Shown here: in pieces, positions 1 through 36,282 of the stretch | Numbering within the stretch: the stretch's first letter is position 1 | How the letters are laid out: the number at the start of each line of letters is the position of its first letter | Made by a program: the position numbers and the translations under genes | Virus record (IMG/VR): IMGVR_UViG_3300049005_000019 | Span: 1 to 36,282 of that record | Source: a virus | DNA length: 36,282 bases | Direction: 5' to 3' (one strand) | Notes under the pieces: model-generated | The model's database searches: none | What the model was told of the DNA's origin: nothing | Seen by the model: only the letters and a program-made list of their open reading frames with translations

Positions 1-321
1 GAAGCCGTCCGTGTAGACGACGAACACCTTCTGATGGATCTTCGTGGACGACTTCGACACGTCGGAACTCCGTTCAGCGACCTCGACACCCGGCTGACCG
101 TTCAGCGACGGGAACTGCACCTGGATGGCCTCCGTTCTGGACAGCTTGTCCAACGAGGGACCGCCGGTGACGTCTCCCCCGTCAGTGTCGGCGAGGGTGG
201 ACTGCGCCTCCCCGCCGGTACCGATCGGGTCGGCCCTCGACACGGTGGAGTCGTCGGAGCCGACCTGCCCCGCGTCGGCGGCCGGGTCGGTCGCCGGGCG
301 GGTGAACCCGATGTCGCTCAC
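1..321 (-). CDS. Head-region hypothetical protein, N-terminal part (split by the window ends)
   Basis: The GTG start at 319-321 overlaps the capsid gene's TGA (324-326) by position only a few bases downstream, in the same transcription direction. It gives 107 codons with no stop up to position 1. The visible protein begins MSDIGFTRPATDP, is rich in Asp, Gly, Ser and Thr for the first 60 residues, and ends KVFVVYTDGF. I do not recognise the family. Its place directly after the major capsid gene and before the head-tail adaptor (across the window junction) suggests a small head or connector accessory protein. The remainder is probably the open frame at 36080-36282, but joining the ends directly is out of frame by one base, so a base may be missing at the junction. 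Confidence 0.75.
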   Translation of the reverse strand, partial: MSDIGFTRPATDPAADAGQVGSDDSTVSRADPIGTGGEAQSTLADTDGGDVTGGPSLDKLSRTEAIQVQFPSLNGQPGVEVAERSSDVSKSSTKIHQKVFVVYTDGF

Positions 322-323
322 GA

Positions 324-1241
324 TCAGGGGATGAGTTCGAGGACAGCGAACCCACGGACGTCGCCGACCACGAACCCGCGACGGGCACGCAGCTTCAGCA
401 GCGTCTCGTCGGTGAGGGCGGACGTGCCATCGTTGCCGGGGATGACGACCGACTCGGGGCCGCTCCTCTTGCCGAGACGCAGCAGGTTGCGAGCGCCAAG
501 GACGATCAGCGGGTTACCGGTGGGGACGTTGGTCGCCGTCGCCGACGTGCGGGCACCCAGGCTGAACTTCATCTCATACCCGAAGAACGTCGCCGCAGCG
601 CCGCCGATCGGGTCGGTGAAGATCGGGTGACCCTGCGTGTCCAGGATGCCGCGGAGCTGATCCTTGAACGCCGGGTGTGCGATGGCGATCGCCGCAGCCG
701 GGTCGAAGAAGGGGGATGCTTCCCAGATCTTGACCAGCGAACGGAGCTGCGCGTAGGTGAGGTTCGTCGCCGTGACGGTCGGCACGTAGTTGGCGTCAGC
801 GGTGTAGTTTACCGAGGCGTCGAGGGTGCGGACCGCCTTGTAGACGGACGTGAACGGGACCGTGGTGCCGTTGGAGGCGGCGGTGACGCCGAGGCAGGCG
901 TTGTCGATGACGACGGCGTAGGCGTTCGCCCAGGCGGTCTTCTTCTCGGTGATGACGTCGAAGAGGCCGTCCTCGATGTCCTCCTCAGCGAGACGGACGA
1001 CGGTGCCGAACTTGCGGGCGATGATCGTGATCTCGTCGACGGTGCCGGAGTCCTCCGCGTAGGCGGAACCCTTCGCGACGACGGAGACGCCGACCGCGCC
1101 GGAGCGCGGGATCGTCTTCGTGTACGACTTCATCGGCTCAGCGGTGGCGTACGTCTCCATTGCGGAGTTCTGGTTGACGACGCGGATGACGTCGGAGCCC
1201 TGCTCCTCGACAAGCCATGCGTCAATGACGGAACGGGCCAC
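324..1241 (-). CDS. Major capsid protein, HK97 fold
   Basis: A 305-residue protein forming the icosahedral shell. It starts with GTG after an AAGTGGAG ribosome-binding site. The sequence shows the mixed alpha/beta pattern of HK97-like capsids: an N-terminal arm, an acidic helix with EEDIEDGLFDVI near residues 92-103, a central segment with FFDPAAAIAIAHPAFKDQL, and a C-terminal beta-rich end (FAVLELIP). Length fits small HK97-type capsid proteins without a fused delta domain, and a separate scaffold gene lies just upstream. The context (portal, MuF, scaffold, capsid, connectors) makes the call firm even though no single catalytic motif exists for this family. Confidence 0.88.
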   Translation of the reverse strand: MARSVIDAWLVEEQGSDVIRVVNQNSAMETYATAEPMKSYTKTIPRSGAVGVSVVAKGSAYAEDSGTVDEITIIARKFGTVVRLAEEDIEDGLFDVITEKKTAWANAYAVVIDNACLGVTAASNGTTVPFTSVYKAVRTLDASVNYTADANYVPTVTATNLTYAQLRSLVKIWEASPFFDPAAAIAIAHPAFKDQLRGILDTQGHPIFTDPIGGAAATFFGYEMKFSLGARTSATATNVPTGNPLIVLGARNLLRLGKRSGPESVVIPGNDGTSALTDETLLKLRARRGFVVGDVRGFAVLELIP

Positions 1242-1378
1242 GAGGGCTCCACTTCTGTTGATGGGTTGACTGCTTCGGTCTGCCCATCACGGGCCCGTCA
1301 TCGGACGCTCAGCGGCTCACCATCACGGTTGCACCTGCCGGTTGAAAGTCACTCTAACGGCTTTTCGCTATTCAGCGC
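1242..1378. other. Scaffold-capsid intergenic spacer
   Basis: A 137-nt non-coding gap in the head operon. It contains a 10-bp palindrome (ACGGGCCCGT, around 1288-1298) and the capsid ribosome-binding site next to 1241. A separate promoter for high capsid expression would fit here, but I see no convincing -35/-10 pair on the minus strand. Confidence 0.4.
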
Positions 1379-2107
1379 TTAACCGCGGCCTTCCAGCATG
1401 GCGACCTGCTTCTCCGTCGCGGACATCGCCTTGCCCTTCCGAGGGGTCGTGTCGCGATCGTCGCCGCCATTGATCCGACGTCGGGTGCCCTTCGACCCGC
1501 GGAACAGGGCCGGGTACTCGAGGCGGAGACGGTCGATCTCGTCCGAGACGCCCTCCACCTTCCGGTTCTTCAGGTCGACGTCCAGCTCATCCACATCGAC
1601 CTCACGCATGAGAAGACGGATCCCCTTCTCGTCGACCCCGGCCTGGGCCAGCTTCGTCTCGAAGCGGAGGTCGATCAGGTCGCGGGTGCGCTCCGTCTCG
1701 ATCTCCTGCTCACGCTTCTTCACCGCCTTGTCGATCTGCCGCTTCACCTGACGCGCGTCGGAGACGGCCGGCTTCTGCTTCGGCTTCTCCTCCTCGTCAT
1801 CCGACTCGTCATCATCGTCGGCGGAGGCGTCGGCGGCCTTCTGGGCGGCCCGAAGCTCCTTGAGCTGCTGACGACGACGGTTCCCCGACGAGTTCGCCTT
1901 CGCCAGGGAGGCGCGGAGACGGGTGACCTCCGCCTTCAGCTCCTCCGGGGACTTGTCTTCGTCGTCGTCGTCGGGCTCGTCGTCGTCCTGGGCCTTCGCC
2001 TTCGACTTGGGGCGGGGCTCGTCGTCGCGGTCGTCATCGTCGTCGCGCTCCAAATCGTCGTCCTCGACCTCGTCGACGTCGTCTCCGGTGTTCACGATCA
2101 TGCTCAT
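1379..2107 (-). CDS. Capsid scaffold protein
   Basis: A 242-residue, highly charged protein. The first 60 residues are almost a polyaspartate/glutamate stretch with Lys patches, followed by a long predicted coiled-coil region (about residues 55-150, SPEELKAEVTRLRASLAKAN onward) and a basic C-terminus (RRRINGGDDRDTTPRKGKA). This acidic N-terminus plus coiled coil directly upstream of the capsid gene is the usual look of siphophage scaffolding proteins, which help assemble procapsids and leave before maturation. Its ATG overlaps the preceding gene's TGA (ATGA), so translation is coupled. A second in-frame ATG lies two codons downstream. Confidence 0.82.
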   Translation of the reverse strand: MSMIVNTGDDVDEVEDDDLERDDDDDRDDEPRPKSKAKAQDDDEPDDDDEDKSPEELKAEVTRLRASLAKANSSGNRRRQQLKELRAAQKAADASADDDDESDDEEEKPKQKPAVSDARQVKRQIDKAVKKREQEIETERTRDLIDLRFETKLAQAGVDEKGIRLLMREVDVDELDVDLKNRKVEGVSDEIDRLRLEYPALFRGSKGTRRRINGGDDRDTTPRKGKAMSATEKQVAMLEGRG

Positions 2108-2418
2108 GCTGAAACCGCCTCGTAGGTCGCCTCGAAGATGTCGGGCTTGCAGGGATAGAACTCGCCCTGAACGCCCTTGATGATGAAGTCGCCCTGTCGG
2201 CCGAGCATGTCGCCCTCGAGTGTCGCGATGACGATCCCGATCTCCGCACCATCACCCCCGGACTCGTTCTCGGGGTACGCCTTCCCGGTGTCCGGATCGA
2301 CGTAGACACCGTGGGCGATGGCCGGAATTGCTTCACCCATCAACCCGCACACCTCGCTCCAGGTGTCCCAACCAAGTTGAACGGCTTCGATGATGACGGG
2401 CTTCTTGCGGTACTTCAT
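2104..2418 (-). CDS. Conserved small phage protein (MKYRKKPVIIEA family)
   Basis: A 104-residue protein of a common but functionally undefined phage family, recognised by its N-terminus MKYRKKPVIIEA and C-terminal GEFYPCKPDIFEATYE. Such genes occur in many phages near lysis or structural genes. GAAGGA lies about 11 nt before the ATG. It sits between the holin and the scaffold and its stop overlaps the scaffold start. I assign no function. Confidence 0.75.
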   Translation of the reverse strand: MKYRKKPVIIEAVQLGWDTWSEVCGLMGEAIPAIAHGVYVDPDTGKAYPENESGGDGAEIGIVIATLEGDMLGRQGDFIIKGVQGEFYPCKPDIFEATYEAVSA

Positions 2419-2437
2419 GGGGGAGGTTTCCTTCTAC

Positions 2438-2806
2438 TCAGGACTTGGGGACGGGGCCGAGATGCAGCTTCGTCAGGAACGCGGCCACCGACTCGAGGTT
2501 GGCGATCCGGTTGATGGCGCCAGCCAGGATGCCGATCACCACGGCCGCTCCGGCGATGTCGGCGCCGACCGGAGTGCCGGGGAAGAGCTTGTTCGCCGCC
2601 TGCTCAGCGATCGGGGCGGCGGCAAGAGCTGCGGCGGCACCGAGGGCGCAGGTAGACAGGAACGACGTCACACCTGCCCTGATCGCCGTCCTGGCCGGAA
2701 ACTCCGTCTGGGTGGCGAGATGCTTGCTCGTCGTGGCCGACGTAGCAGCCGAAGTCGACGTGGTGGCCGTGGTGGTCGGCTCACTGGGCGGCAGGGACAG
2801 GGTCAT
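2438..2806 (-). CDS. Putative holin
   Basis: A 122-residue membrane protein. A Thr/Ser-rich N-terminal stretch (residues 1-30) is followed by two hydrophobic segments, about residues 46-67 (STCALGAAAALAAAPIA) and 78-100 (VGADIAGAAVVIGILAGAI), then a short charged tail. Its ATG overlaps the endolysin stop codon, and the small size, two membrane spans and pairing with an endolysin support a holin that opens the cytoplasmic membrane. Sequence alone cannot separate a holin from another lysis-related membrane protein. Confidence 0.7.
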   Translation of the reverse strand: MTLSLPPSEPTTTATTSTSAATSATTSKHLATQTEFPARTAIRAGVTSFLSTCALGAAAALAAAPIAEQAANKLFPGTPVGADIAGAAVVIGILAGAINRIANLESVAAFLTKLHLGPVPKS

Positions 2807-3447
2807 GAGATCTTCTCCCAGTAGTGAAGCTCGAGCGCGTCCGTCTTCGGACCACGCTTGCCATCATGTTTGTACGGCGGGACCGGGTAGCGGCCATCCT
2901 TGATGCCGGCTGCCTGGATCAGCCACACGTAATCGCCGTCCGGGTCGCCGGTGTGCGCCGTGTCTGTCTGGCGGCCCAGGTGGCGGCCGTTCAGGTAGGC
3001 GCCCAGCTTCTTGTAGTCGATGACCGGCACGACCGTGTGCCCGTCGTACTGGAAGTGGTTCGGGTCACCCTGAAGAGGACGGGTGAAGCCGTACGTCTTT
3101 GCCAGGGCGAAGAACGCGGAATCCAGCGGCGTCCCGACGATGTCGACACAGATCCCAAGGCCGTGGTTCGAGGTGCCCGCTTCGGCCAGGACTGCAGTAG
3201 AGGAGGACGACAGCCCCCACTTCGCCTTGTCGGCCTTCGTGCCGTGCAGCGACGCCGTCCGCATGGCCGACTGGACGGCGTACGACCGGTACCCGCCGGC
3301 CGGAGCAGCGATGCGGATCGTCCGGTCCAGGTGCAGCTTCACGGCCCTCTTCAAGCCCAGGTAGGCCTTCGCGGTGCCGTCGCCGAGCTGGATCGACCCC
3401 TGTACCGAAGTCAGGTCGCCGCCCGCCAGTCGCCCGTTGCTCACCAT
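2803..3447 (-). CDS. Endolysin, M15 (VanY-like) zinc peptidase
   Basis: A 214-residue peptidoglycan peptidase. The M15 signature is clear: GGYRS (residues 51-55), SNHGLGICVDI with H95 and D102, and NHFQYD with H131, which together would bind the catalytic zinc in D-Ala-D-Ala or L-Ala-D-Glu carboxypeptidase-type lysins. The C-terminal 70 residues (WLIQAAGIKDGRYPVPPYK) look like a small added domain, possibly a cell-wall binding element. TAGCGT at 3456-3461 lies 8 nt before the ATG, and an operator-like palindrome is just upstream (3475-3487). A lysis gene between MuF and scaffold is an unusual place. Confidence 0.88.
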   Translation of the reverse strand: MVSNGRLAGGDLTSVQGSIQLGDGTAKAYLGLKRAVKLHLDRTIRIAAPAGGYRSYAVQSAMRTASLHGTKADKAKWGLSSSSTAVLAEAGTSNHGLGICVDIVGTPLDSAFFALAKTYGFTRPLQGDPNHFQYDGHTVVPVIDYKKLGAYLNGRHLGRQTDTAHTGDPDGDYVWLIQAAGIKDGRYPVPPYKHDGKRGPKTDALELHYWEKIS

Positions 3448-3474
3448 AGGTTCCTACGCTACCCGTGAAACGTC

Positions 3475-3487
3475 GTTGACGCTCACT
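3475..3487 (+). promoter_or_regulatory. Divergent promoter with degenerate operator copy
   Basis: GTTGACGCTCACT matches the genome-wide GTTGAC-N2-TCAAC palindrome with one substitution in the right arm. For the plus-strand gene it gives TTGACG (3476-3481) and TAAAGT (3501-3506), spacing 19 bp, longer than ideal. For the endolysin on the minus strand, TAGCGT (3456-3461) is a candidate -10. The copy lies in the 57-bp gap between divergent genes. Confidence 0.5.
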
Positions 3488-3504
3488 TATCTCCGGCGCG
3501 TAAA

Positions 3505-3747
3505 GTGGCTGAAGTGGATTGGTCAGTGTTGCCCGTCACCGAAGTCGCCACCGCATCATGCGTCTACCCGGTGCACGACCTGGACCCTGCCCACTACTAC
3601 CCGACTGGTGCGACGAAACCGTCTTCCGGCCCGATCCATGTGCAGCGCCTGGTCGATGGTTCACTGTTCGTGCACGACGGACGACACCGTCTCATCCGGG
3701 CAATCCTCGCCCATCAGGCCACGATCGAGGCCCGCGTCTTCACTTGA
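3505..3747 (+). CDS. ParB/sulfiredoxin-like domain protein, antisense within late operon
   Basis: An 80-residue protein with the ParB/sulfiredoxin nuclease-like pattern: a hydrophobic strand with VHDLDPAHY (residues 23-31), GPIHVQRLVDG (42-52), and the hallmark DGRHRLIRAI (58-67) followed by IEARVF. In larger proteins this fold binds nucleotides and acts in partitioning, nuclease or kinase roles. Here only the core domain is present and there is no HTH or partner ParA. It is transcribed against the surrounding virion genes, and its last 8 bp overlap the 3' end of the MuF gene. With -10 TAAAGT at 3501-3506, the GTG at 3514 (7 nt later) would be a leaderless start, so the first three residues are uncertain. 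Confidence 0.72.
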   Translation: MAEVDWSVLPVTEVATASCVYPVHDLDPAHYYPTGATKPSSGPIHVQRLVDGSLFVHDGRHRLIRAILAHQATIEARVFT

Positions 3748-4663
3748 CGGTCAGCGTCGGCCCACCTGCCGGCACGTCTCGGCCGAACGGGAACTTGCCG
3801 GCCTTCACGGCGCGTCGGGCGTACTCCTTCACCGACTTCGGGGCGATCGGGTCGCGGTCCAGTAGGCGTGAAGCCGCACGGACCCGAGCTGCATTCGACT
3901 CGGAGGGAAGCGCGAAACCGCGCAGAATCGACCGCTGAGCCTCGCGCTGGAGGGCTTCCGCGTATGACGCATCGCCGAGCACGGCGAGGCGGCATCGGCA
4001 GTGGGCGTGAAGCGGAGGCTGGGAGACGATCGGCTGTGATGCGGGAGGTGTCGCGTACAGGTCGGCGGCCGGGAAGAAGTCACCCGCCTGCTCGACGACA
4101 TGGCCGGCGAGGGCGAGGCAGTAGACGCACGCATCACGCTCTGCCTCCCATACCATCGGCGACTTGACGGCCTCCCCGACGGTCAGCGAAGCGGCGTTGG
4201 AGGAGGCGTTGATCTGCGTCTCGATCCTTGCTTGCACCGTGTTCGCAGCAGCGAAGACGGGCGACAGCGCCTCTTCGGCTTTCGCCCCGACGGCGAGGAG
4301 GCCGAGCGCTGACGTCTTCGCTGAGGTGACCCGGGCGTCTAGGCCGGTCAGGGGTGCGACGAGGGTGTCGTGCGGGCCGGAGTCGAGGCGCATCTTCGCG
4401 TCCCCGACCGCGTTGTCGGTGACGTCGGGGAGGATCTGAGCGGACCCGATCGCCCAGTCGCCGCCCATCTGGTACGCCTCGAGCACGCCTGCCTTCGCTG
4501 CGGCTTCGATCTGCGGGATGGCGAGGCGGGCCAGCTTCGCCCCGATGCCGGGGGCTCCGGAGGCGAGCATGGAACGCAACTCGTCGACCGCTTTCAGGAA
4601 GTCGCCGGCCGCATCCTTCAGCACCCGCGCCTCGAGGGCCAGCAGGTCGTCCTCGAAGGTCAT
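3740..4663 (-). CDS. Minor head protein, SPP1 gp7/MuF-like
   Basis: A 307-residue minor capsid protein, usually present in a few copies near the portal. The N-terminal half is helical and Ala-rich. The diagnostic part is WEAERDACVYCLALAG (about residues 172-187) and PPLHAHCRCRLAV (about 217-229), the paired Cys-x2-Cys and H-x-HCRC motif of MuF domains. The C-terminus is basic. Order after portal is as expected. The upstream 129 nt is non-coding and no good ribosome-binding site is seen directly before the ATG. Confidence 0.87.
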   Translation of the reverse strand: MTFEDDLLALEARVLKDAAGDFLKAVDELRSMLASGAPGIGAKLARLAIPQIEAAAKAGVLEAYQMGGDWAIGSAQILPDVTDNAVGDAKMRLDSGPHDTLVAPLTGLDARVTSAKTSALGLLAVGAKAEEALSPVFAAANTVQARIETQINASSNAASLTVGEAVKSPMVWEAERDACVYCLALAGHVVEQAGDFFPAADLYATPPASQPIVSQPPLHAHCRCRLAVLGDASYAEALQREAQRSILRGFALPSESNAARVRAASRLLDRDPIAPKSVKEYARRAVKAGKFPFGRDVPAGGPTLTVK

Positions 4664-4792
4664 GCAGTGTCCAGTCCCGCAGCAGGGGATCCGAGTCGAA
4701 CGGACTTGGCTCTGCTTTCATGTGCGCACATGGCCGCGGGGGTTGAGGGGAATCGCACCCTCATGGCCGTGCCCCACTGGACAGATCCCACC
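4664..4792. other. Non-coding spacer with perfect palindrome and tRNA T-arm-like sequence
   Basis: The 129-nt gap between portal and MuF genes holds a 14-bp perfect palindrome, CATGTGCGCACATG (4719-4732). On the minus strand there is a T-arm-like stretch, GTCCG-TTCGACT-CGGAT, followed by CCCCTGC (about 4682-4706). I could not complete a tRNA cloverleaf on either strand, so no tRNA is called. Confidence 0.4.
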
Positions 4793-6463
4793 TTACCGAC
4801 CGCCGAACGGCGTGGGCGCATCCCCGACCGCATCGGTGACGCGCTCGAGCTGGTGCGCCGGCAGGGGTTCGGCCGCCACGATGTCACCAAAGTAGGGGCG
4901 AAACGCGCGCTTGATCGCCTCATCGGGCACCGAGCCCATGTTCTTCGCCATCCCCAGGTCGCGAAGTGCTGTGGACAACTGGATGAGCATGTTCGGCGAC
5001 AGCGGCATGGCCAAGCCGTCCGTCTCATCGATGGGCATGAAGTCGTCCACCTGGGCGGACGTGTAGCCGGCCTCCAGCAGCGCCTGACGGGGCGGAATGC
5101 CGTTGGCGATCTTCAACGCCACCAAGCTGATGCCCTCGTTGTCGGTGGCCGTCTCCGACGGGGCCCAGACGGCTTCCACCTTCTTGCCCTCATAACCGAG
5201 CGCGGCGAGGGCGTAGGCGCCGATGGCCGCCCAGGTGGTGCCGAACTGGCCTTTCACCTTCCCGGCGTGCTTCGTGATAGGGCCGTCGGCACGACGGCGA
5301 GCCTCACCGGACGGCTGATCCCCCGACCCGTCCAGGTCGAACTCATAGAGGGGCGTGCGGGACAGTGTTGCGCCGGCCCGGATTTGGAACGTCAGCGGAT
5401 CCAGGAACCCTTTCGGGTCGGCGGGGGCGAACGAGCCGACACCTTTCACCCCGTTCAGCATCCACATGCCGCCCGGGTCGGAGTTCAGCTTCGAACGGCC
5501 CTGCTCGTTACGGTGCGGACCGGTGACCGTCGCATCGCCCCACTCGGTACCGTCGTCATTGAAGTCGTCATCGATGTCGTCGTCGATCTCCGCGTTCGGG
5601 TCCATCGTCGCGTACCGCTGCGGGAAGCCGTAGTAGTCCATGGACGCCATCTGGGTGGCGTTGATCTTCGTGATGGCGTCCTGGGGGCCGTACATCTTCG
5701 AGTTGATGGGCAGGCCGTACGGCTTCCGGTCGGGCCGGAAGTGGAAGACGGGGAAGAGGCCGATCTCGTTCGGGATCGGGTCCGGCTGCCCGTCGTCGTC
5801 CAGGTCGAGCAGGTACTTCTTCACGTCGAACCCGTCGCCGGCGTCCTCACCGTCCTGAGTGGCGAACTCCCATGTCTCGTCGTCGTAGTAGACCAGCGCC
5901 TCCCACTCGCCCTTGCCCTCACCTTTGATCATCTGCACGGCGAAGTCGGGAATCCGCGAGTTGGACCGCTGGTAGCAGATGACGGTCGAGTGCGGGTGCT
6001 TCGGGGTCAACTCGATCGTGCCGACACCGGTACCGGATTCCCCGCCACCGTCCTCCTCGTCGTCGTCCTGCTCGTCCTGATCCTTGATGTATTCGGCGAC
6101 GACGTAGTAATCACCCAGATAAGCGGCGTGCAGGTGGATGTCGTCGGCGTCGTCGTCGAGACTGTTCGGCTCCCACAGTCGGAGACGGAGCTGCTCATCG
6201 ACGGCCGAGTCCTGGGTGGTCAGCGACATCAGGTCGACGCGGTCCATCAGAGCGTCGCAAGGAACGGAGGCGTAGTTCAGCCGGAAGGCGTCACCGTAGC
6301 GGTCCAGCAGCGTCCTCAGCTTCGGGTGGGTGATGATCTCCCGACGCTCACCCTGGTAGTACTCCTCCCGCTTCCGATACTCGGCCTGCTTGTCGGCGAT
6401 CGCCTTCAACCCCCGGCCCAGGTCCTTCAGGACGTCAGCAGGCTTGTCGGGGGCGAGGCTCAT
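4793..6463 (-). CDS. Portal protein, SPP1 gp6-like
   Basis: A 556-residue portal subunit forming the dodecameric DNA channel at the capsid vertex. Features: a charged helical N-terminus (DVLKDLGRGLKAIADKQ), the segment with YYVVAEY near residue 120, an acidic insertion DQDEQDDDEEDGGGES (about 128-143), the conserved PVFHFRPDR near residue 240, and a central GPQDAITKINATQMASMDYYG (about 256-275) typical of the clip/stem region. A second acidic loop follows (DDDIDDDFNDDG). The ATG at 6463 overlaps the methyltransferase stop (ATGA); longer in-frame extensions would intrude into that gene and are not used. Confidence 0.88.
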   Translation of the reverse strand: MSLAPDKPADVLKDLGRGLKAIADKQAEYRKREEYYQGERREIITHPKLRTLLDRYGDAFRLNYASVPCDALMDRVDLMSLTTQDSAVDEQLRLRLWEPNSLDDDADDIHLHAAYLGDYYVVAEYIKDQDEQDDDEEDGGGESGTGVGTIELTPKHPHSTVICYQRSNSRIPDFAVQMIKGEGKGEWEALVYYDDETWEFATQDGEDAGDGFDVKKYLLDLDDDGQPDPIPNEIGLFPVFHFRPDRKPYGLPINSKMYGPQDAITKINATQMASMDYYGFPQRYATMDPNAEIDDDIDDDFNDDGTEWGDATVTGPHRNEQGRSKLNSDPGGMWMLNGVKGVGSFAPADPKGFLDPLTFQIRAGATLSRTPLYEFDLDGSGDQPSGEARRRADGPITKHAGKVKGQFGTTWAAIGAYALAALGYEGKKVEAVWAPSETATDNEGISLVALKIANGIPPRQALLEAGYTSAQVDDFMPIDETDGLAMPLSPNMLIQLSTALRDLGMAKNMGSVPDEAIKRAFRPYFGDIVAAEPLPAHQLERVTDAVGDAPTPFGGR

Positions 6464-7119
6464 GCTCCGATGGTAGCGGGAGGCTCGATTAGACGACCGA
6501 TCAACCCGGTACCGATGAACTGCGTGTAAATCGGAGGAATCGCCTCTGCTATCTCCCGTCGCACGTCCGTCCAGTCGATGCCCATCGCCACTTGCCATTC
6601 GGCGACGGTGCCTTTCCCGCCGCCTTCACCATGGACGGCGAGATACGGGCCGTCGAAGTAGGCGCCGTGGCGCCATCCCCGCACTCGGCCACGGTGGCGG
6701 ATGTGGGCAGGGGCCGGCATCGTCCAGCCGCCCAGCTCGAAGTAGCGGTGACGGATCACCCCGAGGCCGAACATCTCCCCGCACAAGGTCAAGTCACGTC
6801 GAACCGGTGCGCCTTGCACGTTCTCGATCACGTACGGCTTCCCGATCTGCTCCAACAAATCACGCGTCGGTTCGATCAGGCGCGGCCACTCGTTGCCGTG
6901 CACCGCCTTCAATGCCGAGTAGTCCTGACACGGAGGGGACGCGTGGACGGCGTCGAACTCATGACCGTGAGCCGCCAGGTAGGCGAGAGCGTCAGCGACG
7001 TGGTGCTCGTACGGGTAGTTCGGTTGCGGGTCGATGTCCACGCCGACCACCTCGAAGCCGGCCCTCGAGTAGCCGACCGCCGCACCGCCGGCGCAGGAGA
7101 ACAGGTCGAGGATCCTCAT
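6460..7119 (-). CDS. DNA (cytosine-5) methyltransferase
   Basis: A 219-residue enzyme transferring a methyl group from S-adenosylmethionine to C5 of cytosine in DNA. Motif I DLFSCAGGAAVGY (residues 5-17), motif IV ASPPCQDYS with the catalytic Cys64, motif VI YVIENVQG (97-103), motif VIII RHRYFEL (123-129) and a motif X-like IPPIYTQFIG (194-203) are all present, so it appears intact. It is short, leaving a small target-recognition region between motifs VIII and IX, and I cannot predict its site. No cognate restriction enzyme was seen. It sits between terminase and portal, coupled to a zinc-ribbon mini-protein upstream and the portal downstream. Protection of phage DNA from host restriction is the likely role. 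Confidence 0.88.
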   Translation of the reverse strand: MRILDLFSCAGGAAVGYSRAGFEVVGVDIDPQPNYPYEHHVADALAYLAAHGHEFDAVHASPPCQDYSALKAVHGNEWPRLIEPTRDLLEQIGKPYVIENVQGAPVRRDLTLCGEMFGLGVIRHRYFELGGWTMPAPAHIRHRGRVRGWRHGAYFDGPYLAVHGEGGGKGTVAEWQVAMGIDWTDVRREIAEAIPPIYTQFIGTGLIGRLIEPPATIGA

Positions 7120-7244
7120 CGGATCTTCACGCCTCGATCAACGACGATAACCGAGGCGTTGCACCAAATGCACAACCAAGTCTCCCACCGTTCAGCCTTG
7201 GAAACGAAAACGAGGGCCCGACCACATCGAGTACAGAAGTGCAT
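7116..7244 (-). CDS. Zinc-ribbon mini-protein, leaderless
   Basis: A 42-residue protein with two CxxC pairs: C4-x2-C7 and C25-x2-C28, the latter in WLCIWCNAS, a minimal zinc ribbon. The stop overlaps the methyltransferase ATG, so both are expected on one transcript. TATGAT (7252-7257) lies exactly 7 nt upstream of the ATG, so the mRNA would start at the start codon with no leader. The role is unknown; a nucleic-acid or protein adaptor for the methyltransferase is only a guess. Confidence 0.7.
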   Translation of the reverse strand: MHFCTRCGRALVFVSKAERWETWLCIWCNASVIVVDRGVKIR

Positions 7245-7251
7245 GGCGACT

Positions 7252-7273
7252 ATCATACTAGTTGACTGTCAAC
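7252..7273 (-). promoter_or_regulatory. Leaderless promoter with operator palindrome upstream of the Zn-ribbon/methyltransferase genes
   Basis: The perfect palindrome GTTGACTGTCAAC (7261-7273), in plus-strand context CTAGTTGAC, lies directly upstream of a minus-strand -10 (TATGAT 7252-7257, or the overlapping TAGTAT). It sits in the 33-bp gap after terL, and would switch on methyltransferase and downstream head genes independently of the terminase transcript. Confidence 0.65.
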
Positions 7274-7277
7274 ACGT

Positions 7278-8819
7278 CTAGACATAGGCGAGTTGAGTCG
7301 CCACCGGACGGCGGTGCTGGGCCTTCTTCCGGTCCAGGAAGGCGATGATGCCGGTGCCGACGGCGTCGACCAGGTCATCGTGCGGAGCTCGAGGGAAACC
7401 GACCTGCTCCGTCTCCAGGTCGGTGAGGCCATGGGCGTGGACGACGTGACCTGTCTGGTAGAGGTTGAGCACTTCGGCCGCCCTCACCTCCTTTTTCACC
7501 GTCTGGTGGATGAGGCGCAGCTTCACCGGTATGTCGTGCAGGATCGCCGGCCATACCTCCCCGCCCTGATTCGTCTCGATCAGTAGCAGGCCGATCGCCG
7601 GGTCGGCGTTCAGCATGTCCATCACCTTCCGCCGAAGGTCGGCCCCCGACAGCTTCACCCTCAGCGCCCGCTTTACCCGACACCTGCCCGTCTTCGGCGG
7701 GTTCATCCCTGGTGCGTACTCGATGACCGCCAGCCCCGTGTAGTCGGAGGACTGCTTCGTCGTCACCGCCGGGTCGATGGACAGCAGCGTGCGAGTGACT
7801 CCTTCCAGCTCGCCCCGACGGAAGTCTTCGGCCACCCAGTACGCCCCGTCGAGGCCGAGCGGGTCGTTGAGGTAGTTCTTCATGTAGGACCGGGTGTGTT
7901 CAATGCGCTCCAGGTCCTCCAGCGGCCACCTGGCAGGCCAGATCGACTCCCTGGCCCCGTCGTCCTCGGTGACGATGGGAGCGTAGTAGAACGGCTCCCA
8001 GCGGTCGTCGTCGATCCACCTGGAGCGCTCGTCATCCCGGGCCACCTGGCCTCGAGCGACCCGGACGAGCTGGTGCAGGATCGAATCCGCCCGGGTGACG
8101 GTGCCGACGAAGACGACCCGTGCCCGGTCGTTCAGCGGCAGCACCGTGTCCTGAAGGGTGGCGAGCCGCTTCGCCGTCAGGTCGGCCGAATAGCGTTCCT
8201 CCGCCGGCTCGACGTCGTCCAGGATGAGCAGATCGGGTCGCAGGTTCCCGATCTTCAAACCGAGGGCCTGAGACTCCATTCCACGGGCGGCGAAGACGAA
8301 ACCGGACTTCGCTCGGTACAGGTCGGCCCGGTCCGCGTCGGTGATGCCCCGACGAGTGACCAGGGGTGTGCACAGGTCGGGGAAGTCGTCGCGGAGACGT
8401 TCGTTCGTTCGCAGCTCGGTGAGGAACGTCGCCAGGTGCGTCTCCGCCAACTTGGAGGAGTCGGCGAACGCGGCGACGAACTTCGTGTGACCGTGCGCGG
8501 CCGCCCAGAGCGGCACGATGAGGAACCACCACGTCGACTTCCCCATCTCGCGGGGGCCGACGAACGCCCGCCGGAACGGTTCCTGACGGATCAGCCGGCG
8601 ACCCTTCCGCGCCCAGTCGACGTGTACAGGCGACAGTGTCACCTCGTTGTGCGTCTGCTCGGAGGCCAGGTGGTGCCAGAGGTAGGTGAGGGCGAATGCC
8701 ATCGGGTCGGCGTGGGTGACGGTGCGACGGATCTCCGGCACGTCCAACGCCTCCAACTCGCCGGAGTAGAGGCCGAGCAGGTGGACGGCCGGGTCGACGA
8801 TCGTCGGGGGGAGGTTCAT
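7278..8819 (-). CDS. terL: Terminase large subunit
   Basis: A 513-residue packaging motor. The ATPase domain has Walker A GPREMGKST (88-96), Walker B LLILDDVE (197-204) and a coupling motif VFVGTVT (236-242). The C-terminal RNase H-fold nuclease has acidic residues in LSIDPAV (D349), LIETNQGG (E415) and PHDDLVDAVG (D481/D482/D485). All key residues are present. It pumps DNA into the prohead and cuts unit genomes. The candidate small subunit lies 4.5 kb upstream in the same direction, not adjacent. A GC-rich hairpin is 22 nt before the ATG. Confidence 0.93.
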   Translation of the reverse strand: MNLPPTIVDPAVHLLGLYSGELEALDVPEIRRTVTHADPMAFALTYLWHHLASEQTHNEVTLSPVHVDWARKGRRLIRQEPFRRAFVGPREMGKSTWWFLIVPLWAAAHGHTKFVAAFADSSKLAETHLATFLTELRTNERLRDDFPDLCTPLVTRRGITDADRADLYRAKSGFVFAARGMESQALGLKIGNLRPDLLILDDVEPAEERYSADLTAKRLATLQDTVLPLNDRARVVFVGTVTRADSILHQLVRVARGQVARDDERSRWIDDDRWEPFYYAPIVTEDDGARESIWPARWPLEDLERIEHTRSYMKNYLNDPLGLDGAYWVAEDFRRGELEGVTRTLLSIDPAVTTKQSSDYTGLAVIEYAPGMNPPKTGRCRVKRALRVKLSGADLRRKVMDMLNADPAIGLLLIETNQGGEVWPAILHDIPVKLRLIHQTVKKEVRAAEVLNLYQTGHVVHAHGLTDLETEQVGFPRAPHDDLVDAVGTGIIAFLDRKKAQHRRPVATQLAYV

Positions 8820-8841
8820 GGCCTCAGGTTAAGCATTGGAG

Positions 8842-8877
8842 GGGCCGCCCTGAGAACTGGAAGCTCTTGGGCGGCCC
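8842..8877. other. GC-rich hairpin upstream of terL
   Basis: GGGCCGCCC (8842-8850) pairs perfectly with GGGCGGCCC (8869-8877), with a short inner GAG/CTC pairing in the 18-nt loop. If the TTGACA-like box at 8917-8922 (minus strand) is a promoter, this hairpin would sit at the 5' end of the terL mRNA. It could also be a weak terminator; no U-tract is seen. Confidence 0.55.
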
Positions 8878-8895
8878 ACTACTTGTTCGCTGACA

Positions 8896-9090
8896 ATGAG
8901 AAACCTCTGTCGTCGATGTCAATCGACTCGAACTGAGACCAGCTCAGCGGCGTTCATATGGCGAACGCCCTACCTCTCGCGACCAAGCGACCTCAGGCTA
9001 GCCGATGTCGGCGACATGCGACACACTGGAGGCGTCGAGCACCCCCCAGCGTCCGACAACGGCAGAGGGCCCAGGATCTCTTCGGGATAG
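8896..9090 (+). CDS. Doubtful small plus-strand ORF ending inside a terminator
   Basis: A 64-codon frame starting MRNLCRRCQSTR, with one CxxC pair (residues 5 and 8) and two His near residues 42 and 48. Its TAG lies at the edge of the terminator hairpin, as with the two other convergent gene ends in this genome, which is the main argument for it. Against it: third-codon positions are much less GC-biased than in neighbouring genes, there is no ribosome-binding site and no clear -10 before the ATG. Confidence 0.22.
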   Translation: MRNLCRRCQSTRTETSSAAFIWRTPYLSRPSDLRLADVGDMRHTGGVEHPPASDNGRGPRISSG

Positions 9091-9103
9091 AGATCCTGGG
9101 CCC
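9067..9103. terminator. Strong intrinsic terminator hairpin
   Basis: A perfect 14-bp stem: GGGCCCAGGATCTC (9067-9080), 9-nt loop, GAGATCCTGGGCCC (9090-9103), followed on the plus strand by TTGCTTGT. It would end the minus-strand transcript of the mini-protein operon before terL, and any plus-strand transcript from the other side. Confidence 0.75.
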
Positions 9104-9212
9104 TTGCTTGTGCGCCTCGAGCGAGGCCCCCCCATGACGTCGCGCTCGTTACACACAGTGTCCCTGACGACTGGGGAGGGCGTCAGGAAGTCGTTGACCC
9201 CAGGTCAGGGGG

Positions 9213-9326
9213 TTAGCGGCGAAAACGCCTGAACAAGATGGCGCCCAGCTCGACAAGTCCGGCGACAACGGCCAGTCCGATGAGAACAACGACGCCGACC
9301 AGCACGTAGAAGATGAAGATGCTCAC
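9213..9326 (-). CDS. Small single-span membrane protein
   Basis: A 37-residue protein starting MSIFIFYVLVGVVV, hydrophobic from residue 2 to about 30 and ending in FRRFRR, so it is one membrane helix with a basic cytoplasmic end. The GTG overlaps the preceding stop (GTGA), with GAGGAG about 10 nt upstream. It is the last gene of a four-gene overlapping operon. Function unknown; membrane or lysis-related roles are possible. Confidence 0.65.
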   Translation of the reverse strand: MSIFIFYVLVGVVVLIGLAVVAGLVELGAILFRRFRR

Positions 9327-9550
9327 AGTGACTCGCTCCTCTTCTCGCAGCGCTTGCAGACGCGTTCGTGACGCCAGCAGCGGGCCCAGTGGGCTTCGAC
9401 GTGCTTCTGGCCCAGGTTCAGCTTCGGCATCGGGACGGTGAGGTTCATCCCCTCCAACGTCATCCCGCATTCGGTGCGGTAGCCGCGACCGGTCGGCTCC
9501 GACAGGTGCAGCGGGCCGTGGCCTCGACGGACGGGGACGCGAACGATCAT
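9323..9550 (-). CDS. Cys/His-rich small protein
   Basis: A 75-residue protein with a beta-rich N-terminus (MIVRVPVRRGHGPLHL), Cys at about 28 (TECGM), and a C-terminal cluster WARCWRHERVCKRCEKR whose CKRC pair could bind zinc with an upstream Cys or His. ATG overlaps the previous TGA. Unknown function, probably a nucleic-acid-binding mini-protein. Longer upstream extensions in this frame are arginine-rich shadow of the preceding gene. Confidence 0.65.
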   Translation of the reverse strand: MIVRVPVRRGHGPLHLSEPTGRGYRTECGMTLEGMNLTVPMPKLNLGQKHVEAHWARCWRHERVCKRCEKRSESL

Positions 9551-9804
9551 GACGCCACCGCCGTCAAGTGCCCGCCGCCGATGACGTCGAGGTGCTCGAG
9601 GATGTGGGCGAAGGCGATCATGCGAAGGCAGTAGACGCACACCGACGTGTCCTCGACGGCCACTGTCTGGGCTGCCGCCTCGATGGACAGGAACGTGGTC
9701 CCGTCGATCTTCACCGGAGCCGAGTCGCAGAGCGGAAGCCACAGGTCGGCCGACGAGGTGGCGAGGTGCGCCTTCCGTCGTTTCGGGCGGACGAGGGCGA
9801 TCAT
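9547..9804 (-). CDS. Small hypothetical protein with CxxC
   Basis: An 85-residue protein starting MIALVRPKRRKAHLA. It has a Cys at about 36 and VCVYCLRMIAFAHIL near residues 56-70, a single CxxC embedded in a hydrophobic helix, and ends HLTAVAS. It is coupled at both ends by ATGA overlaps to its neighbours. No family recognised. Confidence 0.62.
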   Translation of the reverse strand: MIALVRPKRRKAHLATSSADLWLPLCDSAPVKIDGTTFLSIEAAAQTVAVEDTSVCVYCLRMIAFAHILEHLDVIGGGHLTAVAS

Positions 9805-9980
9805 GCCGGCACGTCCATCATCAGCAGCTCGAAGCGGAGCGTCTCGGCAATCTGGCCGGCCTCGGAGTGGTGTTCGAGGATGGCGGCGGCGTTCGTTTTC
9901 GGGTGCAGCTCCAGGTCGACGAGACGTTCGACGTGCTCGACCAGCTCACGTGCGGCGGCGAGGATCTCGATCGGTGTCAT
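9801..9980 (-). CDS. Small helical hypothetical protein, first gene of operon
   Basis: A 59-residue, mostly helical acidic protein (MTPIEILAAARELVEHVERLV). I chose the ATG at 9978-9980 over the GTG two codons upstream because CATGCT (9987-9992) lies 6 nt before it, the -10 to start spacing seen at the other leaderless promoters of this genome. It is the first gene of a four-gene operon ending at 9213. Confidence 0.65.
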   Translation of the reverse strand: MTPIEILAAARELVEHVERLVDLELHPKTNAAAILEHHSEAGQIAETLRFELLMMDVPA

Positions 9981-9986
9981 AACCAC

Positions 9987-10009
9987 AGCATGACAGGTTG
10001 AGCCTCAAC
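9987..10009 (-). promoter_or_regulatory. Leaderless promoter with operator-like palindrome
   Basis: The perfect inverted repeat GTTGAG-C-CTCAAC (9997-10009; minus strand TAGTTGAGGCTCAAC) shares the outer arms of the GTTGAC-N-GTCAAC operator, with a changed centre. On the minus strand it is followed by CATGCT (9987-9992) and, after 6 nt, the ATG at 9980. This is the same layout as the promoters at 7252 and 17626. Confidence 0.55.
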
Positions 10010-10059
10010 TACCTAGTGGGCGGGTGTCCCCAGATCGAGCGTCAGTTACCCGGCCAGGG

Positions 10060-10227
10060 TCAGGCGACGTCAAGCGCCTTGTGCGCCTCGACGTCGTGCC
10101 AGTCTGCGGCGTCGCAGGCGGTGCCGCTGCTGTTGTGTGCCGAGACCCATGAGCACTCGTCGCACATCGCCCACCACTCATTGTGCTCAGGCATGAAGTC
10201 GACGACAGCGTGAAGCACTGGAAGCAC
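10060..10227 (-). CDS. Small zinc-finger-like protein
   Basis: A 55-residue protein read from GTG with AGAGGA just upstream. It has CDEC (about residues 22-25) and two downstream His (WHDVEAHK), giving a CxxC...H...H layout like its upstream neighbour. The gene begins 4 nt after that neighbour's stop. A second in-frame GTG three codons later is an alternative start. Function unknown. Confidence 0.6.
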   Translation of the reverse strand: MLPVLHAVVDFMPEHNEWWAMCDECSWVSAHNSSGTACDAADWHDVEAHKALDVA

Positions 10228-10230
10228 GGC

Positions 10231-10443
10231 TCATCCTCTCGCGAGCGTCAGACAACCCGGCGCCGCCAAAGTGTGGACGCCAGCCTCGTGTCGCTCGGCT
10301 TCGGCCACCACATCGGTGAGAAGAGCTGGACTGGATGCGCCACCCCACGTGCCGCAGCGATCGCAGTAGAGCCGTGGCAGCCCCTCCACGTCGATGAACA
10401 CCGCGTAGTGCTCCAGCAAGTCAGACAGCGGGACTACCGGCAT
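10231..10443 (-). CDS. Small zinc-finger-like protein, leaderless
   Basis: A 70-residue protein (MPVVPLSDLLEHYAVF) with CDRCGTW near residues 27-33 and a distal HEAGVH, i.e. CxxC...H-x4-H, which could bind one zinc. The ATG at 10443 is preceded by TAGCAT (10449-10454) at 5 nt and by CTGACG (10472-10477) at 17-bp spacing, so it is probably leaderless. Upstream in-frame extension (MVASG...) is therefore not used. Paired with the similar gene downstream, perhaps by duplication. Confidence 0.65.
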   Translation of the reverse strand: MPVVPLSDLLEHYAVFIDVEGLPRLYCDRCGTWGGASSPALLTDVVAEAERHEAGVHTLAAPGCLTLARG

Positions 10444-10448
10444 GCCTG

Positions 10449-10477
10449 ATGCTACCACCGGCGGCCGACAGCGTCAG
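10449..10477 (-). promoter_or_regulatory. Promoter of the zinc-finger pair
   Basis: Minus strand CTGACG (10472-10477), 17-bp spacer, TAGCAT (10449-10454), then 5 nt to the ATG at 10443. Unlike most other promoters here it has no GTTGAC palindrome, so it may be constitutive or differently controlled. Confidence 0.55.
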
Positions 10478-10614
10478 ATACCCCCATCGAAGGCTCGCGC
10501 GTTCCTCCACATGCGACCCGGGCCAGCCCGCTGCCATGCGCTCCCCGAGGACGCCACGGTGTGGGCGGAGCCAGAGTGTGGCTGCAAGCACCCATTCCAC
10601 GGAAGCTGACCGCG

Positions 10615-12048
10615 TCAAGCCGCGACGGGCGACCGGAGTGCGGTGAACAGGAGGTCCGCGATCAACGTGTGACCCGGCGCGAGCGGGTGAATCTGATCGC
10701 TGTAGTAGAGCCCATACGTGCCCGCGGCGGTCGTCGCGGGCATCGACTTGGACAGGTCCAAGTACGCCACGGTCGGATCGGCTTGAGCCACCGCCCTCAT
10801 AGCGCCGACGTAGTTGGCGTACGGCTCGAGCGTCGTGCCCTGCGGGGAGGTCGCGAAGGGTGCGACCAGCAGGATCGCCGTGTTCGGTGCTCCCACACGA
10901 AGCCGAGCGACGATAGTGACGAGATCGGCCCCAAACTGTGCGGAGCTACGGAGGCCCTTACCCCAGTCGTTCACGCCCAACATGATGGTGACGAGGTTGG
11001 GATTCGCGCCAACCGCGAGCTGCGACAGACTCGATCCACTGAGCCCGTCCTGGTTGACGTAGTCGTGGGCGCCCCACCCGGAGTGTCCACCGGGGATCCC
11101 ATGGACGCCCTTCGTCTCGTCACCATTGAACACGTCGATGCCAGCGAAGTTGAGGTTGCCGGAGTTGTAGGACACGGCGATCGTGTGGGTTCCAGCAGCA
11201 CCGAGTGCCACGTTATAGAGCCACGCGTCAACGACCGCTGCTCCTGCGCCAGCCGGGATCGTAACGGTGGCCGCAGCACCACCGTCGATTGACACCAGCG
11301 CGCTGCGCGCGTTCCCTGCCTGCACGAACCAGAGGTTCGCGGATGTACCGACGACCGTGAAGGTCGCGGTATCTGTGCCGCCGAGGAACATGCTGGCGAA
11401 GCCGGGGCCGAAGTAGGCGGGCGTGCCGACGTTGGCGGAGTTCGAGTGAGCCACCGGGATGGCGGGGCCGTTCACGGAGAGCTGTACCGCTGGCAAGTAC
11501 GAGCCGCCGACAGGGTTGCCCACGACGCACGGGTAGGCGGTCATCAACCGCTTCGCAAGCACGTTCACGTAGTGACCAGCCCAGGAGCCGGAACGTGCGC
11601 CTTCGGTGATGCTGTCGCCGAAGGCAAGGATGCGACAGGTCGCGGCATCGCGGTTTGCGAGAGCAGCGGCGAAGGGAAGCAGCGCCGATCGATTCAATAC
11701 CTCGAGTCCGCTGTAGCTGGCATCGAGGCTGGCCTTTGTCTTGTGGCCGGCGACGGGCCACCAGGAGCCGGTAGCGTCCGCGACGAGGTCAACTGACTCG
11801 TTCTGCCAGACCAGGGCCACAGTGCTCGTCGCGCCCCGGATCGGCCCGGAGATAGTGACGGCGTTCGTGGAGGCGTCGGTCTTCTCCACCGAGATCCGGC
11901 GGCCTGCGTTCGCGGTGACTGCCGCGGGGAGCGTCATGGTCAGCGCGGCGCTGGAGGCGTTCACGGGGTTGTGCTTACCGATCGCGAGCGCTCCGGCAGT
12001 GGTCACGGTGGTGGCGATGGAGCGGGGCAGTTCAACGGTGGTGGGCAT
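10615..12048 (-). CDS. Tail-associated SGNH/GDSL esterase
   Basis: A 477-residue protein. Residues 1-110 resemble a beta-rich tail-fibre N-terminal module (NAVTISGPI, SWWPVAGHKTKASLD). Residues 135-470 form an SGNH hydrolase: block I FGDSITEG with nucleophile S146, block III GVND (358-361), and block V DQIHP with D451 and H454. A jelly-roll-like beta insertion lies between about 200 and 310. Such virion esterases deacetylate or cleave acyl groups on host surface glycans. AGGAG lies 8 nt before the ATG, and the fibre gene is immediately upstream. Confidence 0.85.
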   Translation of the reverse strand: MPTTVELPRSIATTVTTAGALAIGKHNPVNASSAALTMTLPAAVTANAGRRISVEKTDASTNAVTISGPIRGATSTVALVWQNESVDLVADATGSWWPVAGHKTKASLDASYSGLEVLNRSALLPFAAALANRDAATCRILAFGDSITEGARSGSWAGHYVNVLAKRLMTAYPCVVGNPVGGSYLPAVQLSVNGPAIPVAHSNSANVGTPAYFGPGFASMFLGGTDTATFTVVGTSANLWFVQAGNARSALVSIDGGAAATVTIPAGAGAAVVDAWLYNVALGAAGTHTIAVSYNSGNLNFAGIDVFNGDETKGVHGIPGGHSGWGAHDYVNQDGLSGSSLSQLAVGANPNLVTIMLGVNDWGKGLRSSAQFGADLVTIVARLRVGAPNTAILLVAPFATSPQGTTLEPYANYVGAMRAVAQADPTVAYLDLSKSMPATTAAGTYGLYYSDQIHPLAPGHTLIADLLFTALRSPVAA

Positions 12049-12061
12049 CGTGGTTCTCCTG

Positions 12062-12922
12062 TCAGGCCGCGATGGACGCGGTGCCGTCGCCGTTGTCGGT
12101 GATGGTGGTGCTGCCGGTAGCGGTCAGCGTCGCGGTGCTGTCGAGGTTGTCGACGATCGAGAGGCCGCCCCCGCTGCCGCCCGGGACGGTGAACTTCGTC
12201 GCGTCGTACGTCGTGGTCGACGTGTGCGTGGTCGTGACCAGAGCGATCTGGCCGCTGGGATTGATCACGTACTGACCTGCGGAGTAGGCCGTGCTGGGCT
12301 TCCAGAGCGTCACACTCGTGGTTGAGTCTGTCGCTGCCTGGGCTGCGATGAGCGCCTGCACACCGGCCAGGTTCAGGGTGAGGATCGTCCAGTTGGCCGG
12401 GTTGTAGCTCGAGCCTGACGTGAAGCCGGTGTTCGCCTGCACGAGTTGCGCTGACGGGTTCAGCACCACCGTGCCTGAGGTGTAGGCGGTGTTCGGCGTC
12501 CACTCGTTGACCGCATCAAGGCCGGCGTTCACCGCTTGCTCGATCAGCGTAAGCATCTGCGCGAAAGTGGCATCCCAGTTGCGGGCATGCGACGTCGTGT
12601 CACCGAGCGAGGACGGGTCGACGTCGACCAGCGCCTGCCAGGTCACTGAAGCTTGATCGGGGACCAGCACAGTCCTGGTTTGAAGGATCGCCTGGGTGAC
12701 GCTGTCCCAGACGGTGAGGCGCCATTTCCAGGACGCGCTCGAGGGAACGAGCTGGACGAGATCGGCGGACGTGTTCACCGTGAAACTGAGCGACGTCGGG
12801 AGGACGACGACGGCTCCGGCTTCGCTGATCCCGGTCGGTGTCGCGGTCACGATCACCGGGTTGGAGGCGGTCGTGCCGTCAGGAAGATCCCGTCGCGGGT
12901 CGAACAGGATCCTCGTCACCAT
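12062..12922 (-). CDS. Tail fibre/minor tail protein with two carbohydrate-binding-like repeats
   Basis: A 286-residue protein. Residues 1-105 are beta-rich (MVTRILFDPRRDLPDGTTA). A helical linker with NWDATFAQMLTLIEQAVNAG follows (about 113-132). Then come two related modules, each with W-x-P-x-TAY-x2-G-x2-V-x-NPS (about 140-160 and 206-226), with TSGSSYNPANW in the first. These resemble small chitin/cellulose-binding folds of the W...Y..G..V type. The Gly-rich hinge GGSGGG precedes a C-terminal beta segment. Likely receptor binding, acting with the downstream esterase. Confidence 0.72.
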   Translation of the reverse strand: MVTRILFDPRRDLPDGTTASNPVIVTATPTGISEAGAVVVLPTSLSFTVNTSADLVQLVPSSASWKWRLTVWDSVTQAILQTRTVLVPDQASVTWQALVDVDPSSLGDTTSHARNWDATFAQMLTLIEQAVNAGLDAVNEWTPNTAYTSGTVVLNPSAQLVQANTGFTSGSSYNPANWTILTLNLAGVQALIAAQAATDSTTSVTLWKPSTAYSAGQYVINPSGQIALVTTTHTSTTTYDATKFTVPGGSGGGLSIVDNLDSTATLTATGSTTITDNGDGTASIAA

Positions 12923-12932
12923 GGGGCTGAGG

Positions 12933-13193
12933 CTAACGGACCTCGCCGGTCACGTGGATAGGCGTGTCGAAGTCGGCCGCATTCTCTTCGATCGCCGGCT
13001 CGTTGTCGACGTACTGGGGTGCGTTGTGGATCAGGAACGGTTCCACCTCGACGAAGGACGAGCCGAGCATCGTCGCATCCACCTGCGCGTCCTCCGGGTT
13101 GGCGTAGATGTCGATGATGCGCTTCTCGCCGATCTTCGGGTCGAAGCGGGTGATCGCCCAGAAGGTGTCGGGAGCATGTTTCACGTCGCTCAT
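12933..13193 (-). CDS. Hypothetical acidic protein
   Basis: An 86-residue protein starting MSDVKHAPDTFWAITRFDPK, with a compact alpha/beta N-terminal half and an acidic C-terminus (EPAIEENAADFDTPIHV). It sits between a small membrane protein and the tail fibre. No family recognised. Confidence 0.65.
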   Translation of the reverse strand: MSDVKHAPDTFWAITRFDPKIGEKRIIDIYANPEDAQVDATMLGSSFVEVEPFLIHNAPQYVDNEPAIEENAADFDTPIHVTGEVR

Positions 13194-13209
13194 CGTTTCA
13201 CGTCCAACA

Positions 13210-13356
13210 TCACTTCAGTTTGTTGATACGTCGGTGCACCTGATGCGACTTCCATCGTTTCACAAGCGAGTGGCCGGTGATGATGGCGACGGCGACGAGA
13301 AGGCCGGCCAGTGGGGCGAAAATGAACAGCAGCGTCCACTTCTCCCCGACGTTCAC
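13210..13356 (-). CDS. Small membrane protein
   Basis: A 48-residue protein (MNVGEKWTLLFIFAPLAGLLV) with one hydrophobic span at about residues 8-28 and a basic C-terminus (VKRWKSHQVHRRINKLK). The GTG overlaps the stop of the preceding gene (GTGA). Function unknown; its basic tail and single span resemble small phage membrane proteins of many roles. Confidence 0.65.
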   Translation of the reverse strand: MNVGEKWTLLFIFAPLAGLLVAVAIITGHSLVKRWKSHQVHRRINKLK

Positions 13357-13958
13357 TCCTCGTCCTGCACCTGCGCCAGGTCGGCCGTCATCTTCGCTTT
13401 CGCAGCCTCCATCGCAGCCTTCAGCTTCGTAGTGGCCGGATCGTCGTGCTCGACCAGCTCGTGCGTCACCTCAACCTGCTGCGGCCTGTCGATGCCGAGC
13501 AGCTTGCGCTTGCTCTCCATGACGCGGAGGAGCTGCGCTCGAGCCGTCATCCGATCCTTGAACGGGATCGAAACTTCTACCAAATCACCGCCCTCGGCCT
13601 CCGGGTCGATGACCCACGTCGAGGTCGACATGCTGGCACGAGCCCACCAAGCCTGCTCCTCGTCGAGCGCCTGCATCTCTTCGGCGATCATGTCGACCAG
13701 TGGCCGATTGATCATGTCTTCAACGACCTGCTCGCGTCGTTCGGAGAGCCGCCAACGCACGGTTCGCTCAGCGATGTGCTTCCCGAGACCAGCGTTCAAA
13801 TCGAACGATCCGTCGGCAAGTCGTACAGCGGCAACTACTGCCAACTGCGCGATGCGGTAGGGCGAGAGTTTGTTGACAGTGGCCTGATAGGTGATCCAGG
13901 AGTCTTCGAACGCACGCTCTCGGGTGATGAGCGCCTTACGAGCATGCTCTGCGGCCAC
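13353..13958 (-). CDS. Candidate terminase small subunit
   Basis: A 201-residue helical protein. The middle (YRIAQLAVVAAVRLADGSF, SERTVRWRLSERR) could contain a DNA-binding helix-turn-helix. The C-terminal pattern ARAQLLRVMESKRKLLGIDRPQQVEV is typical of small terminase proteins, which recognise packaging sites. A Lys/Ala-rich helical tail follows. The GTG abuts the TAG of the upstream gene. Against the call: it lies 4.5 kb from terL with tail-fibre genes between. Another DNA-binding structural protein is possible. Confidence 0.48.
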   Translation of the reverse strand: MAAEHARKALITRERAFEDSWITYQATVNKLSPYRIAQLAVVAAVRLADGSFDLNAGLGKHIAERTVRWRLSERREQVVEDMINRPLVDMIAEEMQALDEEQAWWARASMSTSTWVIDPEAEGGDLVEVSIPFKDRMTARAQLLRVMESKRKLLGIDRPQQVEVTHELVEHDDPATTKLKAAMEAAKAKMTADLAQVQDEE

Positions 13959-14237
13959 CTACGCCGCCCTCCCGACCTTCACTGGCGTCTGAGCCTTGAA
14001 CGTCGCCCGAAGCGCTGTGACGTCGCTGACCAGGTCGGGCCAGCCGGGTCGACGTAGGGCGACGTCCCAACCTCCCGAAGCCCTCAGGATGGCGCTGAAG
14101 GCCCATCCGTGCATGGTCCCGGTCAGCCTCACCGACCCGAAGTCGTTCCGTTGAGCCGTCACCGAGTAGCCGGCACCGATGGCTGCGCTCGCCAACGACT
14201 TCGCCGTGCCGTCCAGGTGCTCGAGGGGGAGATCCAC
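13959..14237 (-). CDS. Hypothetical protein, first gene of the fibre/packaging block
   Basis: A 92-residue protein (MDLPLEHLDGTAKSLASAAI) with an alpha-beta-beta-alpha look: beta strands SVRLTGTMHGWAFSAILR and GWDVALRRPGWPDLV. I use the GTG at 14235-14237 because TACCCT (14244-14249) lies 6 nt upstream, the leaderless spacing seen elsewhere. A longer version to 14294 would run into the large inverted repeat. No function known. Confidence 0.6.
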   Translation of the reverse strand: MDLPLEHLDGTAKSLASAAIGAGYSVTAQRNDFGSVRLTGTMHGWAFSAILRASGGWDVALRRPGWPDLVSDVTALRATFKAQTPVKVGRAA

Positions 14238-14290
14238 CCCTTCAGGGTACCGCCTACCACGGCTCGGGGTCCAGGGGCGAGACCAATGAC

Positions 14291-14467
14291 CCAATGACAG
14301 CAGTGACGACCATTTATGCCGTTCCCCCTAGGGCATGTCGAGCTGGGATGGGGATGGGTTTAGTGGGCGCGTGCGCGGAAATATAGGGAAGTGACCCGTT
14401 TGGGGTGTATGCTCACTCGGTATACCCTAGGAGCTAGGGCATAAACGGTCGTCACTGCTGTCATTGG
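14291..14467. repeat. 30-bp inverted repeat flanking a G-rich core: candidate replication origin or divergent control region
   Basis: The left arm (14291-14320, beginning CCAATGACAGCAGTGACG) is the reverse complement of the right arm (14438-14467) at 29 of 30 positions. Weaker matching continues inward, with a shared CCTAGGG. The 117-bp interior contains a G-rich stretch (14345-14367), an A/T-richer patch (GGAAATATAGGG) and a TATACC box. An extra CCAATGAC lies directly outside the left arm. It separates the minus-strand fibre block from the plus-strand primase. Origins often carry such repeats next to the primase gene, but divergent promoter duplication would look similar. Confidence 0.7.
14345..14367 (+). 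other. G-quadruplex motif inside the inverted repeat
   Basis: Four runs of three or more G on the plus strand: GGG (14345-14347), GGGG (14350-14353), GGG (14356-14358) and GGG (14365-14367), with loops of 2, 2 and 6 nt. This meets the usual G3+N1-7 rule for a folded quadruplex. Confidence 0.65.
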
Positions 14468-14474
14468 AGCCCAT

Positions 14475-15419
14475 GTGAACCATTTCGACCATCTGTCGAT
14501 CGCGTTGCAGAACGCGGCGAACGGGTGGCCTCAGTTCCCGGTCGATCAGGAGAAGAGGCCGTTCAAGGGCTTCTTCGACTGGGAGCACAACGCCACCCTG
14601 TCCGCCGAGGCGATCACCGTCTTCGGCACCATCGACCACCCGGGTTGCCTCTGGGCCACCGTCCCCGGCATGGTCGGGAAGACGTGCATCGACATCGACC
14701 AGCACGCTGATAAGCCGGACGGGTTCCGCTCCCTGGCGATGCTCGGCCTGTCGGTGAAAACGCCGCACGTCTACACCTCCGTCTCCGGCAACGGCCGCCA
14801 CGCCTGGTACCAGGGCCGCAGCTCATCCCGGAACGCCCTCTATCCCGGCATCGACCGCAAGTCGGTGGGCGGCTACGTGGTGACCCCGTATCTGCTGCCA
14901 CCCGTGTCGGAGGTGATGACGCGTCTTCCTGAGGCGTTCCATGGCCGCGACGACGACCACGAGCAGCATCCGTTCAAGGGCGATGCCGCCGGGTGGCTGG
15001 CCGAGCATGCCGGCTTCTCACCTGCTCAGCGAGTGCGTTCGGTGGTGAAGGAGGCGGCACGGGAGGAGTTCCGCGGTCACTCCTCGATGGTGAAGCGGCA
15101 GACCCGTCTGGTGCACCTGGCCCGGGAAGGCCATGGAGGCGTCCCCGAGGCGCTGTCGGAGTTGCGGGAGATGTGGGTGTCTGCCGAGCACGGGAAGAAC
15201 GAGGATCCGGCTGTCGAGTGGCAGACGGCGTTGCTGGGCGCGATCAAGAAGTACGGGGGCGGACGGAATGACAGTGGACGTGGGGTCAGTGGACCCGTTG
15301 ACGGATCAGGCGCTGGCGACAGTGCTGGCAGACGAGCTGCGCGGGGTGGTGCTGCGTACTCCCGGCATGGGGTGGATGGAGCTTCGCCCGGACGGCGCGG
15401 TCTGGTCGCCGCTGAGTGA
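14475..15419 (+). CDS. Bifunctional primase-polymerase (prim-pol, AEP family)
   Basis: A DNA primase/polymerase of the archaeo-eukaryotic type that makes primers for phage replication. KRPFKGFFDWEHNAT (28-41) is the usual N-terminal signature. The metal-binding D-x-D is CIDIDQH (D73, D75), followed by SGNGRHAWY (104-112, H109) and GIDRKSVGGYVVTP (125-138). GTG start with GGAG 6 nt upstream. The frame stays open for 152 nt into the helicase gene. The last 50 residues are Gly/Arg-rich and look like out-of-frame sequence, so the functional protein may end near 15262 or be joined to the helicase by a +1 shift. Confidence 0.85.
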   Translation: MNHFDHLSIALQNAANGWPQFPVDQEKRPFKGFFDWEHNATLSAEAITVFGTIDHPGCLWATVPGMVGKTCIDIDQHADKPDGFRSLAMLGLSVKTPHVYTSVSGNGRHAWYQGRSSSRNALYPGIDRKSVGGYVVTPYLLPPVSEVMTRLPEAFHGRDDDHEQHPFKGDAAGWLAEHAGFSPAQRVRSVVKEAAREEFRGHSSMVKRQTRLVHLAREGHGGVPEALSELREMWVSAEHGKNEDPAVEWQTALLGAIKKYGGGRNDSGRGVSGPVDGSGAGDSAGRRAARGGAAYSRHGVDGASPGRRGLVAAE

Positions 15420-16671
15420 TCAGGTGATGCTCGACCGGGTCTCCAAGCTGGTCGCTGCGATCGGTGGCCGGATCGTGCTGGAGGCAGGCCTGGAGAAAGT
15501 GTCGAAGTTCGCCGTCGTCGGGTCGAAGAAGAAAGCCTCCGACGTGCTGGCGCTGCTGGCCGGTCAGCTCCAGGAGTTCGATTCGGTGTTCGACGCGAAG
15601 TCGTTCCTGTTCAACTGCCCTAACGGGGTGGTGAACCTGCGGACGAAGAAGTTCCGGAAGCACAAGCCGTCCGACCGGTTCCTGAAGGTGGCCGGCTGCG
15701 ACTACATCCCGGGGGCGGTTTCACGGGAGTGGCTGCAAGCCTGGTCGGCGGTGGACGAGGAGACAGCCCCATGGCTCCGCCTCCGTCTCGGCCAAGCCCT
15801 CACCGGTGAACGCCCAGCCGATGATCGGGTGCTGTTCCTCCGCGGAGAGGGAGCAAACGGGAAGTCGGTGATCATGGACGCCGTATCGCTCTCGATCGGC
15901 GGCTACGGCCTGGCCGCTCCTCCTCGAGTCCTGTTGTCCTCCCCGTCGGATCATTCGACGGAGCTGATGACGCTGAAAGGCGTCCGAATGGCGTTCCTGG
16001 AGGAGCTGCCCGACCAGCACCTGTCGGGCGCTCAACTGAAGCGCCTGTCCGGTCCACGGGAGATCACGGCCCGACTGATCGGGGAGAACAACGTGTCGTT
16101 CCCGGCCGCGTTCAGCCTGTTCGTCACCACGAACTATCCGCTGCGCACGCCTGACACCGACTACGGGACCTGGCGTCGGTTCGCGATCGTGCCGTTCTTC
16201 TTCAAGTACGTGGATGAGCCGGTGGCGGAACTGCAAGGCGAGCGGAAGCGGGACGGCGCCCTGAAGCGGTGGTCAGAACGGGTCGCCGATCCAGGCGTGT
16301 TGGCGTGGCTGATCGACGCAGCGGTAGATGCCGAGCGGGACAAGGTGGCGTTCACGACGTTGCCCCGACCGGTGCAGATCGCCACCGATGAGGCGGAGCG
16401 GGAGAACGACACGATCTCCCAGTTCTGCGCGGAACGGCTGGTGCTCGAGCAGGGTGCGACGTTGGGGAAGACGGAGATGCACCGCGCCTACGCCGAGTGG
16501 GCTCGAGGCCAGGGCCTGTCTCCGGCGTCCGGCCCGACGTTCCGTGCCCGGTTCAAATCGACAGAGTTCGGCAAGCACGTCGACGAGTCGAGGTCGTCGA
16601 CCGCTCGGTCATGGCTGGGTGTCCGGCTGGCACAACGCCTGCCCTACGTATCGGAGGTTCCTGATGTCTGA
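15268..16671 (+). CDS. SF3 replicative helicase (D5/P4-type)
   Basis: A 467-residue DNA helicase. After a D5 N-terminal region (about 90-180, with NCPNGVVNLRTKKFRKH), the AAA+ SF3 core has Walker A GEGANGKS (193-200), Walker B AFLEELPD (242-249), motif C VTTNYPL (about 285-291) and a downstream GTWRRFAIVPF arginine-finger region. The C-terminal 80 residues look like a winged-helix DNA-binding tail. The ATG lies 1 base out of frame from the prim-pol frame, after GGGGGCGGACGG. In many phages the two are one polypeptide. Together they would prime and unwind at the nearby repeat. Confidence 0.9.
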   Translation: MTVDVGSVDPLTDQALATVLADELRGVVLRTPGMGWMELRPDGAVWSPLSDQVMLDRVSKLVAAIGGRIVLEAGLEKVSKFAVVGSKKKASDVLALLAGQLQEFDSVFDAKSFLFNCPNGVVNLRTKKFRKHKPSDRFLKVAGCDYIPGAVSREWLQAWSAVDEETAPWLRLRLGQALTGERPADDRVLFLRGEGANGKSVIMDAVSLSIGGYGLAAPPRVLLSSPSDHSTELMTLKGVRMAFLEELPDQHLSGAQLKRLSGPREITARLIGENNVSFPAAFSLFVTTNYPLRTPDTDYGTWRRFAIVPFFFKYVDEPVAELQGERKRDGALKRWSERVADPGVLAWLIDAAVDAERDKVAFTTLPRPVQIATDEAERENDTISQFCAERLVLEQGATLGKTEMHRAYAEWARGQGLSPASGPTFRARFKSTEFGKHVDESRSSTARSWLGVRLAQRLPYVSEVPDV

Positions 16672-16852
16672 GTTGTGGGTGGCTTGGAACGACGAGATGG
16701 CGGAAGGGTATTACGACATCGTCGGTCCTTTCACAGGCAGCGAGGAGGCGATTCAGTTCGCTGAATCGCGTGGGGACGGTTGGACGGCTGGGGCGTTGAC
16801 CAATCCGATGAGATGGAAGCCGTTGCTCTATCCCTGGGAAGTCAAAAAGTGA
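16664..16852 (+). CDS. Small hypothetical protein
   Basis: A 62-residue, Trp-rich protein (MSELWVAWNDEMAEGYYDIVG) ending YPWEVKK. Its ATG lies inside the last codons of the helicase and its TGA overlaps the next start. The sequence VGPFTGSEEAIQFAES looks like a short alpha/beta fold. Unknown function. Confidence 0.68.
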   Translation: MSELWVAWNDEMAEGYYDIVGPFTGSEEAIQFAESRGDGWTAGALTNPMRWKPLLYPWEVKK

Positions 16853-17124
16853 GCTCCACCGTCACCGTCACGCAGCTCCCGTACGCCTACAGCGTGCGAG
16901 GCCGTCTGACGCCGCACGTGGTGAGCGTGTGCCGGCTGTACGTGCAGGGGTACTCGATGGGTCAGGCGGCCGTGCTGCTGGGTATCACGACGCATTCGGC
17001 GCAGGACGCGATCAAGCGGTGCCGAGCGGCTCTGGGTCGTCGAGGTCATCCGGTCAGCAACGCGATCATGCTCAGGAAGGCCCTCCGCGCCGAAGGCTAC
17101 CTGGACGACATCGAGCCGATCTGA
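16849..17124 (+). CDS. Small HTH DNA-binding protein
   Basis: A 91-residue protein with a helix-turn-helix similar to sigma-70 region 4 or LuxR-type domains: VSVCRLYVQGYSMGQAAVLL (26-45) and GITTHSAQDAIKRCRAALG (46-63). It probably binds DNA as a transcription or replication factor. GTG start overlaps the previous TGA. It is the last gene before a strong bidirectional terminator. Confidence 0.72.
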   Translation: MSSTVTVTQLPYAYSVRGRLTPHVVSVCRLYVQGYSMGQAAVLLGITTHSAQDAIKRCRAALGRRGHPVSNAIMLRKALRAEGYLDDIEPI

Positions 17125-17130
17125 AACACC

Positions 17131-17161
17131 GGCCCGTGAGCAAGGGAAGGGCTCACGGGCC
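17131..17161. terminator. Bidirectional terminator
   Basis: A perfect 11-bp stem, GGCCCGTGAGC (17131-17141) and GCTCACGGGCC (17151-17161), with a 9-nt loop, lies 6 nt after the plus-strand HTH gene. The minus-strand gene's stop (17153-17155) is inside the right arm. It separates convergent transcripts. Confidence 0.78.
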
Positions 17162-17392
17162 GGGTGTGGTCGATTCTGCCGGAAAGACCTCGTGCCAATC
17201 CGTCAACAGTTCTGCGGCACTACGCAGCACCCATTCATGAGTCGACTTCCTGACGCAGCGGTACTTCTTCGCCCGAGAGTCGTAGGACGAGACCCGCACG
17301 ACGAACAATTCGTACGGATCAACCGCTCCGTTTAGCTCAAAGCTACGGCCTAGTAGTGGATAGACGGCGAGCATGTCTGCATTCCAGGCCAT
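17153..17392 (-). CDS. Hypothetical protein downstream of the RHH gene
   Basis: A 79-residue protein (MAWNADMLAVYPLLGRSFEL) with alternating strands and helices (YELFVVRVSSYDSRAKKYRCV, SAAELLTDWHEVF). Its ATG overlaps the TGA of the ribbon-helix-helix gene (TGATG), so the two are a coupled pair. Such pairing is seen both in autoregulated repressor operons and toxin-antitoxin modules, but the sequence matches no toxin family I recognise. Confidence 0.65.
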   Translation of the reverse strand: MAWNADMLAVYPLLGRSFELNGAVDPYELFVVRVSSYDSRAKKYRCVRKSTHEWVLRSAAELLTDWHEVFPAESTTPGP

Positions 17393-17619
17393 CACTCGCT
17401 CCCTGTCTTCGGTCCGAGGTCGATCTTCTCGACGCCGACGGGGTCGGTGGTGAGGACGTCTCCGTAGCCGGCTTTGCGGATCCCGGCGTGCAGGAAGGAG
17501 CGCAGCACCTCGGTCTTGTGCAGCTCCTCCCGTTCGGCGACGTCTTCGACGAGTCGGCCGACGTCGGTGGAGACCATGAGGACGAGCTGGACGGGGTACT
17601 TGGAACTTCGGATCGCCAT
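17392..17619 (-). CDS. Ribbon-helix-helix DNA-binding protein, candidate phage repressor
   Basis: A 75-residue protein with the RHH (Arc/CopG) pattern: beta strand PVQLVLMVSTD (9-19), helix A GRLVEDVAEREEL (21-33) and helix B HKTEVLRSFLHAGIRKA (34-50), plus a short tail. RHH dimers bind palindromic or repeated operators through the paired strands. The ATG at 17619 is 6 nt from TAGTAT (17626-17631), a leaderless start. A GTTGAC palindrome at 17632-17644 controls both this gene and the divergent early operon, the classic layout of an autoregulated repressor. That it binds the genome-wide palindromes is inference. Confidence 0.72.
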   Translation of the reverse strand: MAIRSSKYPVQLVLMVSTDVGRLVEDVAEREELHKTEVLRSFLHAGIRKAGYGDVLTTDPVGVEKIDLGPKTGSE

Positions 17620-17625
17620 GTCCAG

Positions 17626-17659
17626 ATACTAGTTGACAATCAACGGATCAGGGTAGAGT
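17626..17659. promoter_or_regulatory. Divergent promoters sharing a central operator palindrome
   Basis: GTTGACAATCAAC (17632-17644) forms the -35 (TTGACA, 17633-17638) of a plus-strand promoter with TAGAGT (17654-17659) at 15 bp. On the minus strand it abuts TAGTAT (17626-17631), which is 6 nt from the ATG of the RHH gene. A protein bound here would block both. Confidence 0.65.
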
Positions 17660-17662
17660 GTC

Positions 17663-17720
17663 GGTGGTGGCGAGCGGTCCGTTCTTCCCCGTGCCGGGGT
17701 CCAGTCCGCTCGCCACCACC
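17663..17720 (+). promoter_or_regulatory. Long stem-loop at the 5' end of the early operon mRNA
   Basis: GGTGGTGGCGAGCGG (17663-17677) pairs perfectly with CCGCTCGCCACCACC (17706-17720): 15 bp, with an inner CCCCG/CGGGG hairpin (17687-17691/17695-17699) in the 28-nt loop. With -10 at 17654-17659 the transcript would start within the left arm, leaving a hairpin at the extreme 5' end, 24 nt before the first ATG. mRNA stabilisation or attenuation is likely; no U-tract follows. Confidence 0.65.
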
Positions 17721-17744
17721 TCACCGAGAAGGAGCCGCCGCCCC

Positions 17745-17978
17745 ATGTCAGATCAGTTGCCCCCGGAGGGCGAGCCCGTACGGCTTGCTCCTCCGTTCGA
17801 GAAGATCACTGTGCAGTACCCGTTCCACTGGGCACAGCCGAATCGTGTGCACGTCTTCGACGAGAAGGACGGCAACGGCACGGTCTATGGCCCCGAATGG
17901 GCTCGAGCCCTCGCTGAGGGCATCCTGACCGCGATGGACGGCCCCGGCCACTGGACGCCCGAGGGTGAGGCGATCTGA
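17745..17978 (+). CDS. Small hypothetical protein, first gene of the early operon
   Basis: A 77-residue protein (MSDQLPPEGEPVRLAPPFEK) with a beta-rich middle (ITVQYPFHWAQPNRVHVF) and a helix (WARALAEGILTAMD). GAAGGAG lies about 11 nt before the ATG. An in-frame upstream GTG (17658) would start inside the -10 and hairpin and is not used. Stop overlaps the next ATG. No family recognised. Confidence 0.7.
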   Translation: MSDQLPPEGEPVRLAPPFEKITVQYPFHWAQPNRVHVFDEKDGNGTVYGPEWARALAEGILTAMDGPGHWTPEGEAI

Positions 17979-18109
17979 TGACCGACCCTCGAGATTACGG
18001 CCCCACCCCGACGGAGGCGATCCAGCTCGACGTCGACCTGCTGGAGTCGCAGTTCCGCATCGCCCGCATGATGTCGTACGGCCCCCTGAAGGACGAGGCC
18101 GGCGAATGA
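17978..18109 (+). CDS. Mini-protein
   Basis: A 43-residue protein (MTDPRDYGPTPTEAIQLDVD) with one amphipathic helix (DLLESQFRIARMMSY). It is coupled by stop-start overlaps on both sides (TGATG upstream, ATGA downstream), which supports it as real despite its size. Unknown function. Confidence 0.6.
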   Translation: MTDPRDYGPTPTEAIQLDVDLLESQFRIARMMSYGPLKDEAGE

Positions 18110-18543
18110 GCGACTTCGATCCCGGCGAGGGGTGGCGCTCCATCGGGAAGAACTTGATCCCTGAGGGCGCCGAGTCCATCGTGCATGCGACCGGTCCAAC
18201 TGAATGGACGGCCTGGGTTCGTGAGGACCCGAAGCCTCCGCTCCCAACCGCCCGCTACACGGTCATCCTGGTCAACTGGAAGGACGAGTCGGACACTTCT
18301 CCTGTCCTGATCCGTCTCGGGTCTCCTACCCGCCCTCAGTGGCTGACGGACGCCGGTGAGATCGTCGGGAACGCCGACTGGGTGGAACGTCACATCACCG
18401 GTTTCGAGATCCTGTCCGAGCCACGCGCCGTGACCGCTAAGGCCCTGCTCGAAGAGGTCCGCGAGTATCTGCCACTCGGCTTCGACGACCCCTCTCAGCA
18501 CCAACTCGACCTGCTGGCGGATGAGTTCGGGGTCGACGCATGA
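18106..18543 (+). CDS. Hypothetical protein
   Basis: A 145-residue protein. The N-terminal 95 residues are beta-rich (TEWTAWVRED, RYTVILVNWKDESDTSPVL), followed by a helical C-terminus (AKALLEEVREYLP, QHQLDLLADEFGVDA). Codon use matches neighbours. Not recognised. Confidence 0.72.
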   Translation: MSDFDPGEGWRSIGKNLIPEGAESIVHATGPTEWTAWVREDPKPPLPTARYTVILVNWKDESDTSPVLIRLGSPTRPQWLTDAGEIVGNADWVERHITGFEILSEPRAVTAKALLEEVREYLPLGFDDPSQHQLDLLADEFGVDA

Positions 18544-18884
18544 GCAGCACCCGAGACCTCCTGGACGCCCTCCGTCGTGCCGAGGTCGCTGAGGCGAAGC
18601 TGGCGCGCAATCTCTCACAGACGCAGCAGATTCGAGGTCGTTTTCGAGGTATGACAACCCATGATGCACTTACGTTTCTTATGCGAGAGCATAATTGGAC
18701 CGATGATGCCAACATGGATAACCTTGCAGATGATATTCTTTCTCTATTATTACCTGCCGACAATGTTGTTTTAACAATTGAAGAAGCTAATAGAGCAGCT
18801 CAATGGTTCGATGAGTTGACTGATGTTGTTCCATTTTCAGGGGCAGATCTGAGCCTGTCAGATAAGTTGCAGGGTATTCAATGA
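18540..18884 (+). CDS. Chimeric-composition hypothetical protein
   Basis: A 114-residue helical protein (MSSTRDLLDALRRAEVAEAK). The first 110 bp have the GC-rich codon use of the phage, but from about 18650 to 18865 the DNA becomes strikingly A/T-rich (TTTTAACAATTGAAGAAGC). The protein has DALTFLMREHNW and IEEANRAAQWFDEL helices. The change of composition inside one frame suggests a recent recombination join. Function unknown. Confidence 0.7.
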   Translation: MSSTRDLLDALRRAEVAEAKLARNLSQTQQIRGRFRGMTTHDALTFLMREHNWTDDANMDNLADDILSLLLPADNVVLTIEEANRAAQWFDELTDVVPFSGADLSLSDKLQGIQ

Positions 18885-19240
18885 GACGCCCTGACCAGCC
18901 GACCGGTGAGGTGCCAGAGTTGAACCTGACCCGTCGCCTGAACCCGATCACTCACCCGACGGAGATCATCCGGCGGGTGGAGACGCGGATGGCGGAACGG
19001 CAGAGGCCGGACCGCCTGTTGGACTTCCTGCTGAAAGGTGCCGTCTTCCTGATCCCGGTGGGGACTTTCTTCGCCGTCCTGGCGGCCTTGAACGCCCGTC
19101 TGGGCTACCTGATCCTGTTCATGGGCATCATCGCCGCCGGCTGCTGCATGGCGACCTTGGAGACGCTCCTGGACCCCGACCGCCCCGAGCTGGACGAGCG
19201 GCTCTTGTCGGCGCTGAGGAAGGGGTTCCGACATGACTAA
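18881..19240 (+). CDS. Two-span membrane protein
   Basis: A 119-residue protein. Residues 1-50 are basic and soluble (RRLNPITHPTEIIRRVETRM). Two hydrophobic spans follow, about 53-71 (GAVFLIPVGTFFAVLAAL) and 75-94 (LGYLILFMGIIAAGCCMA). The tail is acidic then basic. ATGA overlap upstream. It could be a membrane anchor or superinfection-type protein; no family recognised. Confidence 0.7.
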   Translation: MRRPDQPTGEVPELNLTRRLNPITHPTEIIRRVETRMAERQRPDRLLDFLLKGAVFLIPVGTFFAVLAALNARLGYLILFMGIIAAGCCMATLETLLDPDRPELDERLLSALRKGFRHD

Positions 19241-19475
19241 CTTAGATCGGGTTTCACTCATCGAATTGCTCATGGATAAGCACCTTGCGGTTGATGAGGT
19301 TCTTGACGTTCTGGAGGCGTGCGAGATTGAAGTATCACAAAAAGCCACACATTGTGGCTACATCGATTGCCCCGGCATAGCTGAACCAATTCGAGAGCAA
19401 GAACACGGACCTGAACATCCAACATGCAAAATCCTTCAAGAATTCTGGCTAGCAGTCGAGAGCGGTATTCTTTAA
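19233..19475 (+). CDS. Hypothetical protein with low-GC codon use
   Basis: An 80-residue protein (MTNLDRVSLIELLMDKHLAV) with three Cys and His (HCGYIDCPG, HPTC) in the second half, which may bind a metal. The whole frame is clearly more A/T-rich than its flanks, like the 3' part of the gene at 18540, so it was probably acquired from another source. It ends TAA, uncommon among the stops here. Confidence 0.68.
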   Translation: MTNLDRVSLIELLMDKHLAVDEVLDVLEACEIEVSQKATHCGYIDCPGIAEPIREQEHGPEHPTCKILQEFWLAVESGIL

Positions 19476-19628
19476 ATGACCGGCTCGTCGTGGTGGATGT
19501 TCGCGGAGATGAGCGGGCAGGATCGGATGAAGCAGTTCGTGCGGACCCGTCTGCTCCACCTGAAGACGATCCTCTGGTACCGCCCCGTCTACGGCTTCCT
19601 GAAGCGCTGGACATCGAGGCCGTGGTGA
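19476..19628 (+). CDS. Small basic aromatic protein
   Basis: A 50-residue protein (MTGSSWWMFAEMSGQDRMKQ) rich in Arg, Lys and Trp (FVRTRLLHLKTILWYRPVYG), starting immediately after the previous TAA and overlapping the next gene's GTG. Amphipathic; membrane-surface or nucleic-acid association is possible but unproven. Confidence 0.58.
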   Translation: MTGSSWWMFAEMSGQDRMKQFVRTRLLHLKTILWYRPVYGFLKRWTSRPW

Positions 19629-19753
19629 AACTGAAGTGCCTCCTGTGCGGCCATCAATGGCACATGGAGAGATGGAACTTCGGCGAGCCCCGACACGATC
19701 GTCTCTACATCGTCGTCGCCGTCTGCTCCTCCTGCGGGAAGGTGCGCTCATGA
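19625..19753 (+). CDS. Zinc-ribbon mini-protein
   Basis: A 42-residue protein, MKLKCLLCGHQWHMERW..., with C5-x2-C8 and VCSSCGK near the C-terminus: a clean two-knuckle zinc ribbon. It has the same length and plan as the mini-protein at 7116. GTGA and ATGA overlaps link it to both neighbours. Confidence 0.66.
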   Translation: MKLKCLLCGHQWHMERWNFGEPRHDRLYIVVAVCSSCGKVRS

Positions 19754-20397
19754 CTGACCATCGGGCCGATGAGCTGAAGAAAGGCGACGTCCTGTCGATC
19801 CGGGGCGACAGGTGGACGGTGGTGAAGGCGAAGGTGCACGGGAAGCACGTCCGTCTCACCATCGACGGCCGGCGGGGTTCGTTCACCGATGACGTGAAGG
19901 TCCGCACCCTCTACGATGTGATCGATGTGAAGCGGGCTGGCGAAACGGGTTCGAGTACCCGTCCTAGGTCCACGGGGACTCCCGGCCCGCTTCACTCCCC
20001 CGATGGCGCTCAGACCAAATGGGCCGAGCCGCAGGAGTCCGCCGACGCCGGCCGGGAGTGGTCGGACGTGCTGAAGCGTGAGCGGCCGATCGTCGACCAC
20101 CTCGGCGCACGCCTGGTCGGTGTCGAGGTGGAGGACGGGAAGCTCATCGTCCCTTCCGTCACCGACGCCACGATCCTCGGCCACCTGGCGACGATGCACA
20201 GCCGTCGGTTCGACGGCGTCACGCTCAACGAGGCGAAGGCCTGGGCGAGGAAGAACGACCCGGGCGGAACCTCGACGGCGGTCCAGACGATGGACGCCCT
20301 CACCCTCGAGCGTGCCCACGAACTGCACGCCCAGCTCCACGTCGACTTCATGTCCCTGGAGCGCCCACATTGGCATAGAGAGCGAGCCCCGAGATGA
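19750..20397 (+). CDS. Hypothetical protein with SH3-like N-terminus
   Basis: A 215-residue protein. Residues 1-60 (ELKKGDVLSIRGDRWTVVKA, KHVRLTIDGRRGSFTDDV) look like a small beta-barrel (SH3/KOW-like). A disordered Ser/Thr/Pro-rich linker (70-100) follows, and then an alpha/beta C-terminal part (VGVEVEDGKLIVPSV, HLATMHSRRFDGVTL). Nucleic-acid binding is a guess. Confidence 0.7.
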   Translation: MTDHRADELKKGDVLSIRGDRWTVVKAKVHGKHVRLTIDGRRGSFTDDVKVRTLYDVIDVKRAGETGSSTRPRSTGTPGPLHSPDGAQTKWAEPQESADAGREWSDVLKRERPIVDHLGARLVGVEVEDGKLIVPSVTDATILGHLATMHSRRFDGVTLNEAKAWARKNDPGGTSTAVQTMDALTLERAHELHAQLHVDFMSLERPHWHRERAPR

Positions 20398-20624
20398 GCG
20401 AACGCCGAACAACCGTCGTTGTTCCTACTCGAGATCACATTGTCACTTTGACGGGAGACCTCGATGACGACGCTGAATACTGGACTTCCATGTTCATTGA
20501 AGGTCTCGTCAAGGGCATCAAGCGAGGAGATGCGACCGTGCTCTCGGAACCCTGGACGATCAAGTACACACCTCGAGCACAAACACCGAGGAAGCAGATT
20601 CGTCTGAGAATGTTCCCCTCATGA
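20394..20624 (+). CDS. Small hypothetical protein
   Basis: A 76-residue protein (MSERRTTVVVPTRDHIVTLT) with a beta-strand N-terminus, an acidic middle (DLDDDAEYW) and a basic C-terminus (RAQTPRKQIRLRMF). Slightly less GC-rich than its neighbours. Stop-start overlaps on both sides. Unknown. Confidence 0.65.
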   Translation: MSERRTTVVVPTRDHIVTLTGDLDDDAEYWTSMFIEGLVKGIKRGDATVLSEPWTIKYTPRAQTPRKQIRLRMFPS

Positions 20625-20752
20625 GTCCTGAGCAGAAACTGCATCTGATCGACAGCGAGATCACCCGCTTCCTGGATGACGAGCGGGTGGACGAGGATCT
20701 GCGGGAGGCGGTGCATGTGGATCGGGTGCGGCGGATCCTCGAACTGACCTGA
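20621..20752 (+). CDS. Helical mini-protein
   Basis: A 43-residue charged helical protein (MSPEQKLHLIDSEITRFLDD...RVRRILELT), the last gene of the first early sub-operon, ending 13 bp before the operator at 20766. Unknown. Confidence 0.58.
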   Translation: MSPEQKLHLIDSEITRFLDDERVDEDLREAVHVDRVRRILELT

Positions 20753-20765
20753 CGGCGTGTCGCTA

Positions 20766-20794
20766 GTTGACAGTCAACGTCGTACCGGTAGTGT
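20766..20794 (+). promoter_or_regulatory. Promoter with perfect operator palindrome for the nuclease operon
   Basis: GTTGACAGTCAAC (20766-20778), again in CTAGTTGAC context, supplies TTGACA (20767-20772). TAGTGT (20789-20794) follows at 16 bp. Start would be near 20801, giving a leader of about 50 nt before the ATG at 20852. Confidence 0.72.
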
Positions 20795-20851
20795 TCCTCC
20801 TGTCAGCCAGCACGGGTTGACGCCTCCGCCGAACTGAAGGACACCTCCCCC

Positions 20852-21079
20852 ATGACCACCTCCCCGATCACCCTTCCGGCGCACCGGAACCGCATCCTGA
20901 CGCGGAAGCAGGAGCGGAAGATGCTGGCGGCGGCGCTCCGTCGTCGCGACCGTGCCCGCTTCATCAACGACGTCACCTACCGGTACCGTCACGCGATGAC
21001 GATTCTCGCCGCCACCGGAGCGGTCTCCGCAGGCGCCGTCGCCGGCCACGTCCTCCTCACCGTCGCCGGGGTGCGGTGA
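20852..21079 (+). CDS. Small membrane protein with basic N-terminus
   Basis: A 75-residue protein. The first 48 residues are very basic (HRNRILTRKQERKMLAAALR), and residues 49-72 form one hydrophobic span (AMTILAATGAVSAGAVAGHVLL). GAAGGA lies upstream of the ATG. First gene of the operon with the nuclease. Unknown. Confidence 0.68.
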   Translation: MTTSPITLPAHRNRILTRKQERKMLAAALRRRDRARFINDVTYRYRHAMTILAATGAVSAGAVAGHVLLTVAGVR

Positions 21080-21306
21080 TGAAGATCATCAAGGGCTTCC
21101 GCATCCCCGAGCCCTCTGAGCGAGCCATCCGGTGGCCCAGCATCGGCGGAGACGACCCGAGGATCGCCGTGTGGATGAAGAATCCCGCTGCCTGGTCGGT
21201 GAACGGGTTCGATCGAGCTTGGGGCGACCCCTTCGAGCTGATCAGCCACTTCGGCAACGACTGGTTTGCCGTCAGCCTCGACGCCGTTCCCGAGCCCCCG
21301 AAGTGA
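21079..21306 (+). CDS. Small hypothetical protein
   Basis: A 75-residue protein (MKIIKGFRIPEPSERAIRWP) rich in Trp and Pro with a compact alpha/beta look (RIAVWMKNPAAWSVNGF, FAVSLDAVPEPPK). ATG overlaps the previous stop; a GTG one codon earlier is possible. Unknown. Confidence 0.65.
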   Translation: MKIIKGFRIPEPSERAIRWPSIGGDDPRIAVWMKNPAAWSVNGFDRAWGDPFELISHFGNDWFAVSLDAVPEPPK

Positions 21307-21452
21307 CCGGCCTCGAGGTCATCGGCTGGGCGGGCATTGCTGCCGCCTCGATCGTGATCGTGTCGGTGGGCGCTGCGTTCGCCCGCATCTTCTGGCAGGC
21401 AGCCGACTCCAAGTCTGGCTCCTCCGTCGTCTTCAAGGGGAAAAACTCGTGA
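21303..21452 (+). CDS. Small single-span membrane protein
   Basis: A 49-residue protein with one hydrophobic helix (GWAGIAAASIVIVSVGAAF, about 8-26) and a hydrophilic Ser/Lys tail. GTGA overlaps on both sides. Unknown. Confidence 0.62.
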   Translation: MTGLEVIGWAGIAAASIVIVSVGAAFARIFWQAADSKSGSSVVFKGKNS

Positions 21453-22942
21453 ACAAGAAGGCCAAGAAGGCTAAGAAGGTAGGTAAGAAGGCCGCGAAGG
21501 CGGGCACCTTTACCCCTTCCCCGGCGTCTGGGATCACCGCCCCGGCCGAAGCCGCCGAGACGCTGCTGCCGCTGGATCGAGACGCGAACCTTCGGAAGAT
21601 CGATAGCCACGGCTACCCCGTGTTCGCACCTGACGGGGTGACACCGTACCCGACGGGTGAGGCGATGGCACGTCAGATGAAGCAGGGCGCCGAGGTGGCT
21701 CGCCAGTGGGCGCACCGGGCGAAGCAGGACTACCACCTGGAGCCTCCGGCCCAGGTGGACACCGAGCCGGAGCAGTCGGAGGCGACGTCGGGGAAGGATG
21801 TTCCTCCGGCTGCTCCTGAAGGTGATGGAGTGGACAAGCTGATGATCTTCGCTCGACGCCTCGCGTTGACCGAAGGTCCGGCTCCGCTCGTGAACAAAAA
21901 CACCTTCATCGAGAGTTTGATCGAACAGGGACCGGTGATTGCAGCCCAGCTCGACAAGCCTCAGTTCGACGGCATCGGCCTGGAGCCTGCCGCCGACCCA
22001 GTGCTTCAGAACGGGAACGGCCAGGCGATGATCCACTACCTGGACCCGGTGACGGGTCAGGAGAAGGTGAAGGGCTACACCCGCGTTACCACCTACATCG
22101 ACGGCCTCGACGACAAAACGGTCCTCACGAAGTGGAAGATGCGCACCCTGCTCGAAGGGGCAGCAATCGAGGAGGACATCGAGCAGCCCTATGAAGACAA
22201 GTCGATCGCCAAGGCAACCCGTGCCGTCAAGCGTCTCGACGCAGCCTTGGCCGACATCGACCAGCGGGAGAAGGTGGACGGGGAGCTTCTGGAGCTCCGC
22301 CGGCAGGAGCTGTTGAAGGAGCACCGCGACCTGCTGGAGGGCATCGCCGACGACCTGATGGAGCTGGGCGGGGCGCACGAGAAGGCGATCAAGGGCACGA
22401 ACCTGCACCGCCTCACCGAACTGGTCGACAACGGCCACCCACTGCCGGCGGACACGAACGCCTCCGACCGCCGTGACGTGGAGGCCTACTCGGCGAAGAT
22501 GGCCGAACTGGGTCTCGAGGTGCTCTGGACCGAGAGGCGGGTAGTCCTGGACGACATCCAGGTCTCCGGGACGATGGACCGCGCCTATCTCTACAAGCCG
22601 AAGGACGGCAAACGCCGCATCCGAGTGGTCGGCGACCTGAAGACCGGCTCCGTCTCCTGGGGCTTCGGAAAGATCGGTCAGCAGTTGCGGATCTACGCCC
22701 AACGCCTTGGCTACGACTGGACGAAGCCGCTGGAGCGCGAACCGCTTCGCCTGTCGAAAGCCGTAGGCCTGCTGATCCACCTCCCGCAGGGCGAGGGCGT
22801 CTGCAACGTTTACGAGGTCGACCTGGAGCTGGCCGGCCAGGGCGTCGACCTGTCCCGGCAGGTCCGGGAGTGGCGCAACACGCAGAAGCGACTCTACGAC
22901 TTGAAGTCTCCGCTGACTGGGCCCGAAGAAGCGAAGGCGTGA
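21449..22942 (+). CDS. Cas4/RecB-like PD-(D/E)XK nuclease
   Basis: A 497-residue protein. The first 20 residues are a poly-lysine tail (MNKKAKKAKKVGKKAAKAG), followed by about 200 residues of unclear fold. The C-terminal nuclease domain has SGTMDRAYL (373-381, D377), VVGDLKTG with D396 and K398, and QQLRIYAQ (about 414), the motifs II, III and QxxxY of Cas4/RecB-family exonucleases. It probably processes DNA ends for recombination or replication. AAGGGG lies 8 nt before the GTG. Its partner may be the ssDNA-binding-like protein at 23702. Confidence 0.82.
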   Translation: MNKKAKKAKKVGKKAAKAGTFTPSPASGITAPAEAAETLLPLDRDANLRKIDSHGYPVFAPDGVTPYPTGEAMARQMKQGAEVARQWAHRAKQDYHLEPPAQVDTEPEQSEATSGKDVPPAAPEGDGVDKLMIFARRLALTEGPAPLVNKNTFIESLIEQGPVIAAQLDKPQFDGIGLEPAADPVLQNGNGQAMIHYLDPVTGQEKVKGYTRVTTYIDGLDDKTVLTKWKMRTLLEGAAIEEDIEQPYEDKSIAKATRAVKRLDAALADIDQREKVDGELLELRRQELLKEHRDLLEGIADDLMELGGAHEKAIKGTNLHRLTELVDNGHPLPADTNASDRRDVEAYSAKMAELGLEVLWTERRVVLDDIQVSGTMDRAYLYKPKDGKRRIRVVGDLKTGSVSWGFGKIGQQLRIYAQRLGYDWTKPLEREPLRLSKAVGLLIHLPQGEGVCNVYEVDLELAGQGVDLSRQVREWRNTQKRLYDLKSPLTGPEEAKA

Positions 22943-23154
22943 GCACAGTCTGTCACGCTGGCGTAACCCGTGAAGGTGAGTACGTCGACTGCGGCAAGCC
23001 TGCGGTGGGCTTCTACCTCGACATCACGAGCGAGGAGGAGGGCTGGTCTCCTTACCCCGTCTGCGTGTTCCATCTCCAGAAGGATGGAGCGGTAGCGATC
23101 GACGACCCCGAGTACAAGAAGTCGTTGGACTCGTATCGCCAGGTCTGGGAATGA
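22939..23154 (+). CDS. Small zinc-finger-like protein
   Basis: A 71-residue protein (MSTVCHAGVTREGEYVDCGK). Cys5, Cys18 and VCVFH near residues 45-49 form a C...C...CxxH arrangement common in small actinophage proteins. GTGA overlap with the nuclease. Unknown role. Confidence 0.66.
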   Translation: MSTVCHAGVTREGEYVDCGKPAVGFYLDITSEEEGWSPYPVCVFHLQKDGAVAIDDPEYKKSLDSYRQVWE

Positions 23155-23207
23155 GTGCCAATGGGCTGGGAGACTGCCTCCGACCTCCCCTCGACGCTAC
23201 GGAGTAG
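23151..23207 (+). CDS. Possible 18-codon coupling ORF
   Basis: ATG overlaps the previous TGA and the frame (MSANGLGDCLRPPLDATE) ends at TAG 2 nt before the next ATG, with CGGAG inside its last codons serving the next gene. It could be a translated linker that couples expression, or chance. Confidence 0.25.
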   Translation: MSANGLGDCLRPPLDATE

Positions 23208-23209
23208 CC

Positions 23210-23647
23210 ATGCCTCTGACCACGAACGATGTCCGCGCGATCCTTCAGGATGCGATCATTCAGGGGAAGATGGCGCCGGACGACGATGTCGCCGCCGCCC
23301 TCGCCACCACCCTGTCGGCGGCGATCACCCCGAACCTGAACCTGATCGTCGGCACCCAGACGGGTCTCATCCCGATCAGCTCGGTGGCCGCCCCGGTCAT
23401 GTCGATCGTGGAGGCCCTGACGGTGCGGGATGCGGTCAGCCACGTCATCGCGGACGAGTTCTCCGGCAACCTGGAGCTGGAGATCACAGCCGCCTCCGAG
23501 GCTCTGCTGAAGACCGGCTACGTGGATGTGCCGAAGGTCCTGGCCCTGGCCCGTGAGGACGACCAGACGACTGCTACGCCGGCACCGTCGACCGGCAGTC
23601 ATGCGGTGTCGGTGGCCCCTGATAGCCTCTCCTCGTTGGCTAGTTGA
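23210..23647 (+). CDS. Hypothetical helical protein
   Basis: A 145-residue protein (MPLTTNDVRAILQDAIIQGK) with alternating helices and a hydrophobic middle (NLNLIVGTQTGLIPISSV), ending in a Thr/Pro/Ser-rich tail. CGGAG lies upstream of the ATG. Its stop codon TGA lies inside the operator palindrome at 23643, so the gene and the next promoter are fused. Unknown. Confidence 0.7.
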   Translation: MPLTTNDVRAILQDAIIQGKMAPDDDVAAALATTLSAAITPNLNLIVGTQTGLIPISSVAAPVMSIVEALTVRDAVSHVIADEFSGNLELEITAASEALLKTGYVDVPKVLALAREDDQTTATPAPSTGSHAVSVAPDSLSSLAS

Positions 23648-23672
23648 CTCACAACTAGAACGCATGTAGGTT
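23643..23672 (+). promoter_or_regulatory. Promoter with operator variant overlapping a stop codon
   Basis: GTTGACTCACAAC (23643-23655) lies within the longer inverted repeat CTAGTTG...CAACTAG (23640-23646/23652-23658). TTGACT (23644-23649) and TAGGTT (23667-23672) are spaced 17 bp. The start would be near 23679, a short leader before the GTG at 23702. Confidence 0.68.
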
Positions 23673-23701
23673 TCGAGTACCGAGCGAAAGGAGCCACCCT
23701 C

Positions 23702-24187
23702 GTGGCGAAGAACACGGCCGCCGAGCCGGACAGTACGACCAAGGTGAAGAAGCCGAAGAAGGACAAGGTGAAGGAGCCGACCAGCACCGCATCGAGCGGG
23801 GAGTACAACCTGGGCGGCCCCGCATCGGGTGGGAACTTCGTCCCCAAGGAGCACGTCGACGAGCTGCTGCTGATCACCCCGCACGAGATCCGCGAGGTGT
23901 CCACCACCTACGGCGACTCCGAAGCCGTCGAGGCGGACATCATCATCCTGAACGCGAAGTCGCCGGCTGACTCAGAGGAGATCACCGGCGGCCTCATCTT
24001 CGGGAAGGTGGTCATCGGTCAGCTCCGTCAGGCGGTGCAGAACCGGTCCCGCGTCGTCGGCACCCTCATCGAGGACACCGCGAGCCAGAAGAAGGGCCAG
24101 TCGGCCCCGTACCGCCTCACCGCCCCGACCGACGCCGACATCAACGTGGCGAAGGCCTACCTCGACGCGCTCAACCCGCTGCGATGA
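23702..24187 (+). CDS. Putative ssDNA-binding (OB-fold-like) protein
   Basis: A 161-residue protein. The N-terminal 40 residues are Lys/Asp/Thr-rich and probably disordered. The core runs from LLITPHEIREVSTTYGDSEAV through beta strands (ADIIILNAK, LIFGKVVIG) to SAPYRLTAPTDADINVAKAYL, a pattern I associate with small phage single-strand-binding proteins that accompany Cas4-like nucleases. The assignment rests on pattern and context only. It has its own promoter, and GAAAGGAG lies 10 nt before the GTG, suggesting high expression. Confidence 0.55.
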   Translation: MAKNTAAEPDSTTKVKKPKKDKVKEPTSTASSGEYNLGGPASGGNFVPKEHVDELLLITPHEIREVSTTYGDSEAVEADIIILNAKSPADSEEITGGLIFGKVVIGQLRQAVQNRSRVVGTLIEDTASQKKGQSAPYRLTAPTDADINVAKAYLDALNPLR

Positions 24188-24369
24188 GCGACGCACGCGA
24201 AGTCGAGGTCGTCGTTTCGGCTGACGTGAAGAACATGGACAACCGTGTCGTCATCACCGGCCTGGGACGAGCCGAAGCGGTCGGGTTCGCCGAAGAGGTG
24301 CTGGCCAGCCTGCCCGACTCGCAGTGGGGTAAGTACGCCGAAGCGGTTCGGGCAGAACTCACCCCGTAG
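24184..24369 (+). CDS. Small hypothetical protein
   Basis: A 61-residue alpha/beta protein (MSDAREVEVVVSADVKNMDN) with a helix (AEAVGFAEEVLASLP). ATGA overlap with the preceding gene. The stop is followed at once by a chain of three hairpins. Unknown. Confidence 0.66.
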   Translation: MSDAREVEVVVSADVKNMDNRVVITGLGRAEAVGFAEEVLASLPDSQWGKYAEAVRAELTP

Positions 24370-24372
24370 ACC

Positions 24373-24472
24373 GGCGAGAAGATTCCGAACTTCTCGCCTG
24401 AGTGAGATGCCCGAACGCTCTCACTCAGCGGCCCCGTCCCCCGACCTTCCGTGGTCCAGGGGCCGGGGCCGC
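24373..24472 (+). other. Three back-to-back hairpins in an intergenic region
   Basis: Hairpin 1: GGCGAGAAG (24373-24381) with CTTCTCGCC (24390-24398), 9 bp. Hairpin 2: CTGAGTGAGA (24398-24407) with TCTCACTCAG (24419-24428), 10 bp. Hairpin 3: GCGGCCCC (24428-24435) with GGGGCCGC (24465-24472), 8 bp, plus an inner GACC/GGTC. They share border bases and fill exactly 100 nt of the 129-nt gap. Hairpin 3 could terminate transcription, but the array looks more like a folded RNA. Confidence 0.6.
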
Positions 24473-24498
24473 TCCCATTCTCACAGACAAGGAACACC

Positions 24499-24684
24499 AT
24501 GGACAAAATGATTTCCAGGGCAATGCTGGAACGAGCCCTGGCGAACGCGAAAGCGTCCGTTGACTTTGAGGCCCGGTTTCTGACCGACCTCCGCGAGCAG
24601 ATGGACGAACATCGGGCCAAGCTCGATATGTACAGGAGTGATGTGAAGAGCTTGGGCAAGGCCGTTCACGAGGCAGAGGACTGA
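24499..24684 (+). CDS. Coiled-coil mini-protein
   Basis: A 61-residue, almost entirely helical protein (MDKMISRAMLERALANAKAS...MDEHRAKLDMYRSDVKSLGK) with heptad-like spacing. AAGGAA lies just before the ATG. Longer upstream frames run through the hairpin array and are not used. Unknown. Confidence 0.66.
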   Translation: MDKMISRAMLERALANAKASVDFEARFLTDLREQMDEHRAKLDMYRSDVKSLGKAVHEAED

Positions 24685-24947
24685 TGGACATCTCAATCGA
24701 GGCGATTGAGGCCGAGCTGGGCGTCGCCCAGGCGAACGCCGGCCGACCGCTAGAGGCAGCCGCCCTGGCCCGCGCCCAGATCATCGCCACCCTGCTGGCG
24801 GGAGGCCTCGGGAAGCCCGAGCCCGAGTTGCACACGTGGGTCGACGGGCAGACCGGAGAGCAGTACACCAGCGCGCTCGGACCCGCGAACGAACCTGACC
24901 AGGAGGACGACTTCTTCGCCGAGGAGCGGAAGGCGAAGAAGAAGTGA
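24684..24947 (+). CDS. Hypothetical protein
   Basis: An 87-residue protein (MDISIEAIEAELGVAQANAG), helical in the first half, with an acidic stretch then a basic end (DQEDDFFAEERKAKKK). TGATG coupling upstream. Unknown. Confidence 0.68.
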   Translation: MDISIEAIEAELGVAQANAGRPLEAAALARAQIIATLLAGGLGKPEPELHTWVDGQTGEQYTSALGPANEPDQEDDFFAEERKAKKK

Positions 24948-25057
24948 CAGTCTGCTCGCAGTGCCGACACGACGTCGACTACCACTTCCCCGACGTCGGC
25001 TGCATGGTCGACCTAGACGAGGGTGTCGTCTGCGACTGCCCGGTGGGCTTCGAATGA
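24944..25057 (+). CDS. Cysteine-rich mini-protein
   Basis: A 37-residue protein (MTVCSQCRHDVDYHFPDVGC) with C4-x2-C7, C20 and VCDCP (C31, C33): enough Cys for one zinc knuckle. GTGA and ATGA overlaps link it to its neighbours. One of several such mini-proteins in this genome. Confidence 0.6.
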   Translation: MTVCSQCRHDVDYHFPDVGCMVDLDEGVVCDCPVGFE

Positions 25058-25239
25058 GCTACGACACTCCGGAGAAACGACGAGCGTACGAAACCGTCTA
25101 CCGGGCACGGAAGCGGGAGGAGCGTCAACTCGAGATCGAACGGAACGGCCTCCCCTGCCCCACCTGCGCCAAGCGTCGCGGCAGCGAGGAGACGCTGAGG
25201 GTCCACCGACTGATCGCCCATCCGGAGGTGAAGCCGTGA
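25054..25239 (+). CDS. C2H2-like zinc-finger mini-protein
   Basis: A 61-residue protein with a basic helical N-terminus (RRAYETVYRARKREERQLEI) and a C2H2-like finger CPTC (35-38) followed by VHRLIAH (50-56). Likely binds nucleic acid. Overlaps on both sides. Confidence 0.66.
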   Translation: MSYDTPEKRRAYETVYRARKREERQLEIERNGLPCPTCAKRRGSEETLRVHRLIAHPEVKP

Positions 25240-25385
25240 CGGTGGCTGAGTTGATGGAGAAGCTGTCCCTCTTGGACGGGGACATTTTGGTCCAGGTGAC
25301 GAGTCAATACGGCGAAGGATGCAGTCTCGATTACTGCGACCTCACCGCCCCGTACGGCTGGACGACGATCTTGGAGGGCGAATGA
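25236..25385 (+). CDS. Small hypothetical protein
   Basis: A 49-residue protein (MTVAELMEKLSLLDGDILVQ) resembling short phage proteins with a helix then beta strands around DGDILVQV and LDYCDLT. Overlaps on both sides. Unknown. Confidence 0.62.
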   Translation: MTVAELMEKLSLLDGDILVQVTSQYGEGCSLDYCDLTAPYGWTTILEGE

Positions 25386-25489
25386 GCAGGCCGAACAATC
25401 CCCCGACCGTCGGGCCCGATCCGGCTTTATGGCTGGACGAAGAGGGCAACATCCGAACCATGAGTGGGCAGATCGTCGGGCACGTCTGA
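25382..25489 (+). CDS. Mini-protein
   Basis: A 35-residue protein (MSRPNNPPTVGPDPALWLDE), Pro-rich at the start and ending GQIVGHV. ATG overlaps the preceding TGA, and the next gene's GTG is 1 nt after its TGA. Coupling is the main support. Confidence 0.5.
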   Translation: MSRPNNPPTVGPDPALWLDEEGNIRTMSGQIVGHV

Positions 25490-25490
25490 C

Positions 25491-26336
25491 GTGACCAAAC
25501 CCCGTCCCTGCCGTGTCGAGGGGTGCTCCCTACCGAAGGAGCGCCCCTCGCATTCGTGTACCTGGCATCGGCTGATGCGAGAGCCGATCGAGCTCCAGGT
25601 GGCGGCTGCTCGAGCACGTGAAGCCGCCGTGCCTGAGGATGCCCGCCTGCCCCGCCTGGACAAGTCGGCGTGGGCACCGGGGACCCGCTGGTGCGCCTCC
25701 TGCCAGTCGATGCCGCCCAGCTTCTACTTCCCTGCCGGCGGCTCCCAGTGCCGCGCCTGCTCGTCGGCCCGGGCCCACGCGGCGTCGATCAAGCGGGACT
25801 TCGACCTCAGCGCCGAGGAGTACGACGCCCTCCTGCTCCTCCAGGACGGACGGTGCGCCGTGTGCAGGGGGAAGCCGATCAGTCAGCGACTCGCGGTCGA
25901 TCACGATCACCAGACGGGGAAGGTGCTCGGCCTCCTTTGCTCGAAGTGCAACAGGGAGGCGAAGGGCGCTCTTCATGATTCGCTAAACTTGGCTCGGAAT
26001 CTGGTGCACTACATGGAGCACCCACCCATGACGGGTGAATGGACAATCCCGAAGCCGCCTGAGACTCCTGTCCAGAAGCGTCGAATAGACCGGGCCGAAT
26101 TGGACCCCACGTACCTGATGTTCGACCATGAGGTGGAGGTTCGAGCGTTGCCCGAGGTGCTGGAAGGCGTCGCCCGACGAATGACGCTCGACGAGCTGGT
26201 CCTCTCGGGAGGTAAGTCTGATCCGGACTCGGGGACGTATTGGCTCGCCTATCGGAAAGCGTCGGATGAGCAGCCGCCGTGGGAGACGACGGAAGCCCCT
26301 CGCATGGACGACGAGGGGCTTCCTGTACCGAGGTGA
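25491..26336 (+). CDS. Endonuclease VII/HNH-type nuclease with N-terminal Cys clusters
   Basis: A 281-residue protein. Two Cys-rich clusters come first: CRVEGC...HSCTWH (7-26) and WCASC...QCRAC (68-90). The nuclease follows: RCAVC (121-125), AVDHDHQTGKVLGLLC (135-150) and CSKCN (150-154), the zinc-bound beta-beta-alpha metal fold of T4 endonuclease VII, which cuts branched DNA. The C-terminal 100 residues are of unknown fold. It would resolve recombination junctions before packaging. The frame opens further upstream (25464), but the GTG at 25491 directly follows the previous stop. Its 3' end contains a terminator stem. Confidence 0.82.
   Translation: MTKPRPCRVEGCSLPKERPSHSCTWHRLMREPIELQVAAARAREAAVPEDARLPRLDKSAWAPGTRWCASCQSMPPSFYFPAGGSQCRACSSARAHAASIKRDFDLSAEEYDALLLLQDGRCAVCRGKPISQRLAVDHDHQTGKVLGLLCSKCNREAKGALHDSLNLARNLVHYMEHPPMTGEWTIPKPPETPVQKRRIDRAELDPTYLMFDHEVEVRALPEVLEGVARRMTLDELVLSGGKSDPDSGTYWLAYRKASDEQPPWETTEAPRMDDEGLPVPR
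26291..26323. terminator. Bidirectional terminator inside the 3' end of the HNH gene
   Basis: A perfect 12-bp stem: GGAAGCCCCTCG (26291-26302), 9-nt loop, CGAGGGGCTTCC (26312-26323). It lies in the last codons of the plus-strand nuclease gene and downstream of the minus-strand tail operon, separating convergent transcripts. Confidence 0.72.
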
Positions 26337-26373
26337 CTGGCCGCCGAGCTAGTCGACGGTCAGCCTACCAGCC

Positions 26374-26712
26374 CTACCTGACGGCCGGCAGATCCTCATC
26401 TTCGTAGTCGTCGTCGTCGAGGTCGGCAACACTCGACTGCGGATCCATGTAGATCGACCCATCTGGCGCCTCGTCGTCCTCCACCCCGGTGAAGTCGAGG
26501 CCCGGTTCGGAGGTGATCTCATCGAGGTTGCCGCCGAGGGCGAGCACCTTCTGTTCGAGGTCGGCGATCGTCCTGTCCTGCTTGTCGATCCTGAGCTTCA
26601 TGTCGTGAGGACAGTTCAGCTTGTGGCCGTCCTTCGCGATCTGGATGTTGGGGTAGACGGTCGAGCAGGCAGGGCATCGGGCCCAAGCCTTCTTCGGTGC
26701 CTCATCGGTCAC
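26374..26712 (-). CDS. Zinc-ribbon/coiled-coil/acidic-tail protein
   Basis: A 112-residue protein, last of the tail operon. The N-terminal zinc motif is CPAC (13-16) with CPHD (34-37) nearby. A coiled coil follows (LRIDKQDRTIADLEQKVLAL, 40-59) and then a very acidic tail (DLDDDDYEDEDL). AAGGAGG lies about 9 nt before the GTG. Unknown; perhaps an assembly chaperone or late regulator. Confidence 0.68.
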   Translation of the reverse strand: MTDEAPKKAWARCPACSTVYPNIQIAKDGHKLNCPHDMKLRIDKQDRTIADLEQKVLALGGNLDEITSEPGLDFTGVEDDEAPDGSIYMDPQSSVADLDDDDYEDEDLPAVR

Positions 26713-26714
26713 GG

Positions 26715-27077
26715 TCAGTGCCTCCTTGTCGGCGGGTCAACTCGGTCGAGCCGTTCATGGACGTCTTTGCTGTCCACCCCTTGACGGAGGGAGACGGTCT
26801 CGATGTTGTCTTTCAACATATCGACCTTCTGCACCAGGGTGAGGGATTGGAAGGCATCCGGCTTCGCATCCGGTTCGGCCGGCGTGGAGTGGCGGGCTCG
26901 TCGGAACAGGCGTCGGACCAGGCCAGGCTTGACGATCCCGCCGATCATTTTCTTCACCTGGGAGATGTTGCGCAGTGCTGCCCCGGTGAGGATGGCGGCG
27001 ACGATGTTGACGGCGCCTTCCAGGATCCGGAGTACCTCCTGGCCGGAAGCGGTGGCGAGGAAGTCGAAGAACGTCAA
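26715..27077 (-). CDS. Membrane-associated small tail-region protein
   Basis: A 120-residue protein (MTFFDFLATASGQEVLRILE) with a hydrophobic segment at about 17-36 (LEGAVNIVAAILTGAAL), a basic patch (VRRLFRRARH) and a coiled-coil C-terminus (LTLVQKVDMLKDNIETVSL). The TTG start overlaps the previous TGA. It could be a second holin-like or membrane protein, but the main lysis pair is elsewhere. Confidence 0.6.
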   Translation of the reverse strand: MTFFDFLATASGQEVLRILEGAVNIVAAILTGAALRNISQVKKMIGGIVKPGLVRRLFRRARHSTPAEPDAKPDAFQSLTLVQKVDMLKDNIETVSLRQGVDSKDVHERLDRVDPPTRRH

Positions 27078-27337
27078 TTGATCGCACCGAGGACGATCCA
27101 GGACGTCGACGACCCGACAGGCAGCACGATCACCCGATCCCCGACGGTGGCGCTATAGGTCGATAGGCAGGGGTAGAGCTTGCCCCCGGTGACGGTTTCC
27201 CCGTCGAAGAGGAGCTTGCACACCCCGCCAACCACGGACTGCACGATCCCGATCTTCGTCACCCGAGCGTCGGCCGGCGGGGGACTGTAGTCGGAGAACG
27301 CGTTCAGCAGCTCGGTCGCGTCGTCGCGTGCGCTCAT
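27074..27337 (-). CDS. Baseplate OB-fold-like protein
   Basis: An 87-residue, beta-rich protein. The sequence KIGIVQSVVGGVCKLLFDGE, a Tyr/Ser/Thr-rich middle and VGDRVIVLPVGSSTSWIVLG match the small OB-barrel seen in tail hub and spike proteins. It follows the hub-like gene. ATG overlaps that gene's stop (TGATG). Function inferred from fold pattern and position. Confidence 0.6.
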   Translation of the reverse strand: MSARDDATELLNAFSDYSPPPADARVTKIGIVQSVVGGVCKLLFDGETVTGGKLYPCLSTYSATVGDRVIVLPVGSSTSWIVLGAIN

Positions 27338-28467
27338 CAGGAACCCACCGTCGAGATGATCCGGCGAACCGTGTGCGACATGGATCCTCCGACCTTCAGA
27401 TCCATCGACCAGCTCAACTCCTCGAACTTGGCCGAGGAGAGCGTCAGATCGCCGACGGTCATGGCGATGATGTCGGCGTTGGAGTGGAACGGCATCAGGC
27501 CCGAGCTGAAGGCGACCGACTCATACACCTGACTGGATTCGTAGGCCGTCTTCTTCACCAGGGCGTCCAGAGTGGCCTGGTCGGCGGCCGACTGTCCGGA
27601 GTCGAATGACATGATGGTCCGTCCTCGAGACACCGTCGAGGTTGGCGAGGTCGGGTCTGAGTTGATGAAGGTGGAGGAGAACGACCCCTGGTCGGTGTCG
27701 GAGACCACCAGCGTCCACTTGTTCGGGATGTTGAACAGGTCGTAGGACTGGTCGACCTGCCCGACGATCATGGAGGTGGAGTCGGTGGCGTACGTGTAAC
27801 CGATGCCTCGCTGGACCGGGAGCACGTACGGCTCGCAGATGAGGGTGCCGGACTCGTCAAACCACGGAGAGCGGTAGTTCATCGCCGAGAGCATGTCGGT
27901 GAGGATCGTCAGCTTCGACGTGCCCGCTTCATAGTCCCAGGTGACCGGTAGGGCGAGGTCGGACGGGGTGATGGCTGCGGTGATCCCGGAACCATCCAGG
28001 AGTGCCCCGATCGCCGCGGCGAAGCGCTGGCCGGCGGGGATCGAGTACCGGTCGGAGACGGCGTCGGCGGAGATGACGACCAGCTGGTCGTACGCCTCCA
28101 CCGACCGGGTCACCTCCCCGTTCGTCGCCAGCGACTTGGTCGGGGAGGAGAGCAGGTAGACGCCTTGCGGCCATTCCACCCACCCGTTGTCCGGCATCTG
28201 GAGTCGCACGTACGGCTTGATCCGATCGGAGAGGTAGTCGATGGCGTCGTAGCCGTCTCGGAGGACGAACTGGGCGGTCCGTTTCACGTCCGCTGACGCG
28301 TCCTGGGAGACCGACGCGGTGATCATCCCGGTGATATCGGCCAGCTTGTGGTTGAAGCGGTCCAGTTGTTCATAGCGGAAATCGAGCGTCCGGGCACCAC
28401 TGACGCCTTGGAGGGCAGCGATGACTGCTGCATCTCCGTAGCGTCCGGACGTATCGAAGCCTTGCAC
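27337..28467 (-). CDS. Tail hub/baseplate protein
   Basis: A 376-residue protein located two genes after the distal tail component, as expected for a hub or tail-associated protein. The N-terminal half is beta-rich (LADITGMITASVSQDASAD, RTAQFVLRDG, WPQGVYLLSS), typical of gp27/XkdQ-like hub domains. A central domain (VTWDYEAGTSKLTILTDMLS) and a C-terminal part (TVGDLTLSSAKFEELSWSMD) follow. GTG start 3 nt after the previous stop. Confidence 0.7.
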   Translation of the reverse strand: MQGFDTSGRYGDAAVIAALQGVSGARTLDFRYEQLDRFNHKLADITGMITASVSQDASADVKRTAQFVLRDGYDAIDYLSDRIKPYVRLQMPDNGWVEWPQGVYLLSSPTKSLATNGEVTRSVEAYDQLVVISADAVSDRYSIPAGQRFAAAIGALLDGSGITAAITPSDLALPVTWDYEAGTSKLTILTDMLSAMNYRSPWFDESGTLICEPYVLPVQRGIGYTYATDSTSMIVGQVDQSYDLFNIPNKWTLVVSDTDQGSFSSTFINSDPTSPTSTVSRGRTIMSFDSGQSAADQATLDALVKKTAYESSQVYESVAFSSGLMPFHSNADIIAMTVGDLTLSSAKFEELSWSMDLKVGGSMSHTVRRIISTVGS

Positions 28468-28470
28468 GGG

Positions 28471-28959
28471 TCAGAAGCCGTCCACGATCCCGTTGACAAC
28501 GAATCGAAGCACCGACGACTGGGGCGGATTGGCGGTCAGGGTACTGAAAGCCGCACCGTTGCTCGCCAGTAAGACCGTAAAGTCGGAAGTCGAGGTGGGA
28601 AGCAAGATCAGAGCAGATGGACTGCCAGTCGGGGGACTGTAAAGCCCATAGCCCAAAGAGTGCGTCATGGAAAGATTGCTCCCAAGCCCATTGAATCCAC
28701 TCAGGACTCCACCCCCGGAGACTGCGCTAGATCCGAACAACACCCGCCCGTTGTAGGTCTTCTGATTCCCGACCCGGGCGGCGTAGCCATCACTGCCGCC
28801 ACCAGAGCCGACCGTTGCCCCAGAACCGCCGCCCCACCCGATGGACCAGGCAGCCTGGTCCAGGTTCGTCTCCAGGAATGCCATGTCGGTGCGGAGCTGG
28901 GTGTCCCAGTTCGGTGCGAGGTGGGCCAGCAGCTTGTAGGCACTGGTGAAGAAGGTCAT
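28471..28959 (-). CDS. Minor tail protein, Gly/Ser-rich
   Basis: A 162-residue protein. A helical start (MTFFTSAYKLLAHLAPNWDT) leads into Gly/Ser-rich beta repeats (GWGGGSGATVGSGGGSDG). The C-terminal half resembles a small concanavalin-like or LamG-type jelly roll (SALILLPTSTSDFTVLLAS, LRFVVNGIV). Likely surface-exposed and involved in adsorption. TGATG overlap upstream. Confidence 0.62.
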   Translation of the reverse strand: MTFFTSAYKLLAHLAPNWDTQLRTDMAFLETNLDQAAWSIGWGGGSGATVGSGGGSDGYAARVGNQKTYNGRVLFGSSAVSGGGVLSGFNGLGSNLSMTHSLGYGLYSPPTGSPSALILLPTSTSDFTVLLASNGAAFSTLTANPPQSSVLRFVVNGIVDGF

Positions 28960-29729
28960 CAGACTCCGTTCCCGGCAGCGCCGTTGCCGTAGGCACCGTT
29001 GCCGCCCGCGTTGTAGGTGCCCGAGTTGTAGTACTCGGGGCCAATCTCGGTGGTGGAGGCGGTGTAGTCGATCCGCTGAAAAGTGCAGGTGACCGTCGTC
29101 CCGGCTCGAGACGGAACCATGGTCAGCGGCCCGATGATTCGGCCGGCGAAGACCCGCTTTCGCCCGTCACGGTAGAGGATGGTGCGACGTTCCCGCTTCC
29201 GGGCCCGCCACCACTCGAGCTGGGTGGACCAGCTCGAATCGGAGAACGGGACGGTGACCGACACCCCGACCGTCTGCGTCTCCTGGATGCCCGCCTCGAC
29301 GATCGGGTAGGTGCGGCCGACCAGTTGCAGCAGCGCCTCCGCCTCGTCCAGCGACTCGGACCCACCGTCCGTGTACGGGAAGTGCAGCGTCGTGGCCGAG
29401 TCGGCGGCGGCGTACATCCACAGCCCGGTCACCGTCGGCGTGACGGCCGTGTAGGTGACCGACTCGGAGTAGGTGTCGGTGAGGATGAAGTAGTCGAAGG
29501 AGGTGGCCGAGCGTTGGAAGGTGTCAGTGAGGACGCCGTTGTTGCCGACCGTTCCGGCAAGGGTCCAGTTCCCGGTCGAGCCGGTGGCCCGCCGCCAGAT
29601 CCCGTTCGAGACGACGGTGGGCCGGCCGCTGGTGGGTGTCGGGTTGGTCACCGTGATCTTCAACGCTTCGGTGGCCGCGTCGGTAGACAGGGCGGCGGTC
29701 GGCTGATCGGAGCGGACGTAGTCGACCAT
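28959..29729 (-). CDS. Distal tail/minor tail protein
   Basis: A 256-residue protein directly after the tape measure, the usual place of the distal tail protein. Residues 20-130 look like a beta-sandwich (ITVTNPTPTSGRPTVVSNG). The central part has EWWRARKRERRTILYRDGRK and GRIIGPLTMVPSRAGTTVT, typical of tail-tip connectors. The C-terminus ends in a short Gly/Asn/Ala repeat (NAGGNGAYGNGAAGNGV). Confidence 0.68.
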   Translation of the reverse strand: MVDYVRSDQPTAALSTDAATEALKITVTNPTPTSGRPTVVSNGIWRRATGSTGNWTLAGTVGNNGVLTDTFQRSATSFDYFILTDTYSESVTYTAVTPTVTGLWMYAAADSATTLHFPYTDGGSESLDEAEALLQLVGRTYPIVEAGIQETQTVGVSVTVPFSDSSWSTQLEWWRARKRERRTILYRDGRKRVFAGRIIGPLTMVPSRAGTTVTCTFQRIDYTASTTEIGPEYYNSGTYNAGGNGAYGNGAAGNGV

Positions 29730-32700
29730 CTACTTGCTCGCCTTCGCTTTGGCGGCCTTCGCCGTCTTCGACAACGCCGTCAGGGCGGCCATCATCTTGG
29801 CGACGTCGTTGATGGATTCGGCGTCCACCTGCAAGGTGATGTTCTGGTAGGTGACGGCGCCCTTGTCGTCGTTGACGAGCTGGGTGGCGTCGGAGATCTT
29901 CGAGTCGTACATCTGCCCCGACGACCAGGCGCCCAGCGACGTCGTCGCCGTGTACAGACCCTTCTGGAGGTTGACGATCTCCTTCATGCCGGCCGGGTCG
30001 GAGATTAGGTCGGTGGTGATGTCGAGCCCTGCGGTGGGGCCGGCGTCGATGAGCTGCTGGAGCGTCGTCTTGTCCATGCCCATCTTCATGAGCGTCTTCA
30101 GATTCGCGGTGAACGCCTTCGTGTCCACCAGCAGCTTCTTCAGGTCCGCCTTGATGCGCGCCACCCCGGTGAGCGGCTTCGCTCCGGCGTCGTTGACCGG
30201 CATCGCATTGTCGGCGGCGTAGGCGGCCGACGGGTCGGACCCGTTGTCGCGGATGTAGTCGGCGACGTTCGTTCCGCCGCCCTGCGTCGTGTACGACGAC
30301 TGGTACGACTTGCCGTCCAGCAGGCCGCCCGACGCGGTGGTGGAGGACTGGGCATCCTTCGCCTGGGCGTCGGCGAGGCCTTTCGCATAGTCGGTCTGCG
30401 CCTTCGCCAGCCCCTTGTTGTAGTCCGCCATCTGGGAGGCGTACGTGGTGTTTGCGTCGTTCCAGGTGTTCAGGTCGCTGACCCCGTTGGCGAAGCTGGA
30501 GCCGGTGGCGACGCTGGACAGCACACTGGAGCGGATGTCGGCCCCGTAGGACGCCTTGTCCGACTTCAGCCCGGAGAGCTTGTCCTTCGCCGCCGACAGG
30601 GCCGTCACGGCGGCGTCCCGGGCCTTCGCGTCAGAGACGAGCTGCTTCGTCGTCGAGCTGATGTCTTTCAGCGCCGACTTCTCCTGCGAGGACGACATAT
30701 CGGTGGTCGTGAAGGCCGACTTGACGGCGGCGGCGAGATCCTTCGACGACGACTTGATCTGGTCGATGGTGCCGAGCAGGCCCTTGTGAAGACCTTCACC
30801 GACCCACTTGCCGTACTGGGCGAACACCTTCGAGGGCGACTCGATACCCAGCAGGCTAGTGAAGGTGTCTTTTACTGTTTTAGCAACAGACCCAATTATA
30901 TCAGTAACTTTGCCAATTCTGTCCTGAATGCCGCCGACCAGGCCATCGATGATGTTCTTCCCCGCATCAGCAAGCCACCCCTTCGCGCCTTTACCCCAAT
31001 CCCCCATATAGGTCTTAAGGTTTTTCATCCACTTCATGACATCGCTAATGCCATCAGTAATCTCGCCCCAGTTGTGAGCGAAGTTCTTGGCGAGGCTCTT
31101 TACCCCGTCGATAATCTCGCCCCAGTTGTGGGCGAAGTTGTCACGCATCTTGTCGGTGGCATCTTCGAGCTTGACGAACCACGAGATAATATCGGAGATA
31201 GTTCCGACAAGATCAACAGCTGACTTCCCGGTATCATGAAGGCCGGGGCCCATGTCCTTAAATGCTTTGGCAACCTTCGGGGCTTGCTTGATGATGTCGC
31301 CCATAATGTCGCCGGCAGACTTCATCACATCCTGAAGCCCGCCCATCACCTCTTTCGGGTTGATGCCTTTCAGCATCCCGGTGATCGCCTTGCCGGCCTT
31401 GGTGAAGATGTCGTCGATGTCGACGGTTTTGAACCACCCGTTGATCGCCGAGGCCATCGGCTTCAGGGCACCGGTGACCTCGGTCTGGAACTTCTGGGCG
31501 GGCTTACCGGACAGGGCAGTGGCGAAACGCTGCATCCCACTGGAGGCGACGTCGAAGAACGGCTTGAACGCCTTCGACACCGTCTGGGTGAGGCCGTCCT
31601 GGATGTTGGAGAGCGCACCGGTGAAAGTGGTGGACTGCTTCGCCATCATCCCGCCGAGAGCGGCGGTCGAAGACGTCCCCTTCTCGATGCCCTTCACCAG
31701 GGCAGGCAGGGCGACGTCGGCCTGCACCTTCCCGGTAGAAATCATCGTGATCATGTTCCCGGTCGTCGTCTTATACGCCGACGCCAGGATCTTCAGGGCG
31801 GATGGAACACCCCCCTGCATGAGCTGATTCATGTTGCCCATGTCGAGCGTGCCCTTGGCCGCCATCTGATCGAAGGCAAGAGTGACGCTGTCCACCTGGG
31901 CGGCCGAACCGCCGATGGAGGCGACCGAGTCGCCGAGCGCCGTCAAGTCGGGGATGACATCTTTCGCCGCGATCCCCATACCCATCATGTTCTGGGCGTT
32001 GGAGATCAGGTTCTTGAACTCGAACGGGGTCGTCTTCGCGAAGTCCTGGAGCTGATTCAGGAACGCAGCCGACTTCTCCCCCGACCCGAGCATCGTCGTG
32101 AAACCGATGGTCGCGTTCTGGAGCGTGGAGTTGAAGTCAATGACGGTGGAGGCGACGGTTCGGCCGATGTTCGCCAGCATCCCGGTGATGTCGCTGACCG
32201 TTCCACCGATCAAGTTCACGGCCCCTGCCGTGACGCCTCCGATGATCCCGGTGAGGATGTTGCCCGCGAAGCCTTTGAATAGTCCCCCGATTCTGGAGGT
32301 CATGCTCTCGGACTCGTCGGCGACCCCGTCGCTCGCCGCCTTCTGTGCACTTCGCAGAGACGTGGAGGCACGTTCCGAGTTCTGGAGGGAGGCTTGCAGA
32401 GAGCGTTGAGCTGAGGCGACCCGTTCGGTAGCGGTCGCCATTTGGAGGGAGTCCGCAGGGTACTTCTTCTGCACCTCCGCTAGATTCATCTGCGCGAGCT
32501 TCAGTGACCCGGTCGCATCGGCTTCCCGCTTGACCGCCGCCGTGACCCGATCGGTGGCCTTCTGCACATCATCAGCAAGCTTCTGTGCAGCCTTGCTAGT
32601 GGTCTCGGTTCCTGCCCCGAAGTCGACACCCATCTGCTGAGCCATGCTCTTACCGATGCTCGGCAGTGCGCCAAAACCGGAGACCAGGCTTGCACCGAAC

Positions 32701-32828
32701 GAGGACGCCGACTTCTTCGCCGCAGCCGGAGCCTCAGCGGCGAAATCGGAGCTGACCTTGTCGGCGAGGCCCTTGCCGGAGGCGGTGACCTCCACGTACG
32801 CGTCGAGGAGCTTGAATCCTTCGGCCAT
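29730..32828 (-). CDS. Tape measure protein
   Basis: A 1032-residue protein, the longest in the genome, setting tail length. The N-terminus is helical (coiled coil about 60-160), followed by hydrophobic segments with GLFKGFAGNILTGIIGGVTAG (about 183-203). A conserved tape-measure domain covers about 220-420 (LQDFAKTTPFEFKNLISNAQ, PSALKILASAYKTTTGNMIT). Tandem NFAHNWGEI repeats lie near 560-595, and the C-terminus is Lys/Ala-rich. Codons for about residues 497-658 (31340-30855) are much more A/T-rich than the rest, so this middle part is probably a recombined insert. Confidence 0.92.
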   Translation of the reverse strand: MAEGFKLLDAYVEVTASGKGLADKVSSDFAAEAPAAAKKSASSFGASLVSGFGALPSIGKSMAQQMGVDFGAGTETTSKAAQKLADDVQKATDRVTAAVKREADATGSLKLAQMNLAEVQKKYPADSLQMATATERVASAQRSLQASLQNSERASTSLRSAQKAASDGVADESESMTSRIGGLFKGFAGNILTGIIGGVTAGAVNLIGGTVSDITGMLANIGRTVASTVIDFNSTLQNATIGFTTMLGSGEKSAAFLNQLQDFAKTTPFEFKNLISNAQNMMGMGIAAKDVIPDLTALGDSVASIGGSAAQVDSVTLAFDQMAAKGTLDMGNMNQLMQGGVPSALKILASAYKTTTGNMITMISTGKVQADVALPALVKGIEKGTSSTAALGGMMAKQSTTFTGALSNIQDGLTQTVSKAFKPFFDVASSGMQRFATALSGKPAQKFQTEVTGALKPMASAINGWFKTVDIDDIFTKAGKAITGMLKGINPKEVMGGLQDVMKSAGDIMGDIIKQAPKVAKAFKDMGPGLHDTGKSAVDLVGTISDIISWFVKLEDATDKMRDNFAHNWGEIIDGVKSLAKNFAHNWGEITDGISDVMKWMKNLKTYMGDWGKGAKGWLADAGKNIIDGLVGGIQDRIGKVTDIIGSVAKTVKDTFTSLLGIESPSKVFAQYGKWVGEGLHKGLLGTIDQIKSSSKDLAAAVKSAFTTTDMSSSQEKSALKDISSTTKQLVSDAKARDAAVTALSAAKDKLSGLKSDKASYGADIRSSVLSSVATGSSFANGVSDLNTWNDANTTYASQMADYNKGLAKAQTDYAKGLADAQAKDAQSSTTASGGLLDGKSYQSSYTTQGGGTNVADYIRDNGSDPSAAYAADNAMPVNDAGAKPLTGVARIKADLKKLLVDTKAFTANLKTLMKMGMDKTTLQQLIDAGPTAGLDITTDLISDPAGMKEIVNLQKGLYTATTSLGAWSSGQMYDSKISDATQLVNDDKGAVTYQNITLQVDAESINDVAKMMAALTALSKTAKAAKAKASK
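31059..31139 (-). repeat. 54-bp tandem repeat inside the tape measure gene
   Basis: A 27-nt unit beginning AATCTCGCCCCAGTTGTG occurs at 31059-31085 and 31113-31139 with one mismatch. The spacing of 54 bp equals 18 codons and encodes two NFAHNWGEI copies. Confidence 0.7.
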
Positions 32829-33453
32829 CAGTCCACCACCTCCACTCGGGTCACTTCGACGAACTGCCCAAGGATCGGGTCAGCGGCGGCGTACTCGGAA
32901 TCGACGGTCCGATCCTGGTCGAGAGCCGCAGGTGCGCTGGCGTCGTCAGTATTTGCTTCCTCCTGCACTCCGAACCGGACGGCCCCCTGGTAGGCCATGA
33001 GTCGCATCGCGAGGTCGACGAAGCGGTACGGGTGGAGGGCTTCCGGGTCGTCGACCCGGTGCAGGACGGAGAAGTCGGAGACGACGTCGCGGTAGTGCTC
33101 ATGAATCCAGTACCACTGGCTCAAGCCCTCCTGGACGCGCGGTTGCCCCGTGCTTTTGGGGTGACGACGCTCTGGATCTTCTCCATGATCCCGGTCCACT
33201 GCTCCGGGGACAGGCCTTCCACGCCCCGCAGCGCCTCGAAGGCCTCGTCCCCCATCGTGTCGATGATCAGGTTCGCGGTGGCGACGTCTTCACCCTCCTC
33301 GATGACCCGGTTGATATAGGACAGGCCGATGTCCGCCCGGGTGGCGTTGGCGACGTCGTACACCTTCCCGTCGATCTCGAAGATGGGCACACGTTCGGCC
33401 TTCGTGACCCGCTCGGACGCGGCCTTCGAGTCGATGCTGATGATGTCGGACAT
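32828..33453 (-). CDS. Tail assembly chaperone, -1 frameshift fusion product
   Basis: Reading the upstream chaperone to Lys100 and slipping back one base at CCCAAAA (33154-33160) continues as STGQPRVQEG... for 108 more residues, a 208-residue product ending at 32828. The second part has a helical core (ALHPYRFVDLAMRLMAYQG) and no credible independent start. Long-tailed phages make such GT-type fusions at a low rate to chaperone the tape measure. TGATG overlap leads into the tape measure gene. Confidence 0.85.
33121..33453 (-). CDS. Tail assembly chaperone, unshifted product
   Basis: A 110-residue protein (MSDIISIDSKAASERVTKAE) upstream of the tape measure, with the G-type chaperone layout: beta-rich start (PIFEIDGKVYDV) and helical middle (LIIDTMGDEAFEALRG). 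The last ten codons lie after the slippery site and end ASRRA. AGGAA lies before the ATG. Confidence 0.85.
   Translation of the reverse strand: MSDIISIDSKAASERVTKAERVPIFEIDGKVYDVANATRADIGLSYINRVIEEGEDVATANLIIDTMGDEAFEALRGVEGLSPEQWTGIMEKIQSVVTPKARGNRASRRA
33154..33160 (-). other. Programmed -1 ribosomal frameshift site CCCAAAA
   Basis: On the minus strand, in frame as C-CCA-AAA, this is a canonical X-XXY-YYZ heptamer placed 11 codons before the first chaperone's stop, in the overlap with the -1 frame. Confidence 0.85.
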
Positions 33454-33503
33454 GAGGAAAGGTTCCTGAATCTGTGAGGGGAGGGAGGTTGGATGGAGCG
33501 AGG

Positions 33504-34073
33504 TCAGGCGATGCCGTCGACCCAGCGCACCTGCTTGATGGACGCGGACACGTAGGTGGCGCGGAACGTGACCGGGATGACCGTCTGTGCGGTCGGGGAA
33601 TGCGGCAACGCCGAGGCGGCCGTCTGGATCGCCTTCCGGATGATCACCCGTCGGCGGAATCCACCAGGGGCGATGCCGTCCAGGATGAACGCTCGGTAGA
33701 CGGGAGCGAACGACGTGACGTCGCCGACCGGCTCCAGGATCGAACCGGCCGGAGTGGTGCCGGTGGTCACGGCGGCGTCGGCGAGGTTCATCGACCGGGC
33801 CAGGTTCAGCAGTGTCGCCTCCGCCAGGGAGGTGGCGATCTGGATGTTCCGGGCCGTGATCACATCCCCGACCGGGTCGAGGATCTGATCCACGTCCAGT
33901 GCGGTGAGGGTCGTCCCGACGGTGAGGGTGACTCCACCGGTCGTGCCGCCCATGTCGGTCCAGCCGGTGGCCGGCGCCGTGTTCAGCGTCGAGTCCATCG
34001 GCTCAGTCGCTCCGACGAGCCCGGTGTACAACGTTGCCGGACCTTGGATCAGGTTCGTGGTCGAGACGGCCAT
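33504..34073 (-). CDS. Major tail protein
   Basis: A 189-residue, beta-rich protein forming the tail tube, located just before the tail chaperones. Typical features: ATGWTDMGGTTGGVTLTVGT (about 34-53), a long strand/loop region, and VIPVTFRATYVSASIKQVRW near the C-terminus. The ATG overlaps the preceding stop (TGATG). Confidence 0.85.
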   Translation of the reverse strand: MAVSTTNLIQGPATLYTGLVGATEPMDSTLNTAPATGWTDMGGTTGGVTLTVGTTLTALDVDQILDPVGDVITARNIQIATSLAEATLLNLARSMNLADAAVTTGTTPAGSILEPVGDVTSFAPVYRAFILDGIAPGGFRRRVIIRKAIQTAASALPHSPTAQTVIPVTFRATYVSASIKQVRWVDGIA

Positions 34074-34330
34074 CAGCTCGCTCCTTCAGTCGAAGCGGAC
34101 GCGAGAGCGCCCGGGGTGGAAAGCGATCCGGGAGAGACGGCGAGGACGGCCGGAGAAGCGTCGTCTGCGACCTCCTTCTTCAGCTTGCCGTCCTTGTCGA
34201 TGTCGCCCTTGTTCTTCACGACGAGGCCCTGGCGGGACAGGTCGATGAACTCGGACTCCTCGACTTCGATGATCTCGCCGTTGCCCTTGTCGTCGACGGG
34301 GGTGTTCGTGGTCTGGATCTTGATACCCAT
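34073..34330 (-). CDS. Hypothetical small tail-region protein
   Basis: An 85-residue protein (MGIKIQTTNTPVDDKGNGEI). I use the ATG at 34330 because GGAAGGAG lies 6 nt upstream; an ATG at 34351 would place that site inside the gene. The middle (SEFIDLSRQGLVVKNKGDID) resembles short head-tail accessory proteins. The C-terminus is Ser/Ala-rich and flexible. Confidence 0.68.
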   Translation of the reverse strand: MGIKIQTTNTPVDDKGNGEIIEVEESEFIDLSRQGLVVKNKGDIDKDGKLKKEVADDASPAVLAVSPGSLSTPGALASASTEGAS

Positions 34331-34358
34331 GGGTGCTCCTTCCTTGCTCATTGATTCC

Positions 34359-34811
34359 TCAGACCGTCCAGTCGACGGCGAGATCGCAGGTCATGTGCGC
34401 GTAGGCGGACGGGTCGCCTTCCACCCGCACCGGCTCCCTGGTCAGGTACGCGGCGAACACCCGGGCCGCCTGGAAGCCGGACACCGGCATCTCCAAGCTC
34501 TTCCCGTACGCCTGATTGTCCCGAAACGTGGCGACACGCACCCGCTCAAGCATGGTCAGCGCGACACCCCAGAGAGGTCGGACCGTGTTCGGTGAAGCCG
34601 CCCAGGCGTCGAGCTGCACGACGGTGCCCCGACGTTGAGCGAGTTCAGGCATCGGCGTACCGGCGGCGAGAGCTCGAACGGTCAGGAACCCATTCGCCGT
34701 CCACTTGTCCGGCTTCGGCAACGTCGCCGCGATCTGGGCAGCAGGGAAGCCGACGTATTTGGCTACCCAGGCTTGGGCGACCAGTTCACCATTCGGGGGC
34801 ACCAGGGTCAC
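34359..34811 (-). CDS. Tail terminator-like protein
   Basis: A 150-residue protein in the position of the tail-completion protein (after the gp10-like gene and before the tube). Its pattern (GELVAQAWVAKYVG, VVQLDAWAASPNTVRPLWGV, PSAYAHMTCDLAVDW) agrees with the alpha/beta fold of tail terminators that cap the tube and join it to the head. Confidence 0.72.
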   Translation of the reverse strand: MTLVPPNGELVAQAWVAKYVGFPAAQIAATLPKPDKWTANGFLTVRALAAGTPMPELAQRRGTVVQLDAWAASPNTVRPLWGVALTMLERVRVATFRDNQAYGKSLEMPVSGFQAARVFAAYLTREPVRVEGDPSAYAHMTCDLAVDWTV

Positions 34812-35131
34812 GAGATACCTCGAGCCTGGTACACGGCCGGCCGAAGGTACGGCTGAGCAGCCTGTCTCGAGGTGCCCTCCTCAACGTACCGACCGTAGTC
34901 GACTCCGTGGGGGTCTTCATCGACACCCACCTGGAGAACCGAGTCGGAGCCGTCGAGCTGCACCTGGACGACGATCGAATCCTTCAGGTCGCCGGAGAGG
35001 ACGGGGACGGTCCGCTTAGCGTTCTCCTGGATGCGGGGACCGAGCTTGTCGGTGAAGAACTTCTCCAGCGCTTCACCGATGAGGGCGTCGGCGGAGGTGT
35101 TGACGACGATTCGGAACGCGTCAGCCATCAT
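34808..35131 (-). CDS. HK97 gp10-like head-tail connector protein
   Basis: A 107-residue protein with the family signature PVLSGDLKDSI (43-53), YGRYVEEGTSRQAAQPYLRPA (about 80-100). It belongs to the neck region of long-tailed phages. GAGGAGG lies just before two consecutive ATG codons; the second (35128) has the better spacing. ATGA overlap with the next gene. Confidence 0.82.
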   Translation of the reverse strand: MMADAFRIVVNTSADALIGEALEKFFTDKLGPRIQENAKRTVPVLSGDLKDSIVVQVQLDGSDSVLQVGVDEDPHGVDYGRYVEEGTSRQAAQPYLRPAVYQARGIS

Positions 35132-35243
35132 CCGCCTCCTCTACGAAGGTGCCGTGAAACAGGTTGCATGTGAAACCGGCGGTTCTACACCGCGCGCAGG
35201 TCCAACGATAGGTCCTGTCCGCCGATAAACGTGAAACCGCCAC
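35121..35243 (-). CDS. Doubtful zinc-knuckle mini-ORF
   Basis: A 40-codon frame (GTG at 35243) fills the 53-nt gap between stopper and gp10-like genes. It contains WTCARCRTAGFTCNLFHG, i.e. CxxC then C and H, and ends just after the next start. Overlap of about 60 nt with the stopper gene and the lack of a clear ribosome-binding site weigh against it. Confidence 0.3.
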   Translation of the reverse strand: MAVSRLSADRTYRWTCARCRTAGFTCNLFHGTFVEEADDG

Positions 35244-35514
35244 CAGAAACCGAGCGGACCGCCCACCACCGGTTCTGCCGTTCGTCGAAGATCCGGTCGT
35301 CGGCCCGGATGTCAGCACCCGCTCGAGCCCGACCGGTCGCATACCGGACGACCCTCGGGGTGTCCGTCTCCGGGTCCATGACGGTGCGGGACTGTTCGGT
35401 GATCGCCATCGGAATGCGTTCCAACCCGTCAACCGCCTCGTTCAGGTCGGTCGGGTCGGCGTACTCGTTGGCCGAGTCGCCCCGATAGACGGTGGCCCAG
35501 GTGTTGGCGAACAT
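35185..35514 (-). CDS. Head-tail stopper-like protein
   Basis: A 109-residue protein in the position of SPP1 gp16-type stoppers. It is beta-rich, with PMAITEQSRTVMDPETDTPR and the diagnostic barrel region GADIRADDRIFDERQNRWWA followed by FTFIGGQDLSLDLRAV. It closes the head exit after packaging. ATG directly abuts the previous TAG. Confidence 0.78.
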   Translation of the reverse strand: MFANTWATVYRGDSANEYADPTDLNEAVDGLERIPMAITEQSRTVMDPETDTPRVVRYATGRARAGADIRADDRIFDERQNRWWAVRSVSGGGFTFIGGQDLSLDLRAV

Positions 35515-35991
35515 CTACAGCGGCTTGTAGGGCAAGTCATCGTCGTAGGCGGACGAGGTGTAGACCGCCTGGTCGGTGCCCGGCAGGTCGGGGGAGTTGG
35601 AGTAGCGGGAACCGGAACGGTCCACCGTCCGGTTGATCGACGGAGTGAGGGTCCGCACGCCACGCCAGGAGAGTCGCTTCAGGCATCGGCGGGCCAGCGG
35701 GGCGAGGACCAGGGCATCGGCCTTCAGGGTGGCGCTAGTGCCGTCCTGGGTCATCTGTGAAACGTCCATGCGGGAGAAGTAGTCGGGCTGCTCGACCAGC
35801 CACGCCGTCTGGTACGCCGACGCCATCCGAAGCCAGTCCAGGTTCCGGGTGGAGAGGATCGTGGAATCGAGCAGAGCGGCCCGGCCGATGGCGGACAGGA
35901 GGGCGATCGCCCCTTCGGCCTGCTGGATGTCCGAGTCCTGGACCACCTTGCCGGTGAGGGTCTGCACATCTTCAGCGGTGGCCCAGCTCAT
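35515..35991 (-). CDS. Head-tail adaptor protein
   Basis: A 158-residue helical protein (MSWATAEDVQTLTGKVVQDS) typical of gp6/gp15-type adaptors: the start TAEDVQTLTG, helix QQAEGAIALLSAIG, and a long central helix with LDWLRMASAYQTAWLVEQPD. The C-terminus is disordered and Ser/Asp-rich. AGGAGG lies 5 nt before the ATG. First gene after the internal hairpin at 36011. Confidence 0.82.
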   Translation of the reverse strand: MSWATAEDVQTLTGKVVQDSDIQQAEGAIALLSAIGRAALLDSTILSTRNLDWLRMASAYQTAWLVEQPDYFSRMDVSQMTQDGTSATLKADALVLAPLARRCLKRLSWRGVRTLTPSINRTVDRSGSRYSNSPDLPGTDQAVYTSSAYDDDLPYKPL

Positions 35992-36010
35992 GCGATCCTC
36001 CTGGTAACGA

Positions 36011-36043
36011 GTGGGGCGCGCCCTCCCCAGGTACGCGCCCCAC
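36011..36043. terminator. Internal hairpin between head and connector genes
   Basis: GTGGGGCGCG (36011-36020) pairs perfectly with CGCGCCCCAC (36034-36043), 10 bp with a 13-nt loop, in the 88-nt gap before the adaptor gene. With no U-tract it is more likely a partial terminator or RNA-stability element that lowers connector relative to capsid mRNA. Confidence 0.55.
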
Positions 36044-36079
36044 CCTCAACCCTGCCCACCCTGGGGACAGGTGCGTGTG

Positions 36080-36282
36080 TCAGTCCTGCGAGACGACGAC
36101 GTGCGCCGTCGCAGGGTCCGTCGCCACCGCCGCCGGCACCGCCTCCACCTGGTAGGTGAGGGCCGTGTTCCGGTCGTCGACCGGTTCGGCGCCGGCATAG
36201 GACACGTCGCCGACCGGTCGCAGACCGTGGTCGATCATGTACTGCCGGGTGGCGGTGAAATTGGGTGCGTGATCGAAGGAGT
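36080..36282 (-). CDS. Head-region hypothetical protein, C-terminal part (split by the window ends)
   Basis: An open frame entering from the window end, reading SFDHAPNFTATRQYMIDHGL... to ...TAHVVVSQD and a TGA at 36080-36082. Codon use is clearly coding. The first complete codon starts after two leftover bases, so it is one base out of phase with the partial gene at 1-321. It is probably that gene's C-terminus. If separate, the first ATG is at 36238, giving a 52-residue protein. Confidence 0.7.
   Translation of the reverse strand, partial: SFDHAPNFTATRQYMIDHGLRPVGDVSYAGAEPVDDRNTALTYQVEAVPAAVATDPATAHVVVSQD

Follow-up and report, generated by a model that had tools for sequence, protein, structure and literature searches.

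Arc of phage P22 and the plasmid-encoded CopG are small ribbon-helix-helix (RHH) proteins whose palindromic operator lies inside the core promoter, giving autoregulation. Among archaeal viruses, SvtR of SIRV1 and AvtR of AFV6 are RHH regulators that repress their own gene and have several sites on the viral genome, with eight potential sites, conserved in homologous genes, in the case of AvtR (PMC5569661). Dispersed sites are also known from actinophages. The stoperators of cluster A mycobacteriophages are asymmetric and direction-dependent and act on elongation (PMC4351075, PMC9283540), the 17-bp palindromes of cluster O mycobacteriophages are symmetric and dispersed (PMC4351075), and cluster EG Microbacterium phages carry repeated short intergenic inverted repeats of the form GATCAACC-NN-GGTTGATC (PMC7302621). 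For the comparable repeats of clusters O, EG and EC, the published accounts assigned no binder (PMC4351075, PMC7302621).

The DNA analysed here (the window) is a virus record of 36,282 bases, of the linear class, that belongs to a small virus of actinobacteria; its TerL shows about 50% identity to those of the Microbacterium phages OscarSo, Isperia and Wyvern and about 45-55%, for the best segment, to IMG/VR contigs. Dispersed palindromes are found at its promoters, and these probably serve as operators for an RHH protein that the phage itself encodes at 17392-17619 and that would act as an autoregulated repressor at core promoters. The likeness to Arc and CopG lies in a small RHH protein, both being among the nearest solved folds, whereas here a single protein appears to serve six promoter regions across the genome. 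With SvtR and AvtR the proposed system would share a virus-encoded RHH protein, repression of its own gene and several genomic sites, although those proteins work on archaeal viruses and promoters with a proposed oligomerisation along DNA, and the window sites are on bacterial-type core promoters. Cluster EG repeats are placed 14-22 bp before start codons and cluster O palindromes are mostly off promoters, about a third of them in coding regions, both unlike the window operators. No copy of the EG repeat was found near the annotated RHH gene gp13 of Hyperion (4674-4829), which does not reveal what binds the repeats. A literature search, in which few subscription journals were covered, returned no paper describing this RHH/operator system. 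Most likely it belongs to the known RHH-repressor type, with the same arrangement and changed words across related phages.

Table 1. Operators and associated genes in the window.
Feature	Position	Strand	Remarks
Operator 1 (weak)	3472..3490	+	Promoter of ParB-like gene; TTGACG-19-TAAAGT, 7 nt, GTG 3514
ParB-like small accessory gene, under operator 1	3514..3747	+	Weak PHROG match, ParB-like partition protein, E 0.028
Small zinc-ribbon-like gene, under operator 2	7116..7244	-	Weak zinc-ribbon matches
Operator 2	7258..7276	-	Between terL and zinc-ribbon/methyltransferase/portal genes; minus-strand promoter
59-aa small gene, under operator 3	9801..9980	-	
Operator 3, CAGGTTGAGCCTCAACTAC	9994..10012	-	13 bp 5' of small minus-strand gene; no convincing -10
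RHH protein gene (75 aa), proposed binder/autorepressor	17392..17619	-	AlphaFold2 model; orthologs in relatives
Operator 4, CTAGTTGACAATCAACGGA	17629..17647	.	Between divergent RHH and early-operon promoters
First early-operon gene, divergent from RHH gene	17745..17978	+	
Operator 5, CTAGTTGACAGTCAACGTC	20763..20781	+	Perfect GTTGAC-N-GTCAAC core; exonuclease operon promoter; TTGACA-16-TAGTGT
First gene of operator 5 operon, leading to exonuclease	20852..21079	+	
Exonuclease gene, downstream of operator 5	21449..22942	+	PHROG 466 exonuclease, E 1e-53
Operator 6, CTAGTTG-ACTCA-CAACTAG	23640..23658	+	Perfect half-sites; promoter of 23702-24187; TTGACT-17-TAGGTT
Conserved phrog_870 gene, under operator 6	23702..24187	+	E 3.6e-24

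The sequence-only reading had listed six related sites, and their sequences were confirmed at 3475, 7261, 9997, 17632, 20766 and 23643, those at 7261 and 20766 being the two perfect GTTGAC-N-GTCAAC palindromes and that at 3475 a weak copy (2 mismatches of 11). All six are intergenic, and operator 6 overlaps the stop codon of the open reading frame 23210-23647. When GTTGAC-N2-TCAAC was scanned with up to 2 mismatches, 27 matches were obtained against 8.9 ± 3.6 expected, a number not reached in any of 100 shuffles. As unguided repeat searches of whole genomes were swamped by codon words, the search was restricted to noncoding DNA, seeded with every noncoding 16-mer and compared with 40 resampled sequences. 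The operator word then came first, with 6 further noncoding matches and no coding one (P = 3.1e-7), whereas the best of the resampled controls reached 2.1e-5 and none gave more than 4 noncoding-only matches. Equal numbers of matches in coding or shuffled sequence would have argued against an operator, and the word was not present at comparable levels in either coding regions or resampled sequence.

The half-site first proposed was slightly off, and CTAG precedes GTTGAC in only four of the six copies. The operator unit is better described as (C)TAGTTG-N5-CAACTA(G), with CTAGTTG-N5-CAACTAG as its full form; the real half-site is thus (C)TAGTTG around a 5-bp centre, and therefore CTAG does belong to the operator. 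The heptamer CTAGTTG itself occurs five times in 36 kb, counting both strands, always within operator sites. This symmetry bears on the simpler explanation that the sites are no more than strong -35 elements with the sequence TTGAC, belonging to promoters of the host type, and that their symmetry arose by chance. Four of the six copies do supply TTGAC to a plausible promoter, but the symmetry reaches CTAGTTG/CAACTAG, including the perfect copy at 23640, the minus-strand copies supply no -35 and, in relatives, the palindrome is found between separate -35 and -10 elements, so that we consider this explanation highly improbable.

As shown in Table 1, the copies are associated with promoters. Operators 1, 4, 5 and 6 supply TTGAC as the -35 of plus-strand promoters, as had been suggested, followed by a TAnnnT box after 16-19 bp at operators 1, 5 and 6 and after 15 bp at the divergent operator 4, whose plus side reads TTGACA-15-TAGAGT followed after 7 nt by GTG 17667. 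The claim that every copy has a TAnnnT box was borne out at five sites, operator 3 having none convincingly placed; likewise, minus-strand copies abut a -10 at operators 2 and 4 but not clearly at operator 3. At operator 2, TATGAT is followed after 7 nt by ATG 7244, and on the minus side of operator 4, which is separated by 9 bp from the start codon of the RHH gene and thus places a palindrome at the gene's own promoter, TAGTAT (17626-17631) is followed after 6 nt by ATG 17619. The distance of 7 nt from the -10 to the start codon, found at operators 1 and 2 and on the plus side of operator 4, is as expected for leaderless mRNA, and the mRNA of the zinc-ribbon-like gene is, as judged from its sequence, likely leaderless. 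The same spacing was read at the RHH promoters of G003, OscarSo, FuzzBuster, Isperia and Wyvern.

The arrangement had been likened to, and set apart from, mycobacteriophage stoperators, with which it would share one phage protein acting at many dispersed sites. That the copies are themselves stoperators, bound by a repressor that halts elongation across the genome, would fit their number and dispersion in a phage genome and a seventh, weak match at 26349 between convergent genes. This match was, however, rejected as an operator, as it lies inside a terminator-like hairpin that accounts for it, and in cluster A the stoperators lack symmetry and are oriented with transcription (PMC4351075). As the window sites are symmetric and located on promoters of either strand, this is not considered a stoperator system, and we give that reading very little weight.

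The assignment of the 17392-17619 product to the ribbon-helix-helix fold is structural and depends on a model. An AlphaFold2 monomer prediction made with nine family members contains a strand region followed by two confident helices (residues 18-31 and 35-49). The nearest PDB folds to this model were Arc, CopG, PutA and SvtR, with Arc and CopG as the top Foldseek matches, and VIA-align Z values of 4.7-5.0 to PutA, Arc, SvtR and CopG are those expected for a 50-residue domain, but not strong. By sequence, family-profile matches in the PDB were weak and included CopG, SeqA and ArtA, and Pfam RHH_1 matched one of the nine family members (E 0.0073); the window protein had no Pfam RHH match and no Pfam or PHROG family at significance. 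When the window protein was used by itself, RHH pattern scans and tblastn gave no match; relatives were instead reached via TerL.

Orthologs of the RHH gene were identified in G003, G004, G005, OscarSo, FuzzBuster and SM23, and a profile search added further contigs; among its finds were unannotated copies in Isperia (about 27840-28280) and Wyvern (about 29003-29417). In OscarSo, FuzzBuster, SM23 and the window, the gene separates the primase region from the exonuclease region and runs on the opposite strand, and in most of the relatives examined an operator-like word lies directly upstream of it. In the unguided noncoding search, such a word headed the ranking for G005, FuzzBuster and SM23 and was one of the leading words for G010, G011, G012 and G013; in G007 and G009, where the RHH gene is present, this search gave no clear repeated operator. 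The words have diverged. Six perfect copies of TAGTKG-N4-CMACTA are present in G005, GACGCGYCACTA is common to G011 and G012, and FuzzBuster and SM23, with RHH recognition strands that are near-identical, have the word type CACCTATTAGGTG in common. Around TAGTTG-type half-sites the spacing is 4 bp in G005, 5 bp in the window and 6 bp in G010, the half-sites of the latter being of the CTAGTTG type.

Although the words differ, the operator positions are conserved among relatives, and operators were present at equivalent promoters, as a phage-wide regulon would require. Of 7 genomes, 6 had an operator in the terL-portal interval, against an expected 1.5, and 7 of 9 had one upstream of the exonuclease, against an expected 1.7; OscarSo, Isperia and Wyvern, for which operators were selected visually among loose matches, did not enter this test. 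The phrog_870 ortholog of G010 likewise has an operator in front of it. Taking all genomes together, 30 of the 53 copies were on a TTGACN/TAnnnT promoter, compared with 2.8% of random noncoding positions, and a hand count that left out genomes or copies in which the operator itself supplies the -35 gave 20 of 38, the operator of relatives often being placed between separate TTGACN and TAnnnT elements.

The comparison also bears on the identity of the binder. A small HTH-like protein encoded at 16849-17124, close to the RHH gene and weakly matching HTH and sigma region 4 families, could bind the operators instead of the RHH protein. However, its gene is the last of the primase operon, for which the window contains no operator, the copy in this region adjoins the start of the RHH gene and not the operon of the HTH-like gene, and closely similar RHH proteins have a common operator word whereas dissimilar ones differ; thus the HTH-like protein seems an unlikely binder. 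The ParB-like protein (3514-3747) was dropped as a candidate, its own gene being a target and the RHH gene being the one that recurs in relatives.

We return to the RHH protein, already put forward as the binder by the sequence-only reading, as the proposed repressor. From the computed sites and positions, the modelled fold, synteny and recurrence at the equivalent promoters of relatives, we infer that it binds the operators, that it represses rather than activates and when it would do so. If the protein behaves as Arc and CopG do, two RHH dimers would sit side by side on the two TAGTTG half-sites. Plus-strand copies would cover the -35 and minus-strand copies would fill the spacer up to the -10; as the operator is within the core promoter, binding would block RNA polymerase. 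The single operator that separates the RHH gene from the divergent early operon would provide autoregulation, and the others would extend the same control to the exonuclease operon, the phrog_870 operon and three accessory genes. As the RHH protein builds up after infection, these promoters and its own would be held down, so that it may work as a temporal switch or as a limiter of early expression.

The plus-strand early region contains the primase, exonuclease, phrog_870 and endonuclease VII genes, with minus-strand structural genes on both flanks. Neither a tyrosine integrase (PF00589) nor a serine recombinase (PF00239) was found in the window or in 14 related records, all of which may be incomplete, whereas control genomes were positive; temporal control would therefore be a likelier role than lysogeny for the RHH/operator system. 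No relative was detected when genome contigs were scanned with TerL, hence there is no evidence of a prophage, and a primase scan of viral contigs did not find relatives either.

Dispersed intergenic palindromes of an actinophage family are thus tied to a named candidate regulator, with a defined promoter set on which early control can be tested in phages that lack a lysogeny module. The natural series of RHH recognition strands and operators, in which the operator changes are unusually clear, should be useful for studying how RHH specificity evolves. More tentatively, a whole family of integrase-less actinophages might be run by one small RHH repressor, with the word and half-site spacing varying per phage while much of the controlled promoter set stays, which would amount to private control codes and, possibly, mutual exclusion.

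Some further features were recorded. A scan of a sequence collection for CTAGTTGACNNTCAAC returned 118 stretches with 1 match each among the rows listed, which were taken as chance. The RHH stretch of Isperia overlaps annotated gene 42 on the opposite strand. Just past the plus-strand start of operator 4 and 5' of the early operon, a strong leader hairpin is predicted at 17660-17750 (MFE -48 over the 91-nt stretch). The tape measure gene holds an AT-rich stretch (30860-31300). Finally, a 52-nt inverted repeat (14291-14342 and 14416-14467; 85% complementary, 73 nt apart), possibly a cos site or an origin, lies between the terminase side and the primase, a position that matches the genome ends of OscarSo.

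Follow-up and report, generated by a model that had tools for sequence, protein, structure and literature searches.

Results

A small antisense gene lies between a head gene and a lysin gene

The window analysed in this study, by which we mean the whole 36,282-base stretch of the virus record IMGVR_UViG_3300049005_000019 (64% G+C), carries on its plus strand an open reading frame of 80 codons (3505-3747), which is flanked on one side by a MuF-like head gene and on the other by a VanY-like lysin gene, both on the minus strand (Table 1). The tail-to-tail overlap with the MuF-like gene that had been claimed for it is borne out and amounts to 8 bp. Antisense frames are common at this G+C content, and the window holds 251 open reading frames of at least 50 amino acids; an open frame alone therefore proves nothing, and homologues were sought. 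A viral contig (L018, 5010-5252) encodes a full-length homologue of 80 amino acids, in which 36 of the 77 aligned residues are identical, and the C-terminal half of another one, cut by the contig edge, was found in L014 (3-119; 58% over 36 residues). Identity between the window gene and its L018 counterpart by codon position is 0.62/0.66/0.42, so that third positions vary most. This is the pattern expected of coding sequence and supports a protein-coding gene; the codon-position G+C content of the window gene is 0.70/0.46/0.72. The plus-strand gene at 3505-3747 is genuine. Its start is most likely the GTG at 3514, nine bases inside the frame, rather than 3505, because the L018 protein begins with MDWTSLPVT and translation from this GTG gives MDWSVLPVT and a product of 77 instead of 80 amino acids. 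Two other small plus-strand frames in the late block (10183-10449 and 10442-10609) have a gene-like codon composition and are without a Pfam match, and the gene may therefore not be the only plus-strand one in that block, as had been claimed.

Table 1. Features at and around the slot between the MuF-like and lysin genes.
Feature	Position	Strand	Basis
VanY-like lysin gene, one side of the slot	2803..3447	-	PF02557 at E 0.002, below cut-off; 59% identical to the L002 lysin
Leader of the lysin gene, common to the divergent plus-strand gene; has the quasi-palindrome GTCGTTGAC	3448..3513	-	Conserved with L002
Candidate promoter TTGACG-N19-TAAAGT	3476..3506	+	9/12 matches
Single-domain ParB/sulfiredoxin-fold gene, 77 aa	3514..3747	+	L018 and L014 homologues; sub-threshold PF23719; codon-position identity
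DGRHR, P motif (GxxR) of the ParB/sulfiredoxin (Srx) superfamily	3676..3690	+	VHDGRHR invariant in three family members
MuF-like head gene, other side of the slot	3740..4663	-	PHROG 24918 (head morphogenesis) at 3.4e-7; 69% identical to L002

Homologues and family profiles

The homologues were reached in steps: L014 came from an alignment that joined the window protein to two ParB N-domains of plasmids, and L018 from the pair of L014 and window proteins. With the window sequence alone as query, no relative was confirmed among the 7 stretches returned from viral_contigs or the 153 from genome_contigs, nor did the family query confirm any of 98 genome_contigs stretches. Matches of the window query to named phages were judged weak in the best 20 of 30 records (E up to 10), and a match to Streptomyces gp123 was inspected and attributed to chance. 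The L018 query returned a single weak match in named phages, lying under the annotation of another gene, and a single weak match in plasmids, where the plasmid search had otherwise given 7 weak matches, two of them ParB proteins. No relative is confirmed in the bacterial genomes, named phages and plasmids searched. The DNA pattern for HDGRHR occurs in 91 stretches of viral_contigs, 80 of which were read by eye; 77 of these were judged chance frames and one was the contig of L018 again, while the remaining two (L053 and L068) seem to be DGRHR domains within long proteins. These two long phage proteins (L053:8678-13503 and L068:5011-6966) carry a stretch HDGRHR...GVKS(M/V)PV, which has the look of a related domain set in large proteins of the polyvalent type.

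All three family members stop just after ARV and keep VHDGRHR intact, and the DGRHR motif named in the original prediction is indeed present. The L018 gene is embedded in a run of same-strand frames, without an antisense arrangement. The only Pfam match of the window protein is PF23719 (Antitoxin VapB-like), covering profile positions 13-95 of 97 at 21.8-22.9 bits, which lies below the 27-bit cut-off; the L018 protein passes the cut-off with 28.1 bits over residues 2-78. The part of PF23719 that matches best is the half holding the ParB P motif. Searching nine records with PF23719 gave no match, and the literature search found no mention of this family. PHROG 17560 (unknown function) weakly matches the window, L018 and L014 proteins. 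Pfam ParB_N has no match in the window at E up to 10, and searches of NCBIfam, PADLOC and PDB sequences yielded nothing credible. In a comparison of profiles, hhalign aligned the three-member family with four ParB N-domains at a probability of 97% (E 8.8e-11, 40 columns), with 0.3% for two unrelated control alignments, and the family HMM scored the four ParB domains at 21.2-29.7 bits, against 8.7 bits for the best of 2000 shuffled copies.

Predicted structure

A single-sequence AlphaFold model was poor (pLDDT 47) and was set aside. The model built from a five-sequence alignment (pLDDT 69.2) places its elements in ParB/Srx order (E2-7, H10-14, H20-23, E41-45, E51-55, H57-65, E70-76), with a beta-alpha-beta-beta-alpha-beta core whose four strands and two helices, together with the GxxR P motif, are those of the superfamily fold; as two of the five aligned sequences are ParB N-domains, this fold is not independent. 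The model gave 112 PDB structure matches at E up to 10, and the only two below 0.001 were the ParB structure 7bnr and the sulfiredoxin 7lj1. In VIA-align, ParB 7bnr_A (Z 7.4, rmsd 2.9, 69 aligned) and sulfiredoxin 6ky4 (Z 7.0, rmsd 2.9, 69 aligned) stayed under a Z of 8, which is middling and can reflect a common arrangement, and a Z of 2 was reached by 68 of 159 chains. The BFVD viral structure matches include annotated ParB/sulfiredoxin proteins of 94-119 amino acids; this list and that of PDB matches both rest on the ParB-informed model. The window protein very probably has the ParB/sulfiredoxin fold, and the original assignment is supported by the comparison of profiles as well as by that of structures, in which ParB and sulfiredoxin were the best solved matches. 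Its description as a minimal domain without a helix-turn-helix (HTH) likewise agrees with the profile comparison, the model and the shared C-terminal end of the homologues.

The slot varies among related phages

The phage is a tailed phage and probably an actinophage, an actinobacterial host being suggested by the relatives of its portal. Queries with the MuF, lysin and capsid genes found L002 as the sole relative; in this nearest relative, the order of the portal, MuF, lysin and capsid genes matches that of the window. The gap of L002 between MuF and lysin genes holds 178 bases of other sequence instead of the small gene. The Microbacterium phages Wyvern and Isperia carry a gene annotated as endolysin next to the one at the MuF position, with no gene in between, and OscarSo has a same-strand gene in this slot. 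The window gene is consequently present in the slot in none of the four related phages examined, and this variability supports the accessory role that had been proposed for it.

The slot sequence of L002 contains, in antisense orientation, a perfect T-arm and an acceptor-like tRNA 3' end (1490-1620, minus strand), resembling the 3' half of a tRNA; this element may represent an RNA similar to tRNA or the core of an attachment site. A tRNA gene was rejected, with no call by ARAGORN and none by Rfam at gathering; the match to the tmRNA model is only an 18-base T-arm at 12.6 bits, where the gathering score is 47, and the RNA fold has a z of -1.03.

Farther along the minus strand, a C5 DNA methyltransferase-like cargo gene (6460-7119, 219 amino acids) separates the terminase and portal genes. 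At the DNA level it shows 73-77% identity to mycobacteriophage methyltransferase genes among the listed hits, and it is the only part of window positions 1-20000 among the 20 hits listed. The listed start of the portal frame (4793-6598, minus strand) is probably too early; from the internal methionine of MSLAPDKPADV, the portal gene would overlap the methyltransferase gene by only a few bases.

Leader and candidate promoter

The 66-base lysin leader is conserved in L002 at a score reached by none of 1000 shuffles, with the similarity extending to about base 3511. As L002 is without the small gene, this conservation is not to be credited to that gene, and part of its supposed promoter therefore belongs to the lysin side. 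The candidate promoter is weak and ends 7 nt before the GTG at 3514, which would set the transcript start at or beside this codon and make the message leaderless. Among 2000 random 70-nt stretches drawn from the window, 0.75% attain the match level of this site; a standard promoter scan with 16-18-nt spacers did not list it, and the second hexamer (TAAAGT) is not kept in L002. Of the promoter with an operator copy that had been ascribed to the gene, the promoter thus stands in part. The operator copy was rejected, since the leader resembles the early and late divergent leaders no more than expected by chance (193 and 123 of 1000 shuffles). The pattern TGACGN5TTATS, which occurs three times, was picked post hoc, after the sequence had been seen.

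The divergent region itself has a 52-nt inverted repeat (14291-14342 and 14416-14467, 85% complementary) between the start of the late block (minus strand, 14294) and that of the early block (plus strand, 14475, Prim-Pol). With the repeat at both starts, the early and late blocks share nearly the same leader.

Discussion

The best overall explanation, which we favour by a modest degree, is that of a mobile accessory NTP-binding ParB/Srx protein that is expressed apart from the late genes. An accessory cargo gene would have been inserted on the opposite strand into the slot between MuF and lysin genes, with a product that is essentially one ParB/sulfiredoxin domain. By analogy with the superfamily, its DGRHR motif would form a phosphate-binding pocket, and NTP binding is fairly probable. 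The protein may then serve as a small switch controlled by nucleotide, or as a phosphotransferase, acting on a partner of host or phage, where a host-directed role is a tentative suggestion that we hold slightly less probable than not. Its own divergent promoter, possibly with a leaderless message, could keep it out of step with the late genes, for which we see even chances; the location of the gene on the opposite strand, with head genes on one side and lysis genes on the other, also suggests that the product is wanted separately from virion assembly.

The window protein falls into an already described class of single-domain phage proteins. According to one study, phages encode short proteins (about 100 amino acids) consisting of almost only the ParB-CTPase fold (PMC12704722), and the window protein is likewise phage-borne and very short, with a 77-residue model that aligns from 1 to 77 to ParB/Srx chains. 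It differs in being undetected by ParB_N and in its antisense position in a head/lysis block. In the same study, 11 of 28 purified proteins of the fold bound an NTP (CTP, ATP or GTP) via the GxxR arginine, which was the residue mutated there, and 17 bound none; the NTP binders described are domain fusions, unlike the small single-domain type (PMC12704722). The short phage proteins are counted there but unexplained (PMC12704722), and the window gene provides a very small, clear example, whose 77-amino-acid product is easily made and tested.

The window protein shares the fold and the GxxR motif with the N-terminal domain of ParB, Noc and KorB, yet it has neither the HTH, the dimerisation domain nor the Box III region of these proteins and ends right after the fourth strand. 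Lacking HTH and dimerisation domain, it is not a partition protein, in agreement with the original prediction, and no ParA was found among the 28 window frames scanned with PHROGs. Sulfiredoxins have the same fold and size, and their structures are among the best matches. Their catalytic cysteine lies in a GCHR motif, whereas the window protein reads GRHR, with arginine at the position of this cysteine; the only cysteine of the 77-residue form is residue 16, the L018 protein has none, and a link to peroxiredoxin is missing.

The main rival to the NTP-binding accessory reading would make the protein an effector that nicks DNA or acts against the host, in the manner of Osa, DdrB-like domains or Tox-ParB; its pocket would cut DNA under regulation by an NTP, and it would be made early against the host or a rival element. 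ParB/Srx domains do occur in conflict proteins of phages and plasmids (PMC5512222, PMC3482391), DdrB-like versions are located near virion genes (PMC5512222), and a DGHHR motif conserved in ParB toxin domains as well as nuclease and NTPase activity for Osa and ParB-like domains are reported (PMC3482391, PMC5512222). Osa structures are also among the VIA-align rows (4ovb and 4o7k; Z 5.2 and 4.3, rmsd 3.2, 72 aligned). The Osa and DdrB-like domains of this superfamily, which mobile elements use in conflict (PMC5512222), are however larger or sit within polyvalent proteins, the window protein being a bare domain for which neither an immunity partner nor any part for secretion or fusion was seen and PADLOC finds nothing; moreover, nuclease claims for the fold are disputed in the same literature (PMC3482391). 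We consider such an effector unlikely. The name of PF23719 would point to an antitoxin or repressor, and the L018 protein indeed exceeds the threshold of this family, which the window protein approaches from below. But a PIN-type toxin, as expected next to a VapB, is found neither among the scanned window neighbours on either side nor among the six scanned neighbour frames of L018, and the match is strongest in the ParB P-motif half, which makes this role improbable. As the window family links PF23719 to the ParB fold, it is rather the antitoxin name of that entry which is in doubt.

There is little probability, too, that the gene is a decayed remnant, i.e. the functionless first part of what was once a longer ParB gene, remaining after insertion. 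Every ParB part after the N-domain is missing, and the slot is without the gene in all four related phages examined, as such decay would have it; the L018 and L014 proteins nevertheless share its C-terminal end and keep VHDGRHR unchanged, and third codon positions are the most variable. Least expected of all is a role in cis, with antisense transcription over the MuF end or the lysin leader tuning the head or lysis genes and the protein being secondary. The antisense place in the late block, the shared conserved lysin leader and the likewise non-protein content of the L002 slot would fit, but the similarity to L018 spans the full-length protein, and there the context is one of same-strand frames.

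Returning to the accessory NTP-binding protein, a broader and rather speculative extension, to which we give a low probability, is that the gap between MuF and lysin genes forms a dedicated cargo slot with a divergent promoter. The lysin would be read from one strand and the cargo, i.e. the small ParB-like gene in the window or a tRNA-like RNA in L002, from the other, which could supply factors aimed at the host on a schedule different from that of the late genes.

Versions of different size occur side by side in this protein group: the 60.5-kb contig of L018 (G003) also encodes two larger ParB_N proteins (47289-47537 and 51760-52002), so that the single-domain and larger versions coexist.

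Follow-up and report, generated by a model that had tools for sequence, protein, structure and literature searches.

A putative replication origin with facing short-repeat arrays beside a D5-type helicase gene in an uncultured phage

Helicases that recognise their own origins

At the origins of SV40 T antigen and papillomavirus E1 the binding sites face each other and the proteins form double hexamers, and the alpha protein of phage P4, a primase-helicase fusion, initiates at its own repeats (ori). The fused nature of the P4 initiator is confirmed in PMC7145576, and T antigen and E1 belong to the SF3 helicases, each recognising its own origin (PMC7581432). The C-terminal domain of SCCmec Cch2 binds short direct repeats adjoining its gene, and these repeats are required for unwinding; the SaPI Rep apparently binds its own iterons as two hexamers (PMC7581432).

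The sequence analysed here, referred to throughout as the window, is a 36,282-base IMG/VR virus record in which two inverted arms carrying short tandem units lie next to a D5/SF3-type helicase gene. In this respect it is like the SCCmec Cch2 and SaPI Rep origins, where iterons are likewise found beside the gene of a D5-family (D5_N / Primase_Cterm) helicase (PMC7581432), and the SaPI5 Rep, a primase-helicase, shows a likeness to the helicase of the window. However, the SaPI and SCCmec origins are found downstream of the gene, flanked by other genes, whereas that proposed for the window lies upstream, in a divergent gap, and the window differs further in that its Prim-Pol and helicase occupy separate, overlapping frames. 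Given this position upstream of both genes we did not file the repeat as a SaPI-type origin, though it may still work alike. The comparison with T antigen and E1 also has its limits, as these proteins use an origin-binding domain at the N-terminus to read DNA, while in the helicase of the window the corresponding element is a predicted C-terminal winged helix. On the evidence given below we consider it probable that the inverted repeat is the replication origin of this phage, with iterons that are read by the adjacent D5/SF3 helicase through its C-terminal winged helix. If true, this narrows the origin to ~180 bp for an uncultured phage, and links it to the self-loading SaPI / SCCmec helicases and to SF3 double-hexamer initiation.

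The inverted repeat and its setting in the window

The preliminary description had located the repeat in a divergent gap directly before the prim-pol and helicase genes, and the gene calls agree with this placement. Rightward of the repeat come most of the + strand replication genes, running from 14475 as Prim-Pol, D5/SF3 helicase, exonuclease and an endonuclease VII-like gene, and the structural genes (tail, terminase, portal and head) lie to its left on the minus strand. The Prim-Pol gene, which encodes an AEP primase-polymerase (14475-15419, + strand; PF09250, E 3e-13), starts with a GTG at 14475, 7 bases past the right arm, and is followed by the helicase gene at 15268-16671 on the same strand. 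The first ORF to the left (13959-14294, minus strand) is without a family match; its longest version starts at 14294, and its true start is probably a GTG near 14237, as judged by eye. No close relative of the window itself was found among the records open to the search; comparison of the DNA of this region with phages detected no direct relatives, nor did prim-pol and helicase peptide patterns run against viral and genome contigs.

The geometry given in the preliminary description was reproduced throughout: the 30-bp arms at 14291-14320 (+ strand) and 14438-14467 (minus strand) are identical at 29/30 positions and 117 bp apart, a weaker homology continues inward to give 52-nt arms (14291-14342 and 14416-14467, 85% overall), and an extra CCAATGAC lies outside the left arm at 14283-14290. 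The inner left extension (14321-14342) contains CCCTAGGG and that of the right arm (14416-14437, minus strand) most of CCCTAGGAGCTAGGG; their identity is 15/22 vs 29/30 for the outer part (Fisher P = 0.007), indicating that the outer 30 bp are better kept. With thresholds of ≥20 bp in length, ≥88% identity and a gap between 30 and 400 bp, no second inverted repeat was found in the window, and simulated windows (n=30) contained almost no inverted pairs within 400 bp, even of as little as 14 exact bp.

Inspection of the arms revealed a short unit, CARTGAC, repeated in tandem in three copies on the left (14284, 14292 and 14301, together 14284-14307 on the + strand) and two on the right (14451 and 14460, together 14451-14466, reading GTCAYTG on the + strand), all of which point inward with spacings of 8, 9 and 9 bp. 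The leftmost copy, at 14284, falls within CCAATGAC and thus outside the left arm. Five of the 11 copies found on both strands of the whole window lie at the repeat, a count that is descriptive since the unit was read off the repeat itself. The period at an offset of 9 is modest in this one arm of the window taken alone, being reached by 2.6% of random 21-mers. The repeat both adjoins a D5-family helicase gene and holds several regularly spaced short sites, two features by which origins of this kind are recognised. Inward of the units the arms share further sequence, a part that the origin model leaves unexplained.

The inner units are ~143 bp apart, a wider gap than in most relatives, where the median is 49.5 bp. 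The intervening DNA has a GC content of 0.56-0.58 vs 0.64 for the window and includes, close to the repeat's axis (14367-14377), a short tract of alternating purines and pyrimidines, GCGCGTGCGCG. This tract is a candidate site of distortion or melting, if a weak one, as 7 tracts of its length or longer occur in the window. A G-quadruplex-type motif, GGGATGGGGATGGGTTTAGTGGG, is situated between the arms on the + strand (14345-14367) and is one of three such motifs found in the window.

Two near-perfect terminal repeats flanking ~117 bp could also be the mark of a mobile-element remnant (MITE), or of an invertible segment carrying a promoter between recombinase sites. However, no target-site duplication was apparent at the repeat, further copies of the arm were detected neither in the window nor in viral contigs, and the two matches to 20-mers of the arm in genome contigs are about what is expected by chance. 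The proteins scanned, which covered part of the small ORFs, likewise included no recombinase or integrase for an invertible segment, and we find a remnant or invertible segment of this sort scarcely credible. The preliminary description had also proposed the GC skew as a check on an origin at this site, and here the outcome was unfavourable, the detrended minimum being at ~10.6 kb and not at 14.3 kb; the TA skew of the window has no extremum at the repeat either.

Facing arrays in other phages

Relatives of the terminase (~43-57% identity) provided loci in which the gap between replication and structural genes could be compared. The arm sequences differ among these gaps, and several of them contain facing arrays of short repeats: GTAGCG in L041 and L064, TGTAAA in L042, GTAAC in L017 and L018, GTGACA in L021 and GGAGCA in L103, with imperfect versions in L006, L009, L022 and L117 (the last recognised by eye). 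The expectation that both arms would be conserved in relatives was thus not borne out; the arm sequence is not kept, and the layout alone recurs. In most such gaps the counts of single 6-mers are equal to or slightly over those of shuffled controls, for which reason we treat the arrays in the terminase relatives, taken by themselves, as suggestive. Between the arrays of several relatives lies an alternating purine-pyrimidine tract like GCGCGTGCGCG, which is striking in L021, L103, L022 and L117; as it is not so in L008, L017 and L018, it was not taken as a defining feature.

A scan with a helicase alignment yielded 80 loci, some of them overlapping records from the terminase search. Inverted repeats were scored blind to the sequence of the unit, with a threshold score of at least 17 within at most 1.2 kb downstream of the helicase ORF. 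Repeats of this score were found downstream of the helicase in 19/62 non-redundant loci vs 4/314 control blocks (P = 5e-13). Upstream windows reached the threshold in 2/55 cases, that of the query among them, and the repeat of the window has the second-highest score overall; in its position upstream of the genes the window departs from most relatives, which is a point against an origin. One control block far from a helicase (L131, ~2750-3950) has an unexplained inverted repeat with a score of 35 (TGTTCATAGGTACATCTTACCATGCTCC...). Among the helicase-adjacent arms with tandem units the period is 9 bp in 35/39, and the self-match of the arms is 0.54 at an offset of 9, 0.32 at 10 and 0.20-0.26 at other offsets, a pattern that holds when the window is left out. 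In 42 of the 46 cases the DNA separating the arms has a higher AT content than its own locus.

The neighbours of these repeats bear on an alternative that the preliminary description had offered alongside an origin, namely a duplicated divergent control element. In that case each arm would be an outward promoter/operator, directing replication genes to the right and structural genes to the left, with a site for a common regulator. The position of the repeat in a divergent gap, with 7 bp separating the right arm from the start of Prim-Pol, is in keeping with this proposal, and the 52-nt arm permits a reading, by eye, of TCGACA-17-CATAAA in the left copy and TCGGTA-17-CATAAA in the right one. 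In the close relatives L017 and L018, moreover, the GTAAC repeats are flanked on the outside by two further facing arms, CTAAGGCGC...TATCCTGAGAGC (1869-2143 and 1719-1996, respectively); these arms contain TATCCT, a plausible -10, and look like a divergent promoter pair flanking the array. However, no consensus promoter match was obtained at the repeat of the window (the consensus may not be that of the host), and conservation between the arms is greatest in the outer 30 bp, where the tandem units are, rather than in the putative -35 and spacer. Further, 17 of the 26 downstream repeats lie between same-strand genes without an overlying ORF and another 5 lie over an ORF call between same-strand genes, leaving 3 in convergent and 1 in divergent gaps. 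As the flanking genes are mostly co-directional, a divergent promoter cannot account for the repeats downstream of helicases, which can be explained as origins adjoining the gene of their initiator. We therefore regard a duplicated control element as an unlikely account of the repeat in the window; of the two options in the preliminary description the origin is favoured by the helicase-adjacent repeats and their co-directional neighbours, and the arms may in addition have promoter activity.

The same survey weighs against an element that acts at the RNA level, such as the shared leader of two divergent transcripts known from antitermination sites. The arms would indeed give both transcripts near-identical leaders, but no Rfam match was obtained, the one hairpin noted (CCCTAG-GAG-CTAGGG) is limited to the right side, and in other phages the copies next to helicase genes do not form paired leaders, making such an element very improbable.

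A separate palindromic motif, CTAGTTGACNNNCAAC with the core GTTGACNGTCAAC, is found repeatedly within intergenic gaps of the window or next to them, at 7258, 9997, 17629, 20763, 23640 and possibly 26349. With up to 3 mismatches it has 23 matches in the window vs 5.3 expected, four of them exact, and it resembles a family of operators belonging to a phage regulator, TTGAC being a possible -35.

Among cultured phages the full pattern was recovered in the annotated genome of Mycobacterium phage Milly (NC_026598), with facing arms TGGACGGATTGGACAG and TGGACAGATTGGACAG separated by a gap of 82 bp and lying 228 bp past the primase-helicase gene. Milly shares the architecture of the window, but its copy is downstream of the gene and is built of another unit sequence. 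The repeat (5560-5687 of L200; ~49.6-49.7 kb of the record) falls inside annotated gene 73, a hypothetical protein, so that either gene 73 is a questionable call or gene and candidate origin share sequence. A partial pattern with CGGGTGCC units (score 14) was seen in GMA4, and no clear pattern in Isperia, OscarSo, WaterT, FuzzBuster, SM23, LuckyBarnes, Honk, phiSASD1 and TG1. The Milly record has no origin annotated at the repeat, and none is annotated beside the primase-helicase in the cultured relatives examined.

The helicase as putative initiator and its proposed match to the units

An AlphaFold2 model of the window's helicase (mean pLDDT 69.5) matched the folds of AsfvPrimPol, the SaPI5 primase-helicase (Z about 22), poxvirus D5/E5, NrS-1 and papillomavirus E1. 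For residues ~383-456 of the model the match was to the winged-helix DNA-binding domain of RFX (1dp7), with Z 10.9 and an rmsd of 2.0 across 72 residues; the C-terminus is accordingly predicted to be an RFX-DBD-like winged helix that binds dsDNA.

From these features we infer binding, melting and a bidirectional start at the repeat. The iterons would be the tandem CARTGAC copies of each arm with their period of ~9 bp, and the D5/SF3 primase-helicase encoded immediately to the right would read them through its C-terminal winged helix. Because the arrays face each other, two hexamers could form on them in a head-to-head arrangement, open the duplex between the arms and then move apart, while primers for synthesis would come from the adjacent Prim-Pol. 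Binding of the initiator would cover the region of the Prim-Pol start and could thereby be autoregulatory, and as the arms lie between divergent transcription units it may also regulate both.

A broader proposal, on which we are evenly divided, is that phages with D5-type primase-helicases share an apparently undescribed origin design, consisting of facing arrays with a fixed 9-bp period, units that differ in nearly every phage and an RFX-like C-terminal reader, in which unit and reader are exchanged together. A rule of facing arms and a 9-bp period looks to apply in many phages, and no description of it was found in the literature searched. If true, the joint exchange of unit and reader would make the origin of a phage predictable from sequence alone, and a simple rule, namely facing arms with a 9-bp period next to the helicase gene, would predict origins in dozens of phages, Milly included.

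Joint exchange is suggested by a comparison of L041 and L042, which are ~94% identical over the terminase DNA and alike in their Prim-Pol halves and in long stretches of the gap. Their iteron blocks have an identity of 0.38-0.50 and their helicase halves are ~50% identical at the amino acid level; L064, on the other hand, has the same iterons as L041 and a helicase half that is 99% identical to it. As the exchanged iterons and helicase half lie apart, with conserved sequence between them, this suggests that they work jointly. It is a single case, and phages of the L041/L042 type are mosaic elsewhere too. Over all loci, unit sequence correlated weakly with the helicase C-terminus (Mantel correlation 0.09, P = 0.02) and no worse with the ATPase core (0.10, P = 0.05); given so weak a correlation, with no specificity for the C-terminus, the claimed match between reader and unit rests on this one exchange, and the L041/L042 pair offers a ready test case for identifying the part of the helicase that reads the units.

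L041 and L042 also differ from the window in encoding Prim-Pol and helicase as a single fused protein. In the window the 3' end of the Prim-Pol gene and the helicase ORF overlap by ~150 bp in different frames (15133-15419), and the Prim-Pol tail past ~15265 resembles out-of-frame sequence, so that the overlap is either a natural split or an assembly frameshift.
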